Positions 1 to 64,000 of a stretch of 64,000 nt of DNA are shown one piece after another. The stretch lies in contig NZ_CP108455.1 in NCBI RefSeq assembly GCF_036241575.1, forward strand, positions 7,299,001 through 7,363,000. The letters run 5' to 3'. A model generated the notes under the pieces. That model had not been told where the DNA came from. It was given only the letters and a program-made list of their open reading frames with translations, and searched no databases. Source of the DNA: Streptomyces sp. NBC_01267 (GTDB lineage: Bacteria > Actinomycetota > Actinomycetes > Streptomycetales > Streptomycetaceae). The first letter of the stretch is position 1. Every line of letters starts with the position of its first letter. Made by a program: the position numbers and the translations under genes.

Positions 1-978
1 TGCCTCACGGTTCTCCAGGCCCCAGCATCGGTAAGCTCCAGCAAAGCGGGAGGGGACCAGACGCAGGTAGGAGGCGGCGCTGGGCGCGCCGAGAGCGAGC
101 AGGGCGGGCAACTCGGCCAGTACGCCCGCGAGGAACTGCTCGGCGTCGGGGTGCAGTCCGTGACGGCCGGGGCCGCCGTGTCCGAGGTTCTGGCCCTGTC
201 GCCAGAGGCTGAGGTGCAGGTGACCGCCGTTGCCGAGCGAGCCCTCGGTGAAGACGGGCGAGTACGAGACCCGCAGGCCGTGCCGGGCGGAGACGGCCCG
301 GATGGTGTGGCGTACCAGCATCGTGGTGTCGGCCGCCTCGACCGGCCCCTCGGCGGCGACCGAGACCTCGAACTGCCCGGCGGCGTACTCGGGGTGGAGC
401 TGCAGCACGGCCAACCCCTGCTTGGTGAGGGCGCGCAGCACATCCCGAAGGTAGTCGGAGTGCTCGATGAAGCGGGTCATCCCGAACCCGGGCCCGGCTG
501 TTGCGGGGTCTCCGGCGGCGTCTGCCACCACCCACTCGATCTCGATCCCGGCTCGCACCGAGAGCCCGCGCCGCTCGACCGCCTCGGTGACCCGGCGGGC
601 GAAGCCACGCTGGCAGCCGGGATGCGGGGTGCCGTCCTGGGCATAGCGGTCGGCCGGAGCCCAGGCCCAACCGGGCTGTGCGGCGAGCGGGGTGAGCCTG
701 TCGAGGTCGGGGACGAGCCGCAGGTCGCCCATCGGGCCGGTACTCGAAGGTGCGGTGGTGAAGGAGTCGTCCACCAGGGAGACGTCGAAGCACGGTACGG
801 CGCCGACACCGTACCCGGCGGCGTGTTCGAGTTGGGTGAGCGGGACGGACTTCACCCGGGTGAGCCCGGCGTTGTCGACCCAGCCGAACACTACCCCGTC
901 GATTCCGTCGGCAGTGAGCTGAGCTTCGGTCGCCCGGGCCTGGGCGACCCGTTCGGCCCGGGAGTGTGTGGTGGTCAT
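1..978 (-). CDS. Glutamine synthetase family protein (3' end beyond window)
   Basis: The minus-strand reading from ATG at 978 gives 326 residues without a stop and runs off the window at base 1. It begins MTTTHSRAERVAQARATEAQ, contains GIEIEWVV and QLHPEYAAGQFEVSVA, and ends SYLRLVPSRFAGAYRCWGLENREA-like, the glutamate/ammonia-site region typical of glutamine synthetases. Family members ligate ammonia or an amine to the gamma-carboxyl of glutamate using ATP. The divergent N-terminal part fits the GlnA-like (gamma-glutamyl-amide ligase) branch better than housekeeping GlnA. About 120 residues should follow outside the window. A second in-frame ATG at 987 is possible; neither start has a clear Shine-Dalgarno. 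It lies 219 bp downstream of the KAS III gene on the same strand, so it may belong to the same unit. The amine substrate cannot be read from the sequence. Confidence 0.8.
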   Translation of the reverse strand, partial: MTTTHSRAERVAQARATEAQLTADGIDGVVFGWVDNAGLTRVKSVPLTQLEHAAGYGVGAVPCFDVSLVDDSFTTAPSSTGPMGDLRLVPDLDRLTPLAAQPGWAWAPADRYAQDGTPHPGCQRGFARRVTEAVERRGLSVRAGIEIEWVVADAAGDPATAGPGFGMTRFIEHSDYLRDVLRALTKQGLAVLQLHPEYAAGQFEVSVAAEGPVEAADTTMLVRHTIRAVSARHGLRVSYSPVFTEGSLGNGGHLHLSLWRQGQNLGHGGPGRHGLHPDAEQFLAGVLAELPALLALGAPSAASYLRLVPSRFAGAYRCWGLENREA

Positions 979-1197
979 GCCGCCCATGCTGGTGCTCGCG
1001 GCAGCGGGTGCGTCAGGAATCACCGGGAGTTCACCCGTCCGTGAACGGACGGAGCAGAGACGCGACATGGGACGGGCAACGACCGCGAAACATGATGCGT
1101 TTCCTGTGCCCGGGTGTTCGCATTCCGGAGGCTCGCCTCGTCCGGGATCGACGGGGTTCGACAACCCACCTGGGTGCCTATCAGTTCTGTGGATCGG

Positions 1198-2232
1198 TCA
1201 GGCGTGCCGGAGGCAGAGGGTTCCCCACTGGAAGCCTGCGCCGATTCCGGACAGTACGTAGGTGTCTCCCGGGAGCAGGGAGCCCTCGGCGATGGTGGTG
1301 TGCAGTGCGGTGAACAGGCCGGCCGATCCGGTGTTGCCCAGTCGGTCGATGGTGATGGGTGCACGCTCACGGGGAACGCCCAGGGCGGCCATGGTCTCCG
1401 TGAGGATGTTCAAGTTGGCCTGGTGCAGGAAGAAGTGCCGGACCTGGTCGACCGGCACACCGGCGCGGTGGGTGGCGCTCATGATGCTCTCGGGCAGGCG
1501 TGTGGTTGCAGCGTTCCAGACGGCGCGGCCGTCCATGGACAGGTAGTGGTCTCCGGCGGCGACGGTGGCGGTGCTGGCGGGCAGCCGGGAGCCTCCCGCG
1601 GGGATCTGGACGTCGTAGGAGAGCTGGGAGCCCAGGTTGTAGGAGAGCAGGCCTGCTCCAGGGGTGTCGGCACGGGTGAGGACGACGGCTGCTGCGGCGT
1701 CCCCGAAGAAGACACCTGTGGTGCGGTCGGTGGGATCGGTGATCCTGGAAGCGCAGTCGGCCGCGAGGAGCAGGATGGTGGTGATGGAGGGGTTCTGCAG
1801 GAGGTGGGCGGCGATCAGCATGGCCTGGATGCCGGAGGCGCAGGCGGCTTGGGTGACGTCCAAGGACAGAGCGCGGTGGGCACCGAGGGCGTCTTTCACG
1901 ATCAGCGCGGTCGACACGAGCGGCTGGTCCCAGGTATAGGTGGCGACGATGACCGCGTCCAGACGCGCGGGCTCGATGCCGGCTGCGTCCAGGGCCGGTT
2001 GGGCGGCGGCGACGCACATGTCGGAGGTCGCCAGACGCGGGGCCAGACGGCGGCGTTCGCGGATACCGGTGCGGCTGGTGATCCATTCGTCGCTGGTGTC
2101 CAGGGTGCGGGTGAGCTCCTGATTGGTGACGACCGTCGGCGGCAGGTGCATCCCGGTTCCGGCGATGGCGAACGGCACGGACAGGCCGGTACCGGTCTGG
2201 TGGAACAGGGTCTGGTCCAGGGCGACGGTCAC
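1198..2232 (-). CDS. 3-oxoacyl-ACP synthase III (FabH-like KAS III)
   Basis: A 344-residue KAS III-type thiolase-fold enzyme. The catalytic triad is visible: Cys131 in QAACASGIQ, His270 in FFLHQANLNI and Asn300 in RLGNTGSAG. Such enzymes condense an acyl-CoA with malonyl-ACP, or in secondary metabolism prime chains or transfer acyl groups. I chose GTG at 2232 because the family N-terminus (IAGTGMHLPPTVVTN) lies about 24 residues in, and the upstream in-frame sequence to 2367 is AT-richer and unlike the family. It lies about 9.6 kb from the NRPS on the opposite strand. It is the only acyl-chain enzyme in the window and so could supply the acyl cap for the NRPS starter condensation domain; that link is inference. 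It could equally be an unrelated lipid enzyme. Confidence 0.85.
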   Translation of the reverse strand: MTVALDQTLFHQTGTGLSVPFAIAGTGMHLPPTVVTNQELTRTLDTSDEWITSRTGIRERRRLAPRLATSDMCVAAAQPALDAAGIEPARLDAVIVATYTWDQPLVSTALIVKDALGAHRALSLDVTQAACASGIQAMLIAAHLLQNPSITTILLLAADCASRITDPTDRTTGVFFGDAAAAVVLTRADTPGAGLLSYNLGSQLSYDVQIPAGGSRLPASTATVAAGDHYLSMDGRAVWNAATTRLPESIMSATHRAGVPVDQVRHFFLHQANLNILTETMAALGVPRERAPITIDRLGNTGSAGLFTALHTTIAEGSLLPGDTYVLSGIGAGFQWGTLCLRHA

Positions 2233-2381
2233 TCCGCGGCGCTCCGCTCGGGCGCGTTCGGTGTTCCTCGAAGAATTTCCATTTTCCGTCCTCGATATCG
2301 GTTTGCGAATGCCCGGCACCGCCAGGTCCGTCGCATTGCAATGCCGCCGCAGCATCTCACGGGACACGGATCTGAAGTTCG

Positions 2382-2399
2382 CTCTTTAATCATTAAGAG
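2382..2399. promoter_or_regulatory. AT-rich near-palindrome upstream of KAS III gene
   Basis: CTCTTTAAT followed by C and ATTAAGAG forms an imperfect inverted repeat (one-base bulge) in an AT-rich island about 150 bp upstream of the chosen KAS III start. Such islands are rare in this GC-rich window, which suggests a promoter or operator. The binding protein is unknown. Confidence 0.35.
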
Positions 2400-2539
2400 T
2401 GAGGAAAGATTTAACTGATTGACATCGCATTGTTGGAAAGTCCTTTCTGTGCTTCGAGTGGGTGGGGGGCGAATGCTGAGGGTGATCGGTTTTCGAATAC
2501 CTGCGCGGAGGGCCGATGCGACGGGATGGACGGGACGGA

Positions 2540-3066
2540 CGAGTCGCGGATTCCCTGCTGTGCTGGTGGCGGGGGCGGGCGGAGGGCTGGCCGGGGCGGA
2601 GTTGCTGGTCGCGACCGCGGCCAGGCGTCGGCCGGATCTGGTGGCCGGTCTCGTGCTGCTCGATCCGCCCCCCCCGAGGTTGTCGCCTTCGCGCCGCGCA
2701 GCCGGCAGCTCGCGCGGATGCGTCGCGGCTTCCTGTTGTCGGCGGTGCGGTAGTTGTTCGGCGCCCATCGCGGCCCCGGGAGCCGGGCCGGGCTGCGCCG
2801 CAGCGTCGGTCTTCGCCGAGCTGTCGCCGTCCGGGTCGGCGAGAGTCGGCTGGGAGACCGTGGTGTACGACGGGGATCTCGGGGACCTGCCGCTGGTGCT
2901 GGTGATACCCCGGGATCTCATCGGCGGTGAGGCGGTGTTGGCTGCCACCCAGGACGCTGCCGAGGGCAGAACGGATCAGCCGCTTCTACCGCCGGAGCCG
3001 GGTCCGGTACCTGTCGACGTCGACGTCGTCACGGCTGGTGCACACGCCGGAGGGAACGGGCCGCGG
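2540..3066 (+). pseudogene. Decayed alpha/beta-hydrolase
   Basis: One frame reads AVLVAGAGGG then RRRPDLVAGLVLLDPP, resembling the nucleophile-elbow region of alpha/beta-hydrolases, but the GHSxGG serine motif is lost (GAGGG). The hydrolase-like reading then switches frame at an 8-C run (2668-2675) to PEVVAFAPRSRQLARMRRGF and stops at TAG 2751-2753. A later piece, SSRLVHTPEGTGRGL (near 3025-3070), resembles the C-terminal strand and His region (SRLV...GTGH) in yet another frame. No continuous frame encodes the protein. I infer a dead gene between the KAS III gene and the peptide transporter. It could also be coincidental similarity; no intact gene is visible from 2233 to 3074. Confidence 0.4.
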
Positions 3067-3074
3067 CTTAACGG

Positions 3075-3866
3075 TCATGACGGCCTTTCCTCGGGCGGGG
3101 ATGTGCGCAGGGACGGCACGGAGGCGAGCAGGGTTCGGGTGTAGGGGTGCCTCGGTGTGCGCAGGATCGTCTCGGTGGGGGCGGTCTCGACGATCCTGCC
3201 GTGCCGCATGACCGCCACGACGTCGGAAACGTGGCAGACCGCCGGCAGGTTGTGGCCGATGAACAGCATGGACAGCCCGAGCCGTCGCTGGAGTTCGCGG
3301 ATCGTGTTGAGGACGGATGCCTGCACCGATACGTCGAGCGCCGAGGTGATCTCATCGGCGATCAGCAGCCCGGGCTCGACGGACAGGGAGCGGGCGAGGG
3401 CGACTCGCTGGCGCTGGCCGCCGGACAGCTGCCGCGGCAGGCGATCGGCGAGCCGGGGGTCCAGGCCGACGAGGCCGAGCAGTTCGGCGGCGCGCTCGGC
3501 GCCGGCGGCCCGGTCGAGCCGGCGGAAGACCGTGGCGGCTTCGACGAGCGTCTGGCGAACCGTCATCCGGGGGTCGAGCGCGGTGTCCGGGTCCTGGAGG
3601 ACGACCTGGACGAGGCGGCCGAGTCGACGCCGGTCGCGGACGGTGCGGGTGCGGACCTCCTGGCCGTCGATCAGGACCCGGCCACCCTGCACGGGGACGA
3701 GGCCGACGATTGCGCCGGCCAGACTGGATTTTCCGGAGCCGGACTCCCCGACCAGACCGAGTGTGGTGCCGGACGGGATCTCCAGCGAGACACCGTCCAC
3801 GGCGGCTGGGGAGTCGCGGGGGACGGGGTGGCGGACGGTGAGGTCGGTCACCTGAAGGGTGGTCAT
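3075..3866 (-). CDS. Oligopeptide/dipeptide ABC transporter ATP-binding protein (DppF-like)
   Basis: A 263-residue ABC ATPase that would energise peptide or nickel-type uptake with the three genes upstream. It has Walker A GLVGESGSGKSS, signature LSGGQRQRVALA, Walker B GLLIADEITSALDVS and an H-loop FIGHN. The ATG at 3866 overlaps the stop of the preceding permease-ATPase fusion (ATGA), indicating translational coupling. The usual C-terminal oligopeptide-transporter extension ('oligo_HPY') is truncated to HPYTRTLLASVPSL. It is the last gene of the operon that starts with the lipoprotein at 8296. Confidence 0.9.
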   Translation of the reverse strand: MTTLQVTDLTVRHPVPRDSPAAVDGVSLEIPSGTTLGLVGESGSGKSSLAGAIVGLVPVQGGRVLIDGQEVRTRTVRDRRRLGRLVQVVLQDPDTALDPRMTVRQTLVEAATVFRRLDRAAGAERAAELLGLVGLDPRLADRLPRQLSGGQRQRVALARSLSVEPGLLIADEITSALDVSVQASVLNTIRELQRRLGLSMLFIGHNLPAVCHVSDVVAVMRHGRIVETAPTETILRTPRHPYTRTLLASVPSLRTSPPEERPS

Positions 3867-5734
3867 GACGCGGTCACCGTCTCCGGGGCCACTGCAACCG
3901 GTACCGGATACCAGCAGGCGACGCGGTGGTCGGCATCGAGGTCCTCCAGTGGTGGAGCCTGTTCGGTGCAGCGGTCTTGGCGGAGCGAGCAGCGGGGCTC
4001 GAACGGGCATCCCGGTTCGGGTGCGAGCGGATCGGGCGGCGCACCCTCGACGGTCGGCAGCGGTCGGCCGCGGTCGGCGGTGAGGTCCGGTACCGATGCG
4101 ACCAGGGCCCGGGTGTAGGGGTGCCGGGCGCTGTCGGCGAGGCGGTCGGCGGGCAGGCTCTCGACGATGGTGCCCGCGTACATCACCAGGACCCGTTCGC
4201 AGAACTCGCCTACGAGCGCGACGTCGTGGCTGATGAACAGGATCGCGGCGGAGGTGTCCCGTCGCAGGTCGGTGAGCAGCCGGGTGATCTGCCGCTGCAC
4301 GGTGACGTCGAGCGCGGTGGTCGGTTCGTCGGCGATGATCAGTCCCGGCCGTACCATCAGCCCGGAGGCGATCATCACGCGCTGGCGCTGGCCGCCGGAG
4401 AGCTGGTGAGGACGTGAGCGCAGCAGTGCCGGGGGCAGGGCGACCCGGCGCAGGGCGTCGGCAGCCTCCGCAGCGGCCTGCGCGCGGCTGGCACCGCGGT
4501 GGGCCCGGACGGCCTCGGTGAGCTGGGTGCCGATCCGCAGGGACGGGTTGAGCGCCGAGGCGGGATTCTGGAAGATCACCGACAGGCCCGTCGCGAGGTG
4601 CCGGTTCCGCTCCTTCGGCGTCAGGGCGGCGAGGTCGGCTCCGAGCAGGCGCAGAGTGCGCCGGGACACCCGGGCGCCGTACGGGAGCAGGTCGGCGATG
4701 GCGAGCGCGGTGAGCGACTTGCCCGACCCCGACTCGCCGACGAGTCCGACGACCTCGCCCGGCCGCAGCGAGAGGCACACACCACGCACTGGCCGGATCG
4801 TGCCGCCCGGGGTGGGGAGTTCGACGGAGAGGTCCTCGACCTGGAGGACCAGCCCGTCCTCGGCAGGGCCGCTCGGGGCGGGCGTCGGCGCGGGTGTGCG
4901 CGGCGCCCGGCCGCGCCGGGCGACGCTCCCGGCCAGGACCTCGCCGAGCAGCTGGAAAGCCAGGGCCGCGTAGAGAACCGCCAGGCCCGGGGCGAGCGCG
5001 GGCAGCGGCTCGGCGTAGATCCGGTCGAGCCCCTGGCTGAGCAGCTGCCCCCAGTCGTAGCCGGGCGGTTGGACGCCCAGACCGAGGAAACTCAGCCCGG
5101 AGAGCGCGACCAGGGCGGTGCCCGCCGCTGTGGTGGTGCTCAGGAGCAATGGCTCGGCGATGTTGGGCAGGACGTGCCGCCACAGCAACTGGTGGCGGCG
5201 CAGGCCGAGGACCCGGGCCGCGGCCAGGTGGTCGGTGCCCGCGACGCCTGCGGCGAGGGTCTGGGCGAGCCGGGCGAATCCGGGGACGCCCGCCGCTGCG
5301 AGGGCCAGCACCGCCCCGGCGGCGCCCGCGCCGAACACGACCGCGAGGAACATCGCGACGAGGAGCGCCGGGAAGGCGAGCAGGAGGTTGATCAGCCCGG
5401 CGGTCAGCCGACGACCGCGCCGGCCGAGGACGGCGGTGCAGGCCCCGATGAGGACTCCCGCGGTCGCACCGAGCAGGGTGGCCGCCAGCGCGAGCAACAG
5501 GGAGGGCCGGGTGGCCGTCAGGACCCGGGCGAGCAGGTCCCGGCCGAGGCTGTCGGTGCCGATCAGGTGTTCCGCAGAGGGGCCCTGGAGCACGGCCGAG
5601 GGGTCCGGGCGGTCGGCTGCCGCGCCCCAGAGCAGCGGGCCGACCAGCGCGAGCGCGACGAGCGACACCAGCATGGCCGCGGTGGCCCAGGCCATGGGCG
5701 AGCGCCGGAGGCCGGATGGAAGGCTCATGATCAC
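3863..5734 (-). CDS. Fused peptide ABC permease-ATPase (DppC-DppD fusion)
   Basis: A 623-residue protein joining two subunits that are normally separate. Residues 1-270 are a DppC-type permease with about six membrane segments and the loop AAARVLGLRRHQLLWRHVLP. Residues 295-620 are a DppD-type ATPase with Walker A GLVGESGSGKS, signature LSGGQRQRVMIA, Walker B LIIADEPTTALDVT and the cysteine-bearing C-terminal tail (GCPFEPRCS) typical of oligopeptide ATPases. The GTG at 5734 overlaps the upstream stop (GTGA). An ATG at 5728 sits 8-9 nt after GGGAG and may be the true start. The fusion gives the importer one fixed permease-ATPase unit plus separate DppB and DppF partners. The substrate is likely a peptide; it could be nickel or opines. 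Confidence 0.9.
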   Translation of the reverse strand: MIMSLPSGLRRSPMAWATAAMLVSLVALALVGPLLWGAAADRPDPSAVLQGPSAEHLIGTDSLGRDLLARVLTATRPSLLLALAATLLGATAGVLIGACTAVLGRRGRRLTAGLINLLLAFPALLVAMFLAVVFGAGAAGAVLALAAAGVPGFARLAQTLAAGVAGTDHLAAARVLGLRRHQLLWRHVLPNIAEPLLLSTTTAAGTALVALSGLSFLGLGVQPPGYDWGQLLSQGLDRIYAEPLPALAPGLAVLYAALAFQLLGEVLAGSVARRGRAPRTPAPTPAPSGPAEDGLVLQVEDLSVELPTPGGTIRPVRGVCLSLRPGEVVGLVGESGSGKSLTALAIADLLPYGARVSRRTLRLLGADLAALTPKERNRHLATGLSVIFQNPASALNPSLRIGTQLTEAVRAHRGASRAQAAAEAADALRRVALPPALLRSRPHQLSGGQRQRVMIASGLMVRPGLIIADEPTTALDVTVQRQITRLLTDLRRDTSAAILFISHDVALVGEFCERVLVMYAGTIVESLPADRLADSARHPYTRALVASVPDLTADRGRPLPTVEGAPPDPLAPEPGCPFEPRCSLRQDRCTEQAPPLEDLDADHRVACWYPVPVAVAPETVTAS

Positions 5735-6699
5735 ATCTCCCGGATCGCCGAACGAGGGTCGAGTACGGCTAGCAGCACGTCGACCAGAAGGCCTGCGAGC
5801 AGCACGGCGGTGCCCAGTACCAGCACCATGGCCTGGACCACCGGGTAGTCCTGTGCGACCACTGACTGGGCCATGGCGGAGCCGATGCCGGGCCAGGCGA
5901 AGACCTTCTCGACCAGCACGGTGCCGGCGATCAGGGCAGGCAGCAGGCTCCCGGCGACGGTGAGTACGGCGGGGGCCATGTTCGGTGCCGCGTGCCGGAG
6001 GCAGCGGCGTGCGGAAGACAGCCGTTTGCTCCGGGCGGTGCGCAGGTAGTCCTCGTTCAGCACCTTCAGCGCCTCCACCCGGACGATGCGCAGCAGGACG
6101 GCGGTGGGGGCGAGGGAGAGCGCGAGGACGGGCAGGACAAAGGACTCGACGCCCGCCGCACCGGCCACCGGGAGCAGTTGGAGGCCGACGGCCAGCAGCG
6201 CGGTGAGTCCGGCGGCCAGGACGAAGTCCGGCACTCCGGCCAGGCCGGCGGTGACCGCGATGAACACAAGCTCGGTGCGCGGGCGGCGGCCGTCGCGGGT
6301 GCGGACCGCCGCCAGCAGGCCGACGGGCAGGGCGACGGCGAGAGTGACCAGGAAAGCGAGGCCGGCGATCTCCAGGGTGGTCGGCAACCGGGTGCGGACC
6401 AGCTCCGCGACCGGCGCCCCGGTGACCAGCGAGGTACCGAGGTCGCCGTGCAGGAGATTGCCGAGGTAGTGCCGGTACTGGGACAGGAAGGGCGCGTCGA
6501 GCCCGAGGGCGTGCCTGCGAGCGGCCACCAGGTCGGGGGCGGCGTCGACGCCGAGCGCGGCCCGGACCGGATCGCCGGGGATGAGGCGGATCATCACGAA
6601 TGACGCGGTGACCACGACCCCGAGAGAGAGAAACAGCCGGAGGCTGCGGCGGCCGAGGAACACCGTCCAGGGGTGCCGCAGCAGCTGGGGTACGGACAT
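5731..6699 (-). CDS. Peptide ABC transporter permease (DppB-like)
   Basis: A 322-residue inner-membrane permease. The N-terminal segment RLFLSLGVVVTASFVMIRLIPGDP is the DppB hallmark, and further membrane spans and the cytoplasmic coupling loop (LNEDYLRTARSKRLSS) follow. It lies 13 nt after the binding-protein gene and overlaps the fused permease-ATPase by 4 nt, so it is operon member two. It should heterodimerise with the DppC-like half of the next protein. Confidence 0.9.
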   Translation of the reverse strand: MSVPQLLRHPWTVFLGRRSLRLFLSLGVVVTASFVMIRLIPGDPVRAALGVDAAPDLVAARRHALGLDAPFLSQYRHYLGNLLHGDLGTSLVTGAPVAELVRTRLPTTLEIAGLAFLVTLAVALPVGLLAAVRTRDGRRPRTELVFIAVTAGLAGVPDFVLAAGLTALLAVGLQLLPVAGAAGVESFVLPVLALSLAPTAVLLRIVRVEALKVLNEDYLRTARSKRLSSARRCLRHAAPNMAPAVLTVAGSLLPALIAGTVLVEKVFAWPGIGSAMAQSVVAQDYPVVQAMVLVLGTAVLLAGLLVDVLLAVLDPRSAIREM

Positions 6700-6712
6700 G
6701 GTGGGCCCCGGA

Positions 6713-8296
6713 TCACTGGTGGAGACGGATGCTGGTGGGAACGAGCTGGCCGCCGAAGGTGGTGGCGAAGGTGGTGCGGTAGCCGTACACGCTGCTCCGG
6801 CCTTCGGCGATCGGCAGCGCTTCGGCCGATCGGAAGAGCGCGGCGGCGGCCCGGTTCCAGGTGGCGCATCCGGTTGTGTCGGTCTCCCGGAGAGCCTGGG
6901 CGACCAGGGCGTCGTACTCGGGATTGGTCACCCCCGCGAAGTTGAGGCCACGGGCGGGGGTGGAGCCGGAGAAGAAGGGGATGAAGCCGACCGGCAGGGC
7001 GAAACCCGGGGTACTGCCGACCACCACGTCGAAGTCGGCGCTCTGGTACATGGCGTTGACGAGGGCGGGCAGGGTCTCGGTGACCAGGTCGACCTCGACG
7101 CCGAGCGCCGTCCACTCCCGGGCCATCAGCTCGGCGACGGAGGCCAGGGTCGGGCCGAGGTCGGGGCTGGTGATCAGGCGGAGCCGGAGCGACTGGCCGT
7201 TCTTGGTCAGCGGGCCGTCGGCGGAGCGCGTCCAGCCGGCGGCGCGCAGGGCCTCGACAGCGTTCTGCGCGGGCAGGTTGGCGTCGGCGAGGTCGGCGTG
7301 GCAGACGGCGCCCTCGGCGCCGAAGTCGGTGGCGGGGATGCCGGTGCCACCGACGGCGACGTCGGCGAGGCCCCGGCGATCGAGGGCGGAGACCAGGGCA
7401 CGGCGCAGCGCCCGGTCGGCGAGTGCCCGGCCGGGGCGCTGGTTGAAGAAGGTCAGCCCGACCACGGTCGCCACGTCGGCGGTGGCCAGACCGTGGCCGG
7501 TGAGCCGGGCGCGGTCCGGCCCGCTCACGTGCGCGATGTCGATGTCCCCGGTGAGCAGCAGGTTCGCCGCCGTGGAGGTCTGGGGCACCACCGACATGAC
7601 GATGCGCGCGGGGAGACCGAGTTCCGCGGTCGTCGCCCCGGCGGGCCCCCAGGAGTAGTTGTCGCGGACGGTGAACTCGTACGGTCCGCCGGGGGTGTAG
7701 CGGGTCAGCACGTAGGGGCCGGTTCCCTGGGTGGCGCGGTCCAGCGAACCGGGCCGGTCGAGGCCGGCGGGGCAGACGATCGGCAGCAGGCCGATGGTGC
7801 GGGTGAGGAAGGGGAAAGGGGCGGCGGCGGTCGCCGACACCGTGCCGGTCCCGTCGTCGGCGCTCGCGGTGAACGGAACGTTCGGAAGGACGGTCCGGGC
7901 GCCGGCGAGCTGGTTGGCCGGGTCGCCCGCGTAAGTGAGTGCCCGGGCCACCGCCGAGGCGGTGAGCGGAGTGCCGTCGGAGCAGGTGACACCCGGGCGG
8001 AGGGTGAAGGCGGCCGTGGTGGCCGTGGCCTGCCAGGAGGAGGCCAAGCCGGTGACCAGGGTGCCGTCGGGGGCGAGGTTGACCAGGGAGTCGTAGGCGT
8101 AGCGGGCCTGGGAGGCACCGAAGGCTGAGTACGGATCGAAGCTCGGCGTCTCGCTGGACTCGGCGATCCGGACGGTGCCGTGGTCTACCAGAGGGGTGGT
8201 CGTCGAGGAGGTGGCGACGCCGCCGCAGCCACCCAGCGCGACGGCCGAAGCCGTGAGAGCGGCCGCCAGAGCGACCGGCGGGGTGCGTCGGAGCAT
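6713..8296 (-). CDS. Peptide-binding lipoprotein of ABC importer (DppA-like, SBP family 5)
   Basis: A 527-residue extracellular solute-binding lipoprotein and first gene of the minus-strand importer operon. The signal peptide ends in lipobox ALGGC with the lipidated Cys at residue 24. The mature part has family-5 features: ESSETPSFDPYSAFG, LASSWQATATTAAFTLRPGVTCSDG and FNQRPGRALADRALRRALVSALDR. It delivers peptides or similar ligands to the permeases encoded downstream. Next to an NRPS cluster it might re-import or sense the product, but nothing in the sequence fixes the ligand. Confidence 0.9.
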   Translation of the reverse strand: MLRRTPPVALAAALTASAVALGGCGGVATSSTTTPLVDHGTVRIAESSETPSFDPYSAFGASQARYAYDSLVNLAPDGTLVTGLASSWQATATTAAFTLRPGVTCSDGTPLTASAVARALTYAGDPANQLAGARTVLPNVPFTASADDGTGTVSATAAAPFPFLTRTIGLLPIVCPAGLDRPGSLDRATQGTGPYVLTRYTPGGPYEFTVRDNYSWGPAGATTAELGLPARIVMSVVPQTSTAANLLLTGDIDIAHVSGPDRARLTGHGLATADVATVVGLTFFNQRPGRALADRALRRALVSALDRRGLADVAVGGTGIPATDFGAEGAVCHADLADANLPAQNAVEALRAAGWTRSADGPLTKNGQSLRLRLITSPDLGPTLASVAELMAREWTALGVEVDLVTETLPALVNAMYQSADFDVVVGSTPGFALPVGFIPFFSGSTPARGLNFAGVTNPEYDALVAQALRETDTTGCATWNRAAAALFRSAEALPIAEGRSSVYGYRTTFATTFGGQLVPTSIRLHQ

Positions 8297-8876
8297 GGCC
8301 TCATGGTCCCACCGGGACTTGGTCGTGGTGGCTCAACTCACGTACATGAAAGGCATGTTCGAACGTCCCGAGCCGCCTGGTGGCATGGTCGGGAGCCGTC
8401 AGGGGTGACTGGGGCGACGATCCTGATTCACCCGTACGAGGGGGACGGGCGTGGCTCGCGACGGGCGGTCCGGACCGGGTCCGGCTGTCCGGCGGCGAGG
8501 GGCGGGGCGCCTCCGAGGTGCGGTGGGCATGGGGACGTGGCACTTATTCGAGAAGATAATCAGATACTCGTGCTAAATGGTGTTCGAATGCGCCATAACT
8601 CGGGTTACGCGGGAACGATGAAAGCACTCGGACGAGTGAACCAAAACACTCGGACGGATGAACCCGGAGGGAGTAATTTGGCCCAGGTGGGTGTGATTCA
8701 ACTACTGTGACCATGGGATCGGACGGCGCGTTCCGGTGTCCGGGAATTCGATTCGTCAGATGAGGAATCCCGGATATTCGAGATGGAATGCTTCATATCC
8801 GCCCGGCTGTGCGCTGCTCGGTGTTCGCCGTGCCCGGGTTCCCTGTCATACGTATGCGTAGAGAGGATGGAGCATC
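8297..8876. other. Intergenic region between divergent peptide importer and exporter operons
   Basis: 580 bp with no convincing gene. It drops in GC around 8540-8780 and carries a direct repeat with an embedded palindrome (8625-8668). It should hold the divergent promoters for the peptide importer (leftward) and the DUF5132-like/exporter genes (rightward). A 10-codon TTG frame at 8679 preceded by GGAGGGAG is too weak to call. Confidence 0.6.
8625..8668. promoter_or_regulatory. 22-bp tandem repeat with palindromic core, candidate operator
   Basis: CACTCGGACGAGTGAACC (8625-8642) recurs as CACTCGGACGGATGAACC (8647-8664), 16 of 18 identical, in register at 22 bp or two helical turns. The first copy contains CACTCG-GA-CGAGTG, a perfect inverted repeat. 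This resembles paired sites for a dimeric regulator. It lies about 230 bp upstream of the small DUF5132-like gene and 330 bp from the importer start. Confidence 0.45.
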
Positions 8877-9203
8877 ATGCCGCCTGTAGTACCGCCCTTC
8901 CTGGTCGGCCTCATTGTCGCGCCTCTGGCCAAACGCCTGCTCAAGCCACTGGTGGGTGGAGTCGTCAAAGCATCCGTCGGCATCGCGATGGAGGTGAAGA
9001 AGGCGGCTCAGGAGGCCGGGGAGAACATCCACGACCTCGCGGCCGAAGTGGCTGCCGATGTGGTGGCCGCCCAGATCGCCGCCGCGGAAACCGAAGGTCA
9101 CTCCGGTGACGGTCAGCACACCACCGGAAACGGCGGCAAGGGGGAACCGAGGATCCCGAAGATCCGCGCGACCACCGGTAGTTCCTCCGGAAAGACGCCC
9201 TGA
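8877..9203 (+). CDS. Small DUF5132-like protein
   Basis: A 108-residue protein. An N-terminal hydrophobic segment (PPFLVGLIVAPLAKRLLKPLVGGVVKA) is followed by a charged amphipathic helix (MEVKKAAQEAGENIHDLAAEVAADVV) and a Gly/Thr-rich tail. This layout matches what I recall of DUF5132 proteins, which often accompany HMA-domain metal ATPases. Here the neighbour is an ABC exporter whose N-terminus looks HMA-like. The start is ATG 8877 with GGATGGAG about 6-9 nt upstream. Its function is unknown; a membrane-anchored accessory of the exporter is the best guess. Confidence 0.6.
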   Translation: MPPVVPPFLVGLIVAPLAKRLLKPLVGGVVKASVGIAMEVKKAAQEAGENIHDLAAEVAADVVAAQIAAAETEGHSGDGQHTTGNGGKGEPRIPKIRATTGSSSGKTP

Positions 9204-9394
9204 CGGTCCGTAAGGACTCACGGCCGCCGCCAGGCGCGTATGCCGATAGATTTCGGCGGAATGCGTCCGGGTGGCGGCCGTTCGCAGGCCGTTCGGCCGC
9301 AGAGATTTGCTGTCCAGAATTTCCCGCTCCGTCGCCGTAATCCGTCGTGTCCGTGGCGGTTTTCCGCGACCTCCGCAAACAGGTGAACGTACAC

Positions 9395-11689
9395 ATGCCA
9401 TCGCTACTGGGTGTCGCCGGATTCCGCTCCGTGGAATTGGGTGCGAGCCCACGCTCGGTCGCACCGGGCCGCCAGCGCTGGGACGTCAAGCTGGTCCTGG
9501 GACGACCGCGGACGGCCGAGATCCTCGCCGCCGCGCTGCGCCACATTCCCGGGATCACCGAGGCCCGGGCCAACCCGGTCACCGGCGGGGTGCTCGTCCG
9601 GCATGATGCGCGGTTGCGCGCCACGGACATCGGCCGGATCGTCCGCAGGGTCGTCACCCGGGTCGCGGAGGGACCGACCGGAGTGGGGTGTCCGGATCCG
9701 GTCCGCCACGCCCCCGCGCCGGCCCCGCGGGCGGACCGCGGCCTGGTCGTGCGCCCGGTGCTCGCCGTCGTCGGCGGGGTAGCGGCCGGGGTCGCACTGA
9801 TCAAGGGGTCGACGCTGAGCAGGCAACTGGTGGCCGCGGGCGGGGTTGCCGCGGCGACCGCGGTCGTCCTCCGCAAGGCATGGCGCGGAACCGTCGACGC
9901 GTCCCGGGACGCGGCCGGGCCCGGTGCCGAACGCCACCCCTTGCTGGAGATCGTCGGTCCGCACCGACGCCGCCTCTACCGGGCCGCCTCCCTGTCCGTC
10001 GCCTGCCAGGCTGCGGAGATGGCACTCGGCACCTTCCTCGGATGGACCGGCCTGGTCCTCATCAAGGGCGAGGCAGCTCCGCTGGTCAGCCTCGGCCTGA
10101 CCACGGCCTCCGCTCAACTGTGGGGCCTGGCCGGGCTGGTGGCCGCCGCCTGTGCCGCGGTGGCGGGTCTCTCGTACGCCTCGAACCTGCAGTGGCGCCG
10201 ACTCGGCCAGGACATCGAGCACGATTGGCGGGGCCGCACGTACCGACACGTCCAGCACCTCGAACTGGGACACCTGGAGGGTGAGCGGACCAGCCGGGTG
10301 GCCGGCACGCTCACCAACGACGTCGGCCAGCTGGGCGCCTTCTTCGCCGGCCCGGCCAACGACGTGCTGCAACTCGGCACCAGCCTGGCCCTCCTGGTGC
10401 CGGCGTTCCTCCTGCTGGCACCGCAGATCGCCTGGATCGCGTTCCTGCCGATCCCGGTCATCGCCTGGCTGTCGCTGCACCACCAGGAGAAGGCCGCGGC
10501 GGACTACGCCGTCACCGGCGAGTGCCGGGCCGGGCTGGGCAGCCAGGTGATCAACTCGCTCGAAGCCGGTGCGACCGTCAAGAGCTTCTGCACCGAGGAC
10601 TACGAGGCCGAACGCATCGACGAGCTGAGCGAAGCGGTCCAGGAGAGCAGCCGACAGACCGACCGGAGCACGATCCGCCACGCCGAGATCGTCCGGTCCT
10701 GCACCACCGCATCGATGGCAGGCACCCTGCTGATCGGCGGTCGTTCGGTACTCAACGGCACCCTGCGCTTCGAGGTGTTCAGCCCGCTGATCGGGCTGCC
10801 CCAGATGCTGTTGATGCGGATGAGCCGGATCGGCGGCATCGCCGACCAGTACCAGCGCACCCTCGCCTCCTACGACCGGGTCCAGAGGCTGCGCGCCCTG
10901 CCCGTCGAGGCCGACGGCGGCGACGGGACGCTCGACCTTGCCGAGGTGCGGGGCGAGATCGTCCTCGACGGGGTCACCTTCGCCTACCCCGGCCGACCGA
11001 CGGCACTGGAGGACCTCTCGCTGACCATCCCGGCCGGGCAGGTGACCGCCCTGGTGGGCGCCACCGGCTCCGGTAAGACGACGATCGCCAGACTGCTGAT
11101 GCGCTTCCAGGACGCCCAGTTCGGAAGAGTGCTGATCGACGGACAGGACATCCGGGACCTGCGGCGACACAGCTTGCGCCACGCCATCGGCTTCGTCGCC
11201 CAGGACCCGTTCCTCTTCGACGGCAGCATTGCCGACAACATCCGCTACGGCAGCTTCGAAGCCTCGGACGAGGCAGTGCTCCAAGCCGCCGCCATGGCCG
11301 AGGCGGACACCTTCATCGCGACGCTTCCGGACGGCTACGACACTCTGATCGGTGAACGCGGTGCCGCGCTCTCCGGCGGCCAGCGGCAGCGGATCGCCCT
11401 GGCTCGCGCGATCCTCAAGGACTCGCCGGTCGTGGTCCTCGACGAGGCCACCTCCGCCGTGGACAACGAGACCGAGGCCGCCATCCAGCGCACACTGCGT
11501 GGCTTCGCGGCCGACCGCACGATGGTCGTCATCGCCCACCGCCTCTCCACGGTCCGCCACGCCGACCGCATCTACGTCATGGACAAGGGCGGCATCGTCG
11601 CCGAACAGGGCACCCATGACGAACTCCTCGCCCAGCACGGACTCTACGCATCTCTCTGGCAGCTCCAGGCCGGCGAACTCGCCGCCTGA
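9395..11689 (+). CDS. ABC exporter with N-terminal HMA-like domain
   Basis: A 764-residue half-transporter. Residues 1-75 fold-match an HMA-type domain (RWDVKLVLGRPRTAEILAAA, then PGITEARANPVTGGVLVRHD) but lack the metal-binding CxxC. A six-span exporter core runs from about 120 to 480. The nucleotide-binding domain has Walker A LVGATGSGKTT, signature LSGGQRQRIALA, Walker B VVVLDEATSAVD and H-loop IAHRLST. I prefer ATG 9395 because AGGTGA sits 8 nt upstream; a GTG at 9347 would add 16 residues. It stands 104 bp before the NRPS on the same strand, so product export or self-protection is a reasonable inference. HMA-like domains are usual on P-type ATPases and unusual on ABC exporters. Confidence 0.85.
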   Translation: MPSLLGVAGFRSVELGASPRSVAPGRQRWDVKLVLGRPRTAEILAAALRHIPGITEARANPVTGGVLVRHDARLRATDIGRIVRRVVTRVAEGPTGVGCPDPVRHAPAPAPRADRGLVVRPVLAVVGGVAAGVALIKGSTLSRQLVAAGGVAAATAVVLRKAWRGTVDASRDAAGPGAERHPLLEIVGPHRRRLYRAASLSVACQAAEMALGTFLGWTGLVLIKGEAAPLVSLGLTTASAQLWGLAGLVAAACAAVAGLSYASNLQWRRLGQDIEHDWRGRTYRHVQHLELGHLEGERTSRVAGTLTNDVGQLGAFFAGPANDVLQLGTSLALLVPAFLLLAPQIAWIAFLPIPVIAWLSLHHQEKAAADYAVTGECRAGLGSQVINSLEAGATVKSFCTEDYEAERIDELSEAVQESSRQTDRSTIRHAEIVRSCTTASMAGTLLIGGRSVLNGTLRFEVFSPLIGLPQMLLMRMSRIGGIADQYQRTLASYDRVQRLRALPVEADGGDGTLDLAEVRGEIVLDGVTFAYPGRPTALEDLSLTIPAGQVTALVGATGSGKTTIARLLMRFQDAQFGRVLIDGQDIRDLRRHSLRHAIGFVAQDPFLFDGSIADNIRYGSFEASDEAVLQAAAMAEADTFIATLPDGYDTLIGERGAALSGGQRQRIALARAILKDSPVVVLDEATSAVDNETEAAIQRTLRGFAADRTMVVIAHRLSTVRHADRIYVMDKGGIVAEQGTHDELLAQHGLYASLWQLQAGELAA

Positions 11690-11793
11690 CCGCAGAAAAG
11701 CCGCCCCGCCCGCCGATCGCGTGACACCACCGTGGTCGGCGCGGCCCGGCACGCCCTGCGCGCATGCCCGCCCATACTTCTGGAGGTACCCCC

Positions 11794-14700
11794 ATGTCCC
11801 GTCGCGACGGAGACGTCCTTCCCCTGACCGCGGCCCAGCGGGAGATCTGGCTCGCCGAGCAGCGCTCCCGGACACCGATCCCGGGCTACCGCGTCGGTGA
11901 ATGCCTGGAGATCCACGGGCCGGTCGACCCGGAGCTGTTCGAAGCCGCGCTGCGCCGAGTGGTCGACGAGGTCGACGCCCTGCACGTGACCTTCGTCGAC
12001 GACGGTGAAGGCCCGCGTCAGATCCTCCGCGAGACCTGGGACTGGGCGCCCGTCCACCTCGACCTCGGCACGGAGCCAGATCCCCGGGCGGCGGCCATGG
12101 ACTGGATGGAGCGGGACCTGGCCCGTCCGCTGGACCTCTCCCGTGATCCGCTGTTCGGCCATGCGCTGATCCGGCTGTCGCCGACGGAGTTCCTCTGGTA
12201 CCTGAACTACCACCACGTGGTGCTGGACGCGATCAGCAGCTCCATGGTCCGGCAGCGGGTCGGCGAGGTGTACTCGGCACTGGCCGGGAGCGGTGCCGTT
12301 CCGCCGTCTCCGTTCGGCTCGCTACGGGACCTGGTCGACAGCGACGCCGCCTATCGCTCGTCCGCCGACTTCAGCGCCGACCGCTCCTACTGGACCGAGC
12401 GCTTCGCCGATCTGCCCGCCCCGACACGGCTCACCGACACCGCCGCGACCGACCCGCACCAGGCCCTGCGCGTGGCCGGGGAGCTGGAGCTGCGGAACCC
12501 CGAGGCACTGCGAGCGGCGGCGGGCCGGGCCGGTGTCAGGTGGTCCCGGGTGGTGGTCGCGGCGACGGCGCTCTACGCCCACCGTCTGAGCGGCGCCCAG
12601 GACGTGGTGCTCGCCCTCCCCGTCACCGCCCGTCGGGGCTCCGACCGCGACCTGATGTCGGTGCCCGGCACGATGTCCAACGTCGTGCCCCTGCGGCTGA
12701 CCGTGCGACCGGACATGCCGTGGGGCGATCTCGTCGCCCAGGTGGCGCGGGAGGTCGAGTCGGCCGTCGCGCACGAGCGCTACCGCAGCGAGGACCTGCT
12801 GCGCGACCTCGGCGCGCCCGGCAGCATCGGAACGGCGTTCCCGCTGATCATCAACATTATGGCCTTCAACGCCAGGCCTAGTTTCGCCGGGCACCCTGCC
12901 TCGGTTCACCACTTCGTGTCGGGGTCGACCACCGACCTGGCCGTCTGGCTCTTCGACTACCGGGACGGCAACCCCCCGCTTCTCCGGCTGCACGGCGCGC
13001 CGGAGGCGTACGGCGACGACGACCTCGCCGCGCACCAGCAGCGGCTGCTCGCCCTTCTCGACGCCGTCGCGGACTGCGACCCGGACGAAGCGGTTGGCCG
13101 GATCGACCTGCTCACCGCCGAGGAGCACCGCGAGGTGGCGGCCCTCGGCACCGGGCCGGTGGCCGAGGCCCCCACCGCGAGCCTGCCGGAGCTGTTCCGG
13201 GAGCACGTCCGGGCGACTCCGGACCTCGTCGCGCTGGTGTGCGGTGACGTGTCGCTGACGTATGCGGAGTTGGACGTGCGGGCGAACCGGTTGGCGCATG
13301 CGCTGATCGCGCGGGGTGCTGGGCCGGAGCGGTTGGTGGCGGTGTCGCTGCCGAGGTCGGCCGAGCTGGTGGTGGCGATCCTTGCGGTGTTGAAGACCGG
13401 CGCGGCGTACGTTCCGGTCGACCCCGATTATCCGGCGGCCCGGGTCGCGTATCTGCTCGACGACGCCCGCCCGGTCCTGACGGTGACCGACACCCGCACC
13501 CTGGGGCGGCTGCCCGACGGCGTCACTGCCCGGCTGGTGCTCGACGAGCCGGAGACGGCCGCTCTGGTGGCAGGCTGCCCGGCGGTCGATCCGGGGGTGG
13601 CCGTCGATCCGGGGCACCCGGCGTACGTGATCTACACCTCGGGTTCCACCGGCAGGCCCAAGGGTGTGGTGGCAAGGCACGGCGGCCTGCTCGACCTGCT
13701 CACCGACCACCGGCTGGTGCAGTTCGCACCGCTGCTGGTGGACCGGCGGCGGCTGCGGGTGGCGCTGACCACATCGGTGTCGTTCGACGCCTCCTGGAAC
13801 CAGCTGATGGCCCTCTTCGCGGGCCACGAGCTGCACGTTCTGAACCATGCGACCTGGACCGACCCGGAGGCCTTCGTCGACTACGCGGCGTGCCACGGGC
13901 TGGACTACGTCGAGGCCACCCCTTCCTACCTCCACGTCCTCGTCGCCCATGGACTGCTGGACGATCCGCAGCGCCGTCCCGCGCTGGTCGCGGCGGGCGG
14001 CGAGGCCGTCCCCGAGCAGCTGTGGGAGCGGCTGCGGGCCGCCGACGGGGCCTCCTGCCTCAACCTCTACGGACCCTCGGAGTGCACCGTCAACTCGGTG
14101 GCCGCGCCCACGGCATCGAGCCCGCGCCCGGTCATCGGCCGCCCCGTCACCAACGCCCGGCTGCATGTGCTCGATGCCGCGTTGCAGCCCGTGCCCGCGG
14201 GTGTGCCGGGTGAGTTGTACATCGCTGGTGCGGGGTTGGCGCGGGGGTATCTGAACCGGCCGGGTCTGACCGCGGGGCGGTTCGTGGCAGATCCGTTCGG
14301 TGCGGGCGGGTCGCGGATGTACCGCACGGGTGACCTGGTGCGATGGAACCCGGACGGGAACCTGGAGTTCCTCGGCCGCACCGACGACCAGGTCAAGGTC
14401 CGTGGCTTCCGGATCGAACTCGGCGAGATCGAGGCGGTCCTCGCCGAGCACCCGGGGATCGCGCAGGCGGCCGTCACGGTGCGCACCGACGAGGAACCCC
14501 TGCTGGTCGCCTACGTCGTCCCTGCCACGGGGCAGGTCGTCCACACGGACACACTGCGGGCCCGGCTGCGGAAACGGTTGCCCGAATACATGGTGCCGTC
14601 GGCGCTCGTGGTGCTGGACGCACTGCCGCTGACCCCGAACGGCAAGCTCGACCGGCGCGCCCTCCCGGCACCCGAGCGGCAGCCCACCGCACCGGGCCGA

Positions 14701-17700
14701 GCTCCGCGCACCGCGGTCGAGCACCTGCTCTCCGGGCTGTTCGCCGAGGTGCTGGGCCTGCCGCAGGTCGGTGTCGACGACGACTTCTTCGACCTCGGCG
14801 GACACTCCCTGCTGGCCACCCGGCTGATCGCCAGGGCGCGGTCCGTGCTGGGCGTGGAGCTGAGGCTGCGCGAACTGTTCGACGCGCCGACGGTGGCTGA
14901 GCTGGCGAGTGCGGTGGACGTCGCGGGCCGGGCGCGGCCGGCGCTGGGGCGGTGCGAACGGCCCGCGACGGTCCCGCTGTCCTTCGCGCAGCGCCGACTG
15001 TGGTTCCTGCACCGCATGGAGGGTCCGAGTGCCACCTACAACATCCCGCTCGCTCTGCGGCTGTCCGGAAGCCTGGACCAGCGCGCCCTGCAAGCCGCCC
15101 TGTCGGACGTGGTCGAGCGGCACGAGAGCCTGCGCACCGTCTTTCCGGTGGTCGACGGAGTGCCGTGCCAGCGGGTGCTCGACCTCGACGTGGCACGGCC
15201 GCGGCTACGGGTGACCGAGGTCGGTGAGCGCGACCTGCCGGACCGGCTGGCGGAGGCGGCGCGGTACGGCTTCGAGCTCTCCGAGGAATCACCGTTGCGC
15301 GCCGAACTGTTCCGGCTCGGCGCCGAGGAGCACGTACTGCTGCTGGTGGTGCACCACATCGCCGGTGACGGCTGGTCGACGGGCCCGCTCTCGCGGGATC
15401 TGGCGACCGCCTACGCGGCCCGCAGCGAGGGGGCGAAGCCGGAGTGGTCGCCGCTTCCGGTCCAGTACGCCGACTACGCCCTCTGGCAGCAGGAGCTGCT
15501 GGGTGACGGAGCCGACCCGGACAGTCTGCTCAACGGCCAACTCGCGTACTGGCGGGAGCGGCTGGCGGACCTGCCCGACCAGGTCGAGCTGCCCTTCGAC
15601 CGTCCCCGGCCGACGGTGATGTCCTACCGGGGCGCCCACCTTCCGGTGCGCATCGACGCCGAGCTGCACCAGGGCCTGCGCGAACTCGCCCGCGACGGCG
15701 GAGCCAGCCTCTTCATGGTGCTCCAGGCCGGTCTGGCCGCCCTGCTTGGCAAGCTCGGCGCCGGTACCGACGTTCCGATCGGCACCCCGATCGCGGGACG
15801 CACCGACGAGGCCTTGGACGACCTGGTCGGCTTCTTCGTCAACACCCTGGTGCTGCGCACCGACCTGTCCGGCGACCCGTCGTTCACCGAACTGCTGGGC
15901 CGGGTGCGCTCCGACGCGCTGGCCGCGTACGCGCACCAGGAGGTGCCGTTCGAGCACCTCGTGGAGGCGCTGAACCCGACCCGGACGCTCGCACACCACC
16001 CGCTCTTCCAGACCATGCTCACCCTGCAGAACGCCCCGTTCGGCACCTTCGACCTGCCGCGGCTGCGAGTGGCGACCGACCTGGTACCCACCGGAACGGC
16101 CAAGTGCGACCTGACCTTCGTCCTGGCCGAACAGCCCGGCGAGGACGGGTTGTCGGGCGTGGTGGAGTACAGCACCGACCTGTTCGACGCGGCCACCGTC
16201 ACCGAGATCGTCGAACGGTGGCTGCGGCTGCTGCGCTCCGTCGTCGCCCACCCCGGCCGACGGATCGGCCAGGTGGACGTGCTGTCCGCCGACGAGCTCC
16301 GTGCGTTGTTGCCGGCCGGTTCCGACCAGGGCGGGGAGCTGCCGGAGTGCGGCCTGCCCGCGCTGTTCGAGCGGCAGGTGCGGGCGAACCCGGCCGCGAC
16401 CGCCCTCACGGACGGCGAGACCACTCTGACGTACGGCCGGCTGAACGCGCGTGCCAACCGGCTGGCGCACGCCCTGATCGACCGGGGGGTGGGGCCGGAG
16501 CAGTTGGTGGCGCTGGCCCTGCCGCGCTCGGCGGAGCTGGTCGTGGCGGTGCTCGCGGTGCTCAAGGCCGGCGCCGCGTACGTACCGGTGGACCCGGAGT
16601 ACCCGGCCGCCCGGATCGCCTATCTGCTCCAGGACTCCCGGCCCGCGCTGCTCGTGACGACGAGCCGGGCCGACGAGCGGCTGGGGGCGGAGCACGTGGA
16701 CCGGCTGCTGCTGGACACCGTCGACCTGGACGGGCTGCCGGACACGGACCCGGGGGTCGCCGTCGACCCGGGCCAGGCCGCCTATGTCATCCACACCTCC
16801 GGTTCCACCGGCAACCCCAAGGGTGTGGTGGTCCCGCACCGCAACGTGGTGCGCCTGTTCGGCACCACCAGGGATCTGTTCGGGTTCTGCGCCGATGACG
16901 TGTGGACCCTCTTCCATTCCTACGCCTTCGACTTCTCGGTGTGGGAGCTGTGGGGCCCGCTGCTGCACGGCGGCCGCCTGGTGGTCGTGGACCACGAGAC
17001 CAGCCGCTCGCCCGGCCGGTTCCTGGAACTGCTCGCCCACGAGCGGGTGACGGTGCTCAACCAGACGCCCTCCGCCTTCTACCAGCTGATGCAGGCGGAT
17101 GCGGAGGCTCCGGAGACCGGCCGCCGACTCGCCCTGCGCACGGTGGTGTTCGGCGGCGAGGCGCTGGAGCACGCCCGGCTGGCGAGCTGGTATCAGAGGC
17201 ACGCGGAGGACGCGCCGCGGCTGGTCAACATGTACGGCATCACCGAGACCACGGTGCATGTCACGTACGCGGCCCTCGACCGGTCCGGGACCGCCGTCGG
17301 CCAGGTCGGCGCGGCCCTCCCGGACCTGCGGGCGTATGTGCTGGACGGCGGCCTGCGACCGGTGGCCCCGGGCGTGCCCGGCGAGCTGTATGTGGCGGGC
17401 GCGGGCCTGGCGCGCGGCTATTTGAACCGGCCCGGCCTGACCGCCGGGCGGTTCGTGGCGGACCCGTTCGGACCACCGGGATCGCGGATGTACCGCAGCG
17501 GCGACGTGGTGCGCCGCGCGGCGGACGGCAGCCTGCGCTACGTCGGCCGGGCCGACCAGCAGGTGAAGGTGCGCGGCTTCCGGATCGAGCTCGGCGAGAT
17601 CGAGGCGGCGCTGGCCGCGTACCCCGGGATCGCCCAGGTCGCCGTCCTGGCTCGGCAGGACCGGTCCGACGACACCCGACTGGCCGCGTACCTGGTGCCG

Positions 17701-20700
17701 GCCGCGGGCGCCGCACCACGCTCCGACGACCTGCGGGGGCACCTGCGCGAGCGGTTGCCGGCGTACATGGTGCCGTCGGCGTTCGTCATGCTGGACGCAC
17801 TGCCGCTGACCGTCAACGGAAAGCTGGACCACCGGGCCCTGCCCGCCCCCGACCTCACCCCGGCGGCCACCTGCCGTGCGCCGCGCACCCCGCAGGAGCA
17901 GATCCTCTGCCGGCTGTTCGCAGAGGTCCTGGGTGTGGCGTCGGCCGGCGTCGAGGACGGATTCTTCGAGCTGGGCGGGCACTCGCTGCTCGCCACCCGC
18001 CTGGCCGCCCGGATCCGCGCGACGCTCGGCGTGGAAATGCCGCTGCGCACCCTGTTCGAGGCGCCGACCCCGGCAGGTCTGGCCGCCGCCCTGGCAGCGG
18101 CCAGACCGGCGCAGGCCGCCCTGGCGCGGCGCGAGCGCCCCGAGGTGATCCCGCTGTCGTTCGCGCAGCGGCGGCTGTGGTTCCTGCACCAGCTGGAGGG
18201 TGCAGGCGCGAACTACCACATCTCCCTGGCGTGGCGGCTGTCCGGGGATCTGGACCGGCGGGCCCTGGAGGCCGCTGTGGCCGACGTGATGGCCCGGCAC
18301 GAGAGCCTGCGCACCGTCTTCCCGGCGGTGGACGGAGTGCCGCACCAGCAGGTGCTGGACGTGGATGCAGCCCGCCCGCGGCTGCTCGTGAGCCGGACCA
18401 CCGAGGCCGAGCTGTCCGCTCTGATGGCGGCGGCGAAGGACTGCCGGTTCGACCTGGCGGTCGATGTGCCGCTGCGGGCCGGGCTGTTCGAGCTGGCGCC
18501 GGACGAGCACGTCTTCCAGCTGGTGCTCCACCACATCGCGGGTGACGGCTGGTCGCTGGGCCCGCTCGTGCAGGGACTGACCGCCGCTTACACGGCGCGC
18601 CGCCGCGGCGAGGAGCCGCAGTGGGCTCCCCTGCCCGTCCAGTACGCCGACTACACCCTGTGGCAGCACGAACTGCTTGGCGACTCCACCGACCGGGACA
18701 GCCTGTTCGCCGGACAGGCGGACTACTGGACCCGGCAGCTGGCCGGTCTGCCGGAGCGGATCCAGCTGCCGACCGACCGGCCCCGCCCGGCGGTCGCCTC
18801 GCACCGGGGCGGTTCTGTGCTCGCCGGTCTCGACGCCGAGCTGCACCGCGGTCTTCGCGAGCTCGCCCGTGCGCACGGGACCAGTCTGTTCATGGTGCTC
18901 CAGGCCGGGCTGGCGGCGTTGCTGAGCAAGCTCGGCGCGGGGGACGACATTCCGGTCGGCAGCCCGGTCGCCGGCCGGACCGACCAGGCTCAGGACGAAC
19001 TGGTGGGCTACTTCGTCAACACCCTGGTGTTCCGTACCGACACCTCGGGCGATCCGACGTTCGCCGAGCTGCTGGACCGGGTCCGGGACACCGCGCTGGC
19101 CGGATACGCCCACCAGGACCTGCCGTTCGAATACCTGGTCGAGGTCCTGAACCCGTCCCGGTCGCTGGCGCACCACCCTCTGTTCCAGGTCATGCTGGCG
19201 CTGCAGAACGCACCCCGGGCCGACTTCGCGCCGCCCGAGCTGCGCGTCGGCGAGATGCCGTCGGCGTCGACCACCGCCAAGCTGGACCTGATCTTCACCA
19301 TGTCCGAGCGGCACGCGGAGGACGGCTCCCCGGAGGGCATCGACGGGTCCGTCGAGTACGCCTGCGACCTGTACGACCCGGCCGCCGTCGAGACGATGAT
19401 CGGGCGGTGGGAGCGGCTGCTCCGCGTCGCGGTCGCCGACCCGCGCCGGCGGCTCAGCCGGCTCGACCTGCTCACCGCCGAGGAGCGCGATGAGCTGACG
19501 GCGCTGGCTACCGGTCCGGTGGCCGAGGCCCCCACCGCGAGCCTGCCGGAGCTGTTCCGGACTCAGGTGCGCATGCTTCCCGACGGCCTCGCGCTGGTGT
19601 GCGGTGACGTGTCGCTGACGTACGCGGAGTTGGACGTGCGGGCGAACCGGTTGGCGCATGCGCTGATCGCGCGGGGTGCTGGGCCGGAGCGGTTGGTGGC
19701 GGTGTCGCTGCCGAGGTCGGCCGAGCTGGTGGTGGCGATCCTTGCGGTGTTGAAGACCGGCGCGGCGTACGTTCCGGTCGACCCCGATTATCCGGCGGCC
19801 CGGGTCGCGTATCTGCTCGACGACGCCCGCCCGGTCCTGACGGTGACCGACACCCGCACCCTGGGGCGGCTGCCCGACGGCGTCACTGCCCGGCTGGTGC
19901 TCGACGAGCCGGAGACGGCCGCTCTGGTGGCAGGCTGCCCGGCGGTCGATCCGGGGGTGGCCGTCGATCCGGGTCACCCGGCGTACGTGATCTACACCTC
20001 GGGTTCCACCGGCAGGCCCAAGGGCGTGGTGGCGACGCACGGCGGCCTGGTCAACCTGTTCGCCAACCAGCGTCCGCTGATCTCCCGGCCGGGGGAGCGG
20101 ATGCGGATCGGGCTGACCACCTCCGTGTCCTTCGACGGCTCCTGCGACCAGCTGTTCGCCGTGTTCGCGGGCCACGAGCTGCACGTCCTGGACGAGGCGA
20201 CCTGGTCCGACCCGGAGGCCTACCTCGAGTACGCCGTGCGGGCCGGGCTGGACACTGTCGGCGGCACCGCGTCCTACCTCCAGGTCCTGGTCGAACACGG
20301 TCTGCTGGACGACCCGCGGTGGCGTCCTTCGGTGGTCGCGCTGGGCGGGGAGACCGTTCCGGAGCAGCTGTGGGAGCGGCTGCGGGCGGCCGACGGGGTG
20401 CTCGCCCTGAACTACTACGGGCCCTCCGAGTGCACGGTGGACTCGGTCGTCGCGCACCTGAAGTCGAGTCCGTGCCAAGTGATCGGTCGGCCGCTCGGTG
20501 GTGTCCGGCTGCATGTGCTCGATGCTGCGTTGCAGCCCGTGCCCGCGGGTGTGCCGGGTGAGTTGTACATCGCTGGTGCGGGGTTGGCGCGGGGGTATCT
20601 GAACCGGCCGGGCCTGACTGCGGGACGGTTCGTGGCGGATCCGTTCGGTGCGGGTGGGTCGCGGATGTACCGCACGGGTGACCTGGTGCGATGGAACCCG

Positions 20701-23700
20701 GACGGGAATCTGGAGTTCCTCGGCCGCACCGACGACCAGGTCAAGGTCCGTGGCTTCCGGATCGAACTCGGCGAGATCGAGGCGGTCCTCGCCGAGCACC
20801 CGGGGATCGCGCGGACCGCCGTGATCGTCCGGCAGGACCGGGCGCAGGGCCCCCGTCTGGTCGCCTACCTGCAGACCGTCACCGGGGCGGAGCTTCGGCC
20901 GGAGGACCTGCGGGAGCACCTGCGCGAGCGGCTGCCGGAGTACATGGTGCCGGCCGCGTTCGTCTCCCTCGACGCTCTGCCGCTGACCCCGAACGGAAAA
21001 CTGGACCGGCGCGCCCTGCCCGAGCCCGAGTCCAGCGCGACGCCGGCCGGCCGGGCACCGCACTCTCCCCACGAACATGTGCTGGCCGGGCTGTTCGCCG
21101 AGGTACTGGGCCGGTCCCAGGTCGGTGTCGACGACGACTTCTTCGATCTCGGCGGGCACTCCCTGCTCGCTACCCGGCTGGTGGCCCGGGTCCGTGCGAC
21201 GCTGGGCGTGGAGCTGGCCCTGTCCGCCCTGTTCCGTACCCCGACCGTGGCCGGGCTGGCCGCCGGGCTGGGCGGCGCGGACCGGGCCCGGCTCGCCCTG
21301 GAGCGGGCGGAGAGGCCCGAGCTGGTGCCGCTGTCGTCCGCTCAGCGGAGGCTGTGGTTCCTGCGCCAGTTGGAGGGCGCCGAGTCGGTCTACAACATGC
21401 CGCTCGCGTGGCGGCTCTCGGGACCGCTGGACCTGGCGGCCCTGGAGGCGGCGCTGGGCGACCTCGTCGACCGGCACGAAACCCTGCGCACGGTCTTCCC
21501 GGCTACGGACGGCGTGCCCCACCAGCGGGTACTGGCCGCAGGGGAGGCGCGCCCGAAGCTGTCGATCACCCCGGCCGACGAGTCGGCCCTGCCGGAACTG
21601 CTGACGGGGGCTGCTGCACGCGGATTCGACCTCGCTGCCGAACCGCCGCTGCGCGCCGAGGTGTTCGAGGTCTCGGCGAACGAGCACGTACTGCTCCTGG
21701 TGATGCACCACATCGCCGGTGACGGCTGGTCGCTGGGCCCGCTGGCCGCCGACCTGACCACCGCGTACGCGGCGCGCCGCAGGGGCGGGGCGCCGCAGTG
21801 GGCGTCACTGCCCGTGCAGTACGCCGACTACACCCTGTGGCAGAACCGGCTGCTCGGCGACGCGGCCGACCAGGACAGCCTGTTAGCCCGTCAGACCGAC
21901 TACTGGACGCGGACGCTCGCGGACCTGCCGGAGCAGATCCGGCTCCCCGCCGACCGCCACCGTCCCGCGACCCCTTCCTGCTCCGGCGGCCACCTGGCGA
22001 TCGAACTGGACGCGGAGCTCCACGCCGGGCTGGTCCGGCTGGGCCGGGAGCACGGCGCCAGCGTGTACATGGTGCTGCAGGCCGGCCTGGCATCGCTGCT
22101 GGACAAGCTCGGTGCGGGCACGGACATCCCGGTCGGCAGCCTGATCGCCGGCCGTACCGACCAGGCGCTGGACGAGCTCATCGGGTTCTTCGTCAACACC
22201 CTGGTGCTCCGCACGGACACCAGCGGCGACCCGTCCTTCGCCGAGCTGCTGGTCCGAGTCCGGGAGGGCGCGCTCGGCGCATACGCGCACCAGGACCTGC
22301 CGTTCGAGCACGTGGTCGAGGCCCTCAACCCGTCCCGGTCACTCACCCGGCAGCCGCTGTTCCAGGTACTGCTCGCGCTGCAGAACGTGCCCCGCACCGA
22401 GTTCGAGCTGAGCGGTCTGGCCGCTGAGATCGTCCTGGTGCGGACGCCGACGGCGATGTTCGACCTCGGCTTCCACCTGCTGGAGCGCGGCGGCACCGGC
22501 GGACCGGCCGAGGGCATCATCGGGCGGGTCGAGTACAGCACCGACCTGTTCGCCCCCGACACGGTGAAGGCGCTGGTCGCCCGGTGGCTGCGGCTGCTGG
22601 CGGCGGTGGTCGCCGACCCGGAGCGTCCGCTGAGCCGAATCGACGTCCTCACCGCGGAGGAACGGCGCGAGCTGCTGGTCACCCGTAACGACACCGCCTG
22701 CCCGGCCCCCGATGTCACCCTGCCCGCGCTGTTCGAGGCGCAGGTCCGGGCGACTCCGGAGGCCCCGGCCGTGGTGTTCGAGGACACCGTGCTGACCTAC
22801 CGCGAGCTGAACCGCCGGGCCAACCGCCTGGCGCACGCACTGATCACGCGCGGCGTGGGCCCTGAGCGGGTCGTCGCCCTGCGACTGCCGCGTTCTGCCG
22901 AGCTGGTGGTCGCCGTCCTCGCGGTGCTCAAGACGGGCGCGGCGTACCTGCCGATCGACCCGGACTACCCGGACGCCCGCATCGCGTACATGCTGGAGGA
23001 CGCCCGCCCGGCCGTGGTGCTCGACGACCTCGCGGCCGTCACCCCGTCCGACCGGCAGCCGGAGCACGATCCGGCCGTCCCTGTGGACACCCGGCACCTC
23101 GCCTACGTCATCTACACCTCCGGTTCCACCGGCCGGCCCAAGGCCGTGATGATGCCCGCCGCCGGACTGCTGAACCTGCTGGCGTGGCACCACCGGGCCG
23201 TCGGTGGCGAACCCGGCACGCGCACTGCGCAGTTCACTGCGATCAGCTTCGACGTCTCGGTGCAGGAGGTGCTGTCCGCGCTGCTGTACGGCAAGACCCT
23301 GGTGGTGCCGACGGAGGAGCAGCGCCGCAGCGCAGAGCTGTTCGCCCACTGGCTGGACCGGCACCGGGTCGAGGAGCTGTTCGCGCCGAACCTGGTGGTC
23401 GAGGCGCTGGCCGAGGCCGCCGAGGAGGCAGGGCTGGAACTGCCGCACCTGCGGCTGGTCGCGCAGGCCGGAGAGGCGATGCGGCTGGGCGGTGCCGTGC
23501 GCCGCTTCCAGACCCGTCGGCCGGGCCGGGTGCTCCACAACCACTACGGGCCCGCCGAAACCCACGTGATCACCGCCTACGCACTTCCGGCCGGTCCCGC
23601 CGACTGCCCGCTCCCGGTGCCGATCGGCCGTCCGATCGCCAACTGCCGGGTCTACGTGCTGGATTCGATGCTGCGACCGGTGGCCCCCGGTGTGCTGGGC

Positions 23701-26700
23701 GAGCTGTACCTGGCCGGAGCGGGGCTCGCCCGCGGCTACCTGGACCGGCCCGGGCTGAGCGCCGGACGTTTCGTCGCCGACCCGTTCGGTCCGGCGGGCG
23801 CGCGGATGTACCGCACCGGCGACCTGGTGCGCTGGCGTGCCGACGGCGAGCTGGAATTCGCCGGCCGGGTCGACCACCAGGTCAAGGTGCGCGGGTTCCG
23901 GATCGAGCCGGGCGAGATCGAGGCCGAGTTGACCGCACACCCGGACGTCTCCCAGGTCGCGGTACTCGCCCGGGAGGACCGGATCGTCGCGTACGTCGTC
24001 CCCTCGGACTCGACCGGGGTGTCCGCGGCTGCGCTGGCGGCGTACCTGCGCGACCGGGTGCCGGAATACCTGGTTCCGTCCGCGTTCGTGCTGCTCGACG
24101 CGCTGCCGCTGACGCCGAACGGCAAGCTGGACCGGGCGGCGCTGCCCGCGCCGGAGCCGGGCACGACCGCCGGCGGCCGGGCCCCGCGCACGCCCCAGGA
24201 GCAGATCCTGTGCGAACTGTTCGCCGAGGTGCTGGGCCTCGCGCGGGTCTGGGTCGACGAGGACTTCTTCGCACTGGGCGGGCACTCCTTGCTCGCCACC
24301 CGGCTGGTCTCGCGGGTCCGGGCGACCCTCGGGGTCGAACTGGAGCTGCGCGCCCTGTTCCGGACCCCGACCCCCGCCGGACTGGCGGCCGGGCTGCACG
24401 ACGCCGGGACCGCGCGGCAGGCTCTGGTGCCCCGGCCCCGCCGCGAACTGATGCCGCTGTCGTTCGCACAGCGCCGGCTCTGGTTCCTCCAGCAGTTCGG
24501 AGCGCCGAGCGCCACCTATCACATGCCGCTGGCCCTGCGGCTGTCCGGAGACCTCGACCGGGCCGCGCTGAGCGCCGCGCTCGTGGACGTGGTGACCCGG
24601 CACGAGACCCTGCGCACGGTCTTCCCGCACGCCGGCGGAATTCCGTACCAGCGGGTGCTCGACACCACCGAAGTCGCTCTCCCGCTGGCCGTGCGCACGG
24701 CCGGTGAGACGGAGGTGCCCGCCCTGTTGCGCGAGGCGGCTGTGCGCGGCTTCGACCTGACCTCGGAAGTACCCCTGCGGGCGGAGCTGTTCGCTCTCGC
24801 GCCGGACGAGCACGTGCTGCTGCTGGTCATGCACCACATCGTCGGGGACGGCTGGTCCATGGGCCCGCTGGCCCGTGACCTGGCCGCCGCCTACGCCACC
24901 CGGCAGGATGGCGGGGCACCGGCATGGCCGTCGCTGCCGGTGACGTACGGCGACTACACCCTGTGGCAGCACGAGATCCTCGGCGACGAGGACGACGCCG
25001 ACAGCGTGTTCGCCCGCCAGGTCGCCTACTGGACGCAGACGCTGGCCGGTCTGCCCGAGCAGCTGCAACTGCCCACCGACCGGCCGCGCCCGGCCGCCAT
25101 CTCGTACAGCGGTGACCTGCTGGAACTCCGGATCGACGCCGAACTGCACACAGCGCTCGTGGAGTTGGCACGACGATCGGGGGCAACTCTGTTCATGGTG
25201 CTGCAGGCGGCGTTGGCGGCGCTGTACACGCGGTTGGGTGCGGGTACGGATATTCCGATCGGGAGTCCGATCGCGGGGCGTACGGATGAGGCGCTGGACG
25301 ATCTGGTCGGGTTCTTCGTCAACACGCTGGTGTTGCGTACTGATACGAGTGGTGATCCGAGTTTCGCGGAGTTGCTGGGGCGGGTGCGGGAGACGGCGCT
25401 GTCGGCGTACGCGCACCAGGACGTGCCGTTCGAGCACCTGGTGGAGGCGCTGAACCCGTCCCGCTCGCTGTCCCACCACCCGCTGTTCCAGACCGGGCTG
25501 GCCGTGCAGAACGCGCCGGGGGGCGACTTCGAACTGCCGGGCCTCCAGGTCTCCGGGATGGACGTGCTCACCGGGACCGCACGGCTCGACCTGACCTTCG
25601 GATTCGTGGAGGAGTACGGGCCCGACGGAGCGCCGGCGGGGCTCAGCGGTGCGGTCGAGTACAGCACCGACCTGTTCGACCGTTCGACGGTCGAGGTCAT
25701 GGCCGCCAGGTGGACCAGGCTGCTGGCCGAGGTCGCCGCCGCGCCCGACCGGCCGATCGGCGGCATCGACCTGCTGTCCGCCGAGGAACGCGACGATCTG
25801 CTGCCCGCTGTCGAGGACGGGGCGGCGGCCGGGGCGAGCCTGCCTGAGCTGTTCGCGGCGCAGGTGGCGGCGGTGCCGGGGGCGGTGGCGCTGGTCTGTG
25901 GCGGGGTCGAGTTGTCGTACGGGGAACTCGATGTGCGGGCGAACCGTTTTGCGCATGCGTTGATCGCGCGGGGTGTGGGTCCGGAGCAGGTGGTGGCGGT
26001 TTCCCTGCCGCGGTCGGTGGAGTCGGTGGTGGCGGTCCTGGGCGTGCTGAAGGCCGGGGCGGCGTACCTGCCGGTGGATCCGGCGTATCCGCGGTCCCGG
26101 ATCGCGTTCATGCTGGACGATGCCCGTCCGGCCGTGGTGGTCGACGACCCGGCCATGGTGGTCGGGGGTGACTGGCCGGACACCGACCCGGGGGTCGCGC
26201 TCGACGTCCGGCATCCGGCGTACGTGATCTACACCTCGGGCTCGACCGGCCGCCCCAAGGGCGTCGTCGTGAGCCACACCGGAGTGTCGGGCCTGGTGGC
26301 GGCCCAGGTCGACCGGCTCGGCGTGGCACCGGGCAGCCGGGTGCTCCAGTTCGCCTCGCCCAGCTTCGACGCGTCCTTCTGGGACCTGTGCAGCGCGCTG
26401 CTCACCGGTGCCGCCCTCGTCCTGGCCCCCGCCGAGACTCCGCTGGAGGCCCTGACGGACCTCCGGTTCTCCGTCACTCACGTGACGCTGCCGCCCTCGG
26501 CCCTGGCCGCGCTGGACGGCACCGAACTCACGGCGACCACCCTGGTGGTGGCGGGTGAGGCGTGCTCGCCGGAGCTGGTGCAGCGCTGGGCGCCGGGGCG
26601 TCGGATGATCAACGCGTACGGCCCGACCGAGACCACGGTGTGCGCGACCATGAGCGACCCGCTGTCCCCGGGGTCCGGTGTGCCGCCGATCGGGCGACCG

Positions 26701-29700
26701 GTCGCGGGCTTCCGGACGTACGTACTGGACGAGCGGCTGAGCGTCGTACCGCCGGGCGTGGCAGGGGAGTTGTACGTTGCCGGCCCGGGTCTGGCACGCG
26801 GCTACCTGGACCGGCCGGGCCTGACGGCGGGACGGTTCACGGCCTGCCCGTTCGGTCCGGCGGGCGCGCGGATGTACCGCACCGGCGACCTGGTGCGGCG
26901 TCGGCCCGACGGCGAGCTGGAGTACGTCGGCCGCGCCGACCAGCAGGTGAAGGTCCGCGGCTTCCGCGTCGAACCCGGCGAGGTCGAGGCCGCCCTGGCC
27001 GAACACCCCGCCGTCGCCCAGGCCGCCGTCGCGGCCCAGGACGACCGGCTCGTCGGCTACGTGGTGGCCCGCTCCGACCTGGCCGCCCGCCCCGCGGAGC
27101 TGGCGGCGCACCTGCGCGAGAGGCTGCCGGACTACCTGGTGCCGACCGTTTTCATGGTGCTGGACGTGTTGCCGCTGACGCCGAACGGCAAGCTGGACCG
27201 GGCGGCGCTGCCCGCGCCCGAAGCCGCTCCCGCAGGGAGCGGGCGAGTGCCGCGCACTCCGCAGGAGCAGATCCTCGCCGGGCTGTTCGCCGAGGTGCTC
27301 GGCGTGCCGCAGGTCTCGGTCGACGACGACTTCTTCAGGCTGGGCGGGCATTCCCTGCTCGCCACCCGGCTGGCCGCCAGGGTGCGCTCGGTGCTCGGCG
27401 TGGAACTCGGGCTGCGCGCACTCTTCCAGGCGCCCACCGTGGCGGGCCTGGCCGAGGCGCTGGCCAAGGCCGGCCGTGCCCGCCCGGCGTTGAGCCCGTA
27501 CGAACGGCCCGAGGCGGTTCCGCTGTCCTTCGCCCAGCGCCGGCTCTGGTTCCTGCACCGCATGGACGCCGCCGCCGCGACGTACCACATCCCGCTGGCG
27601 CTGCGGCTGACCGGAACGCTCGACCGCCCCGCACTGGACCAGGCCCTGGCCGACGTGGTGGCCCGGCACGAGAGCCTGCGGACGGTGTTCTCGGAGGTCG
27701 GCGGCGTACCCTGCCAGCGCGTACTGGACCCGGCTGCGGTCCGCCTCCGGGTCCGGCCGACCGTAGCGACACAGGGCGGACTGCCGCAGGGGCTCGCCGA
27801 GTCCGCCCGGCAGCCCTTCGATCTGGCGACGGAGCCGCCGCTGCGGGCGGAGCTGTTCGCTCTCGCGCCGGACGAGCACGTGCTGCTGCTGGTCATGCAC
27901 CACATCGCCGCTGACGGCTGGTCCACCGGGCCGCTGGCCCGCGACCTGGCCGAGGCGTACGCGGCCCGTTGCGAGGGCCGGACGGCCGACCGGCCGACCC
28001 TGCCCGTGCAGTACGCCGACTACACGCTGTGGCAGCGCGAGCTGCTCGGCGACGCTGCCGACCCGCGGAGCCGGTTCGCCGAGCAGCTCGACTACTGGAA
28101 GCGGCAGTTGTCCGACCTGCCGGAGCTGCTCCAGCTGCCCGCCGACCGGCCCCGCCCGGCCGTCGCCGGCTGGCAGGGAGACCACATCGGCCTGGAGCTC
28201 GACGCCGAACTGCACAGCAATCTGGTGGAGTTGGCACGGAGTACCGGGACGAGTCTGTTCATGGTGCTGCAGGCGGCGTTGGCGGCGCTGTACACGCGGT
28301 TGGGTGCGGGTACGGATATTCCGATCGGGAGTCCGATCGCGGGGCGTACGGATGAGGCGCTGGACGATCTGGTCGGGTTCTTCGTCAACACGCTGGTGTT
28401 GCGTACTGATACGAGTGGTGATCCGAGTTTCGCGGAGTTGCTGGGGCGGGTGCGGGAGACGGCGCTGTCGGCGTACGCGCACCAGGACGTGCCGTTCGAG
28501 CACCTGGTGGAGGCGCTGAACCCGTCCCGCTCGCTGTCCCACCACCCGCTGTTCCAGAACATCCTGGCCGTGCAGAACGCGCCGATGGGCCGGTTCTCGC
28601 TGCCCGGCCTGGACGTCACCACGTACGCGGTCGCGACCGGAACCGCCAAGTTCGACCTTGGAGTGAGCATGGTCGAACAGTTCGGTCCGGACGGGAGCCC
28701 GGCCGGAATCGCCGGCGCGGTCGAGTACGCCACCGACCTGTTCGACCGCTCGACGGTCGCCGCTCTGGTCCGGCGCTGGACGCTCCTGCTGGAGGCCGTC
28801 ACCGCCGACCCGGAGCTGCCGATCGGAGGGATCGACCTCCTGGACGCCGACGAGCGGCACCGGCTGCTGGAACGGGACAACGAGACCGCCCGGGACGTGG
28901 GCGCCGTCCCGGTGCCGCAGGCCTTCGCGGCGCAGGTGGCGGCGGTGCCGGGGGCGGTGGCGCTGGTCTGTGGCGGGGTCGAGTTGTCGTACGGGGAACT
29001 CGATGTGCGGGCGAACCGGTTCGCGCATGCGTTGATCGCGCGGGGTGTGGGTCCGGAGCAGGTGGTGGCGGTTTCCCTGCCGCGGTCGGTGGAGTCGGTG
29101 GTGGCGGTCCTGGGCGTGCTGAAGGCCGGGGCGGCGTACCTGCCGGTGGATCCGGCGTATCCGCGGTCCCGGATCGCGTTCATGCTGGACGATGCCCGTC
29201 CGGCCGTGGTGGTCGACGACCCGGCCATGGTGGTCGGGGGTGACTGGCCGGACACGGACCCGGGGGTCGCGCTCGACGTCCGGCATCCGGCGTACGTGAT
29301 CTACACCTCGGGCTCGACCGGCCGCCCCAAGGGTGTCGTGGTCGGCCACGGCGGTGTGGCGAGCCTGGTCGCCGGACAGATCGAGCGCTTCGCGATCGAA
29401 CCCGGCAGCCGGGTGCTCCAGTTCGCCTCGCCCAGCTTCGACGCCTCGGTGTCGGAGATCTTCACCGCCCTGCTGGGCGGCGCCACCCTGGTGCTCCCCG
29501 TCGCCGCCGATCCGCTTGCCGCGCTGACCGACCCGGGCCTCGGCGTCACCCACGTGACGGTGCCTCCGTCCGTCCTCGCCGCAGTGCCGGACGGCACGGT
29601 GACCGTGTCGACGCTGGTGGTGGCGGGTGAGGCGTGCTCGCCGGAGCTGGTGCAGCGCTGGGCGCCGGGGCGTCGGATGATCAACGCGTACGGCCCGACC

Positions 29701-32700
29701 GAGACCACGGTGTGCGCGACCATGAGCGACCCGCTGTCCCCGGGGTCCGGTGTGCCGCCGATCGGTCGGCCGATCGCCAACGCCCGGGTGTACGTGTTGG
29801 ACGACCGACTGCAGCCGGTGCCGCCGGGCGTGACGGGGGAGCTGTACGTCGCGGGCGCGGGCCTGGCGCGCGGTTACCTCGACCGGCCTGGCCTGACGGC
29901 GGGGAGATTCGTCGCCTGCCCGTTCGGACCCGGTGAGCGCATGTACCGCACCGGCGACCTGGTGCGGCGTCGGCCCGACGGCGAGCTGGAGTACGTCGGC
30001 CGCGCCGACCAGCAGGTGAAGGTCCGCGGCTTCCGCGTCGAACCCGGCGAGGTCGAGGCCGCCCTGGCCGAACACCCCGCCGTCGCCCGGGCCGCCGTCG
30101 CGGCCCAGGACGACCGGCTCGTCGGCTACGTCGTCCCGCACCAGGACGCGGCCCGGGACAGCGGGCTGGAGGCGGACCACGTGGGCGAGTGGCAGGACAT
30201 CTACGACGACCTGCCCATTGCCCCCGACGAAGCGGCTTTCGGCCACAACTTCGTGGGTTGGAACAGTAGTTACGATGCCGACCGGATTCCCGTCGAGCAG
30301 ATGCGGGAGTGGCGGGACGCCACCGTGGCCCGCATCCTGGCCCTGCGCCCGCGCCGGGTGCTGGAGGTCGGCGTCGGCACCGGTCTGCTGCTCTCACAGA
30401 TCGCACCCCACTGCGAGACCTACTGGGCGACCGACTTCTCCGCCACCGCGATCGACGCCCTGACCGCCCAGGTCGCGCGGGAGGAGCGGCTGACCGGGCG
30501 TCTGGTGCTGCAGACCCGTCCGGCGCACGACACCGACGGGCTGCCGGCCGGGGAGTTCGACACCATCGTGATCAACTCGGTGGTGCAGTACTTCCCGTCC
30601 GCCGACTACCTCGCGGACGTGATCGGGAAACTGATGCGGCTGCTCGCCCCCGGCGGCGCGCTCTTCGTCGGCGACGTCCGCAACCTGCGACTGCTGCGCC
30701 CGCTGGCCACCGCTGTCGAGCTGCACCGGGCCGACGACAGCGCCGACCGCGCGGCCGTGCGCCGTGCGGTGGAGCAGGCTCTCAGGGTGGAGAAGGAACT
30801 CCTGGTCGACCCGGACTTCTTCACCGTCCTGCACGAGCACGGCACGGACATCGGCGCGATGGCCGTTGAGGTCAAGCGCGGCCGTCACCACAACGAACTG
30901 ACCCGCTACCGCTACGACGTGACGCTGCACAAGCCCCCGGTCGCCCGGCAGACCCCGAGCCGGTCCGTCGAGCTGGCATGGGGGCAGCAGATCACCGGTC
31001 TGGCCGGGCTGCGCGAGCTGCTCGACCAGCCACCCGCCGAGGTGCTGCGGATCACCGGGGTGCCGAATCGCCGTGTGGTGGCGGAAGCCGCCCTGGCCCG
31101 GGCGGTACAGGACGAGGACGGGCCGCTCGCGGAACTGCAGGAGCGGTTGCACGCCCCGGCGGAGAGCGACCTCCCCGACCCGGAGGACTTCCACGCCCTC
31201 GGGCGGGAGTTCGGCCGCGTGGTGGCCGTCACCTGGTCGGACACCGCGGCTGACGCCGTGGACGTCGTCCTCGCCGATCCACAGGCTCTCCACGGCTCGC
31301 GGGTCGAGCCGTACCGGCCGGCCGGGGCCACCGGCAGGGCACTTTCCTCGCTGACCAACCGCCCGACCGGCAGCCGTGGCACCGGCGCCCTTCTCGGCGA
31401 ACTCCGCGTCTGGTTGCAAGGGCGGCTGCCCGACTACCTGGTTCCGTCGGCGTTCGTCTCGCTGGACACGCTGCCGCTGACGGCCAGCGGCAAGCTCGAC
31501 CGGCGCGCACTGCCCGCCCCCGATCTCGGCCCGGCCGCTGCCGGACGGGCACCGCGTACCCCACAGGAGCAGCTCCTCGCGGAGCTGTTCGCCGAGGTGC
31601 TCGGGCTGGCACAGGTCGGGGTCGACGACAGCTTCTTCGACCTCGGCGGACACTCGCTGCTGGCGACCCGCCTGGCCTCCAGGGTCCGGGTGACGCTCGG
31701 CGCAGAGCTGGAGGTCCGGACCCTGTTCGAGACCCCGACCGTGGCCGGACTGGCAGCCCACCTGGACGGTTCCGGAGCAGCGCGGCCCGCGCTGACCGCC
31801 CGGCCCCGACCGAAGCGCGTGGAACTGTCCTTCGCCCAGCGGCGTCTGTGGTTCCTGCACCGGATGGACGGGCCGAGCGCCACCTACAACATGCCGCTCG
31901 CGCTGAGCCTGACCGGCGGCCTCGACCGGCCGGCCCTGCACGCCGCGCTCGCGGACGTGATCGCCCGGCACGAGAGCCTGCGGACGGTCTTCCGCGAGAC
32001 CGACGGCGTCCCGTACCAGGTCGTGCTGAGCACCGCGCAGGCACACCCGGCGCTGCCGGTGGTCGAACTCGACGAGAGCCGGCTGGCCGAGCGGCTGGCG
32101 GAAGCGGCCCGGCGCGGCTTCGACCTGGCCGCGGAGCCGCCGATCCGGGCCGAGCTGTACGCTCTCGCCCCCGACCGGCACGTGCTGCTGGTCGTGGTGC
32201 ACCACATCGCCGCCGACGGCTGGTCGATGGGGCCGCTCTCCGGCGGCCTCGCGACGGCCTACGCGGCGCGCTGCCGGGGCGAGGAGCCGCAGTGGTCCCC
32301 GTTGCCGGTGCAGTACGCCGACTACACCGGCTGGCAACGCGACCTGCTCGGCGACGCCGCCGATCCCGACAGCCTGTTCGCCCGGCAACTGGCCTACTGG
32401 AAGGACGAGCTGACGGGAATCCCGCAGCAGGTGCAGCTGCCCGCCGACCGGCCCCGGCCGCCGGTGGCCTCCCAGCGGGGCGACCGGGTCGTGGTCCGGC
32501 TGGACCCCGAGCTGCACCAGGCGCTGCGCGACCTGGCCACCGCGCGTGGCACCAGCATGTTCATGGTGCTCCAGGCCGGTCTCGCCGCTCTCCTCACCCG
32601 GCTCGGTGCCGGTACGGACATCCCGATCGGCAGCCCGATCGCCGGCCGTACCGACCAGGCGCTGGACGAGCTCGTCGGTTTCTTCGTCAACACCCTGGTG

Positions 32701-35700
32701 TTGCGCACCGACACCAGCGGCGACCCCGGCTTCACCGAACTGCTCGGCCGGGTGCGGCAGAAGGCGCTCACCGCGTACGACCACCAGGACGTGCCGTTCG
32801 AGTACCTGGTCGAGGTGGCCAACCCGGTGCGGTCGCTGGCCCACCACCCGCTGTTCCAGATCATGCTGGCCCTGCAGAACGCGCCGCTCGGCGAGTTCGC
32901 GTTGCCGGGGCTGGAGACGGGCCACCTGGAGGCGCCGACCGGGACCTCACGGGTCGACCTGACGTTCAGTCTGGCCGAGCAGTTCCGCCCGGACGGCGGC
33001 GCCGACGGCCTGGTCGGCGCGGTGGAGTACGCCACCGACCTGTTCGACGGGTCCACGGTGGAGCTGCTGTTCGAGCGCTGGGCCCGCCTGCTGCGCGCGG
33101 CGGTAGCCGACCCGGACCGGCCGATCAGCCGGATCGACCTCATGTCCGACGCCGAACGCCACCGGCTGCTGCACGGGTTCAACGACACGGCCGTGGAGCT
33201 GCCGTCGGCCTCGGTGCCGGAGCTGTTCGCCCGCCAGGTGCGGGTCGCCCCGGACGCGGTCGCGGTCGTGGCGGGCGGCACCGAGCTGACCTACGCGGAG
33301 CTCGACCTGCGGGCCGACCGCCTGGCGAGGGCGCTGATCCGCCAGGGCGTACGGCCGGAGACCCCGGTCGCGGTCCTGATGGACCGCTCGGCGGAGCTGG
33401 TCGTGGCGATCCTGGCGATCATCAAAGCGGGCGGCGCCTACGTACCGCTGGACTCCCGCTTCCCCTCCTCCCGGATCGACCTGATCCTGCGGGAGAGCGG
33501 AGCCGCCCTGGTGCTCACCCCGGAGGTGTTCGCCGCACTCATGCAGTCCGCGGCCTCCGACCCGTCCGACGTCGGCGTCCCCTGTGAACCGGGGCAGGTG
33601 GCGTACATCATGTACACCTCCGGCTCGACCGGACGGCCGAAGGGCGTGGCCGTCACCCACCGGGACGTGGTGGGCCTGGCGCTGACCCCCGAATGGCGCG
33701 GCGGCGGACATGAGCGGGTGCTGATGCACTCCCCGACGGCCTTCGACCTCTCGACCTACGAGTTGTGGGTTCCGCTGCTCAACGGTGGCCGTGTCGTGGT
33801 CGCACCGCCCGAGCAGCTCGACCTCGACCTGCTTCAGCACACGATCGCCACGCACGGGGTGACCGGTCTGTGGCTGACAGCCGGACTGTTCCGGCTGGTC
33901 GCCGAGGAGCGTCCGGGCCTGCTCACCGGGGTGCGCGAGGTGTGGACCGGCGGCGACGTGGTCTCCCCGGCCGCTGCCGCCCGGGTGCTCACGGCCTGCC
34001 CGGGTATCGAGGTGGTCAACGGGTACGGGCCTACCGAGGCCACCACCCTGGCCACCTGTCACCCGGTGCGCAGCCTCCCCGAGAACGCCGCGACCGTGCC
34101 GATCGGCGGGCCGATGGCGAACATGCGTGCCTACGTGCTCGACGACCGGCTGCGGCCGATGCCGACCGGCATGGTCGGTGAGCTGTACCTCGCGGGGACG
34201 GGTGTGGCCCGAGGCTACTTCGGCCGACCCGGCCTGACAGCGGAGCGCTTCACCGCCGACCCGTACGGGCCGGCCGGGAGCCGTATGTACCGCACCGGCG
34301 ACCTTGCCTGGTGGCTCCCCGACGGCACGCTGGAGTTCGCCGGACGCGTCGACCACCAGGTCAAGCTGCGCGGTCTGCGGATCGAGCCCGGAGAGGTCGA
34401 GGCCGTCCTGGCGGGCTGCCCGGGTGTCGCCCAGGCCGCCGTGGTCGCCCGTGAGGACCGGCCGGGAGACAAGCGGCTGGTCGCCTACCTGGTGCCCGCT
34501 CCCGAGGGTGCACCCGAGATGACCGAGCTGTCCGGCCGACTGCGCCGCGAACTGCCCGACTACATGGTGCCGGCGGCGTTCGTCACCGTGGACGCGCTGC
34601 CGCTGACCGCCAACGGCAAGCTGGACCGAGTCGCCCTGCCCGCCCCCGACTACGGGGCGTCGGATGCCGGGCGCGGCCCCCGGACGCCGCAGGAGCAACT
34701 GCTGTGCGGCCTGTTCGCCGAGGTCCTGGGCCGGGAGCAGGTGAGCATCGACGACGGCTTCTTCGATCTGGGCGGGCACTCGCTGCTGGCCGCCCGGCTG
34801 GCCTCCCGGGTCCGCGAGACCCTCGGCCTGGAGCTGGGACTGCGCCTGCTGTTCGAGGCGCCGACCGTCGCCGGACTCACCGAACACCTGGCCATGAACG
34901 ATCCGGACGACGCGTTGGATGTGCTGCTGCCACTGCGTTCGACCGGGATGGACACACCGCTGTTCTGCGTCCACCCCGGCGGCGGCATCAGCTGGTCGTA
35001 CAGCGGGCTGCTGAACCACCTCGGCCCGCAGCACCCGGTCTATGCGATCCAGGCACGCGGCCTCGGCCGGCCCGAGCCGCTGCCGACGTCCTACGAAGAG
35101 ATGGCGGCCGACTACGCCGACCACGTCCAGAAGATCCAGCCGGAGGGCCCGTACCTGCTGCTCGGCTGGTCCGCGGGTGGCCTGATCGCCCACGCACTGG
35201 CCTGCGAGCTGCAGGCCCGCGGCGAGCGGACCGCACTGCTGGCGATCCTCGACGCCTACCCGGTGAAGGACGTGCGGTTCGAGGAGGAGCCGGTACCCAC
35301 CGTGCGGGACGTGCTCGTCGGGGTGCTCGACGTCGACCCGGACGAGCTGGACGACCAGGAGATCACCTACGCCGAGGTCGCCGAGGTGCTGAACCGGCGG
35401 GGCAGCGCGCTGGCCGGCCTGAACGAGCGGCAGGTCGAGGTGATCGTCCAAATCATGATCAACAACGCGAAGCTGGCGGTCGACTTCGTCCCCGGCAGGT
35501 ACGACGGGGATCTACTGCTGTTCAACTCCACGATCGACCGGGGCCATGACGACGCCGGTCCAGAGGTCTGGCGCCCGTACATCACGGGCCGGATCGAATC
35601 CCACGAGATCACCACCCGGCACGACCAGATGACCCAGGCGGGATCGCTGGCCCAGATCGGGCCGATCCTGGCCGCCAGGATCGCCGAGGCCACCGGTGAC

Positions 35701-35736
35701 TCCGGTGGTACCACCCTTTCCCTTCAGGAGGACTGA
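11794..35736 (+). CDS. Seven-module non-ribosomal peptide synthetase with nMT and terminal thioesterase
   Basis: A 7980-residue NRPS, the core of the cluster. Domain order is [C-A-PCP] x5, C-A(nMT)-PCP, C-A-PCP, TE. Start ATG 11794 has GGAGG 7 nt upstream. All seven carrier domains keep the LGGHS phosphopantetheine serine. Condensation domains 2-7 have HHIxxDG; the first has HHVVLDA and resembles acyl- or aryl-accepting starter domains such as that of EntF. No epimerase domain exists. Manual pocket residues predict X1, Thr, X3, Pro-like, Phe, N-methyl aromatic and Val-like. The TE nucleophile is Ser7793 in GWSAGG, with LDAYP and TRHDQM probably supplying Asp and His. The only TTA codon found (21883-21885, residue 3364) suggests bldA control. 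Thr at position 2 can supply the hydroxyl for macrolactone closure onto the C-terminal residue, giving a depsipeptide with the residue order of cyanopeptolins. mbtH follows after 3 nt. Confidence 0.95.
13230..13664 (+). repeat. A1/A3 shared tract 1 (mate 19590-20024)
   Basis: 435 bp at constant offset 6360 with two differences (13263 and 13614), both third-position. It covers A motifs A1-A3 up to the start of the substrate pocket. Confidence 0.9.
14161..14463 (+). repeat. A1/A3 shared tract 2 (mate 20509-20811)
   Basis: 303 bp at offset 6348 with about seven differences, all synonymous third-position. It covers A7-A9, immediately after the divergent pocket region. Confidence 0.9.
14960..18110 (+). 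other. NRPS module 2: C-A(Thr)-PCP
   Basis: C residues about 1056-1505 (HHIAGDG), A 1518-2022, PCP 2029-2106. Pocket residues D-F-W-N-V-G-M-V-H match the standard threonine code except Val for Ile at position 299, from [18 protein letters not shown] and [11 protein letters not shown]. This residue would provide the ring-closing hydroxyl. Confidence 0.85.
18145..21290 (+). other. NRPS module 3: C-A (unassigned)-PCP
   Basis: C residues about 2118-2567 (HHIAGDG), A 2581-3079, PCP 3088-3166. Pocket residues D-G-D-G-V-L-Y-V-D, not a code I recognise. The A domain is a close relative of module 1 outside the pocket. In a cyanopeptolin-type product this residue would be the P1 side chain that enters the protease pocket. 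Confidence 0.7.
21320..24410 (+). other. NRPS module 4: C-A(Pro-like)-PCP
   Basis: C residues about 3176-3626, A 3641-4122, PCP 4130-4206. Pocket residues D-V-Q-F-A-A-H-V-I, close to actinobacterial proline codes (DVQxxAHV type), with the [16 protein letters not shown] layout of imino-acid-activating domains. The TTA codon of the gene lies in this C domain. Confidence 0.75.
25189..25492 (+). repeat. C5/C6 shared tract (mate 28255-28558)
   Basis: 304 bp identical at offset 3066, in the second half of the condensation domains of modules 5 and 6. Its codon choice is visibly looser (ggt, gat, ttg) than the flanking sequence. Confidence 0.95.
25852..26261 (+). repeat. A5/A6 shared tract 1 (mate 28924-29333)
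   Basis: 410 bp at offset 3072 with three differences, spanning A1-A3 up to the pocket. Confidence 0.95.
26542..26693 (+). repeat. A5/A6 shared tract 2 (mate 29614-29765)
   Basis: 152 bp identical at offset 3072, covering the A5 region [16 protein letters not shown] to [17 protein letters not shown]. Confidence 0.95.
26872..27062 (+). repeat. A5/A6 shared tract 3 (mate 29941-30131)
   Basis: 191 bp at offset 3069 with one difference (cag/cgg), covering A7-A8 up to the point where module 6 diverges into its methyltransferase insertion. Confidence 0.95.
27510..31775 (+). other. NRPS module 6: C-A(aromatic)-nMT-PCP
   Basis: C residues about 5239-5689 (HHIAADG), A 5706-6576 interrupted by an N-methyltransferase domain (about 6126-6536, SAM motif [11 protein letters not shown] near residue 6189, NSVVQYFP), PCP 6584-6661. 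Pocket residues D-A-S-T-V-A-A-V-C differ from module 5 only at position 239 (Ser for Trp), which opens space for a hydroxyl; Tyr or a related aromatic residue is most likely. The residue would be N-methylated. Confidence 0.8.
31810..34900 (+). other. NRPS module 7: C-A(Val-like)-PCP
   Basis: C residues about 6673-7124 (HHIAADG), A 7138-7619, PCP 7628-7703. Pocket residues D-L-Y-W-W-G-G-T-L resemble the DAYWWGGTF valine code; Ile cannot be excluded. Confidence 0.7.
34915..35733 (+). other. NRPS terminal thioesterase
   Basis: Type I TE, residues about 7708-7980: [18 protein letters not shown] opening, nucleophile Ser7793 in LLGWSAGGL, then LAILDAYP and TRHDQMTQ. It should release the chain, most likely by lactonisation onto the Thr side chain. 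Confidence 0.85.
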
Positions 35737-35739
35737 CCC

Positions 35740-35955
35740 ATGACCAACCCCTTCGACGACCAGGACGGCACCTTCCTCGTCCTCGTCAACGACGAGAACC
35801 AGCACTCGCTCTGGCCGCAGTTCGCGGACGTCCCGGCCGGCTGGACCGTCGTCCACGGCCCCGACTCCCACGCCGCCTGCCTGGAACACGTCGAGCAGTC
35901 CTGGACCGACATGCGGCCCAAGAGCCTCGCCGACGCCATGAACGCCCAGCGGTAG
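35740..35955 (+). CDS. MbtH-like protein
   Basis: 71 residues with the full family signature: [19 protein letters not shown], then [17 protein letters not shown]. MbtH proteins bind NRPS adenylation domains and support their folding and activity. It starts 3 nt after the NRPS stop with AGGAGG 8 nt upstream of ATG, so it is co-transcribed and its partner is almost certainly the seven-module NRPS. Confidence 0.97.
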
Positions 35956-35965
35956 CACGGCCGAC

Positions 35966-37213
35966 GTGACCTCCACCGACACACTGGGCGGGGCCCGCGA
36001 AACCGCGGGCCCCGCCCGGCCCGACGACCTCGCCGCAGCCCTGCTCACCCCCGGGGCCCGGCGGGACCCGTACCCGTTCTACGCCCGCATGCGGCGCGAG
36101 GACCCGGTCCACCGCAGTCCCCAGGGCATCTGGTACCTCACCCGGTACGCCGACGTCGAGGCGGCGCTGAGCGACCTGCGGCTGTCCAACGACCGGGACA
36201 GGATGACCCGCGCCTACAGCGCGCTCGGCGGCGACCTCAAAGCCCTCAGCCGGCTCACCGACCGACTCGGCCGGGTGATGACCAACACCGACCCACCGGA
36301 CCACGCCCGGCTGCGCAAACTGGCCAACAGGGCCTTCACCGCCCGGCGGGTCGAGGCCCTGCGCGACGGCGTCCAGCGGATCGTCGACCGCCTCATCGAC
36401 GAGGCGGTCGCGGCCGGGCCGGCCATGGACCTGATCGAGGCGGTCGCCTCCCCGCTGCCGATGTCCGTGGTCTGCGAACTCTTCGGCATTCCGGAAGAGG
36501 ACCGCCCGCAGGTCAAGAGCTGGTTCCGCCGCTTCGGCCGGCTCAGCGAGGACATCGACAAGTCCGAGGCGGCGATCGACCAGTACGAGGAGTACCTGTC
36601 CGGGCTCATCCGGCAGCGCAGGCGCGAACCGGGCGACGACCTGATCAGCGCCCTGGTCGCCACCCAGACACAGGACGACCGGCTCACCGACTCCGAACTG
36701 CTGTCCACCTGCTTCGTCCTGATCACCGCCGGCGACGAGACCACCACCCACCTGATCGGCAACGGCGTGCTGGCCCTGCTGCGCCACCCGGACCAACTGG
36801 CCCGGCTGCGCACGGATCCGGGCCTGATCCGCGGCGCCGTCGAGGAACTGGCCCGCTACGACACGGTGACCCAGGCGATTGTCCGGGTCGTCGCGGAGGA
36901 CCTGGAGATCGGCGGACGGACGCTGCGGGAGGGCGAGCTGGTGTACCTGTTCCTCGGCGCGACCAACCGCGATCCCGAGCGCTTCGAGGACCCTGACCGG
37001 CTCGTCCTGTCCCGCCCCGGCAACCGGCACCTGAGCTTCGGTCACGGTCCGCACTTCTGCCTCGGAGGCCCGCTGGCCAAGCTCCAGGCGGAGGTGGCCG
37101 TCGGCACGCTGGTGCGCAGGCTCCCCGAGCTGCGGCTGGCCGACGGGGCGGCGCTGGACTGGCGGGACAACCCGCTGCAGCGGCGGCTGACCGCCCTCCC
37201 GCTTGCCTACTGA
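35966..37213 (+). CDS. Cytochrome P450, candidate tailoring oxidase of the NRPS product
   Basis: 415 residues, a typical soluble bacterial P450. The I-helix has AGDETTT, the ExxR motif lies in VEELARYD, and the haem loop is FGHGPHFCLGG with the Cys ligand. It oxidises a substrate with O2 using separate ferredoxin partners not seen here. It starts at GTG 35966, 10 nt after mbtH, and no other in-frame start precedes the family N-terminus (RRDPYPFYARMRREDPV). The SD is weak and a 14-bp perfect hairpin lies 20 nt into the gene. Position in the operon makes it a tailoring enzyme. Given a Pro-type module where cyanopeptolins have Ahp, C5 oxidation of prolyl to form Ahp is my leading hypothesis; hydroxylation of an aromatic residue is the alternative. 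Confidence 0.93.
   Translation: MTSTDTLGGARETAGPARPDDLAAALLTPGARRDPYPFYARMRREDPVHRSPQGIWYLTRYADVEAALSDLRLSNDRDRMTRAYSALGGDLKALSRLTDRLGRVMTNTDPPDHARLRKLANRAFTARRVEALRDGVQRIVDRLIDEAVAAGPAMDLIEAVASPLPMSVVCELFGIPEEDRPQVKSWFRRFGRLSEDIDKSEAAIDQYEEYLSGLIRQRRREPGDDLISALVATQTQDDRLTDSELLSTCFVLITAGDETTTHLIGNGVLALLRHPDQLARLRTDPGLIRGAVEELARYDTVTQAIVRVVAEDLEIGGRTLREGELVYLFLGATNRDPERFEDPDRLVLSRPGNRHLSFGHGPHFCLGGPLAKLQAEVAVGTLVRRLPELRLADGAALDWRDNPLQRRLTALPLAY
35986..36017 (+). terminator. Strong hairpin inside the start of the P450 gene
   Basis: GGGCGGGGCCCGCG (35986-35999), loop AAAC, then CGCGGGCCCCGCCC (36004-36017): a perfect 14-bp stem. It lies 31 nt after the mbtH stop and 20 nt into the P450 frame, with no T-run. 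It could act as an attenuator or processing barrier between NRPS-mbtH and P450 expression. Functional effect is inferred. Confidence 0.45.
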
Positions 37214-37243
37214 TACCTGAACGACGACGAAGGAGAACCGACC

Positions 37244-38002
37244 ATGGCCCGAGAGTTCGAGGTCTGCCGGGAGCAGGACCTGCCCGTCCCACCCGCCCAG
37301 GTCTGGGACGCGGTCGCCACCGGCCCCGGCAACCTCGGCTGGCTCTATCCGATGGAGATCGAGCCGCGTGTCGGCGGAAAGGTCACCCGGGGAGACGCCA
37401 CCGTCGTGGCGTGGGAGCCGCCGCACCACTTCGCCGTCCGGGCGACTCAGGAGGGCGGGTTCTCCAACACGCTCAGCTACCGCATCGAGTCGGCCGACGG
37501 CGTCACGAGCCACCTGCGGATGGGAATCCACTGGGTGCACACAGGCATCGTCGACGGCGCCTGGAACTGGGACGCCAAGACGGACGTGGCCGAGAAGTAC
37601 GTCGACTTCCACCAGCACGCCCTCGCCGAGTACCTCCGGCACTTCGCCGGCCGCCCCGCCACGTACGTCAGGTCCCAGCACCCCGAATCCACCGCCGATC
37701 CGGCCGACTTCGCCGCCCTGCGCCGACGCCTCGGTCTCGCCGACGACGCGGCCGTCGGCGACCGGTTCACGCTCCTCGCCCCCGGCCCGGACCGTGACCC
37801 CGTGGAGGTGGTCGTCGACTGGCTCAGCACCGACTTCGTCGGTCTGCGAGGCCCGGACGCCCTGTACCGGTTCTTCAACGGCAGCACCTGGAACGTGCCG
37901 ATCTGGCTCGGCCACCACCTGTTCGCCGGGCACGCCGACGAGCAGCAGGCCACCAAGGAGTGGACCGCCTGGCTCAACGAAACCCAAGCTCAGGAGCTCT
38001 GA
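37244..38002 (+). CDS. SRPBCC/START-like (AHSA1-type) protein
   Basis: 252 residues. The N-terminal half reads like an SRPBCC ligand-binding fold: VCREQDLPVPPAQVWDAVATGPGNLGWLYPMEIEPRVGGKVTRG, then EPPHHFAVRA and the long C-terminal helix WVHTGIVDGAWNWDAKTDVAEKYVDFHQHALAEYLRHFAG. The second half (residues 165-250) may be another, degenerate copy of the fold. Such proteins bind hydrophobic ligands and sometimes catalyse cyclisations or dehydrations. ATG 37244 has GGAG 10 nt upstream; the gene follows P450 by 30 nt and its stop overlaps the next ATG. A role in handling or rearranging the oxidised peptide is plausible but unproven. Confidence 0.75.
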   Translation: MAREFEVCREQDLPVPPAQVWDAVATGPGNLGWLYPMEIEPRVGGKVTRGDATVVAWEPPHHFAVRATQEGGFSNTLSYRIESADGVTSHLRMGIHWVHTGIVDGAWNWDAKTDVAEKYVDFHQHALAEYLRHFAGRPATYVRSQHPESTADPADFAALRRRLGLADDAAVGDRFTLLAPGPDRDPVEVVVDWLSTDFVGLRGPDALYRFFNGSTWNVPIWLGHHLFAGHADEQQATKEWTAWLNETQAQEL

Positions 38003-38202
38003 TGGAAACCTCCACGCAGACACTGCTCTTTGCCGCCGAACTCGTCGAGGAGAACGGCACCTACGCCCTCGTCGTCCAGGACGTGAGGAGGGGTACCGTC
38101 CAGTCCACCCCGGTCCCCAAAGCCATGGTCGACAAGCTCCCGACCTTCCTCTCGGCGCTCACCGCCAGGCTCCACCCGGTGCCGCAGCGCCGCCGCTGGT
38201 AG
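38002..38202 (+). CDS. 66-residue protein translationally coupled to the START-like gene
   Basis: Starts METSTQTLLFAAELVEENGTYALVVQDVRRG and ends RLHPVPQRRRW. The ATG overlaps the preceding TGA by 1 nt (TGATG), the classic coupling arrangement, with GGAGCTC just upstream. I do not recognise the family. It has no signal peptide or membrane segment and a basic tail. It is the last gene of the NRPS operon. Confidence 0.7.
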   Translation: METSTQTLLFAAELVEENGTYALVVQDVRRGTVQSTPVPKAMVDKLPTFLSALTARLHPVPQRRRW

Positions 38203-38300
38203 TCCGGGCCGGCACCGAAGCTGGAGAATTTCGAGGCGCTGCGCCGTGATCTGCTCCCGCTGCTGTGGCCTGCTACCGCTCACCACGCACCCACAGAAGG

Positions 38301-38314
38301 CAGAACGTGTTCTG
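38301..38314. promoter_or_regulatory. Palindrome CAGAAC-GT-GTTCTG, candidate operator
   Basis: A perfect 6-bp inverted repeat with a 2-bp centre, about 74 bp upstream of the small ORF at 38388. The binding protein is unknown. Confidence 0.35.
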
Positions 38315-38387
38315 TTGTGCGTATGTGGCGGCGATGAGGTGCTACATCGGCTGACGCGATCACGGGGCGGCCTCCGGAGGAAGCACG

Positions 38388-38618
38388 GTGCAGCGACGCA
38401 AAGTCTGCCGGGCGACGCGGATCGCGCCGACGGGCAAGAAGCCCGCCAAGGGCCGTCCCGCAATTCCCGGCAGGCACGCGACGAAAGCTGTGGCGCCCCG
38501 CCGCGTTGTCGGAACGTCCGCACACTCCCCAGCGGCTTCGCCCGGGGTGCCCCCTGCGTACGCGAACCAGTGCACGTGTGGGGGTCGATTCGTGCAAGAT
38601 GATTCCTTGTTGTCCTGA
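38388..38618 (+). CDS. Hypothetical small basic protein
   Basis: A 76-residue frame from GTG 38388 preceded by GGAGGAAG with 5-7 nt spacing, the best ribosome site in this gap. The product is Arg/Lys-rich at the N-terminus (RRKVCRATRIAPTGKKPAKGR) and ends with CTCGGRFVQDDSLLS. I recognise no family. It could be a chance frame in GC-rich DNA; the ribosome site is the main support. Confidence 0.3.
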   Translation: MQRRKVCRATRIAPTGKKPAKGRPAIPGRHATKAVAPRRVVGTSAHSPAASPGVPPAYANQCTCGGRFVQDDSLLS

Positions 38619-38820
38619 TCAAACAGTGAAATTCGCGCACCGCGGGTCCGGCTTGTATGACGGTCATTTGCTGCGGTGTTCCCCCGCCGCCCGACGTCTG
38701 TTCTCGCCTGTGCGGCCTCTGGCGTAGGCATCCCTCGGGCGGGACGGATCCTGTAAGATGGGAAAATGGCACTTGACCTGCAAAAACGCAGGCAGGGAGC
38801 CTAGTCCCGGGAGTACCTCG

Positions 38821-39291
38821 ATGCTGCGCACCATGTTCAAGTCCAAGATTCACCGTGCCACCGTGACGCAGGCCGACCTGCACTACGTCGGTTCGGTCAC
38901 CGTCGATGCCGAACTCATGGAAGCCGCCGATCTGCTGCCGGGCGAGCTGGTCCACATCGTCGACATCGACAACGGCGCCCGCCTGGAGACGTACGTCATC
39001 GAGGGGGAGCGCGGCTCGGGCGTCATCGGCATCAACGGCGCCGCCGCCCACCTCGTCCACCCCGGTGACCTGGTCATCCTCATCAGCTATGCCCAGGTCG
39101 AGGACGCCGAGGCGCGTGCGCTCCGGCCGAGCGTCGTGCATGTCGATGCCGACAACCGGATCGTCGCCCTCGGCACCGACGCGGCAGCGCCCGTCCCGGG
39201 TACGGATCAGGAGCGCAGTCCGCTGGCGGCCGGCCCGTCGGCCCCGGTGACGGGCGCTGCGACCGTCCCCGGCGGCCTCGCGGAGGCCTAG
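38821..39291 (+). CDS. panD: Aspartate 1-decarboxylase
   Basis: Converts L-aspartate to beta-alanine for pantothenate and CoA synthesis. The proenzyme self-cleaves between Gly24 and Ser25 ([10 protein letters not shown]) to create the pyruvoyl cofactor. N-terminal [11 protein letters not shown] and [19 protein letters not shown] are diagnostic. Start ATG 38821 has GGGAG 7 nt upstream; an earlier in-frame ATG at 38758 would add 21 unfamiliar residues. At 156 residues it carries an extra Pro/Ala-rich tail of roughly 20 residues. Beta-alanine or CoA/phosphopantetheine demand by the NRPS could explain its position, but it may simply be the housekeeping copy. Confidence 0.95.
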
Positions 39292-39301
39292 CATCGCGGT
39301 C

Positions 39302-39919
39302 ATGCTCGCCCTGCTGCACACCTCACCCGTCCATGTCCCGGTCTTCGACACGCTGCGGGACCGGGACCTCCCCGGTCTGCGGTTGCGTCACTCGGTGCAC
39401 GAGGAGCTGCTGGCCGGGGCCCGTGCCGCAGGGCCCGCCGCGGTCGCCGACGACGTGCGGCGGGTACTCGCCCGTGCCGTTGCCGACGGCGCGACAGCCG
39501 TCCTGTGCACCTGCTCGACCCTCGGGGGCGTCGCCGAGGCGGCCTCGGCGGCGCTCGGGGTTCCCGTGTTGCGGGTGGACCGGCCGATGGCCGCCGCGGC
39601 AGTGGCCACCGGCCCGCGGATCACCGTGGTCGCCGCCCTGGAGAGCACCCTGGAGCCGACGGTCGCCCTGCTGCGCGAGGAGGGGCCGGACGTCCGGATC
39701 CGGTCCGTGCTGGCGGAAGGTGCCTGGACTCTGTTCGAGGAGGGGGACCGCACCGGGTATCTGGACGCCGTGGCCCGCGCGGTCGACGGGGTCACGGACG
39801 CCGATGTGATCGTGCTGGCGCAGGCATCGATGGCCGACGCGGCCGGGCGTACGCACACGTCGGTGCCGGTCCTCTCCAGCCCGCGCCCCGGGCTTCTCGC
39901 GGCGGCCCGACTGGTGTGA
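39302..39919 (+). CDS. Aspartate/glutamate racemase-like protein lacking the second cysteine
   Basis: 205 residues. It starts MLALLHTSPVHVPVFDTLRD, keeps the first catalytic-type cysteine region (AVLCTCSTLGG) and the expected fold pattern (TGPRITVVAALESTLEPTVALLREE). Where racemases have their second cysteine this one has LAQASMAD, so it is probably not a two-cysteine racemase; a hydrolase, decarboxylase-like or binding role is possible. It begins 10 nt after panD and is likely co-transcribed. Confidence 0.65.
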   Translation: MLALLHTSPVHVPVFDTLRDRDLPGLRLRHSVHEELLAGARAAGPAAVADDVRRVLARAVADGATAVLCTCSTLGGVAEAASAALGVPVLRVDRPMAAAAVATGPRITVVAALESTLEPTVALLREEGPDVRIRSVLAEGAWTLFEEGDRTGYLDAVARAVDGVTDADVIVLAQASMADAAGRTHTSVPVLSSPRPGLLAAARLV

Positions 39920-39990
39920 CCCGGCGGGCGTGGGCAGGCGCTGCGGGAGACATTGGTCGGGACAGCCACCCCCGTACCGGAGGAGTCCAC

Positions 39991-40200
39991 GTGACGCACC
40001 CGAACCCCGACCCCGTGCCCCCGATCCCGGATCCGGGCACGCCGGACCCCTTGCCACCCCTTCCCACTCCCACGCCCACCCCGAAGCCCGGACCGGGTGG
40101 CCCCGGCCCGGTGCCGGGCCCGCTGCCCGATCCCGTTCCGCAGCCGCCCGGCCCCGAACCCGTACCCGATCCGCAGCCCGGTCCCGCCTTCCGCCACTGA
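39991..40200 (+). CDS. Proline-rich small protein
   Basis: 69 residues from GTG 39991, with GGAGG 7 nt upstream. The product is almost entirely Pro/Asp/Gly repeats (PDPVPPIPDPGTPDPLPPLP and similar) ending GPAFRH, with no signal peptide or membrane segment. The good ribosome site and clean frame support a real gene. Function unknown; low-complexity disordered protein. Confidence 0.5.
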   Translation: MTHPNPDPVPPIPDPGTPDPLPPLPTPTPTPKPGPGGPGPVPGPLPDPVPQPPGPEPVPDPQPGPAFRH

Positions 40201-40257
40201 CGCGCACGCGCGGACGGCGCGGACAGAGGCCGACGCGGCGAGCCGGTGCACGGCGTC

Positions 40258-40455
40258 TCAGCCGGTACTCACCTCGGAGCGGTCGCCGCCCCAGAGCGTG
40301 TGGAACGAACCCTCGCGGTCGGCCCCGGAGGCGGGAGCCGCGGAGAAGCCCCGGGTCGGGACACCTGGCGCGCGGCGGTGGCGACCACCGCGCGCCAGTC
40401 GTCCAGTGCTCCACGGATCTCCGCGGCGAATCTGCCGTCGGAGAGCGGACTTGCC
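40258..40455 (-). pseudogene. Broken 3' remnant of gnd (6-phosphogluconate dehydrogenase)
   Basis: The minus strand reads SPLSDGRFAAEIRGALDDWR then AVVATAARQVSRPG in one frame, matching PSLLSDKSFAEEIAAAQNDWR and TVIATAVTRG of the intact gnd 1.3 kb away. It then reads EGSFHTLWGGDRSEV in another frame, matching DGTFHTLWGGDRTEV, the very C-terminus. The roughly 40 residues between these blocks are deleted and the frame is shifted. It is a degenerate partial duplicate in the same orientation as the intact copy. Confidence 0.75.
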
Positions 40456-40939
40456 AGGTCCGGCCGGGCGTTGCCGCTGCTCTCCGCAGCCGGGGTGGTC
40501 CGGGGGGATGGTTGTTCGGGAGGAATTCGGCAACCGCGCCGGTCGGTACCAGAGTGTGTGGACGCCCCGACCCGCCGTACGCCCAACATCCTCGCCCTGG
40601 TGGATTCGCCTTCAAGCGCCCACCACTGCGACGAAATCCGTACATCCAAAAGCTATTGACAGCGGAATCCGTAACTTTGCAGAATTGGCTGCCAGTTGAC
40701 GCGGTGAGCAGCACTTCGACCCTCTCACCAGCCGGATCAGCTGGACGGTGACCGAACCGGCAGCCCCCGGTTTCCGGGCTTGCACGTCCACTGCCGACTA
40801 CCTGTCTTCAGCGCCCACGAGCTCGCGGGGACTGCTCCGTACGGCCGGTTCCACCTGCGAGGCGGTGTACGGCGACTACGCGTGCGCTTCCTTCAGCGTT
40901 CACGCGCCGGGCATCGTCCGTGTCGCCACGGCCTCACGG

Positions 40940-41220
40940 CAGCCGACGGCCTTCTGGTCCTCGAACCCTCCGCCGACGTGGACGGCCTGACGGCCGCTCT
41001 CGGCGAGGCGGCGGCCCGGGAAGCCATCCCGGTCACCACGCTCACCTGCCACCCCGGCGCCCCCGCTCTCCCTCCGGTCCTGGCCCAAATTCCCCTGACC
41101 GTAAGGCTCCAGCTCCTCGGTGAACGTTTCGCGGGTCTGCGCCACCAGGACCCCGACGTCGCGATCGTCGGGGCCTGGGCCGATTCCGACCTGTGGGCCA
41201 GGGGCCTGCCGAAGGCGACG
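40940..41220 (+). pseudogene. C-terminal fragment of a SIS-domain (sugar isomerase-like) protein
   Basis: One frame reads ADGLLVLEPSADVDGLTAAL, then VLAQIPLTVRLQLLGERFAG and QDPDVAIVGAWADSDLWARG, resembling the last third of SIS phosphosugar-isomerase-like proteins. Nothing resembling the phosphosugar-binding N-terminus precedes it in any frame, and the tail decays into Ser/Pro/Glu repeats. Probably a truncated relic; a short independent gene is the alternative. Confidence 0.4.
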
Positions 41221-41513
41221 GAAGGCGCGGAAGCGGGGGTGACGGCTGGGAACTCCTCCCCTTCCTCCCCTTCCTCCTCCGAGTCCGAAGCCGTGGTCGC
41301 ACGGTGAAGTTCCTCGGCCGGCGTGGCGCCCTGGTCCTGGCCGCGCTGTGTTGGGGCGGGTCGGCGACTGCCCCGGAGCCGGAGCCGGAACCCACTCCTG
41401 TTCGCGGCGAACCGGCGAACCGGTGAACCGGCCCGTGCCGCGATGAGCTCCTGCCGGTGCCAGGACGCAGGCTCCAAGCCGAGAACAGGGCCGACGACGG
41501 CTGCGAGTGCCGG

Positions 41514-42971
41514 TCAGCTTCTGACTTCGGTCCTGTCGCCGCCCCAGAGGGTATGGAAGGTGCCGTCACGGTCGGTGCGGTGGTAGGTGTGTGCGCCGAA
41601 GTAGTCGCGCTGGCCCTGGGTGAGGGCGGCCGGGAGGCGTTCGGCGCGCAGGGAGTCGTAGTAGGCGAGGGTGGCAGCGAAGGCGGGGGTGGGGACGCCG
41701 CGGGTGACGGCAGTGGCGATCACGGTGCGCCAGTCGTTCTGTGCGGCGGCGATCTCCTCGGCGAAGCTCTTGTCGGAGAGGAGGCTCGGCAGCTGAGGCT
41801 GGGCTTCGTAGGCGCTGGTGATTCTGTCGAGGAACGCGGCCCGGATGATGCATCCGCCGCGCCAGATCGAGGCGACCGCACCGAGGTCGATGTTCCAGTC
41901 GTACCGCTCGCTGCCGGCCGCGATCTCGTGGAAGCCCTGGGTATAGGCGACGATCTTCGAGGCGTACAGTGCCTGCTCGACCTGGTCGGCGAATGCCGCC
42001 GCCTCGTCCTCGCCGAGTTTGCGGGCGGCCGGTCCGGCGAGGTGGCGTGAGGCATTTCGTAGGGCGGCGTGGCCGGAGACGGAGCGGGCGAAGACGGCCT
42101 CGGCGATGCCGGAGACAGGAACCCCCAGGTCGAGGGCGATCTGCACGGTCCAGCGACCAGTGCCTTTCTGCTCCGCCTGGTCGAGTACGACATCCACGAA
42201 GGGCTTACCGGTCGCCGCATCGACATGCGAGAGCACTTCCGCGGTGATCTCGATGAGGTAGGAGTCCAGGCGCCCGGTGTTCCAGGAGCGGAAGATGTCC
42301 GCGATCTGCGCCGGGGAGTATCCGGCCACGTCGCGGAGCAGCTGGTACGCCTCGCCGATGAGTTGCATGTCGGCGTACTCGATGCCGTTATGCGTCATTT
42401 TCACGAAGTGCCCGGAGCCGTCAGGGCCGATATGCGTGACGCACGGGGCGCCGTCCTTGGCTTTCGCAGAGATCTTTTCCAGCATCGGCCCGAGCGTGTC
42501 GTAAGACTCTTTGCTGCCGCCCGGCATGATGCTCGGCCCGTGCAGCGCGCCCTCCTCGCCGCCGGAGATCCCGGTGCCGACGAAGTGGATGCCCCGCTCG
42601 CGGAGTTCCTTCTCGCGGCGCCGGGTGTCCTCGAAGTGCGCGTTCCCGCCGTCGATGACGACATCGCCCTCTTCGAGGAGCGGCACGAACTCCTGGATCA
42701 CGGCATCCGTGGGCTCACCCGCCTTCACCATGATCACCAGGCGGCGCGGGCGCTCCAGGGCGGCGACGAACTCCTCCGGGCTGTCGGCCGGTACGAACAC
42801 ACCCTCCTCGCCGAACTCCTCCACCAGGGCGTGCGTCCTGGCCGTGGTGCGGTTGTGCAGTGCGACGGTGAAGCCGTTGCGCGCGAAGTTACGGGCGAGA
42901 TTGCGGCCCATGACCGCGAGTCCCGTGACGCCGATCTGGGCGGTCGCCTGGTTTTCGGTTGTGCGGGGCAT
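41514..42971 (-). CDS. gnd: 6-phosphogluconate dehydrogenase, decarboxylating
   Basis: 485 residues. Oxidises 6-phosphogluconate to ribulose-5-phosphate and CO2 with reduction of NAD(P) in the pentose phosphate pathway. N-terminal dinucleotide motif IGVTGLAVMGRNLARN with LHNRTTAR, substrate motifs GTGISGGEEGALHGPSIMPGG and HFVKMTHNGIEYADMQLIGEAY, and the C-terminal HRTDRDGTFHTLWGGDRTEV tail are all present. ATG 42971 starts MPRTTENQ; CAGGAG lies 12 nt upstream, a little far. Open frame continues upstream to 43907 but without family similarity. Confidence 0.97.
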   Translation of the reverse strand: MPRTTENQATAQIGVTGLAVMGRNLARNFARNGFTVALHNRTTARTHALVEEFGEEGVFVPADSPEEFVAALERPRRLVIMVKAGEPTDAVIQEFVPLLEEGDVVIDGGNAHFEDTRRREKELRERGIHFVGTGISGGEEGALHGPSIMPGGSKESYDTLGPMLEKISAKAKDGAPCVTHIGPDGSGHFVKMTHNGIEYADMQLIGEAYQLLRDVAGYSPAQIADIFRSWNTGRLDSYLIEITAEVLSHVDAATGKPFVDVVLDQAEQKGTGRWTVQIALDLGVPVSGIAEAVFARSVSGHAALRNASRHLAGPAARKLGEDEAAAFADQVEQALYASKIVAYTQGFHEIAAGSERYDWNIDLGAVASIWRGGCIIRAAFLDRITSAYEAQPQLPSLLSDKSFAEEIAAAQNDWRTVIATAVTRGVPTPAFAATLAYYDSLRAERLPAALTQGQRDYFGAHTYHRTDRDGTFHTLWGGDRTEVRS

Positions 42972-43304
42972 TGCGGAATCCCACTCCTGTCGCCTGCATC
43001 GAAGACGTGCGCGAGGTGTGCTGTGCCACGGAGCCGCGAGGCTCTCCAGGGAGGCCGGGCGCCGGGTGGTCATCGTCGCACGGAGGGCGGTCCGGGCCCG
43101 GGTGTACGGACGGAGGGCCGGAGGCGTGTCACGGCGGCGCCGCGCTCTGACGCGCCGGTACGTGTGTCGGCATTTGCGCGGCACGGGTCGTCGGGGGGAA
43201 GGTCGTGGCGGTCGTGGGTGTTGTCCGTACCGGCGACCGCTGTGCAGCGACCGCGGTGGCACGACCGCCGTGCCACCTGACTTCGATGATGGGACAGGAA
43301 CGCC
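42972..43304. other. Divergent intergenic region gnd / nitroreductase-like gene
   Basis: 333 bp with no gene I can support. It must contain the leftward gnd promoter and the rightward promoter for the 43305 gene. No clear operator or hairpin noticed. Confidence 0.5.
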
Positions 43305-43751
43305 ATGCCTCTTGACGGAGAGTACGAGCCGAGCCCGGCGCAGTGGGTCCGGGACCAGGTCGAGCTGTACGAGAGCTCGGGCGGCAAGGAGGGGACCACG
43401 ATGCGCGACATGCCGGTCGTGGTCCTCACCACCCTGGGCACGAAGAGCGGCAAGATCCGCAAGACGCCGCTGATGCGGGTGGAGCACGACGGCGCCTACG
43501 CGGTGGTCGCCTCGCAGGGTGGTGCGCCCAAGCACCCGGTCTGGTACCACAACGTCGTCGCCGATCCGCGGGTGGAGCTCCAGGACGGCCCTGTCCGCCA
43601 GGACATGACAGCCCGTGAGGTCACGGGTGCCGAGAAGGCCGTGTGGTGGGAGCGTGCGGTCGCGGCCTTCCCCGACTACGCCGACTACCAGCGCAAGACG
43701 GACCGCGAGATCCCGGTCTTCGTCCTGGAGCCGGCGGCTCGCACCCACTGA
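43305..43751 (+). CDS. Deazaflavin (F420)-dependent nitroreductase-family protein
   Basis: 148 residues of the DDN-like split-barrel family: [55 protein letters not shown] and the C-terminal [10 protein letters not shown]. Members use reduced F420, or sometimes bind lipids or haem, to reduce assorted substrates. ATG 43305 with AGGAA upstream. It stands alone and converges on the GH1 gene, separated by a strong terminator. Confidence 0.9.
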
Positions 43752-43833
43752 GACGTCACGTCCGGTACGACCGTGTGGTGCGCATGGTGCTCCCGGTCGT
43801 CCGGAAGCGTCTCGGCGCCGCCTGGCCAACCGG

Positions 43834-43868
43834 CTGTCCCCGGCCCGGAGTTCCCGGGCCGGGGACAG
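43834..43868. terminator. Bidirectional hairpin terminator
   Basis: CTGTCCCCGGCCCGG (43834-43848), loop AGTTC, CCGGGCCGGGGACAG (43854-43868): a perfect 15-bp stem midway between the convergent genes ending at 43751 and 43888. Confidence 0.85.
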
Positions 43869-43887
43869 CTCGTTCACCCTCGGCCGC

Positions 43888-45243
43888 TCACGCCGCCCGG
43901 CGGCCACGGCCGCGGGCCGAGCGCACGATGTCCGCGTACCGGCGACCGCTGCTCTTGACGGTGCGGCGCTGCGTCGCGTAGTCCACGTGCACCAGGCCGA
44001 ACCGCTTGTCGTAGCCGTACGCCCACTCGAAGTTGTCCAGCAGCGACCAGGCGAAGTACCCGGCCAGCGGAGCCCCCTTGCGGGCGGCGCGGGCGCAGGC
44101 GGCCAGGTGCTCGTCGAGGTACCTGACGCGCTCCGGATCGTCGACCGAGCCGTCGGCGCGGACCACGTCCGGATAGGCGGAGCCGTTCTCGGTGACGTAG
44201 ATCTTCCGCGCGCCGTACTCGTCGGCCACCCGCACCAGGATGTTCTCCAGGCTGTCGGCGTCGACCTCCCAGTCCATCGCGGTGTGACGGGAGCCGGGCA
44301 GATAGACCTGCTTGGCCCTGGGCAGCGGGCCGGTCGGGTCGTCGGTGACGACGTTGCGGAAGTAGTAGTTCACCCCCAGCCAGTCGAGCGGGGCTGCGAT
44401 CGTGTCGAGGTCGCCGGTCCTGACGGGCAGGTCGACGCCGTACAGGTCGACCATGTCCTGCGGGTAGCCGCGGCCGTGGATCGGGTCCAGCCACCAGCGG
44501 TTGGTGTGGCCGTCGGCGCGGACCGCCGCCGCCCGGTCCTCCTCGCGCTCGGTGGCGGCCTCGCACGGGCTGAGATTGTTGACGATGCCGACGCGCGCAC
44601 CGGGCACGGCGGCCCGGATCGCCTGCGTCGCCAGGCCGTGGCCGAGATGCAGGTGGTACGAGGTGCGGACGGCGGCGGTGATGTCCGTGAGGCCGGGCGC
44701 CATGGTCCCTTCGAGGTGGCCGATCCACGAGGAGCACAGCGGCTCGTTGAGCGTCGCCCAGTCCTTCACCCGGTCGCCGAGCCGCTGGGCGACCACGGCG
44801 GCGTACTCGGCGAAGTGCTCGGCGGTCTCCCGGGCCGGCCAGCCGCCGCGGTCCTGCAGGCTCTGCGGCAGATCCCAGTGGTACAGGGTCGGGAAGGGGG
44901 TGATGCCTGCTTCGAGGAGACCGTCCACCAGCCGGTCGTAGAAGGCGAGCCCCTTCTCGTTGACCGGTCCGTCACCACCGGGTACCACGCGTGGCCAGGC
45001 GACGGAGAAGCGGTACGCGTCCACGCCGAGCTGCTTCATCAGCCCGATGTCCTCGCGCCACCGGTGGTAGTGGTCGCAGGCCACATCGCCGTTGTCGTTG
45101 TTGTCGATCTTCCCGGGGAGGTGCGAGAACGTGTCCCAGATGGAGGGCGAACGGCCGTCCTCGGCCACGGCACCCTCGATCTGGTAAGCGGCCGTGGCCA
45201 CCCCCCAGGTGAAGTCGGCGGGAAGGGAGTTGTACGCGTTCAC
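43888..45243 (-). CDS. GH1 beta-glucosidase
   Basis: 451 residues, cytoplasmic (no signal). Hydrolyses beta-glucosides imported as disaccharides. The acid/base Glu is in WATLNEP, the nucleophile Glu in [10 protein letters not shown], and [19 protein letters not shown] is the GH1 N-terminus. GTG 45243 is chosen because GAGAGG lies 7 nt upstream and the family start follows at once. It is the last gene of the operon after the solute-binding protein and two permeases, the same layout as cellobiose (ceb-bglC) systems, though regulation here appears to be by ROK. Confidence 0.95.
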
Positions 45244-45290
45244 GGACTGCCTCTCTGCTGTGCTGTGGGGTGGAGCGGCGGAGCGTGGTC

Positions 45291-46160
45291 TCACTTGACG
45301 GCGCCCGCGGTGAGACCCGCGACGAGATACCGCTGGAGGAACAGGAACCCGGCGACGACCGGCATGCTGACGACGAGTGAGGCGGCCATGATCTGGTTCC
45401 AGTACACGTCGTTCTGCGTCGAGTAGCCCTGGAGGCCCACGGCGAGCGTCCGCGTGGTGTCGTTCGTCATGACCGAGGCGAAGAGCACCTCGCCCCAGGC
45501 GGTCATGAACGCGTAGAGGGCGACCGCCACGATGCCGGGGATCGCGGCGGGGACGACGACCCTGAAGAGCGCCCCGAGCGGACCGCAGCCGTCCACCATC
45601 GCCGCTTCGTCCAGGTCCTTCGGGATGGAGTCGAAGTACCCGATCAGCATCCAGATCGAGAACGGCAGCGAGAAGGTCAGATAGGTGAGGATCAGACCAC
45701 CGCGGGAACCGTAGAGCTGGATCCCCGTCGAGTTCCCGATGTTCACGAAGATCAGGAACAGCGGGAGCAGGAACAGGATGCCGGGGAACATCTGGGTGGA
45801 CAGCACGGTCACGGTGAAGAACCGCTTGCCGCGGAAGCGGTAGCGGCTCACCGCGTACGCCGAGAAGATCGCGACCACCACCGAGCAGATGCTCGCCGTG
45901 CCCGCCACGATCAGGGAGTTCATGAAGTACTTGGCGAGCGGGATGGTCGACCAGATGTCGATGTACGGGCGGAGGGTGAACCCGGACGGTATCCAGGAGA
46001 ACTTGCCCGACACGTCGGACAGCGGCTTCAGCGAGCTGCTCAGCATCACATAGACGGGAACGAGCGTGAATCCCGAGATCAGGGTGAGCACGATGCGCCG
46101 GGTCCAGACGAAGGACCGCGGGGGCGCGGTGGGCGACCGATGAGCGGTGGTACTAGACAT
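45291..46160 (-). CDS. Sugar ABC transporter permease (MalG/CebG-type)
   Basis: 289 residues with six predicted membrane segments and the EAA loop [21 protein letters not shown] that contacts the shared ATPase. It overlaps the partner permease by 8 nt and ends 47 nt before the beta-glucosidase. No ATPase is encoded nearby; these systems normally use an MsiK-type ATPase encoded elsewhere. Confidence 0.93.
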
Positions 46161-47160
46161 CGGAAGTCTTCCTCCCGCGCGAGGTGAAGAACAGGTACAC
46201 GGCCGTCACCAGCAGCAGGAAGAGCAGCAGGAGAACGGACATCGCCGCACCACTGCCGAAGTTCCAGGTGACGAACGAGGACTGGTAGATGTGGATGGAC
46301 ATCAGGTCCGCCGCTTCCGGCGCCGACTTGCCGAACAGCACGTACGGCGTGTTGAAGTCGTTGAAGGTCCACAGGAAGAGAACGAGGACCAGTACCTGGT
46401 TGACGGAGCGCAGCGACGGCAGCGTGATCTTGCGGATCTGCTGCCACATTCCCGCGCCGTCGATCGACGCGGCCTCGTAGAGCTCACGCGGGATGTTCTG
46501 GAGCGCGGCCATCACCATGAGGAAGGCGAACGGCCAGGACTTCCAGATGGCGACGATGACCAGGGCGTAGAAGCTGTTGTCGCCGATCAGCCAGAACGAC
46601 GGCTTGTCGGTGATGCCCAACTGGTCGTGCAGGACGTGGTTCACCAGGCCGTTGTCCCGCTGGAACATGAAGGCCCAGGTGATGATCGCGGCGTAGGCGG
46701 GCAGGGCGTAGGGGATCAGGAAGACGGTACGCAGCACGCCGCGGCCACGGAAGTTCTCCTGCATCAGCACCGCGGCGACCGTACCGATCAGCCAGGAGAT
46801 GCTGACGGCCAGCGCGGTGAAGGCGAGGGTGACGTAGAAGGAGTGCAGCAGTGCTTCGCCGATCGGGGCGTTGAAGTCCACCGCGACCTTGAAGTTGTGC
46901 AGGCCGGTCCACGGGGCGTCGCTCCAGTTGCGGATGAAGAACTGCGTCAGTCCGCGGAAGCTCATCACGATGCCGATGATCATCGGCACGATGTGGATGA
47001 GCAGTTCCAGTACGAGCGCGGGGAGAAGCAGCAGATACGGCAGGCCGCCCCGGCGGATCCGGTCGGGGATGCGCGGGAGACGTCCCCGCGCACCCCCTGA
47101 CGTCAGAACATCGCCGCCGGCCGCCTGCGGGACCTGGGAAGGGGTCTCGGTGGCAGTCAT
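46153..47160 (-). CDS. Sugar ABC transporter permease (MalF/CebF-type)
   Basis: 335 residues. An N-terminal span (YLLLLPALVLELLIHIVPM), five more segments and the EAA loop YEAASIDGAGMWQQIRKITLP. Starts 11 nt after the binding-protein stop. It forms the channel with the next permease. Confidence 0.93.
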   Translation of the reverse strand: MTATETPSQVPQAAGGDVLTSGGARGRLPRIPDRIRRGGLPYLLLLPALVLELLIHIVPMIIGIVMSFRGLTQFFIRNWSDAPWTGLHNFKVAVDFNAPIGEALLHSFYVTLAFTALAVSISWLIGTVAAVLMQENFRGRGVLRTVFLIPYALPAYAAIITWAFMFQRDNGLVNHVLHDQLGITDKPSFWLIGDNSFYALVIVAIWKSWPFAFLMVMAALQNIPRELYEAASIDGAGMWQQIRKITLPSLRSVNQVLVLVLFLWTFNDFNTPYVLFGKSAPEAADLMSIHIYQSSFVTWNFGSGAAMSVLLLLFLLLVTAVYLFFTSRGRKTSDV

Positions 47161-47171
47161 CGGTCAGTGCC

Positions 47172-48497
47172 TCACTGCGTCATCTGCTGCTGGGCCTTGG
47201 TGAGCTTGGCCTTGACGGATTCCGTCGTGACGGCGCGGCCTGCGGCGGCGTCCGCCCACAGCTCCTTGATGGCGGTGCCGACGGTGGTCTCGAACTGCGA
47301 CTCCGAGGCGACCTGGGGCAGCGGCGCCGCGCTGGTGGACAGCGTGTCCTTGAGGACCTTCAGATCGGGGGCGGAGAAGGCGGGATCCTGCTGGGCGGCC
47401 TTCACCGGCGGGATCGCGCCGTACGACTTGTTGAGGATCTTCTGCTCGTCGTCGCTGGTCATGAACTTCACGAAATTCAGGGCGCCCTTGGTGTTCCTGG
47501 TGTTCTTGAAGACGGCCATGTTGATGCCGGCGACCATGGAGTTGGTGCCCTTGCCCTGGCCAGGAGTGCCGGACTCGACCGGGACGGGCGCTGCTCCCCA
47601 GTCCTCCGGCTTCATGCCCTGGGAGGCGAAGGTGGTCGCCGCCGCCTGCCAGAGGACCATCGCGGTCTTGCCCTTGGAGAAGTCGCTGAGCGACTGGTTC
47701 TGGGCGTACTCGGCGTTGCCGGGGGCGATGATCTTGTCCTTGGCCATGAAGTCGACGTACTGCTTCACGGCGGCCACCGCACCGGGCGAGGTGAAGGTCG
47801 GCTTGCCCGACCCGTCGAAGAAGTCGGCGCCGTGCTGCTTGCCGAGTACGAACGCATGGTGGATGTTCTCGGAGAGGTTGCCGCCCTCCGCGCCGAGGCC
47901 CCACTTGCCGCTGGTGCCGTTCTTGGAGATCTTCTGCCCGTCGGCGACCAACTCGTCCCAGGTGGCGGGGGGCTTGGCGATGCCCGCGTCGGCGAACATC
48001 TTCTTGTTGTAGTAGAGCGCGTACGAGAGCGAGTACAGCGGAACCGCCGAGGGATCCTTGCCCGCCGCACCCGCGGAGCCCACTGCCGCGTCGACGAACC
48101 GGTCACGGCCGCCGATCGCGTCGAAATTGGCCTTGTCCCAGGGCAGCAGAGCCCCGGTGGCCTGGAGCGAGGCGGACCAGGTGTTGCCGATGTTGAGCAC
48201 ATCGGGGCCCTGGCCGGAGGAGGTGGCGGCAAGGATCCGGTTGAGCAGGTCCGCCCAGGGGACCACTTCGAGCTTGACCTTGATGCCCGTCTGCTTCTCG
48301 AACTTCTTCAGCTCGGGCGTGAGGATCTTCTTGTCGGCCGCGATGTTCGGCCCCTGGTTGGACGCCCAGTAGGTGAGCGTCTTGGGGGAGTCATTGCTGC
48401 CTCCGCCGCTGGTGTCGCTCCCACCGCCGCACGCCGTGGCTCCGGCGAGGGTGGAGACGGCGATGACGACTGCTGCTGCGGCTCGGATTCTGCGCAT
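47172..48497 (-). CDS. Sugar-binding lipoprotein of ABC importer
   Basis: 441 residues. The signal peptide ends at lipobox GATAC (about residue 23), followed by a Gly/Ser linker. Family-1 features include SNQGPNIAADKKILTPELKKFEKQTGI and the C-terminal TTGT-free helical lobe. The neighbouring GH1 enzyme points to a beta-glucoside oligosaccharide as ligand. AAGGGG lies 9 nt before the ATG. First gene of the operon, divergent from the ROK regulator. Confidence 0.92.
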   Translation of the reverse strand: MRRIRAAAAVVIAVSTLAGATACGGGSDTSGGGSNDSPKTLTYWASNQGPNIAADKKILTPELKKFEKQTGIKVKLEVVPWADLLNRILAATSSGQGPDVLNIGNTWSASLQATGALLPWDKANFDAIGGRDRFVDAAVGSAGAAGKDPSAVPLYSLSYALYYNKKMFADAGIAKPPATWDELVADGQKISKNGTSGKWGLGAEGGNLSENIHHAFVLGKQHGADFFDGSGKPTFTSPGAVAAVKQYVDFMAKDKIIAPGNAEYAQNQSLSDFSKGKTAMVLWQAAATTFASQGMKPEDWGAAPVPVESGTPGQGKGTNSMVAGINMAVFKNTRNTKGALNFVKFMTSDDEQKILNKSYGAIPPVKAAQQDPAFSAPDLKVLKDTLSTSAAPLPQVASESQFETTVGTAIKELWADAAAGRAVTTESVKAKLTKAQQQMTQ

Positions 48498-48552
48498 GTT
48501 CAGTGGCCCCTTCCCGGGGAGGGCTGCGTTCAGTGTTCGAACGGCCTTCAGG

Positions 48553-48575
48553 CTTAATTCAGATCGTGAGTTAAG
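48553..48575. promoter_or_regulatory. Inverted repeat in ROK / sugar-importer divergent region
   Basis: CTTAATTCA (48553-48561), 5-bp spacer, TGAGTTAAG (48567-48575), one mismatch. It sits in the only AT-rich stretch of the 141-bp divergent region, 55 bp from the importer start and 63 bp from the ROK start. A likely operator for the ROK protein, controlling both directions. Confidence 0.55.
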
Positions 48576-48638
48576 TAGTGAGAGAAGGTCGCGTCAAGAG
48601 CTTGCGCAGGGGTATGTTGCCTCCCGGGAAGGAGACAC

Positions 48639-49967
48639 ATGGCTGCACAGAGCAAGCGAACCGTGCGTGACCTGCGGCGGGTCAACCGCGCAGAGGTATT
48701 GCAACGTTTGTATTTCGACGGCCCGCTCAGCCGTCAGGAGCTCGGCGCCGCCACCGGCCTGAGTTCGGGTTCCATCAGTAATGTCGTCGCCGAACTGGCC
48801 GCGGACGGACTGCTCGAAGAGGCCGGGGTGGTCGACTCCGAAGGGGGACGCCCCCGCACGCTGCTGCGCGTCGCCCCCGCCAGCGGCCATCTCATCGGCA
48901 TCGACGTGGGCGAGACCCGGGTGCGGGTCGAGCTCTTCGACCTGTCACTCGGTGAACTGGCACGCTCCGAAAGGCCGTTGGTCCAGCACGGCTACGACGT
49001 CGACCGGATCGTGGGCCACATCCGGGCCGCTGTCACGGATGTCCTGCGGGACGCGGACGTGACCGCGGACCGGCTCGTCGGCGTCGGTGTCGGCGTCCCG
49101 GGCATCATCGACCGGAGCTCGGCCGACGGGGTCGTCGTGCACGGCCAGACCGTCGGCTGGGACGCCGTACCGCTGGAGAAGCTGCTCCGCGAGTCGGCCG
49201 AACTCCCCTCCCACGTACCGTTCTTCATCGACAACGGAGCCAAGACCCTGGGCCAGGCCGAGATGTGGTTCGGGGGCGGACGCGGCGCGAGCGACGCCGT
49301 CGTCGTGCTCTTCGGCTCCGGGGTCAGTGCCTGCGTCGTGGTCGACGGCGCGCACTACGGGGGCGCGGGCAGCCGGGCCGTCGAATGGGGCCACACCACC
49401 GTGCGCGTGGGAGGACGGCACTGCCGCTGCGGTTCCCCCGGCTGTCTGGAGGCGTACGTCGGAGCCCAGGCCATCCGTGAGCGCTGGCTGGAGAGCGGCG
49501 GCTCCCCGGCATCGTCGGCCGACGAGGAGACGGCGCTCGCCGCCCTGCTGGCCGCCGCCCTGCCCGCGCCGGACGGACCGCCGGCCGATCCCGCGGCTGC
49601 CCGGCTCCTGGACGAGACCGCGGAGTACCTGGGCGCGGGCATCGCCGATCTGGTCAATCTCTTCCGGCCCGAACGCATCCTCGTCGGCGGCTGGGCCGGG
49701 CTGCTGCTCGGACCGGCTCTGCTGCCCGCCGTACGGCGCTACGCGAAGAAGTACGCGATGAGACATCCGGCCGAGCACGTCAGCATCGACCTCGGCACAC
49801 TCGGCCCCGACGCGGTGACCCTCGGCGCCGCCACCCTGCCGCTCGCCGACTTCTTCGCCCGCGGCGGGCGCCGCCGCCAGGACTCCGCGGACGCGACAGC
49901 CGATCCCGCGGACCTGCTGGACCAGGGGAACTGGCGCCCCGTCGTGGTCGAACGGAGATCGGTGTGA
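48639..49967 (+). CDS. ROK-family transcriptional regulator
   Basis: 442 residues: N-terminal winged helix (RRVNRAEVLQRLYFDGPLSR then ATGLSSGSISNVVAEL), then a sugar-kinase-like ROK domain with IGIDVGETRVRV, the zinc motif HCRCGSPGCLEAY and ERILVGGWAG. It probably represses the divergent sugar-import operon until a sugar ligand binds. ATG 48639 with AAGGAG 5 nt upstream. The C-terminus ends 8 bp before the convergent methyltransferase gene. Confidence 0.92.
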   Translation: MAAQSKRTVRDLRRVNRAEVLQRLYFDGPLSRQELGAATGLSSGSISNVVAELAADGLLEEAGVVDSEGGRPRTLLRVAPASGHLIGIDVGETRVRVELFDLSLGELARSERPLVQHGYDVDRIVGHIRAAVTDVLRDADVTADRLVGVGVGVPGIIDRSSADGVVVHGQTVGWDAVPLEKLLRESAELPSHVPFFIDNGAKTLGQAEMWFGGGRGASDAVVVLFGSGVSACVVVDGAHYGGAGSRAVEWGHTTVRVGGRHCRCGSPGCLEAYVGAQAIRERWLESGGSPASSADEETALAALLAAALPAPDGPPADPAAARLLDETAEYLGAGIADLVNLFRPERILVGGWAGLLLGPALLPAVRRYAKKYAMRHPAEHVSIDLGTLGPDAVTLGAATLPLADFFARGGRRRQDSADATADPADLLDQGNWRPVVVERRSV

Positions 49968-49974
49968 GCCCGGC

Positions 49975-50754
49975 TCACGGCACGCGTGCCACGCCCACGT
50001 ACCCGGGATACGGCGTCATCTCGGGGGCGGGAGGTTCTTGGTACCACTCGGGTCCCGTGACCACACCGGGCTCGACGAGGTCGAGACCGTCGAAGAAGCG
50101 CGTGATGTCGGCGCGCGTCCGGGGCTGGAAGGGAATCCGGCTGGAGTACGTACGGGCCACTTCCCCGGCCTCGGGGAGCGAGTCGAGGCTGGCCTGCGCG
50201 AGCACCAGGTAACTGCCCGGAGGGAGCTGGCCGACGAGGGTGCGCACAAGGGCGTGCGGGTCCTCCTCGTCGAGGATGAAGTGCATGATCGCGACGAGGG
50301 ACAGGGTGACGGGGCGGCTGAAGTCCAGGAACGTACGGGCGTGGTCGAGGATCGCCAGCGGATCGCGGACATCGGCCTCGATGTAGTGCGTGGCCCCCTC
50401 GGAGGCGCTGACGAGCAGGGCTTCGGCGTGGCGCAGCACGATGGGGTCGTTGTCCGCGTAGACGACCCGGGCGGCCGGAACGATCTGCTGCACGATCTGG
50501 TGCAGATTGGGCTCGGTGGGGATCCCGGTGCCGATGTCCAGGTACTGGTCGATGCCCTTGCGCGCGGTCCAGGCGACGGCACGGTGCATGAAGGCCCGGT
50601 TCTGCTTGGCACCGACCCGGATGAAGTCGCCCATTTTCTCGCCGAGTTCCCGGTCGGCGAGATAGTGGTCCTTGCCACCCAGCAGATAGTCGTAGACGCG
50701 GGCCGGGTGCGGCTTGCTGGTGTCGATCGGGTGCTGAGGGTTGCCTGCCGTCAT
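49975..50754 (-). CDS. DUF574-family SAM-dependent methyltransferase
   Basis: 259 residues. The family opening HPIDTSKPHPARVYDYLLGGKDHYLADREL and the SAM-binding DIGTGIPTEPNLHQIVQ followed by VVYADNDPIVLRHAEALL are typical of this actinobacterial family. The methyl acceptor is unknown. ATG 50754 (MTAGNPQHP) has GGAG 7 nt upstream; an upstream ATG at 50781 lacks one. Convergent with the ROK gene. Confidence 0.9.
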   Translation of the reverse strand: MTAGNPQHPIDTSKPHPARVYDYLLGGKDHYLADRELGEKMGDFIRVGAKQNRAFMHRAVAWTARKGIDQYLDIGTGIPTEPNLHQIVQQIVPAARVVYADNDPIVLRHAEALLVSASEGATHYIEADVRDPLAILDHARTFLDFSRPVTLSLVAIMHFILDEEDPHALVRTLVGQLPPGSYLVLAQASLDSLPEAGEVARTYSSRIPFQPRTRADITRFFDGLDLVEPGVVTGPEWYQEPPAPEMTPYPGYVGVARVP

Positions 50755-50926
50755 GGAGAGCTCCGTTGCGGGTCCGGACATGGCGCGTGAGATCGAGCCG
50801 GGCCGTCAGCCGGCCACTGCGGCGTCCCCGCACCGTCCCGCTGTCCGTCCTCTGCGCAGTCTGTCACTCCGGCCGGAAAATGTCGGCCGGTGAGCAGCTC
50901 CGGCGAGCGGGGTCGTGAGCGGCGGG

Positions 50927-55908
<4,982 letters not shown>

Positions 55909-56304
55909 GTTCTCAACGATCTCCCCTTCCGGACCGGATGTCGTCGTTCCCAGGCACCGAATCCGTCGTACTACCAGAGCAGTACGGCACTCCCTCCTAA
56001 GTCGTCCTCCCGGCGGTCGTCCGGGCCGCCACATGTGGAAACGGGCACCTCAGGGGTACTTCGAGGCTACGCCGGGAACACGGCGGAGGCGCGGGGAGGA
56101 ACCAGCCGGTCCGCGGAGGCAGACCCGGCTTCGCGTCGTGAAGCCGGGCAACCGGCGTGCGCTCGGTGGTGACGTCGTCGCCCCGCGGAACCGAGCAGGA
56201 CGGCGTTCTTCCCTCGCCGCCGGCCGACGCGATCATCCGGTCCGCGGCCCGCCGCTTACACCGGTCGGCCCGTTCCTGCTTACACCGGTCGACCCGTTCC
56301 CGCT
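55909..56304. other. Intergenic region between DMT transporter and LacI gene
   Basis: 396 bp without a supported gene. It contains an imperfect 24-bp tandem repeat (56255-56302, unit beginning CTTACACCGGTC) of unknown role and presumably the DMT promoter. Confidence 0.5.
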
Positions 56305-57330
56305 TCACCGGCGGCCAAGCGTGCTCTCCCGCTCCACCAGGCGGAATTCCGCGGCGAGTTCACGTCCGACGTGCGCGTCCGGCCGCTGGCCGGGGCCCTG
56401 GAGCCCGCTGATCACGGACTCCACCGCGAGCCGGGCGATCGACGGCTTGTCGGGGGAGACCGTAGTGAGGGTGACCGCTCCGAACCGCCCCTCCGCGATG
56501 TCGTCGAACCCCACCACCGCCACATCCCGGGGCACCCGCAGTCCCCACTCGGAGAGCACCCGCATCGCCCCCACCGCGACCAGGTCGTTGTAGGCGAACA
56601 CGGCGTCCGGACGCCGGCCCGATTCCAGCAGCCAGGCCATCGCCTGGGCGCCGTCCCCGCGGTCCCAGCCGCTGGTGGGAGCCACCAGGGTGTCCGGTGC
56701 GGGCAGCCCCGATGCGGTCAACTCCTCGCGCCAGCCGCGCAGTCGGAGCTGCGCCGGACGGTTGACGCCGTCGGTGCGCGCACCGAGGTACGCGATCCTG
56801 GTGCGGCCCAGCCCGACGAGGTGCCGCACAGCGGCGCGGGCGGCGGCGACGTTGTCGATCGCGATGTGGTCGTACGGCAGGTCGTACTCCCGCTCGCCGA
56901 GCAGGACCAGCGGCGCGTCGTGGCTGCGACCGCGCAGATCGTCGGCCTCCAGCTCGATGGGGCTGAGGATCAGCCCGTCGATGACCCGGGACCGGAAGCC
57001 CTGGCTGACCAGGATCTCCTGCTCGCGCTCACCGCGGGTGTGGTCGAGCAGCACCGTGTAATCGTGCTCGGCCGCCGCGTCCACCACCGCGCCCGCCAGC
57101 TCGGCGAAGTACGGGTTGCCGAGCTCGGGGACGGCCAGGGCGAGGATTCCGGTGCGCCCTTTCCGCAGGTGGCGGGCGGTGAGATTCGGTACGTAGCCGA
57201 GCTCGTCGATCGCCGCCCGCACCCGGGCCCGCATCGCCGGTGTCACGTGCTGGTAGTTGTTCACGACGTTCGAGACGGTCTTGATCGAGACGCCCGCGAG
57301 CTCGGCGACGTCCTTGAGGTTCACGCCCAC
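56305..57330 (-). CDS. LacI-family transcriptional regulator
   Basis: 341 residues. N-terminal helix-turn-helix VNLKDVAELAGVSIKTVSNVVNNYQHVTPAMR, hinge YVPNLTARHLRKGRTG, then the periplasmic-binding-type sugar domain. I take GTG 57330 because GGAGGGGAGG lies just upstream and the family start (VNLKDVAE) follows; ATG 57354 and GTG 57324 are alternatives. It is divergent from the GH2 gene and likely binds the AACGTT-centred palindromes found there and before GH92. Confidence 0.93.
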   Translation of the reverse strand: MGVNLKDVAELAGVSIKTVSNVVNNYQHVTPAMRARVRAAIDELGYVPNLTARHLRKGRTGILALAVPELGNPYFAELAGAVVDAAAEHDYTVLLDHTRGEREQEILVSQGFRSRVIDGLILSPIELEADDLRGRSHDAPLVLLGEREYDLPYDHIAIDNVAAARAAVRHLVGLGRTRIAYLGARTDGVNRPAQLRLRGWREELTASGLPAPDTLVAPTSGWDRGDGAQAMAWLLESGRRPDAVFAYNDLVAVGAMRVLSEWGLRVPRDVAVVGFDDIAEGRFGAVTLTTVSPDKPSIARLAVESVISGLQGPGQRPDAHVGRELAAEFRLVERESTLGRR

Positions 57331-57404
57331 TGGGCCTCCCCTCCGAGTTGTCATGCACCTGGACAGCGGGTAGGAGTCGTGCTCTCATGCCAACTGCCGT
57401 TCCT

Positions 57405-57416
57405 TCCAACGTTGTA
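57405..57416. promoter_or_regulatory. LacI-type operator CCAACGTTGTAC upstream of GH2
   Basis: Core CAACGTTG (57407-57414) is a perfect palindrome containing the central CG typical of LacI-family sites. It lies in the divergent LacI/GH2 region, 49 bp before the GH2 start. The same core recurs before GH92. Confidence 0.65.
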
Positions 57417-57462
57417 CAGACTGCCGCAACGAGCCGCCACCCTTCCTCACCAAGGAGGATCC

Positions 57463-60069
57463 GTGCGCATCAGAAGACGACTGGCCCTACTCCTCGCCGC
57501 CGCTGTCGGCGTCGCAGGGCTGTCCGCAATGCCCGCAGCCTCGGCGTCGCCGGAACCGGCGAGTTCTGCCGAGGTGCACGGCCTGAAGGGCGACTACTAC
57601 ACCCAGTCCGCCCCCGGCGCCTTCGACTTCGACCAGCTCAAAGCCACCGGCTTCGACCCCGCCATCGACTTCCCCACTCTGGAGTCACGGCTGCAGTCCG
57701 CCACCGGGCAGTCGGACAACGACAGCATCCGCTGGACCGGGAAGATCGTCCCGGAGAAATCCGGCTCCCACACCTTCTCGATGATCGGTGACAACGGCTT
57801 CCGGCTGTGGATCGACGGAAAGCTCGTGATCGACCACTGGGTCGACGACTGGGAGAAGGAACAGACCTCGCAACCGGTCGAGTTGACCGCGGGCAAGGCC
57901 TACGACCTCAAGGTCGAGTACTTCGAGCACGAGGGCGGTTCCAACCTCCATCTCAAGTGGACGCCGCCCGGCGGGAGCGAGCAGCCGGTCCCGCAGTCGG
58001 CCTTCCGGCTGCCCGACGGGTACGACTACGACGGAGCAGTCGCCGCCACCGTCCAGAAGGACGGCCGCACCCTCAAACTCGACTTCGCCCAGCAGATCGC
58101 GGCCCCGCCTGCCGGTCTCGCCGACCACTTCGAAGCCGTCATCGGGGGCGCGACCTGGCCGCTGGGCGCCGTCGAGGCGGACCCCTCGGACCCGCGCGGT
58201 CTCACCGTGGCGCTCAAGGAACCCGTCGTCGGCAGGAAGGGCGGCGGCGCCGCCGGACTGGCCGATGTCCGCTACGACGGACAGGGCGGTCTGAGCGGCC
58301 GGGACGGCAAGGCCGTCGGGGACTTCTGGTCGAGCGGCGCCAACAACTCCGCGTACGAACTGCGCACCAAGTGGGCGGACCAGGTCGGCCCCACCGACGC
58401 CCACCCCGAGTACCCGAGGCCCCAGCTGACCCGGGACTCCTGGCAGAACCTCAACGGCACCTGGCAGTTCGCCGCGGCCAAGGCGGGGGAGAAGCCCCCG
58501 GTCGGCAAGAACCTGGCCGAGAAGATCCTCGTCCCCTACCCGGTGGAGTCCCAGCTCTCCGGTGTGGAGCGGCACGAGGACCGCATGTGGTACCGGCGCA
58601 CGTTCACCGTCCCCAAGGGCTGGAAGGTCGGCAGCGGCAAGCGCCTGCAGCTCAACTTCGGCGCCGTCGACTGGCAGGCCGAGGTGTACGTCAACGGCCG
58701 GAGGGTCACCGAACACAAGGGCGGCTACGACAAGTTCAGCGCCGACATCACCGACGCGCTGAAGCCCGGCCGCACCCAGGAAGTGATCGTCGGGGTCTAC
58801 GACCCGACCGACGCCGACGGCGGCGAGAACCCGCCGATGGGCAAGCAGCGCCTGGACCCGAGCGGCATCTGGTACACGCCGTCGTCCGGGATCTGGCAGA
58901 CCGTGTGGATGGAGCCCGTCGCCGCCGACCACGCGGACGCGCTGAAACTCACCCCGGACATCAAGGCGCAGCGGGTCGCCGTCGACGTACAGGGCGTCCG
59001 CGGCGGTGTGCCGGTCACGGCCACGGCGTACGACGGCAAGCGCGAGGTGGGTACCGCCACCGGCCGTACCGGGGCCACGCTCACCGTGCCGGTCCCGGAG
59101 CCGCATCTGTGGTCCGCGGACGATCCGCACCTGTACCAGCTGAAGGTCACCGTCGGCTCCGACCGCGTCGGCAGCTACTTCGGGATGCGCTCCATCGCGG
59201 TCGAGAAGGTGAACGGCACCCCGCGCACCGTGCTCAACGGCAAGCCCGTCTTCATGATGGCCACCCTCGACCAGGGGTTCTGGCCCGACGGGCTGTACAC
59301 GGCGCCGACCGACGAAGCCCTCGCGTACGACCTAGAGATGCACAAGGCCATGGGCTTCAACTCGGTCCGCAAGCACATCAAGGTGGAGCCCGACCGCTGG
59401 TTCTACTGGGCCGACAAGCTGGGTCTGCTGGTCTGGCAGGACATGCCGGCCATGGAGGCGGGCACGAACCCGTCCGCCGCCGCGCGCACCGAGTACGAAC
59501 ACGAGATGAAGCAGATGATCGACCAGCACAGCAGCCATCCGTCGGTCGTCATGTGGGTGACCTTCAACGAGGGCTGGGGCCAGTACGACATGGCGCGCAT
59601 CGCCGACCAGGCCAAGGCCTGGGATCCGACGCGGCTGGTCAACAGCATGTCGGGCATCAACCTGGGAGCCGACGGCGGAACCGGCGACATCATCGACGAA
59701 CACGGCTACCCGAGCCCGGCGCTGCCCCGGCCCGACGGTGAACGGGCGCTGGTCAGCGGAGAGTACGGCGGTCTCGGGCTCGCGGTGCCGGGGCACGCCT
59801 GGGCGGTGCAGCAGTCGTACATCGCGGTCGACCCGGCCACGTACACCGACGACTACCTCGCCAAGCTCGACGAGGTGCGGGCGCTCGCCTGCCAGGGCAG
59901 CAACGGTGCCGTCTACACCCAGATCTCCGATGTGGAGGGCGAGTTGAACGGTCTGCTGACCTACGACCGAAAGATCGTCAAGCCCGATGTGAAGCGGGTC
60001 GAGGCCGCCCAGCGCGCGCTGATCCACGACGCCTCCCGGGCGGTCCCGGCAGGGTGCCCCGCCTCCTGA
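57463..60069 (+). CDS. Secreted GH2 glycoside hydrolase with N-terminal PA14 domain
   Basis: 868 residues. A signal peptide (RRRLALLLAAAVGVAGLSAMPAASA) is followed by a PA14 carbohydrate-binding domain (GLKGDYYTQ...GFRLWIDGKLVIDHW), a GH2 beta-sandwich (RRTFTVPKGW, FGAVDWQAEVYVNG) and a TIM barrel with acid/base Glu in VTFNEGWGQ and nucleophile Glu in VSGEYGG. GTG 57463 has GGAGG 4 nt further upstream than usual core spacing allows but is well placed for the signal peptide. Linkage could be beta-galactoside, glucuronide or mannoside; the GH92 neighbour favours mannose-containing glycans. Confidence 0.92.
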   Translation: MRIRRRLALLLAAAVGVAGLSAMPAASASPEPASSAEVHGLKGDYYTQSAPGAFDFDQLKATGFDPAIDFPTLESRLQSATGQSDNDSIRWTGKIVPEKSGSHTFSMIGDNGFRLWIDGKLVIDHWVDDWEKEQTSQPVELTAGKAYDLKVEYFEHEGGSNLHLKWTPPGGSEQPVPQSAFRLPDGYDYDGAVAATVQKDGRTLKLDFAQQIAAPPAGLADHFEAVIGGATWPLGAVEADPSDPRGLTVALKEPVVGRKGGGAAGLADVRYDGQGGLSGRDGKAVGDFWSSGANNSAYELRTKWADQVGPTDAHPEYPRPQLTRDSWQNLNGTWQFAAAKAGEKPPVGKNLAEKILVPYPVESQLSGVERHEDRMWYRRTFTVPKGWKVGSGKRLQLNFGAVDWQAEVYVNGRRVTEHKGGYDKFSADITDALKPGRTQEVIVGVYDPTDADGGENPPMGKQRLDPSGIWYTPSSGIWQTVWMEPVAADHADALKLTPDIKAQRVAVDVQGVRGGVPVTATAYDGKREVGTATGRTGATLTVPVPEPHLWSADDPHLYQLKVTVGSDRVGSYFGMRSIAVEKVNGTPRTVLNGKPVFMMATLDQGFWPDGLYTAPTDEALAYDLEMHKAMGFNSVRKHIKVEPDRWFYWADKLGLLVWQDMPAMEAGTNPSAAARTEYEHEMKQMIDQHSSHPSVVMWVTFNEGWGQYDMARIADQAKAWDPTRLVNSMSGINLGADGGTGDIIDEHGYPSPALPRPDGERALVSGEYGGLGLAVPGHAWAVQQSYIAVDPATYTDDYLAKLDEVRALACQGSNGAVYTQISDVEGELNGLLTYDRKIVKPDVKRVEAAQRALIHDASRAVPAGCPAS

Positions 60070-60095
60070 CCTGTCCGCCGAACCGCCCGTGTTCT

Positions 60096-60123
60096 CCGGC
60101 CCGCCCCTCCCCGGGCGGGCCGG
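60096..60123. terminator. Hairpin terminator after GH2
   Basis: CCGGCCCGCCC, short loop, GGGCGGGCCGG (60096-60123), an 11-bp GC stem 27 bp after the GH2 stop, followed by AAGGGTTTC. Confidence 0.75.
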
Positions 60124-60194
60124 AAGGGTTTCCCGTCCGAACCGGTCCGAACCCTTGACGGGCGCACAACGGGAACCAACAATGATCGCGTTCT

Positions 60195-60206
60195 GACAAC
60201 GTTGTC
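60195..60206. promoter_or_regulatory. LacI-type operator GACAACGTTGTC upstream of GH92
   Basis: A perfect 12-bp palindrome 109 bp upstream of the GH92 start, sharing the ACAACGTTGT core with the site before GH2. The two genes probably form a regulon of the LacI protein at 56305-57330. Confidence 0.7.
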
Positions 60207-60314
60207 CACAGGGTGATCCGGCTTGTCGCACGCTTCGTACGAGCCGGGCCCGCGCCGGTGCGCCCAGCTGCCGGCGATTCCCGACCTCATCGATCCTCCC
60301 GGAGGTTCTCACCC

Positions 60315-62660
60315 ATGCACTGGACCCAACGGCTGCGCGGCGCAGGGACGGCGATCGCCGCCGCCGCGCTCCTGGGCGGCGTCTTCGCCGCACCGGCGGC
60401 CCACGCCGCGGCGCCGAGTACGGGCAGGCTGACCGACCTGGTCAACCCGTTCATCGGCAGCCAGAACGAGGGCAACACCTACCCGGGGGCGGCAGTTCCC
60501 TTCGGGATGGTCCAACTGTCGCCCGACACCGGCCACTCCACCGGCTACGACTACACGGCCGACCACATCCGCGGCTTCAGCAGCCTCCACCCCTCCGGCG
60601 TCGGCTGCGGCCTCGGCGGTGACCTGCCCGTGCTGCCGACCACCGGGGACATCACCGAGACCGACAACGCGAAGTACGCCGCCGAGTTCAGCCACGACGG
60701 CGAGCAGGCGAGCCCCGGCTACTACAAGGTCGGGCTGAAGTCCTACGGCGGAATCACGGCCGAGCTGACCGCGACGCAGCGCACCGGCGTCCAGCGCTAC
60801 ACCTTCCCGGCCACCACCAAGGCCAACGTCCTGCTCAACGCGGGCCAGTCGCTGCACCGGACGGTCAGCACCTCGGTCGAGGTACTCGACTCGCGCACCA
60901 TCAGGACCACCCTCACCGGCAGTGGGTTCTGCCAGGACACCAAGCCGTACACGCTGTACACGATCACCCGCTTCGACCGGCCCTTCACGACTTCCGGAAC
61001 CTGGAAGGACGGCACCGTCACCGAGGGGTCGAAGAAGTCGACCGGCTCCGGCGGCAACGGCGCCTGGGTGCGGTTCGACACCACCAAGGACCGTACGGTC
61101 GAGGCGACCACCGCCCTCAGTTACGTCGACCCGGCGGGCGCGGCCCGCAACCTGCGGGCCGAGGGCGGCAGGAGCTTCGACCGCGCCGCGCGTGCCGCAC
61201 AGTCCACCTGGGAGAACCGGCTCGGCGATGTCCGCGCCCAGGGCGGCAGCGACACCCAGCGCCGCACCTTCTACTCGTCCCTGTACCGGTCGTTCCTCGG
61301 CCCCAACATCGGTGACGACGTCGACGGCCGCTACACCGGCTGGGACCAGAAGATCCACCGGGCCGAGGGCTTCACGTACTACCAGAACTGGTCGCTGTGG
61401 GACACCTACCGCACCCAGGCGCAACTCCTGTCGCTGCTCGCACCCGCCGAGACCCGCGACATGGCGCTCTCCGTACTGAAGATCGACGAGCAGAGCGGCT
61501 GGCTGCCCAAGTGGGGCTACGGCACGGTCGAGACCAACATCATGACGGGTGACCCGGTCACTCCGTACCTCACCAACGCCTACCAGCAGGGGCTGCTCAA
61601 GGGCCACGAGGAGCAGGCGTACCGCGCGCTCAAGAAGAACGCGGACGGTGTGCCCCCGGCCGGTTCCCCGGCCGTCGGCCGCGAGGGCAACAAGCAGTAC
61701 CTGGCGAACGGCTTCGTCCCGTACATCAAGGACTGGACCCACGCGAAGCCCGGTGACTCCGACTTCGACCACGGCGGCTCCGCCACGCTGGAGTACGCGC
61801 TCTCGGACGCCATGCTCGGCCAGATGGCCGGTGACCTCGGCCACAAGGCGGACGCCGCGCGTTACGCGGCCCGCGCCCAGAACTACCGCAAGATCTTCGA
61901 CAGTTCGACCGGCTTCTTCCGCTCCCGTGACGAGAACGGTGCCTTCGCCGGACCGGCGGACCCCGCCAAGAGCGAGGGCTTCCACGAGGGCACGTCCTGG
62001 CAGTACCAGTGGATGGTGCCGCAGGACCTGTCCGGGGTGGTGGACCTGATCGGCGGCAAGGACGCGGCCAACCAGCGTCTCGACTCCTTCTTCGCGTACG
62101 ACCAGCTGCTCGCCGACCCGGCGAAGACGGCCCGCGAGGTGTGGGTCAACGGTCCGTACGACTACTACAACGCCGACAAGTACAACCCGCAGAACGAGCC
62201 GGACCTGATCGCCCCGTACACCTACCTGTCGACCGGCCAGCCGTGGAAGACGACCGACGTGGTGCACGCCGCGCTCACCCTCTTCACGGACACCCCGACG
62301 GGTATGACGGGCAACGACGACATGGGCACCATGTCCGCCTGGGACGTCCTGTCCTCCATCGGCGTCTACCCGGTGCAGCCGGGCAGTGACACCTGGGGCC
62401 TGTCGACGCCGGCCTTCCAGCGGGTCGACATCAAGCTGGACCGCCGCTACTACCCGCACGGAAGCTTCACGGTGACGGCGCCGGGCGCCTCCGACACCGA
62501 CCGCTACATCCAGTCGGCCTCCGTCGACGGCAAGGGGCACGCGAAGACGTATCTCACGACCGCCGAGATCCGCAAGGCGCGCACGCTGTCCTTCACCGTC
62601 GGGGCCGAGCCGTCCGACTGGGGCACGGGCGCCTCGGCGGCGCCGCCGTCCATCGGCTGA
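60315..62660 (+). CDS. Secreted GH92 alpha-mannosidase
   Basis: 781 residues with signal peptide (GTAIAAAALLGGVFAAPAAHAA). GH92 enzymes remove alpha-mannose in a Ca-dependent manner. Visible family motifs: LVNPFIGSQNEGNTYPGAAVPFGMVQLSPD, GYDY, SHLHPSGVG-like GFSSLHPSGVGCG, EGFTYYQNWSLWDTYR, EGTSWQYQWMVPQD and GNDDMGTMSAWDVLSSIG. ATG 60315 has GGAGG 9 nt upstream. With the GH2 enzyme it could dismantle mannose-rich glycans outside the cell. Confidence 0.94.
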   Translation: MHWTQRLRGAGTAIAAAALLGGVFAAPAAHAAAPSTGRLTDLVNPFIGSQNEGNTYPGAAVPFGMVQLSPDTGHSTGYDYTADHIRGFSSLHPSGVGCGLGGDLPVLPTTGDITETDNAKYAAEFSHDGEQASPGYYKVGLKSYGGITAELTATQRTGVQRYTFPATTKANVLLNAGQSLHRTVSTSVEVLDSRTIRTTLTGSGFCQDTKPYTLYTITRFDRPFTTSGTWKDGTVTEGSKKSTGSGGNGAWVRFDTTKDRTVEATTALSYVDPAGAARNLRAEGGRSFDRAARAAQSTWENRLGDVRAQGGSDTQRRTFYSSLYRSFLGPNIGDDVDGRYTGWDQKIHRAEGFTYYQNWSLWDTYRTQAQLLSLLAPAETRDMALSVLKIDEQSGWLPKWGYGTVETNIMTGDPVTPYLTNAYQQGLLKGHEEQAYRALKKNADGVPPAGSPAVGREGNKQYLANGFVPYIKDWTHAKPGDSDFDHGGSATLEYALSDAMLGQMAGDLGHKADAARYAARAQNYRKIFDSSTGFFRSRDENGAFAGPADPAKSEGFHEGTSWQYQWMVPQDLSGVVDLIGGKDAANQRLDSFFAYDQLLADPAKTAREVWVNGPYDYYNADKYNPQNEPDLIAPYTYLSTGQPWKTTDVVHAALTLFTDTPTGMTGNDDMGTMSAWDVLSSIGVYPVQPGSDTWGLSTPAFQRVDIKLDRRYYPHGSFTVTAPGASDTDRYIQSASVDGKGHAKTYLTTAEIRKARTLSFTVGAEPSDWGTGASAAPPSIG

Positions 62661-62684
62661 CCACAGCGCAGCACAACACGGAAC

Positions 62685-62715
62685 CGCCCGCCCCCGGTGA
62701 CCGGGGACGGGCGGC
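62685..62715. terminator. Bidirectional hairpin between GH92 and the SH3-like gene
   Basis: CCGCCCGCCCCCGG, loop TGA, CCGGGGACGGGCGG (62685-62715), a 14-bp stem with one mismatch, between convergent genes. Confidence 0.8.
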
Positions 62716-62727
62716 TCTTGTGGTGGG

Positions 62728-63141
62728 TCAGCCCTTGGCGCCGCGCGGAGCGACGAAGGTCTGGCTTCCGTCGCGCATGACGTCCTTGCAGTACTGCACG
62801 TAGCCGGTGTTGTCCATGTACTTCGCCGAGACCCAGGTGGAGCGGTCACGCAGCAGGTACCAGATGTCGTTGCCCTCGATGTTCTGGGCGCGGACCTTGC
62901 AGCGCAGGCCGACCTGCTCGCGGTAGCGGAGCGACCCCTTCGCGGAAGAGTCGGTGCTGGGGTACTGGCGCTCGATGAGACCGGCGCCGGCGGTGACCGT
63001 GCCGTACGGACGCGGCGGAGCTGCCTGCGCAGGGGCCGCGGCGAGCAGCGTCGCGCCGAGAGCGGCGGCGGTGGCCAGTGCACCCGCCCCGGCGACGATC
63101 TTCTTGCCTCGGACAGAGCGGAGGACGGCATGTGTGGACAA
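62728..63141 (-). CDS. Small secreted SH3-like protein
   Basis: 137 residues. Signal peptide (RSVRGKKIVAGAGALATAAALGATLLAAAPAQA) then a bacterial SH3-like domain with two cysteines that may pair: LIERQYPSTDSSAKGSLRYR, VGLRCKVRAQ, IWYLLRDRSTWVSAKYMDNTGYVQYC. Such domains bind wall polymers or are exported on their own. I prefer TTG 63141 because AGGAG lies 6 nt upstream; ATG 63177 has no ribosome site. Function otherwise unknown. Confidence 0.75.
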   Translation of the reverse strand: MSTHAVLRSVRGKKIVAGAGALATAAALGATLLAAAPAQAAPPRPYGTVTAGAGLIERQYPSTDSSAKGSLRYREQVGLRCKVRAQNIEGNDIWYLLRDRSTWVSAKYMDNTGYVQYCKDVMRDGSQTFVAPRGAKG

Positions 63142-63414
63142 GGAAGTCTCCTGTTCTTGTTGCGCAATGACACCCATTGACGCGAAAGAGACATTACGGC
63201 TCAAAGGTCCCAACGAGTCGGAGAAACCACGGTGTTGGGCCGAACGTGTGAGGTGAAAGTTGTCCGGGGCGCCGCGCGGGCGGCGGCTCGGGGTGTCCGA
63301 GCGCCCGGCTGGCGTTTTTGGCTTCCGGCCCGGCTGCGTATATCTTCGTCAGTTGGCCGTCGGTCGACTGCTGACCTGGGGCTACGGCGTAAGACATAAG
63401 ACAGAGGAACGACG

Positions 63415-64000
63415 ATGACGGTGACAGAGGACAGCCAGGCGTTCGGCCCCGGCATCGATCCGGAGCGGCTGGCTCTCTGCCTCAGCGTGCTCGAGGAACT
63501 GGACAGGATCGACGTCGACCACCCGGACGCGGTGGCCGTACGCCGGGCCACCGCGGGTGTCTACCGGACCGTGAAGCAGCGCCGCCGCCAGGAGCGCCGC
63601 GCCGCCAAGACCGCCCACGACAAGGCCGTCACCGAGGCCACCGCCACCGGCTCCGCCGAGCGCATCGACGACGAGACGCAGGGGGTGCTGCCGTCGTCGA
63701 CGGCCAGTGGGGAGATCGCGGGCATACTCCAGCGCCCCCGGTCCTGCTACATCTGCAAGAAGCGGTACGTCGAGGTCGACGTCTTCTACCACCAGCTCTG
63801 CCGGGACTGCGCCGCGGAGAACCGTTCCCGGCGTGACGCGCGTACCGACCTGACCGGCAAGCGGGCGCTGCTCACCGGCGGCCGGGCGAAGATCGGCATG
63901 TACATCGCGCTGCGGCTGCTGCGCGACGGCGCGCACACCACCATCACCACGCGCTTTCCCAAGGACGCGATCCGCCGCTTCAAGTCGATGCCGGACAGCG
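63415..64000 (+). CDS. SDR-family oxidoreductase with zinc-ribbon-like insert (3' end beyond window)
   Basis: 195 codons visible from ATG 63415 (GAGGAA 7 nt upstream). The first 100 residues are helical and charged (ALCLSVLEELDRIDVDHPDA, VKQRRRQERRAAKTAHDKA). A four-cysteine motif follows: CYICKKRYVEVDVFYHQLCRDC (C-x2-C and C-x2-C). It then enters the SDR dinucleotide fold KRALLTGGRAKIGMYIALRLL. Substrate unknown. The C-terminal catalytic part (YxxxK) lies outside the window. Confidence 0.8.
   Translation, partial: MTVTEDSQAFGPGIDPERLALCLSVLEELDRIDVDHPDAVAVRRATAGVYRTVKQRRRQERRAAKTAHDKAVTEATATGSAERIDDETQGVLPSSTASGEIAGILQRPRSCYICKKRYVEVDVFYHQLCRDCAAENRSRRDARTDLTGKRALLTGGRAKIGMYIALRLLRDGAHTTITTRFPKDAIRRFKSMPDS

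What the first reader, a model, noticed from the sequence alone, without database searches (positions are those of the whole stretch)
11794..38202. Predicted product has the residue order of an Ahp-cyclodepsipeptide (cyanopeptolin-type protease inhibitor)
Seen: seven modules reading X1-Thr-X3-Pro-like-Phe-(N-methyl aromatic)-Val-like, a macrocyclising-type TE, no epimerase, and a P450 in the same operon. Known: cyanopeptolins have the order exocyclic residue-Thr-P1 residue-Ahp-hydrophobic residue-N-methyl aromatic-Val/Ile, all L, closed by an ester to the Thr hydroxyl; they inhibit S1 serine proteases, and one Streptomyces example (streptopeptolin) has been reported as far as I recall. Inferred: the Pro-like residue is converted to Ahp after loading. 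Every module position matches if that holds. The unassigned P1 residue and the acyl cap would make it a distinct member.
Basis: partly seen in the sequence, partly recalled or inferred. Interest (0 to 1): 0.92.

Follow-up and report, generated by a model that had tools for sequence, protein, structure and literature searches.

The report
Streptomyces cluster for a protease-inhibitor peptide
This stretch of a Streptomyces genome most likely encodes the assembly line for a ring-shaped peptide that blocks digestive-type proteases, a relative of the known compound streptopeptolin, and comparing it with its kin shows which part of the peptide evolution keeps swapping.

Summary
In detail: a 7-module NRPS (11794-35736) reading X1-Thr-X3-Pro-Phe-(N-methyl Tyr-like)-Val-like, with a TE and no epimerase, followed by MbtH, a P450, an SRPBCC protein and a 66-aa ORF. 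The Ahp-cyclodepsipeptide reading is well supported by new evidence. (1) Of 52 named loci found with the P450, 47 (52-100% identity) all carry MbtH and SRPBCC beside it. In the 30 clusters whose modules I read, Thr, Pro, methylated aromatic and TE stay fixed wherever visible, while module 3 (P1) varies. (2) S. olivochromogenes, the streptopeptolin species, has an orthologous cluster. (3) The P450 groups with one from Chondromyces crocatus, the crocapeptin producer, whose Ahp is reported (title seen only) to need a P450 plus helper. X1, P1 and the acyl cap remain unassigned; no product, Ahp or inhibition is shown. Verdict: new member of a known kind. Newer points: the family's breadth (including a gammaproteobacterial MAG), a two-domain SRPBCC partner resembling aromatase/cyclases, and P1 rather than ring position 4 as the swapped position, the reverse of the published cyanobacterial pattern.

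The parts
3075..8296 (-). Four-gene oligopeptide (Opp/Dpp-type) ABC importer: ATPase 3075-3866, permease-ATPase fusion 3863-5695, permease 5731-6699, binding protein 6713-8296; travels with the cluster in relatives
   Evidence: Pfam; relatives of the four genes in 12, 12, 10 and 11 of 64 relative loci searched (loci overlap in part and many do not reach that far)
8877..9203 (+). DUF5132 protein, role unknown, conserved near the cluster
   Evidence: Pfam PF17195; matches in 14 of 64 loci
9347..11689 (+). ABC exporter (membrane + ATPase), probable peptide export
   Evidence: Pfam; relatives beside the NRPS in 8 of 10 Streptomyces clusters and 25 of 30 in the larger set, window included (one of the 25 covers only 22% of it, and three of the 5 misses are clusters cut at their 5' end)
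11794..35736 (+). Seven-module NRPS, C-A-T x7 with an MT in module 6 and a TE at the end
11794..13300 (+). First C domain, divergent (24-30% identity to C2-C7, which share 61-71%); read as an acylating starter C (approximate end)
   Evidence: subtype is inference
19603..21213 (+). Module 3 A domain, P1 position, code DGDGAGYVD, substrate unassigned; the variable position of the family
22726..24336 (+). Module 4 A domain, Pro-type code DVQFAAHVI, proposed precursor of Ahp
   Evidence: Pro reading recalled
30214..31323 (+). N-methyltransferase domain in module 6 (approximate limits)
   Evidence: Pfam; in the penultimate module of 30 of 30 clusters
34954..35733 (+). Thioesterase domain (approximate limits)
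   Evidence: Pfam; 30 of 30 clusters
35740..35955 (+). MbtH-like protein
   Evidence: Pfam PF03621; present in 47 of 47 loci with P450 identity 52% or more
35966..37213 (+). Cytochrome P450, proposed proline C5 (delta-carbon) hydroxylase starting Ahp formation
   Evidence: Pfam; groups with Chondromyces P450s
37244..38002 (+). Two-domain SRPBCC protein, proposed helper/cyclase of Ahp formation
   Evidence: present in 47 of 47 loci with P450 identity 52% or more; BGC-type group; AF2 model and Foldseek hits to di-domain aromatase/cyclases
38002..38202 (+). 66-aa conserved small ORF, no family
   Evidence: relatives in 42 of the same 47 loci; no Pfam or NCBIfam match

Best explanation
This is the gene cluster for a streptopeptolin-type Ahp-cyclodepsipeptide. 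A divergent first C domain acylates residue 1, and seven modules build acyl-X1-Thr-P1-Pro-Phe-NMe-Tyr-Val, all L. The P450 oxidises C5 of the prolyl residue. The 5-hydroxyproline opens to a glutamate semialdehyde, and the amide nitrogen of the following Phe closes on it to give Ahp. The adjacent SRPBCC protein assists, probably by holding or cyclising the intermediate. The TE closes the ring between the Val carboxyl and the Thr hydroxyl, and the ABC exporter secretes the product. The product inhibits an S1-family serine protease through the residue of module 3. Shown: the genes, module order, pocket codes, relatedness and linkage. Inferred: every chemical step, the role of the SRPBCC protein, export, and the inhibition.
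For: Module order and codes. Thr-type code in 28 of 28 clusters where that module is readable; Pro-type code in 30 of 30; aromatic code with MT next to last in 30 of 30; Val/Ile-type last code in 29 of 30. Of 52 loci from the P450 scan, 47 have P450 at 52-100% identity and all 47 carry MbtH and SRPBCC; the other 5 (35-38%) show neither. P450s of the window and the other 29 clusters, C. crocatus and C. apiculatus lie on one side of a branch from 14 other P450s (94/89 support; 99% of 200 bootstrap trees). BGC-type SRPBCC proteins, C. apiculatus included (34 rows), split from 13 Streptomyces paralogs with 100/100 support. In C. apiculatus the P450 and the SRPBCC protein are each listed on one contig of 33,286 bases, so presumably the same one. 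C. crocatus makes crocapeptins (PMC6680616); their Ahp is formed by 'P450 plus helper protein' (title of Viehrig 2013, in the reference list of PMC10608790). Streptopeptolins contain Ahp and N-methyl-Tyr (PMC9966715), and S. olivochromogenes has this cluster.
Against: No product or Ahp is shown. The crocapeptin and streptopeptolin papers were not held, so that P0221 is the crocapeptin P450 is inference. No C. crocatus SRPBCC appears among the 120 listed of 315 hits, although C. apiculatus ranks fifth; the published 'helper' may therefore be another protein, possibly an MbtH. The published cyanobacterial Ahp module has a quite different code (DVENAGVVTK), so Pro need not be the only precursor of Ahp. 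The Pro, Tyr and Val code readings are recalled. Module 7 of the Actinosynnema relative does not fit (DLYVIAAVY). The S. olivochromogenes genome is DSM 40451, while the producer is strain NBRC 3561.
Confidence: 0.88

Rival explanations
1. A heptadepsipeptide of the same order in which proline stays unmodified; the P450 acts elsewhere, for example on an aromatic ring or the acyl cap, and the SRPBCC protein is a general chaperone.
For: P450 function cannot be read from sequence: its named NCBIfam matches are below the curated cut-offs and its PDB matches are mostly macrolide-type and other tailoring P450s. SRPBCC paralogs at 45% identity or less occur in many Streptomyces genomes; in 13 of 13 such loci tested no P450, MbtH, exporter or 66-aa relative lies within the 1.5 kb or less held on each side.
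Against: In all 30 clusters read, the P450 accompanies a Pro-type module; it groups with a P450 of a crocapeptin-producing species; an Ahp peptide is known from S. olivochromogenes, which has this cluster.
Confidence: 0.07
2. The P450 hydroxylates proline but at C3 or C4, giving a hydroxyproline-containing depsipeptide rather than Ahp.
For: Pro hydroxylation without ring opening is chemically possible; regioselectivity was not tested here.
Against: Same relatedness and species-level link to Ahp peptides.
Confidence: 0.03
3. The cluster is degenerate or silent and makes no complete product.
For: No expression data. Near-identical DNA tracts between modules 1/3 and 5/6 invite recombination or assembly error. 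In two relatives, G166 and G171, the NRPS modules fall in more than one reading frame of the assembly.
Against: The 24-kb frame is intact in the window, and the accessory genes are kept at 85-100% identity in the close relative G166.
Confidence: 0.02

Closest known systems
Streptopeptolin (S. olivochromogenes NBRC 3561; Kodani 2018, paper not held)
   Same: Ahp and N-methyl-Tyr reported (PMC9966715 passage). The S. olivochromogenes DSM 40451 cluster has the same gene set (P450 88%, SRPBCC 80%) and the same codes for M2, M4, M5, M6 and M7.
   Different: P1 module code DADGGGYVD there against DGDGAGYVD here (2 of 9 positions); M1 DANEGGLVN against DANEAGLVN. Whether P1 differs chemically is unknown.
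Crocapeptin (Chondromyces crocatus; Viehrig 2013, title seen only)
   Same: A C. crocatus P450 is 50% identical and groups with ours; a P450-plus-helper route to Ahp is published.
   Different: Different phylum; the C. crocatus helper and NRPS were not seen here.
Cyanopeptolins (oci, mcn, apd clusters of cyanobacteria)
   Same: For oci: seven modules, Thr at module 2, MT at module 6, TE, and Ahp between P1 and a hydrophobic residue (PMC2533009 passages).
   Different: Ahp module code DVENAGVVTK, not Pro type; 'P450' and 'oxygenase' occur nowhere in that paper's main text. P1 there changes mainly by point mutation (PMC8097286 passages); here by core swaps.

Membership tests
Ahp-cyclodepsipeptides | Residue order X-Thr-P1-(Ahp precursor)-hydrophobic-N-Me aromatic-Val/Ile/Leu | tested here: met
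   codes; MT in module 6; Pro/Tyr/Val readings recalled
Ahp-cyclodepsipeptides | Ahp residue in the product | not testable with these tools
   P450 groups with one from an Ahp-peptide producer; product unseen
Ahp-cyclodepsipeptides | All-L backbone (no epimerase) | tested here: met
   7 C domains for 7 modules, none extra; not a strict criterion, since one published cyanobacterial member has an E domain
Ahp-cyclodepsipeptides | Lactone between the C-terminus and the Thr hydroxyl | tested here: inconclusive
   TE and Thr module present; ring closure not shown
Ahp-cyclodepsipeptides | Inhibition of S1 serine proteases | not testable with these tools
   no assay
Streptopeptolin-type (actinobacterial) clusters | Orthologous gene set present in S. 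olivochromogenes | tested here: met
   (DSM 40451, not the producer strain)
Streptopeptolin-type (actinobacterial) clusters | Same P1 pocket as S. olivochromogenes | tested here: not met
   DGDGAGYVD vs DADGGGYVD, 7 of 9 identical; so a congener, not shown to be streptopeptolin itself
P450-plus-helper Ahp pathway (crocapeptin) | P450 orthologous to the crocapeptin P450 | tested here: inconclusive
   same group as the C. crocatus P450 P0221; that P0221 is the crocapeptin enzyme was not verified
P450-plus-helper Ahp pathway (crocapeptin) | Orthologous helper protein | tested here: inconclusive
   SRPBCC 46% identical in C. apiculatus, none listed for C. crocatus (120 of 315 listed); the helper's identity in print not seen

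The most novel reading that the evidence does not exclude
Actinobacteria, Polyangiales and a methanotroph share one proline-based route to Ahp, different from the cyanobacterial one. In it a two-domain SRPBCC protein with an aromatase/cyclase-like fold is a dedicated cyclase that turns 5-hydroxyprolyl into Ahp. In this lineage the protease-specifying P1 position diversifies by swapping A-domain cores, including copying module 1's core into module 3, while ring position 4 stays nearly fixed: the reverse of cyanobacteria.
Probability: 0.35. Interest if true: 0.62.

Novelty: new member of a known kind. Interest (0 to 1): 0.45.

Why it matters
Ahp-cyclodepsipeptides are potent serine protease inhibitors with a variable P1 residue. 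Dozens of Streptomyces and Kitasatospora clusters with different P1 pockets give a ready panel for new inhibitors and natural examples of P1 swaps. The closely linked P450-SRPBCC pair makes the formation of the defining Ahp ring directly testable in genetically tractable hosts, and a seemingly different precursor for the same ring in cyanobacteria poses a clean question of convergence.

Tried and rejected
Assigning X1 and P1: the codes DANEAGLVN and DGDGAGYVD match no code I can recall with confidence. PDB comparison of the module 3 A domain returned the usual NRPS structures (linear gramicidin synthase first) and did not settle a substrate; the same for module 4. I left X1 and P1 open.

Acyl cap: none of the genes called in 8.8-38.2 kb looks like an acyl-CoA ligase, so the cap is unassigned. 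The PanD-like and Asp/Glu racemase-like genes at 38821-39919 gave no match over 40% identity and 50% coverage in the 64 relative loci, so I left them out of the cluster.

Promoter and terminator scans found nothing clearly above chance. A phylum-wide even draw found the P450 in 1 of 396 genomes, the window's own (E <= 1e-115); not used further. The crude tblastn count of C domains (3-8 hits per cluster, 6 for the window) merges and splits hits and was not used; the absence of an epimerase is claimed for the window only.

The first SRPBCC tree was wrong: six of 13 paralogs were translated on the wrong strand. I discarded it, corrected the strand (one search stopped at a label error) and report.

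I corrected the exporter count (25, not 26, of 30), the description of the DNA identity tracts, the wording on the Chondromyces contig, and the identity range for G166, and I added the broken frames of G166 and G171, the low Foldseek TM-scores and the limits of the paper listings.

Full report
OBSERVATION. The window holds one very long frame on the + strand, 11764/11794 to 35736. The start at 11794 follows a GGAGG sequence and is the better choice. Pfam gives 7 condensation, 7 adenylation and 7 carrier stretches, methyltransferase matches at one place and one thioesterase; motif positions give seven C-A-T modules with the methyltransferase inside module 6. No extra C-like domain is left to be an epimerase. 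Pocket codes are M1 DANEAGLVN, M2 DFWNVGMVH, M3 DGDGAGYVD, M4 DVQFAAHVI, M5 DAWTVAAVC, M6 DASTVAAVC, M7 DLYWWGGTL. The Thr and Phe readings can be checked against a published cyanopeptolin table (PMC2533009, passages); Pro, Tyr and Val are recalled code readings. Downstream lie MbtH, a P450, an SRPBCC protein and a 66-aa ORF.

THE FAMILY. The window lies in a genome of 8.07 Mb; a named record, Streptomyces sp. A 4/2, has the identical P450. Among 199 genomes of the same genus, 65 match the SRPBCC protein, but identities fall in two groups: 10 genomes, the own one included, at 56-100%, and the rest at 45% or less. All 10 have P450, MbtH, SRPBCC and the 66-aa ORF behind an NRPS. A scan of named genome contigs with the P450 alignment gave 52 loci: 47 with P450 identity 52-100%, all 47 with MbtH and SRPBCC beside it, and 5 at 35-38% with neither. 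Some of the 47 are the same clusters as. They include S. olivochromogenes DSM 40451, Kitasatospora species, Actinosynnema pretiosum, a Pseudonocardiales MAG and the MAG of Candidatus Methylumidiphilus alinenensis. In 28 genomes behind 29 chosen loci, 25 hold a cluster-type P450 (27 places, 53% or more); all other matches at E <= 1e-80 are at 48% or less.

MODULE CODES ACROSS THE FAMILY. I read 30 clusters (20 named, 9 under genome handles without names, and the window). Two give only modules 4-7 and one only 2-7, because contigs end. A Thr-type code stands at module 2 in 28 of 28 (third module in the eight-module Methylumidiphilus cluster), a Pro-type code two modules on in 30 of 30, an aromatic code with a methyltransferase next to last in 30 of 30, a Val/Ile-type code last in 29 of 30 (Actinosynnema is the exception), and a TE in 30 of 30. 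Module 3, which sets the P1 residue, has 13 different codes in the 26 complete seven-module clusters; modules 1, 2, 4, 5, 6 and 7 have 7, 2, 4, 4, 2 and 6. A fixed ring with a variable P1 fits the Ahp-cyclodepsipeptides as described in PMC8097286 and PMC10608790 (passages).

P1 EVOLVES BY CORE SWAPS. Over those 26 clusters the module 3 A core has a mean pairwise identity of 55.7% (lowest 23.7%), although the C domain in front of it has 78.3% (lowest 61.9%). For modules 2 and 4-7 the core means (81-87%) exceed those of their C domains (77-80%); module 1 has 69.5% and 70.1%. In one relative (G155) the module 3 core is 97% identical to its own module 1 core. In the window, A domains 1 and 3 share DNA tracts of 100% identity before and 94-99% after a divergent core; A domains 5 and 6 do likewise (98-100% before, up to 100% after and also at the end of the core). 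With P1 codes sorted by me into five classes, a P450 tree of 28 clusters needs 8 changes of class. Baunach et al. (PMC8097286, passages and outline) report for cyanobacteria that ring position 4 is the recombination hotspot while position 2 (P1) changes mostly by point mutation. Here position 4 (module 5) is nearly fixed (one code in 23 of 26) and position 2 is swapped. The clusters are not independent samples, close relatives weigh on the counts, and no formal recombination test was run; the differences within the ..GYVD class may well be point mutations.

THE AHP STEP. The P450 is 50% identical to a Chondromyces crocatus P450 (P0221) and 52% to one of C. apiculatus (P0220). On a tree with 14 other P450s these and all 30 cluster P450s fall on one side of a branch (94/89; 99% of 200 bootstrap trees). 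C. crocatus makes crocapeptins (PMC6680616 passage), whose Ahp is formed by 'P450 plus helper protein' according to the title of Viehrig et al. 2013, which I saw only in a reference list. The SRPBCC protein has a C. apiculatus homologue at 46%. It and the C. apiculatus P450 are each listed on one contig of 33,286 bases, so the two are probably neighbours. BGC-type SRPBCC proteins (34 rows) separate from 13 Streptomyces paralogs at 100/100; L13, N30, R49, H96 and L226 are kept in all or all but one of the 34 and absent in the 13. The AlphaFold model is confident (mean pLDDT 91). The first three PDB matches are the di-domain aromatase/cyclases BexL and StfQ and DynU16 of the dynemicin locus (E 6e-10 to 8e-8), but with low whole-chain TM-scores (0.34-0.43 on the query) and many single-domain SRPBCC proteins close behind. 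I propose that it cyclises or holds the oxidised prolyl intermediate. Against this, no C. crocatus SRPBCC is among the 120 listed of 315 hits, so the published helper could be something else.

TWO ROUTES TO AHP. The cyanobacterial oci Ahp module carries DVENAGVVTK, and the main text of that paper does not contain 'P450' or 'oxygenase'. The clusters read here all carry a Pro-type code plus the P450. This suggests different precursors for the same residue. It is an inference from codes; [quoted passage not shown]

STARTER AND SURROUNDINGS. C1 is only 24-30% identical to C2-C7, which share 61-71%, as expected of an acylating starter C; the acyl group is unknown. An ABC exporter precedes the NRPS. 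A four-gene oligopeptide importer (3075-8296, minus strand) lies beside the cluster in some relatives too, upstream in a few and downstream in others, S. olivochromogenes among the latter.

WHAT IS KNOWN. Streptopeptolins from S. olivochromogenes NBRC 3561 contain Ahp and N-methyl-Tyr and inhibit chymotrypsin (PMC9966715 passage). The S. olivochromogenes DSM 40451 cluster differs from the window in the module 3 and module 1 codes only (2 and 1 of 9 positions). The window is therefore a congener cluster of a known Streptomyces compound class. For actinobacterial Ahp clusters in print I ran the searches. None of the titles and abstract starts listed there describes the spread of this family or its P1 swapping; some listings were capped (40 of 258, 20 of 21), and subscription papers are not in that library. 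Papers were seen as passages only, apart from the abstract and outline of PMC8097286.

VERDICT. Ahp-cyclodepsipeptide cluster, 0.88. New member of a known kind. The comparative points are the part a specialist would find new: one P450-SRPBCC pair in Actinomycetota, Chondromyces and a Methylumidiphilus MAG (the Pro code read in the first and last only), and P1 as the swapped module.

Noticed in passing
window 3075-8296 (-): An Opp/Dpp-type oligopeptide ABC importer accompanies the cluster in some relatives, upstream in a few and downstream in others, suggesting a functional link (uptake or self-sensing of peptides).
   Followed up: partly
window 38002-38202 (+): A 66-aa ORF overlapping the SRPBCC stop codon has relatives in 42 of 47 loci, with no family match; function unknown.
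   Followed up: partly
window, A domains of modules 1/3 and 5/6: Pairs of A domains share tracts of about 94-100% DNA identity on both sides of a divergent substrate core, a sign of recent gene conversion or an assembly risk.
   Followed up: partly
L031-L032 (G166) and L035-L036 (G171): The NRPS modules of these two relatives lie in two and three overlapping reading frames of the assembly: frameshift or sequencing error, not examined.
   Followed up: no
L090; L102-L103: The Candidatus Methylumidiphilus alinenensis MAG carries an eight-module version (two modules before Thr, with Asn- and Gln-like codes by recall) with SRPBCC before MbtH and P450, and a separate methyltransferase-like ORF after them: an Ahp-type cluster in a methanotroph lineage.
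   Followed up: partly
L073 and L086; L074 and L079: Streptomyces sp. MJM8645 and CB01373 each carry two such clusters with different P1 codes (DFWNVGMVH and DADGGGYVD; DADGGGYVD and DASTIGVVV).
   Followed up: no
L044, L046, L104, L114, L122, L130: Six clusters have a Thr-type code at P1. In some cyanobacterial inhibitors this place is dehydrobutyrine (Abu), which could derive from Thr (recalled idea), so these may be Abu-type inhibitors; two of them (G014, G062) carry a second P450 downstream.
   Followed up: no
window 38821-39919 (+): A PanD-like aspartate decarboxylase and an Asp/Glu racemase-family gene follow the cluster; no match over the cut-off in the relative loci searched.
   Followed up: partly
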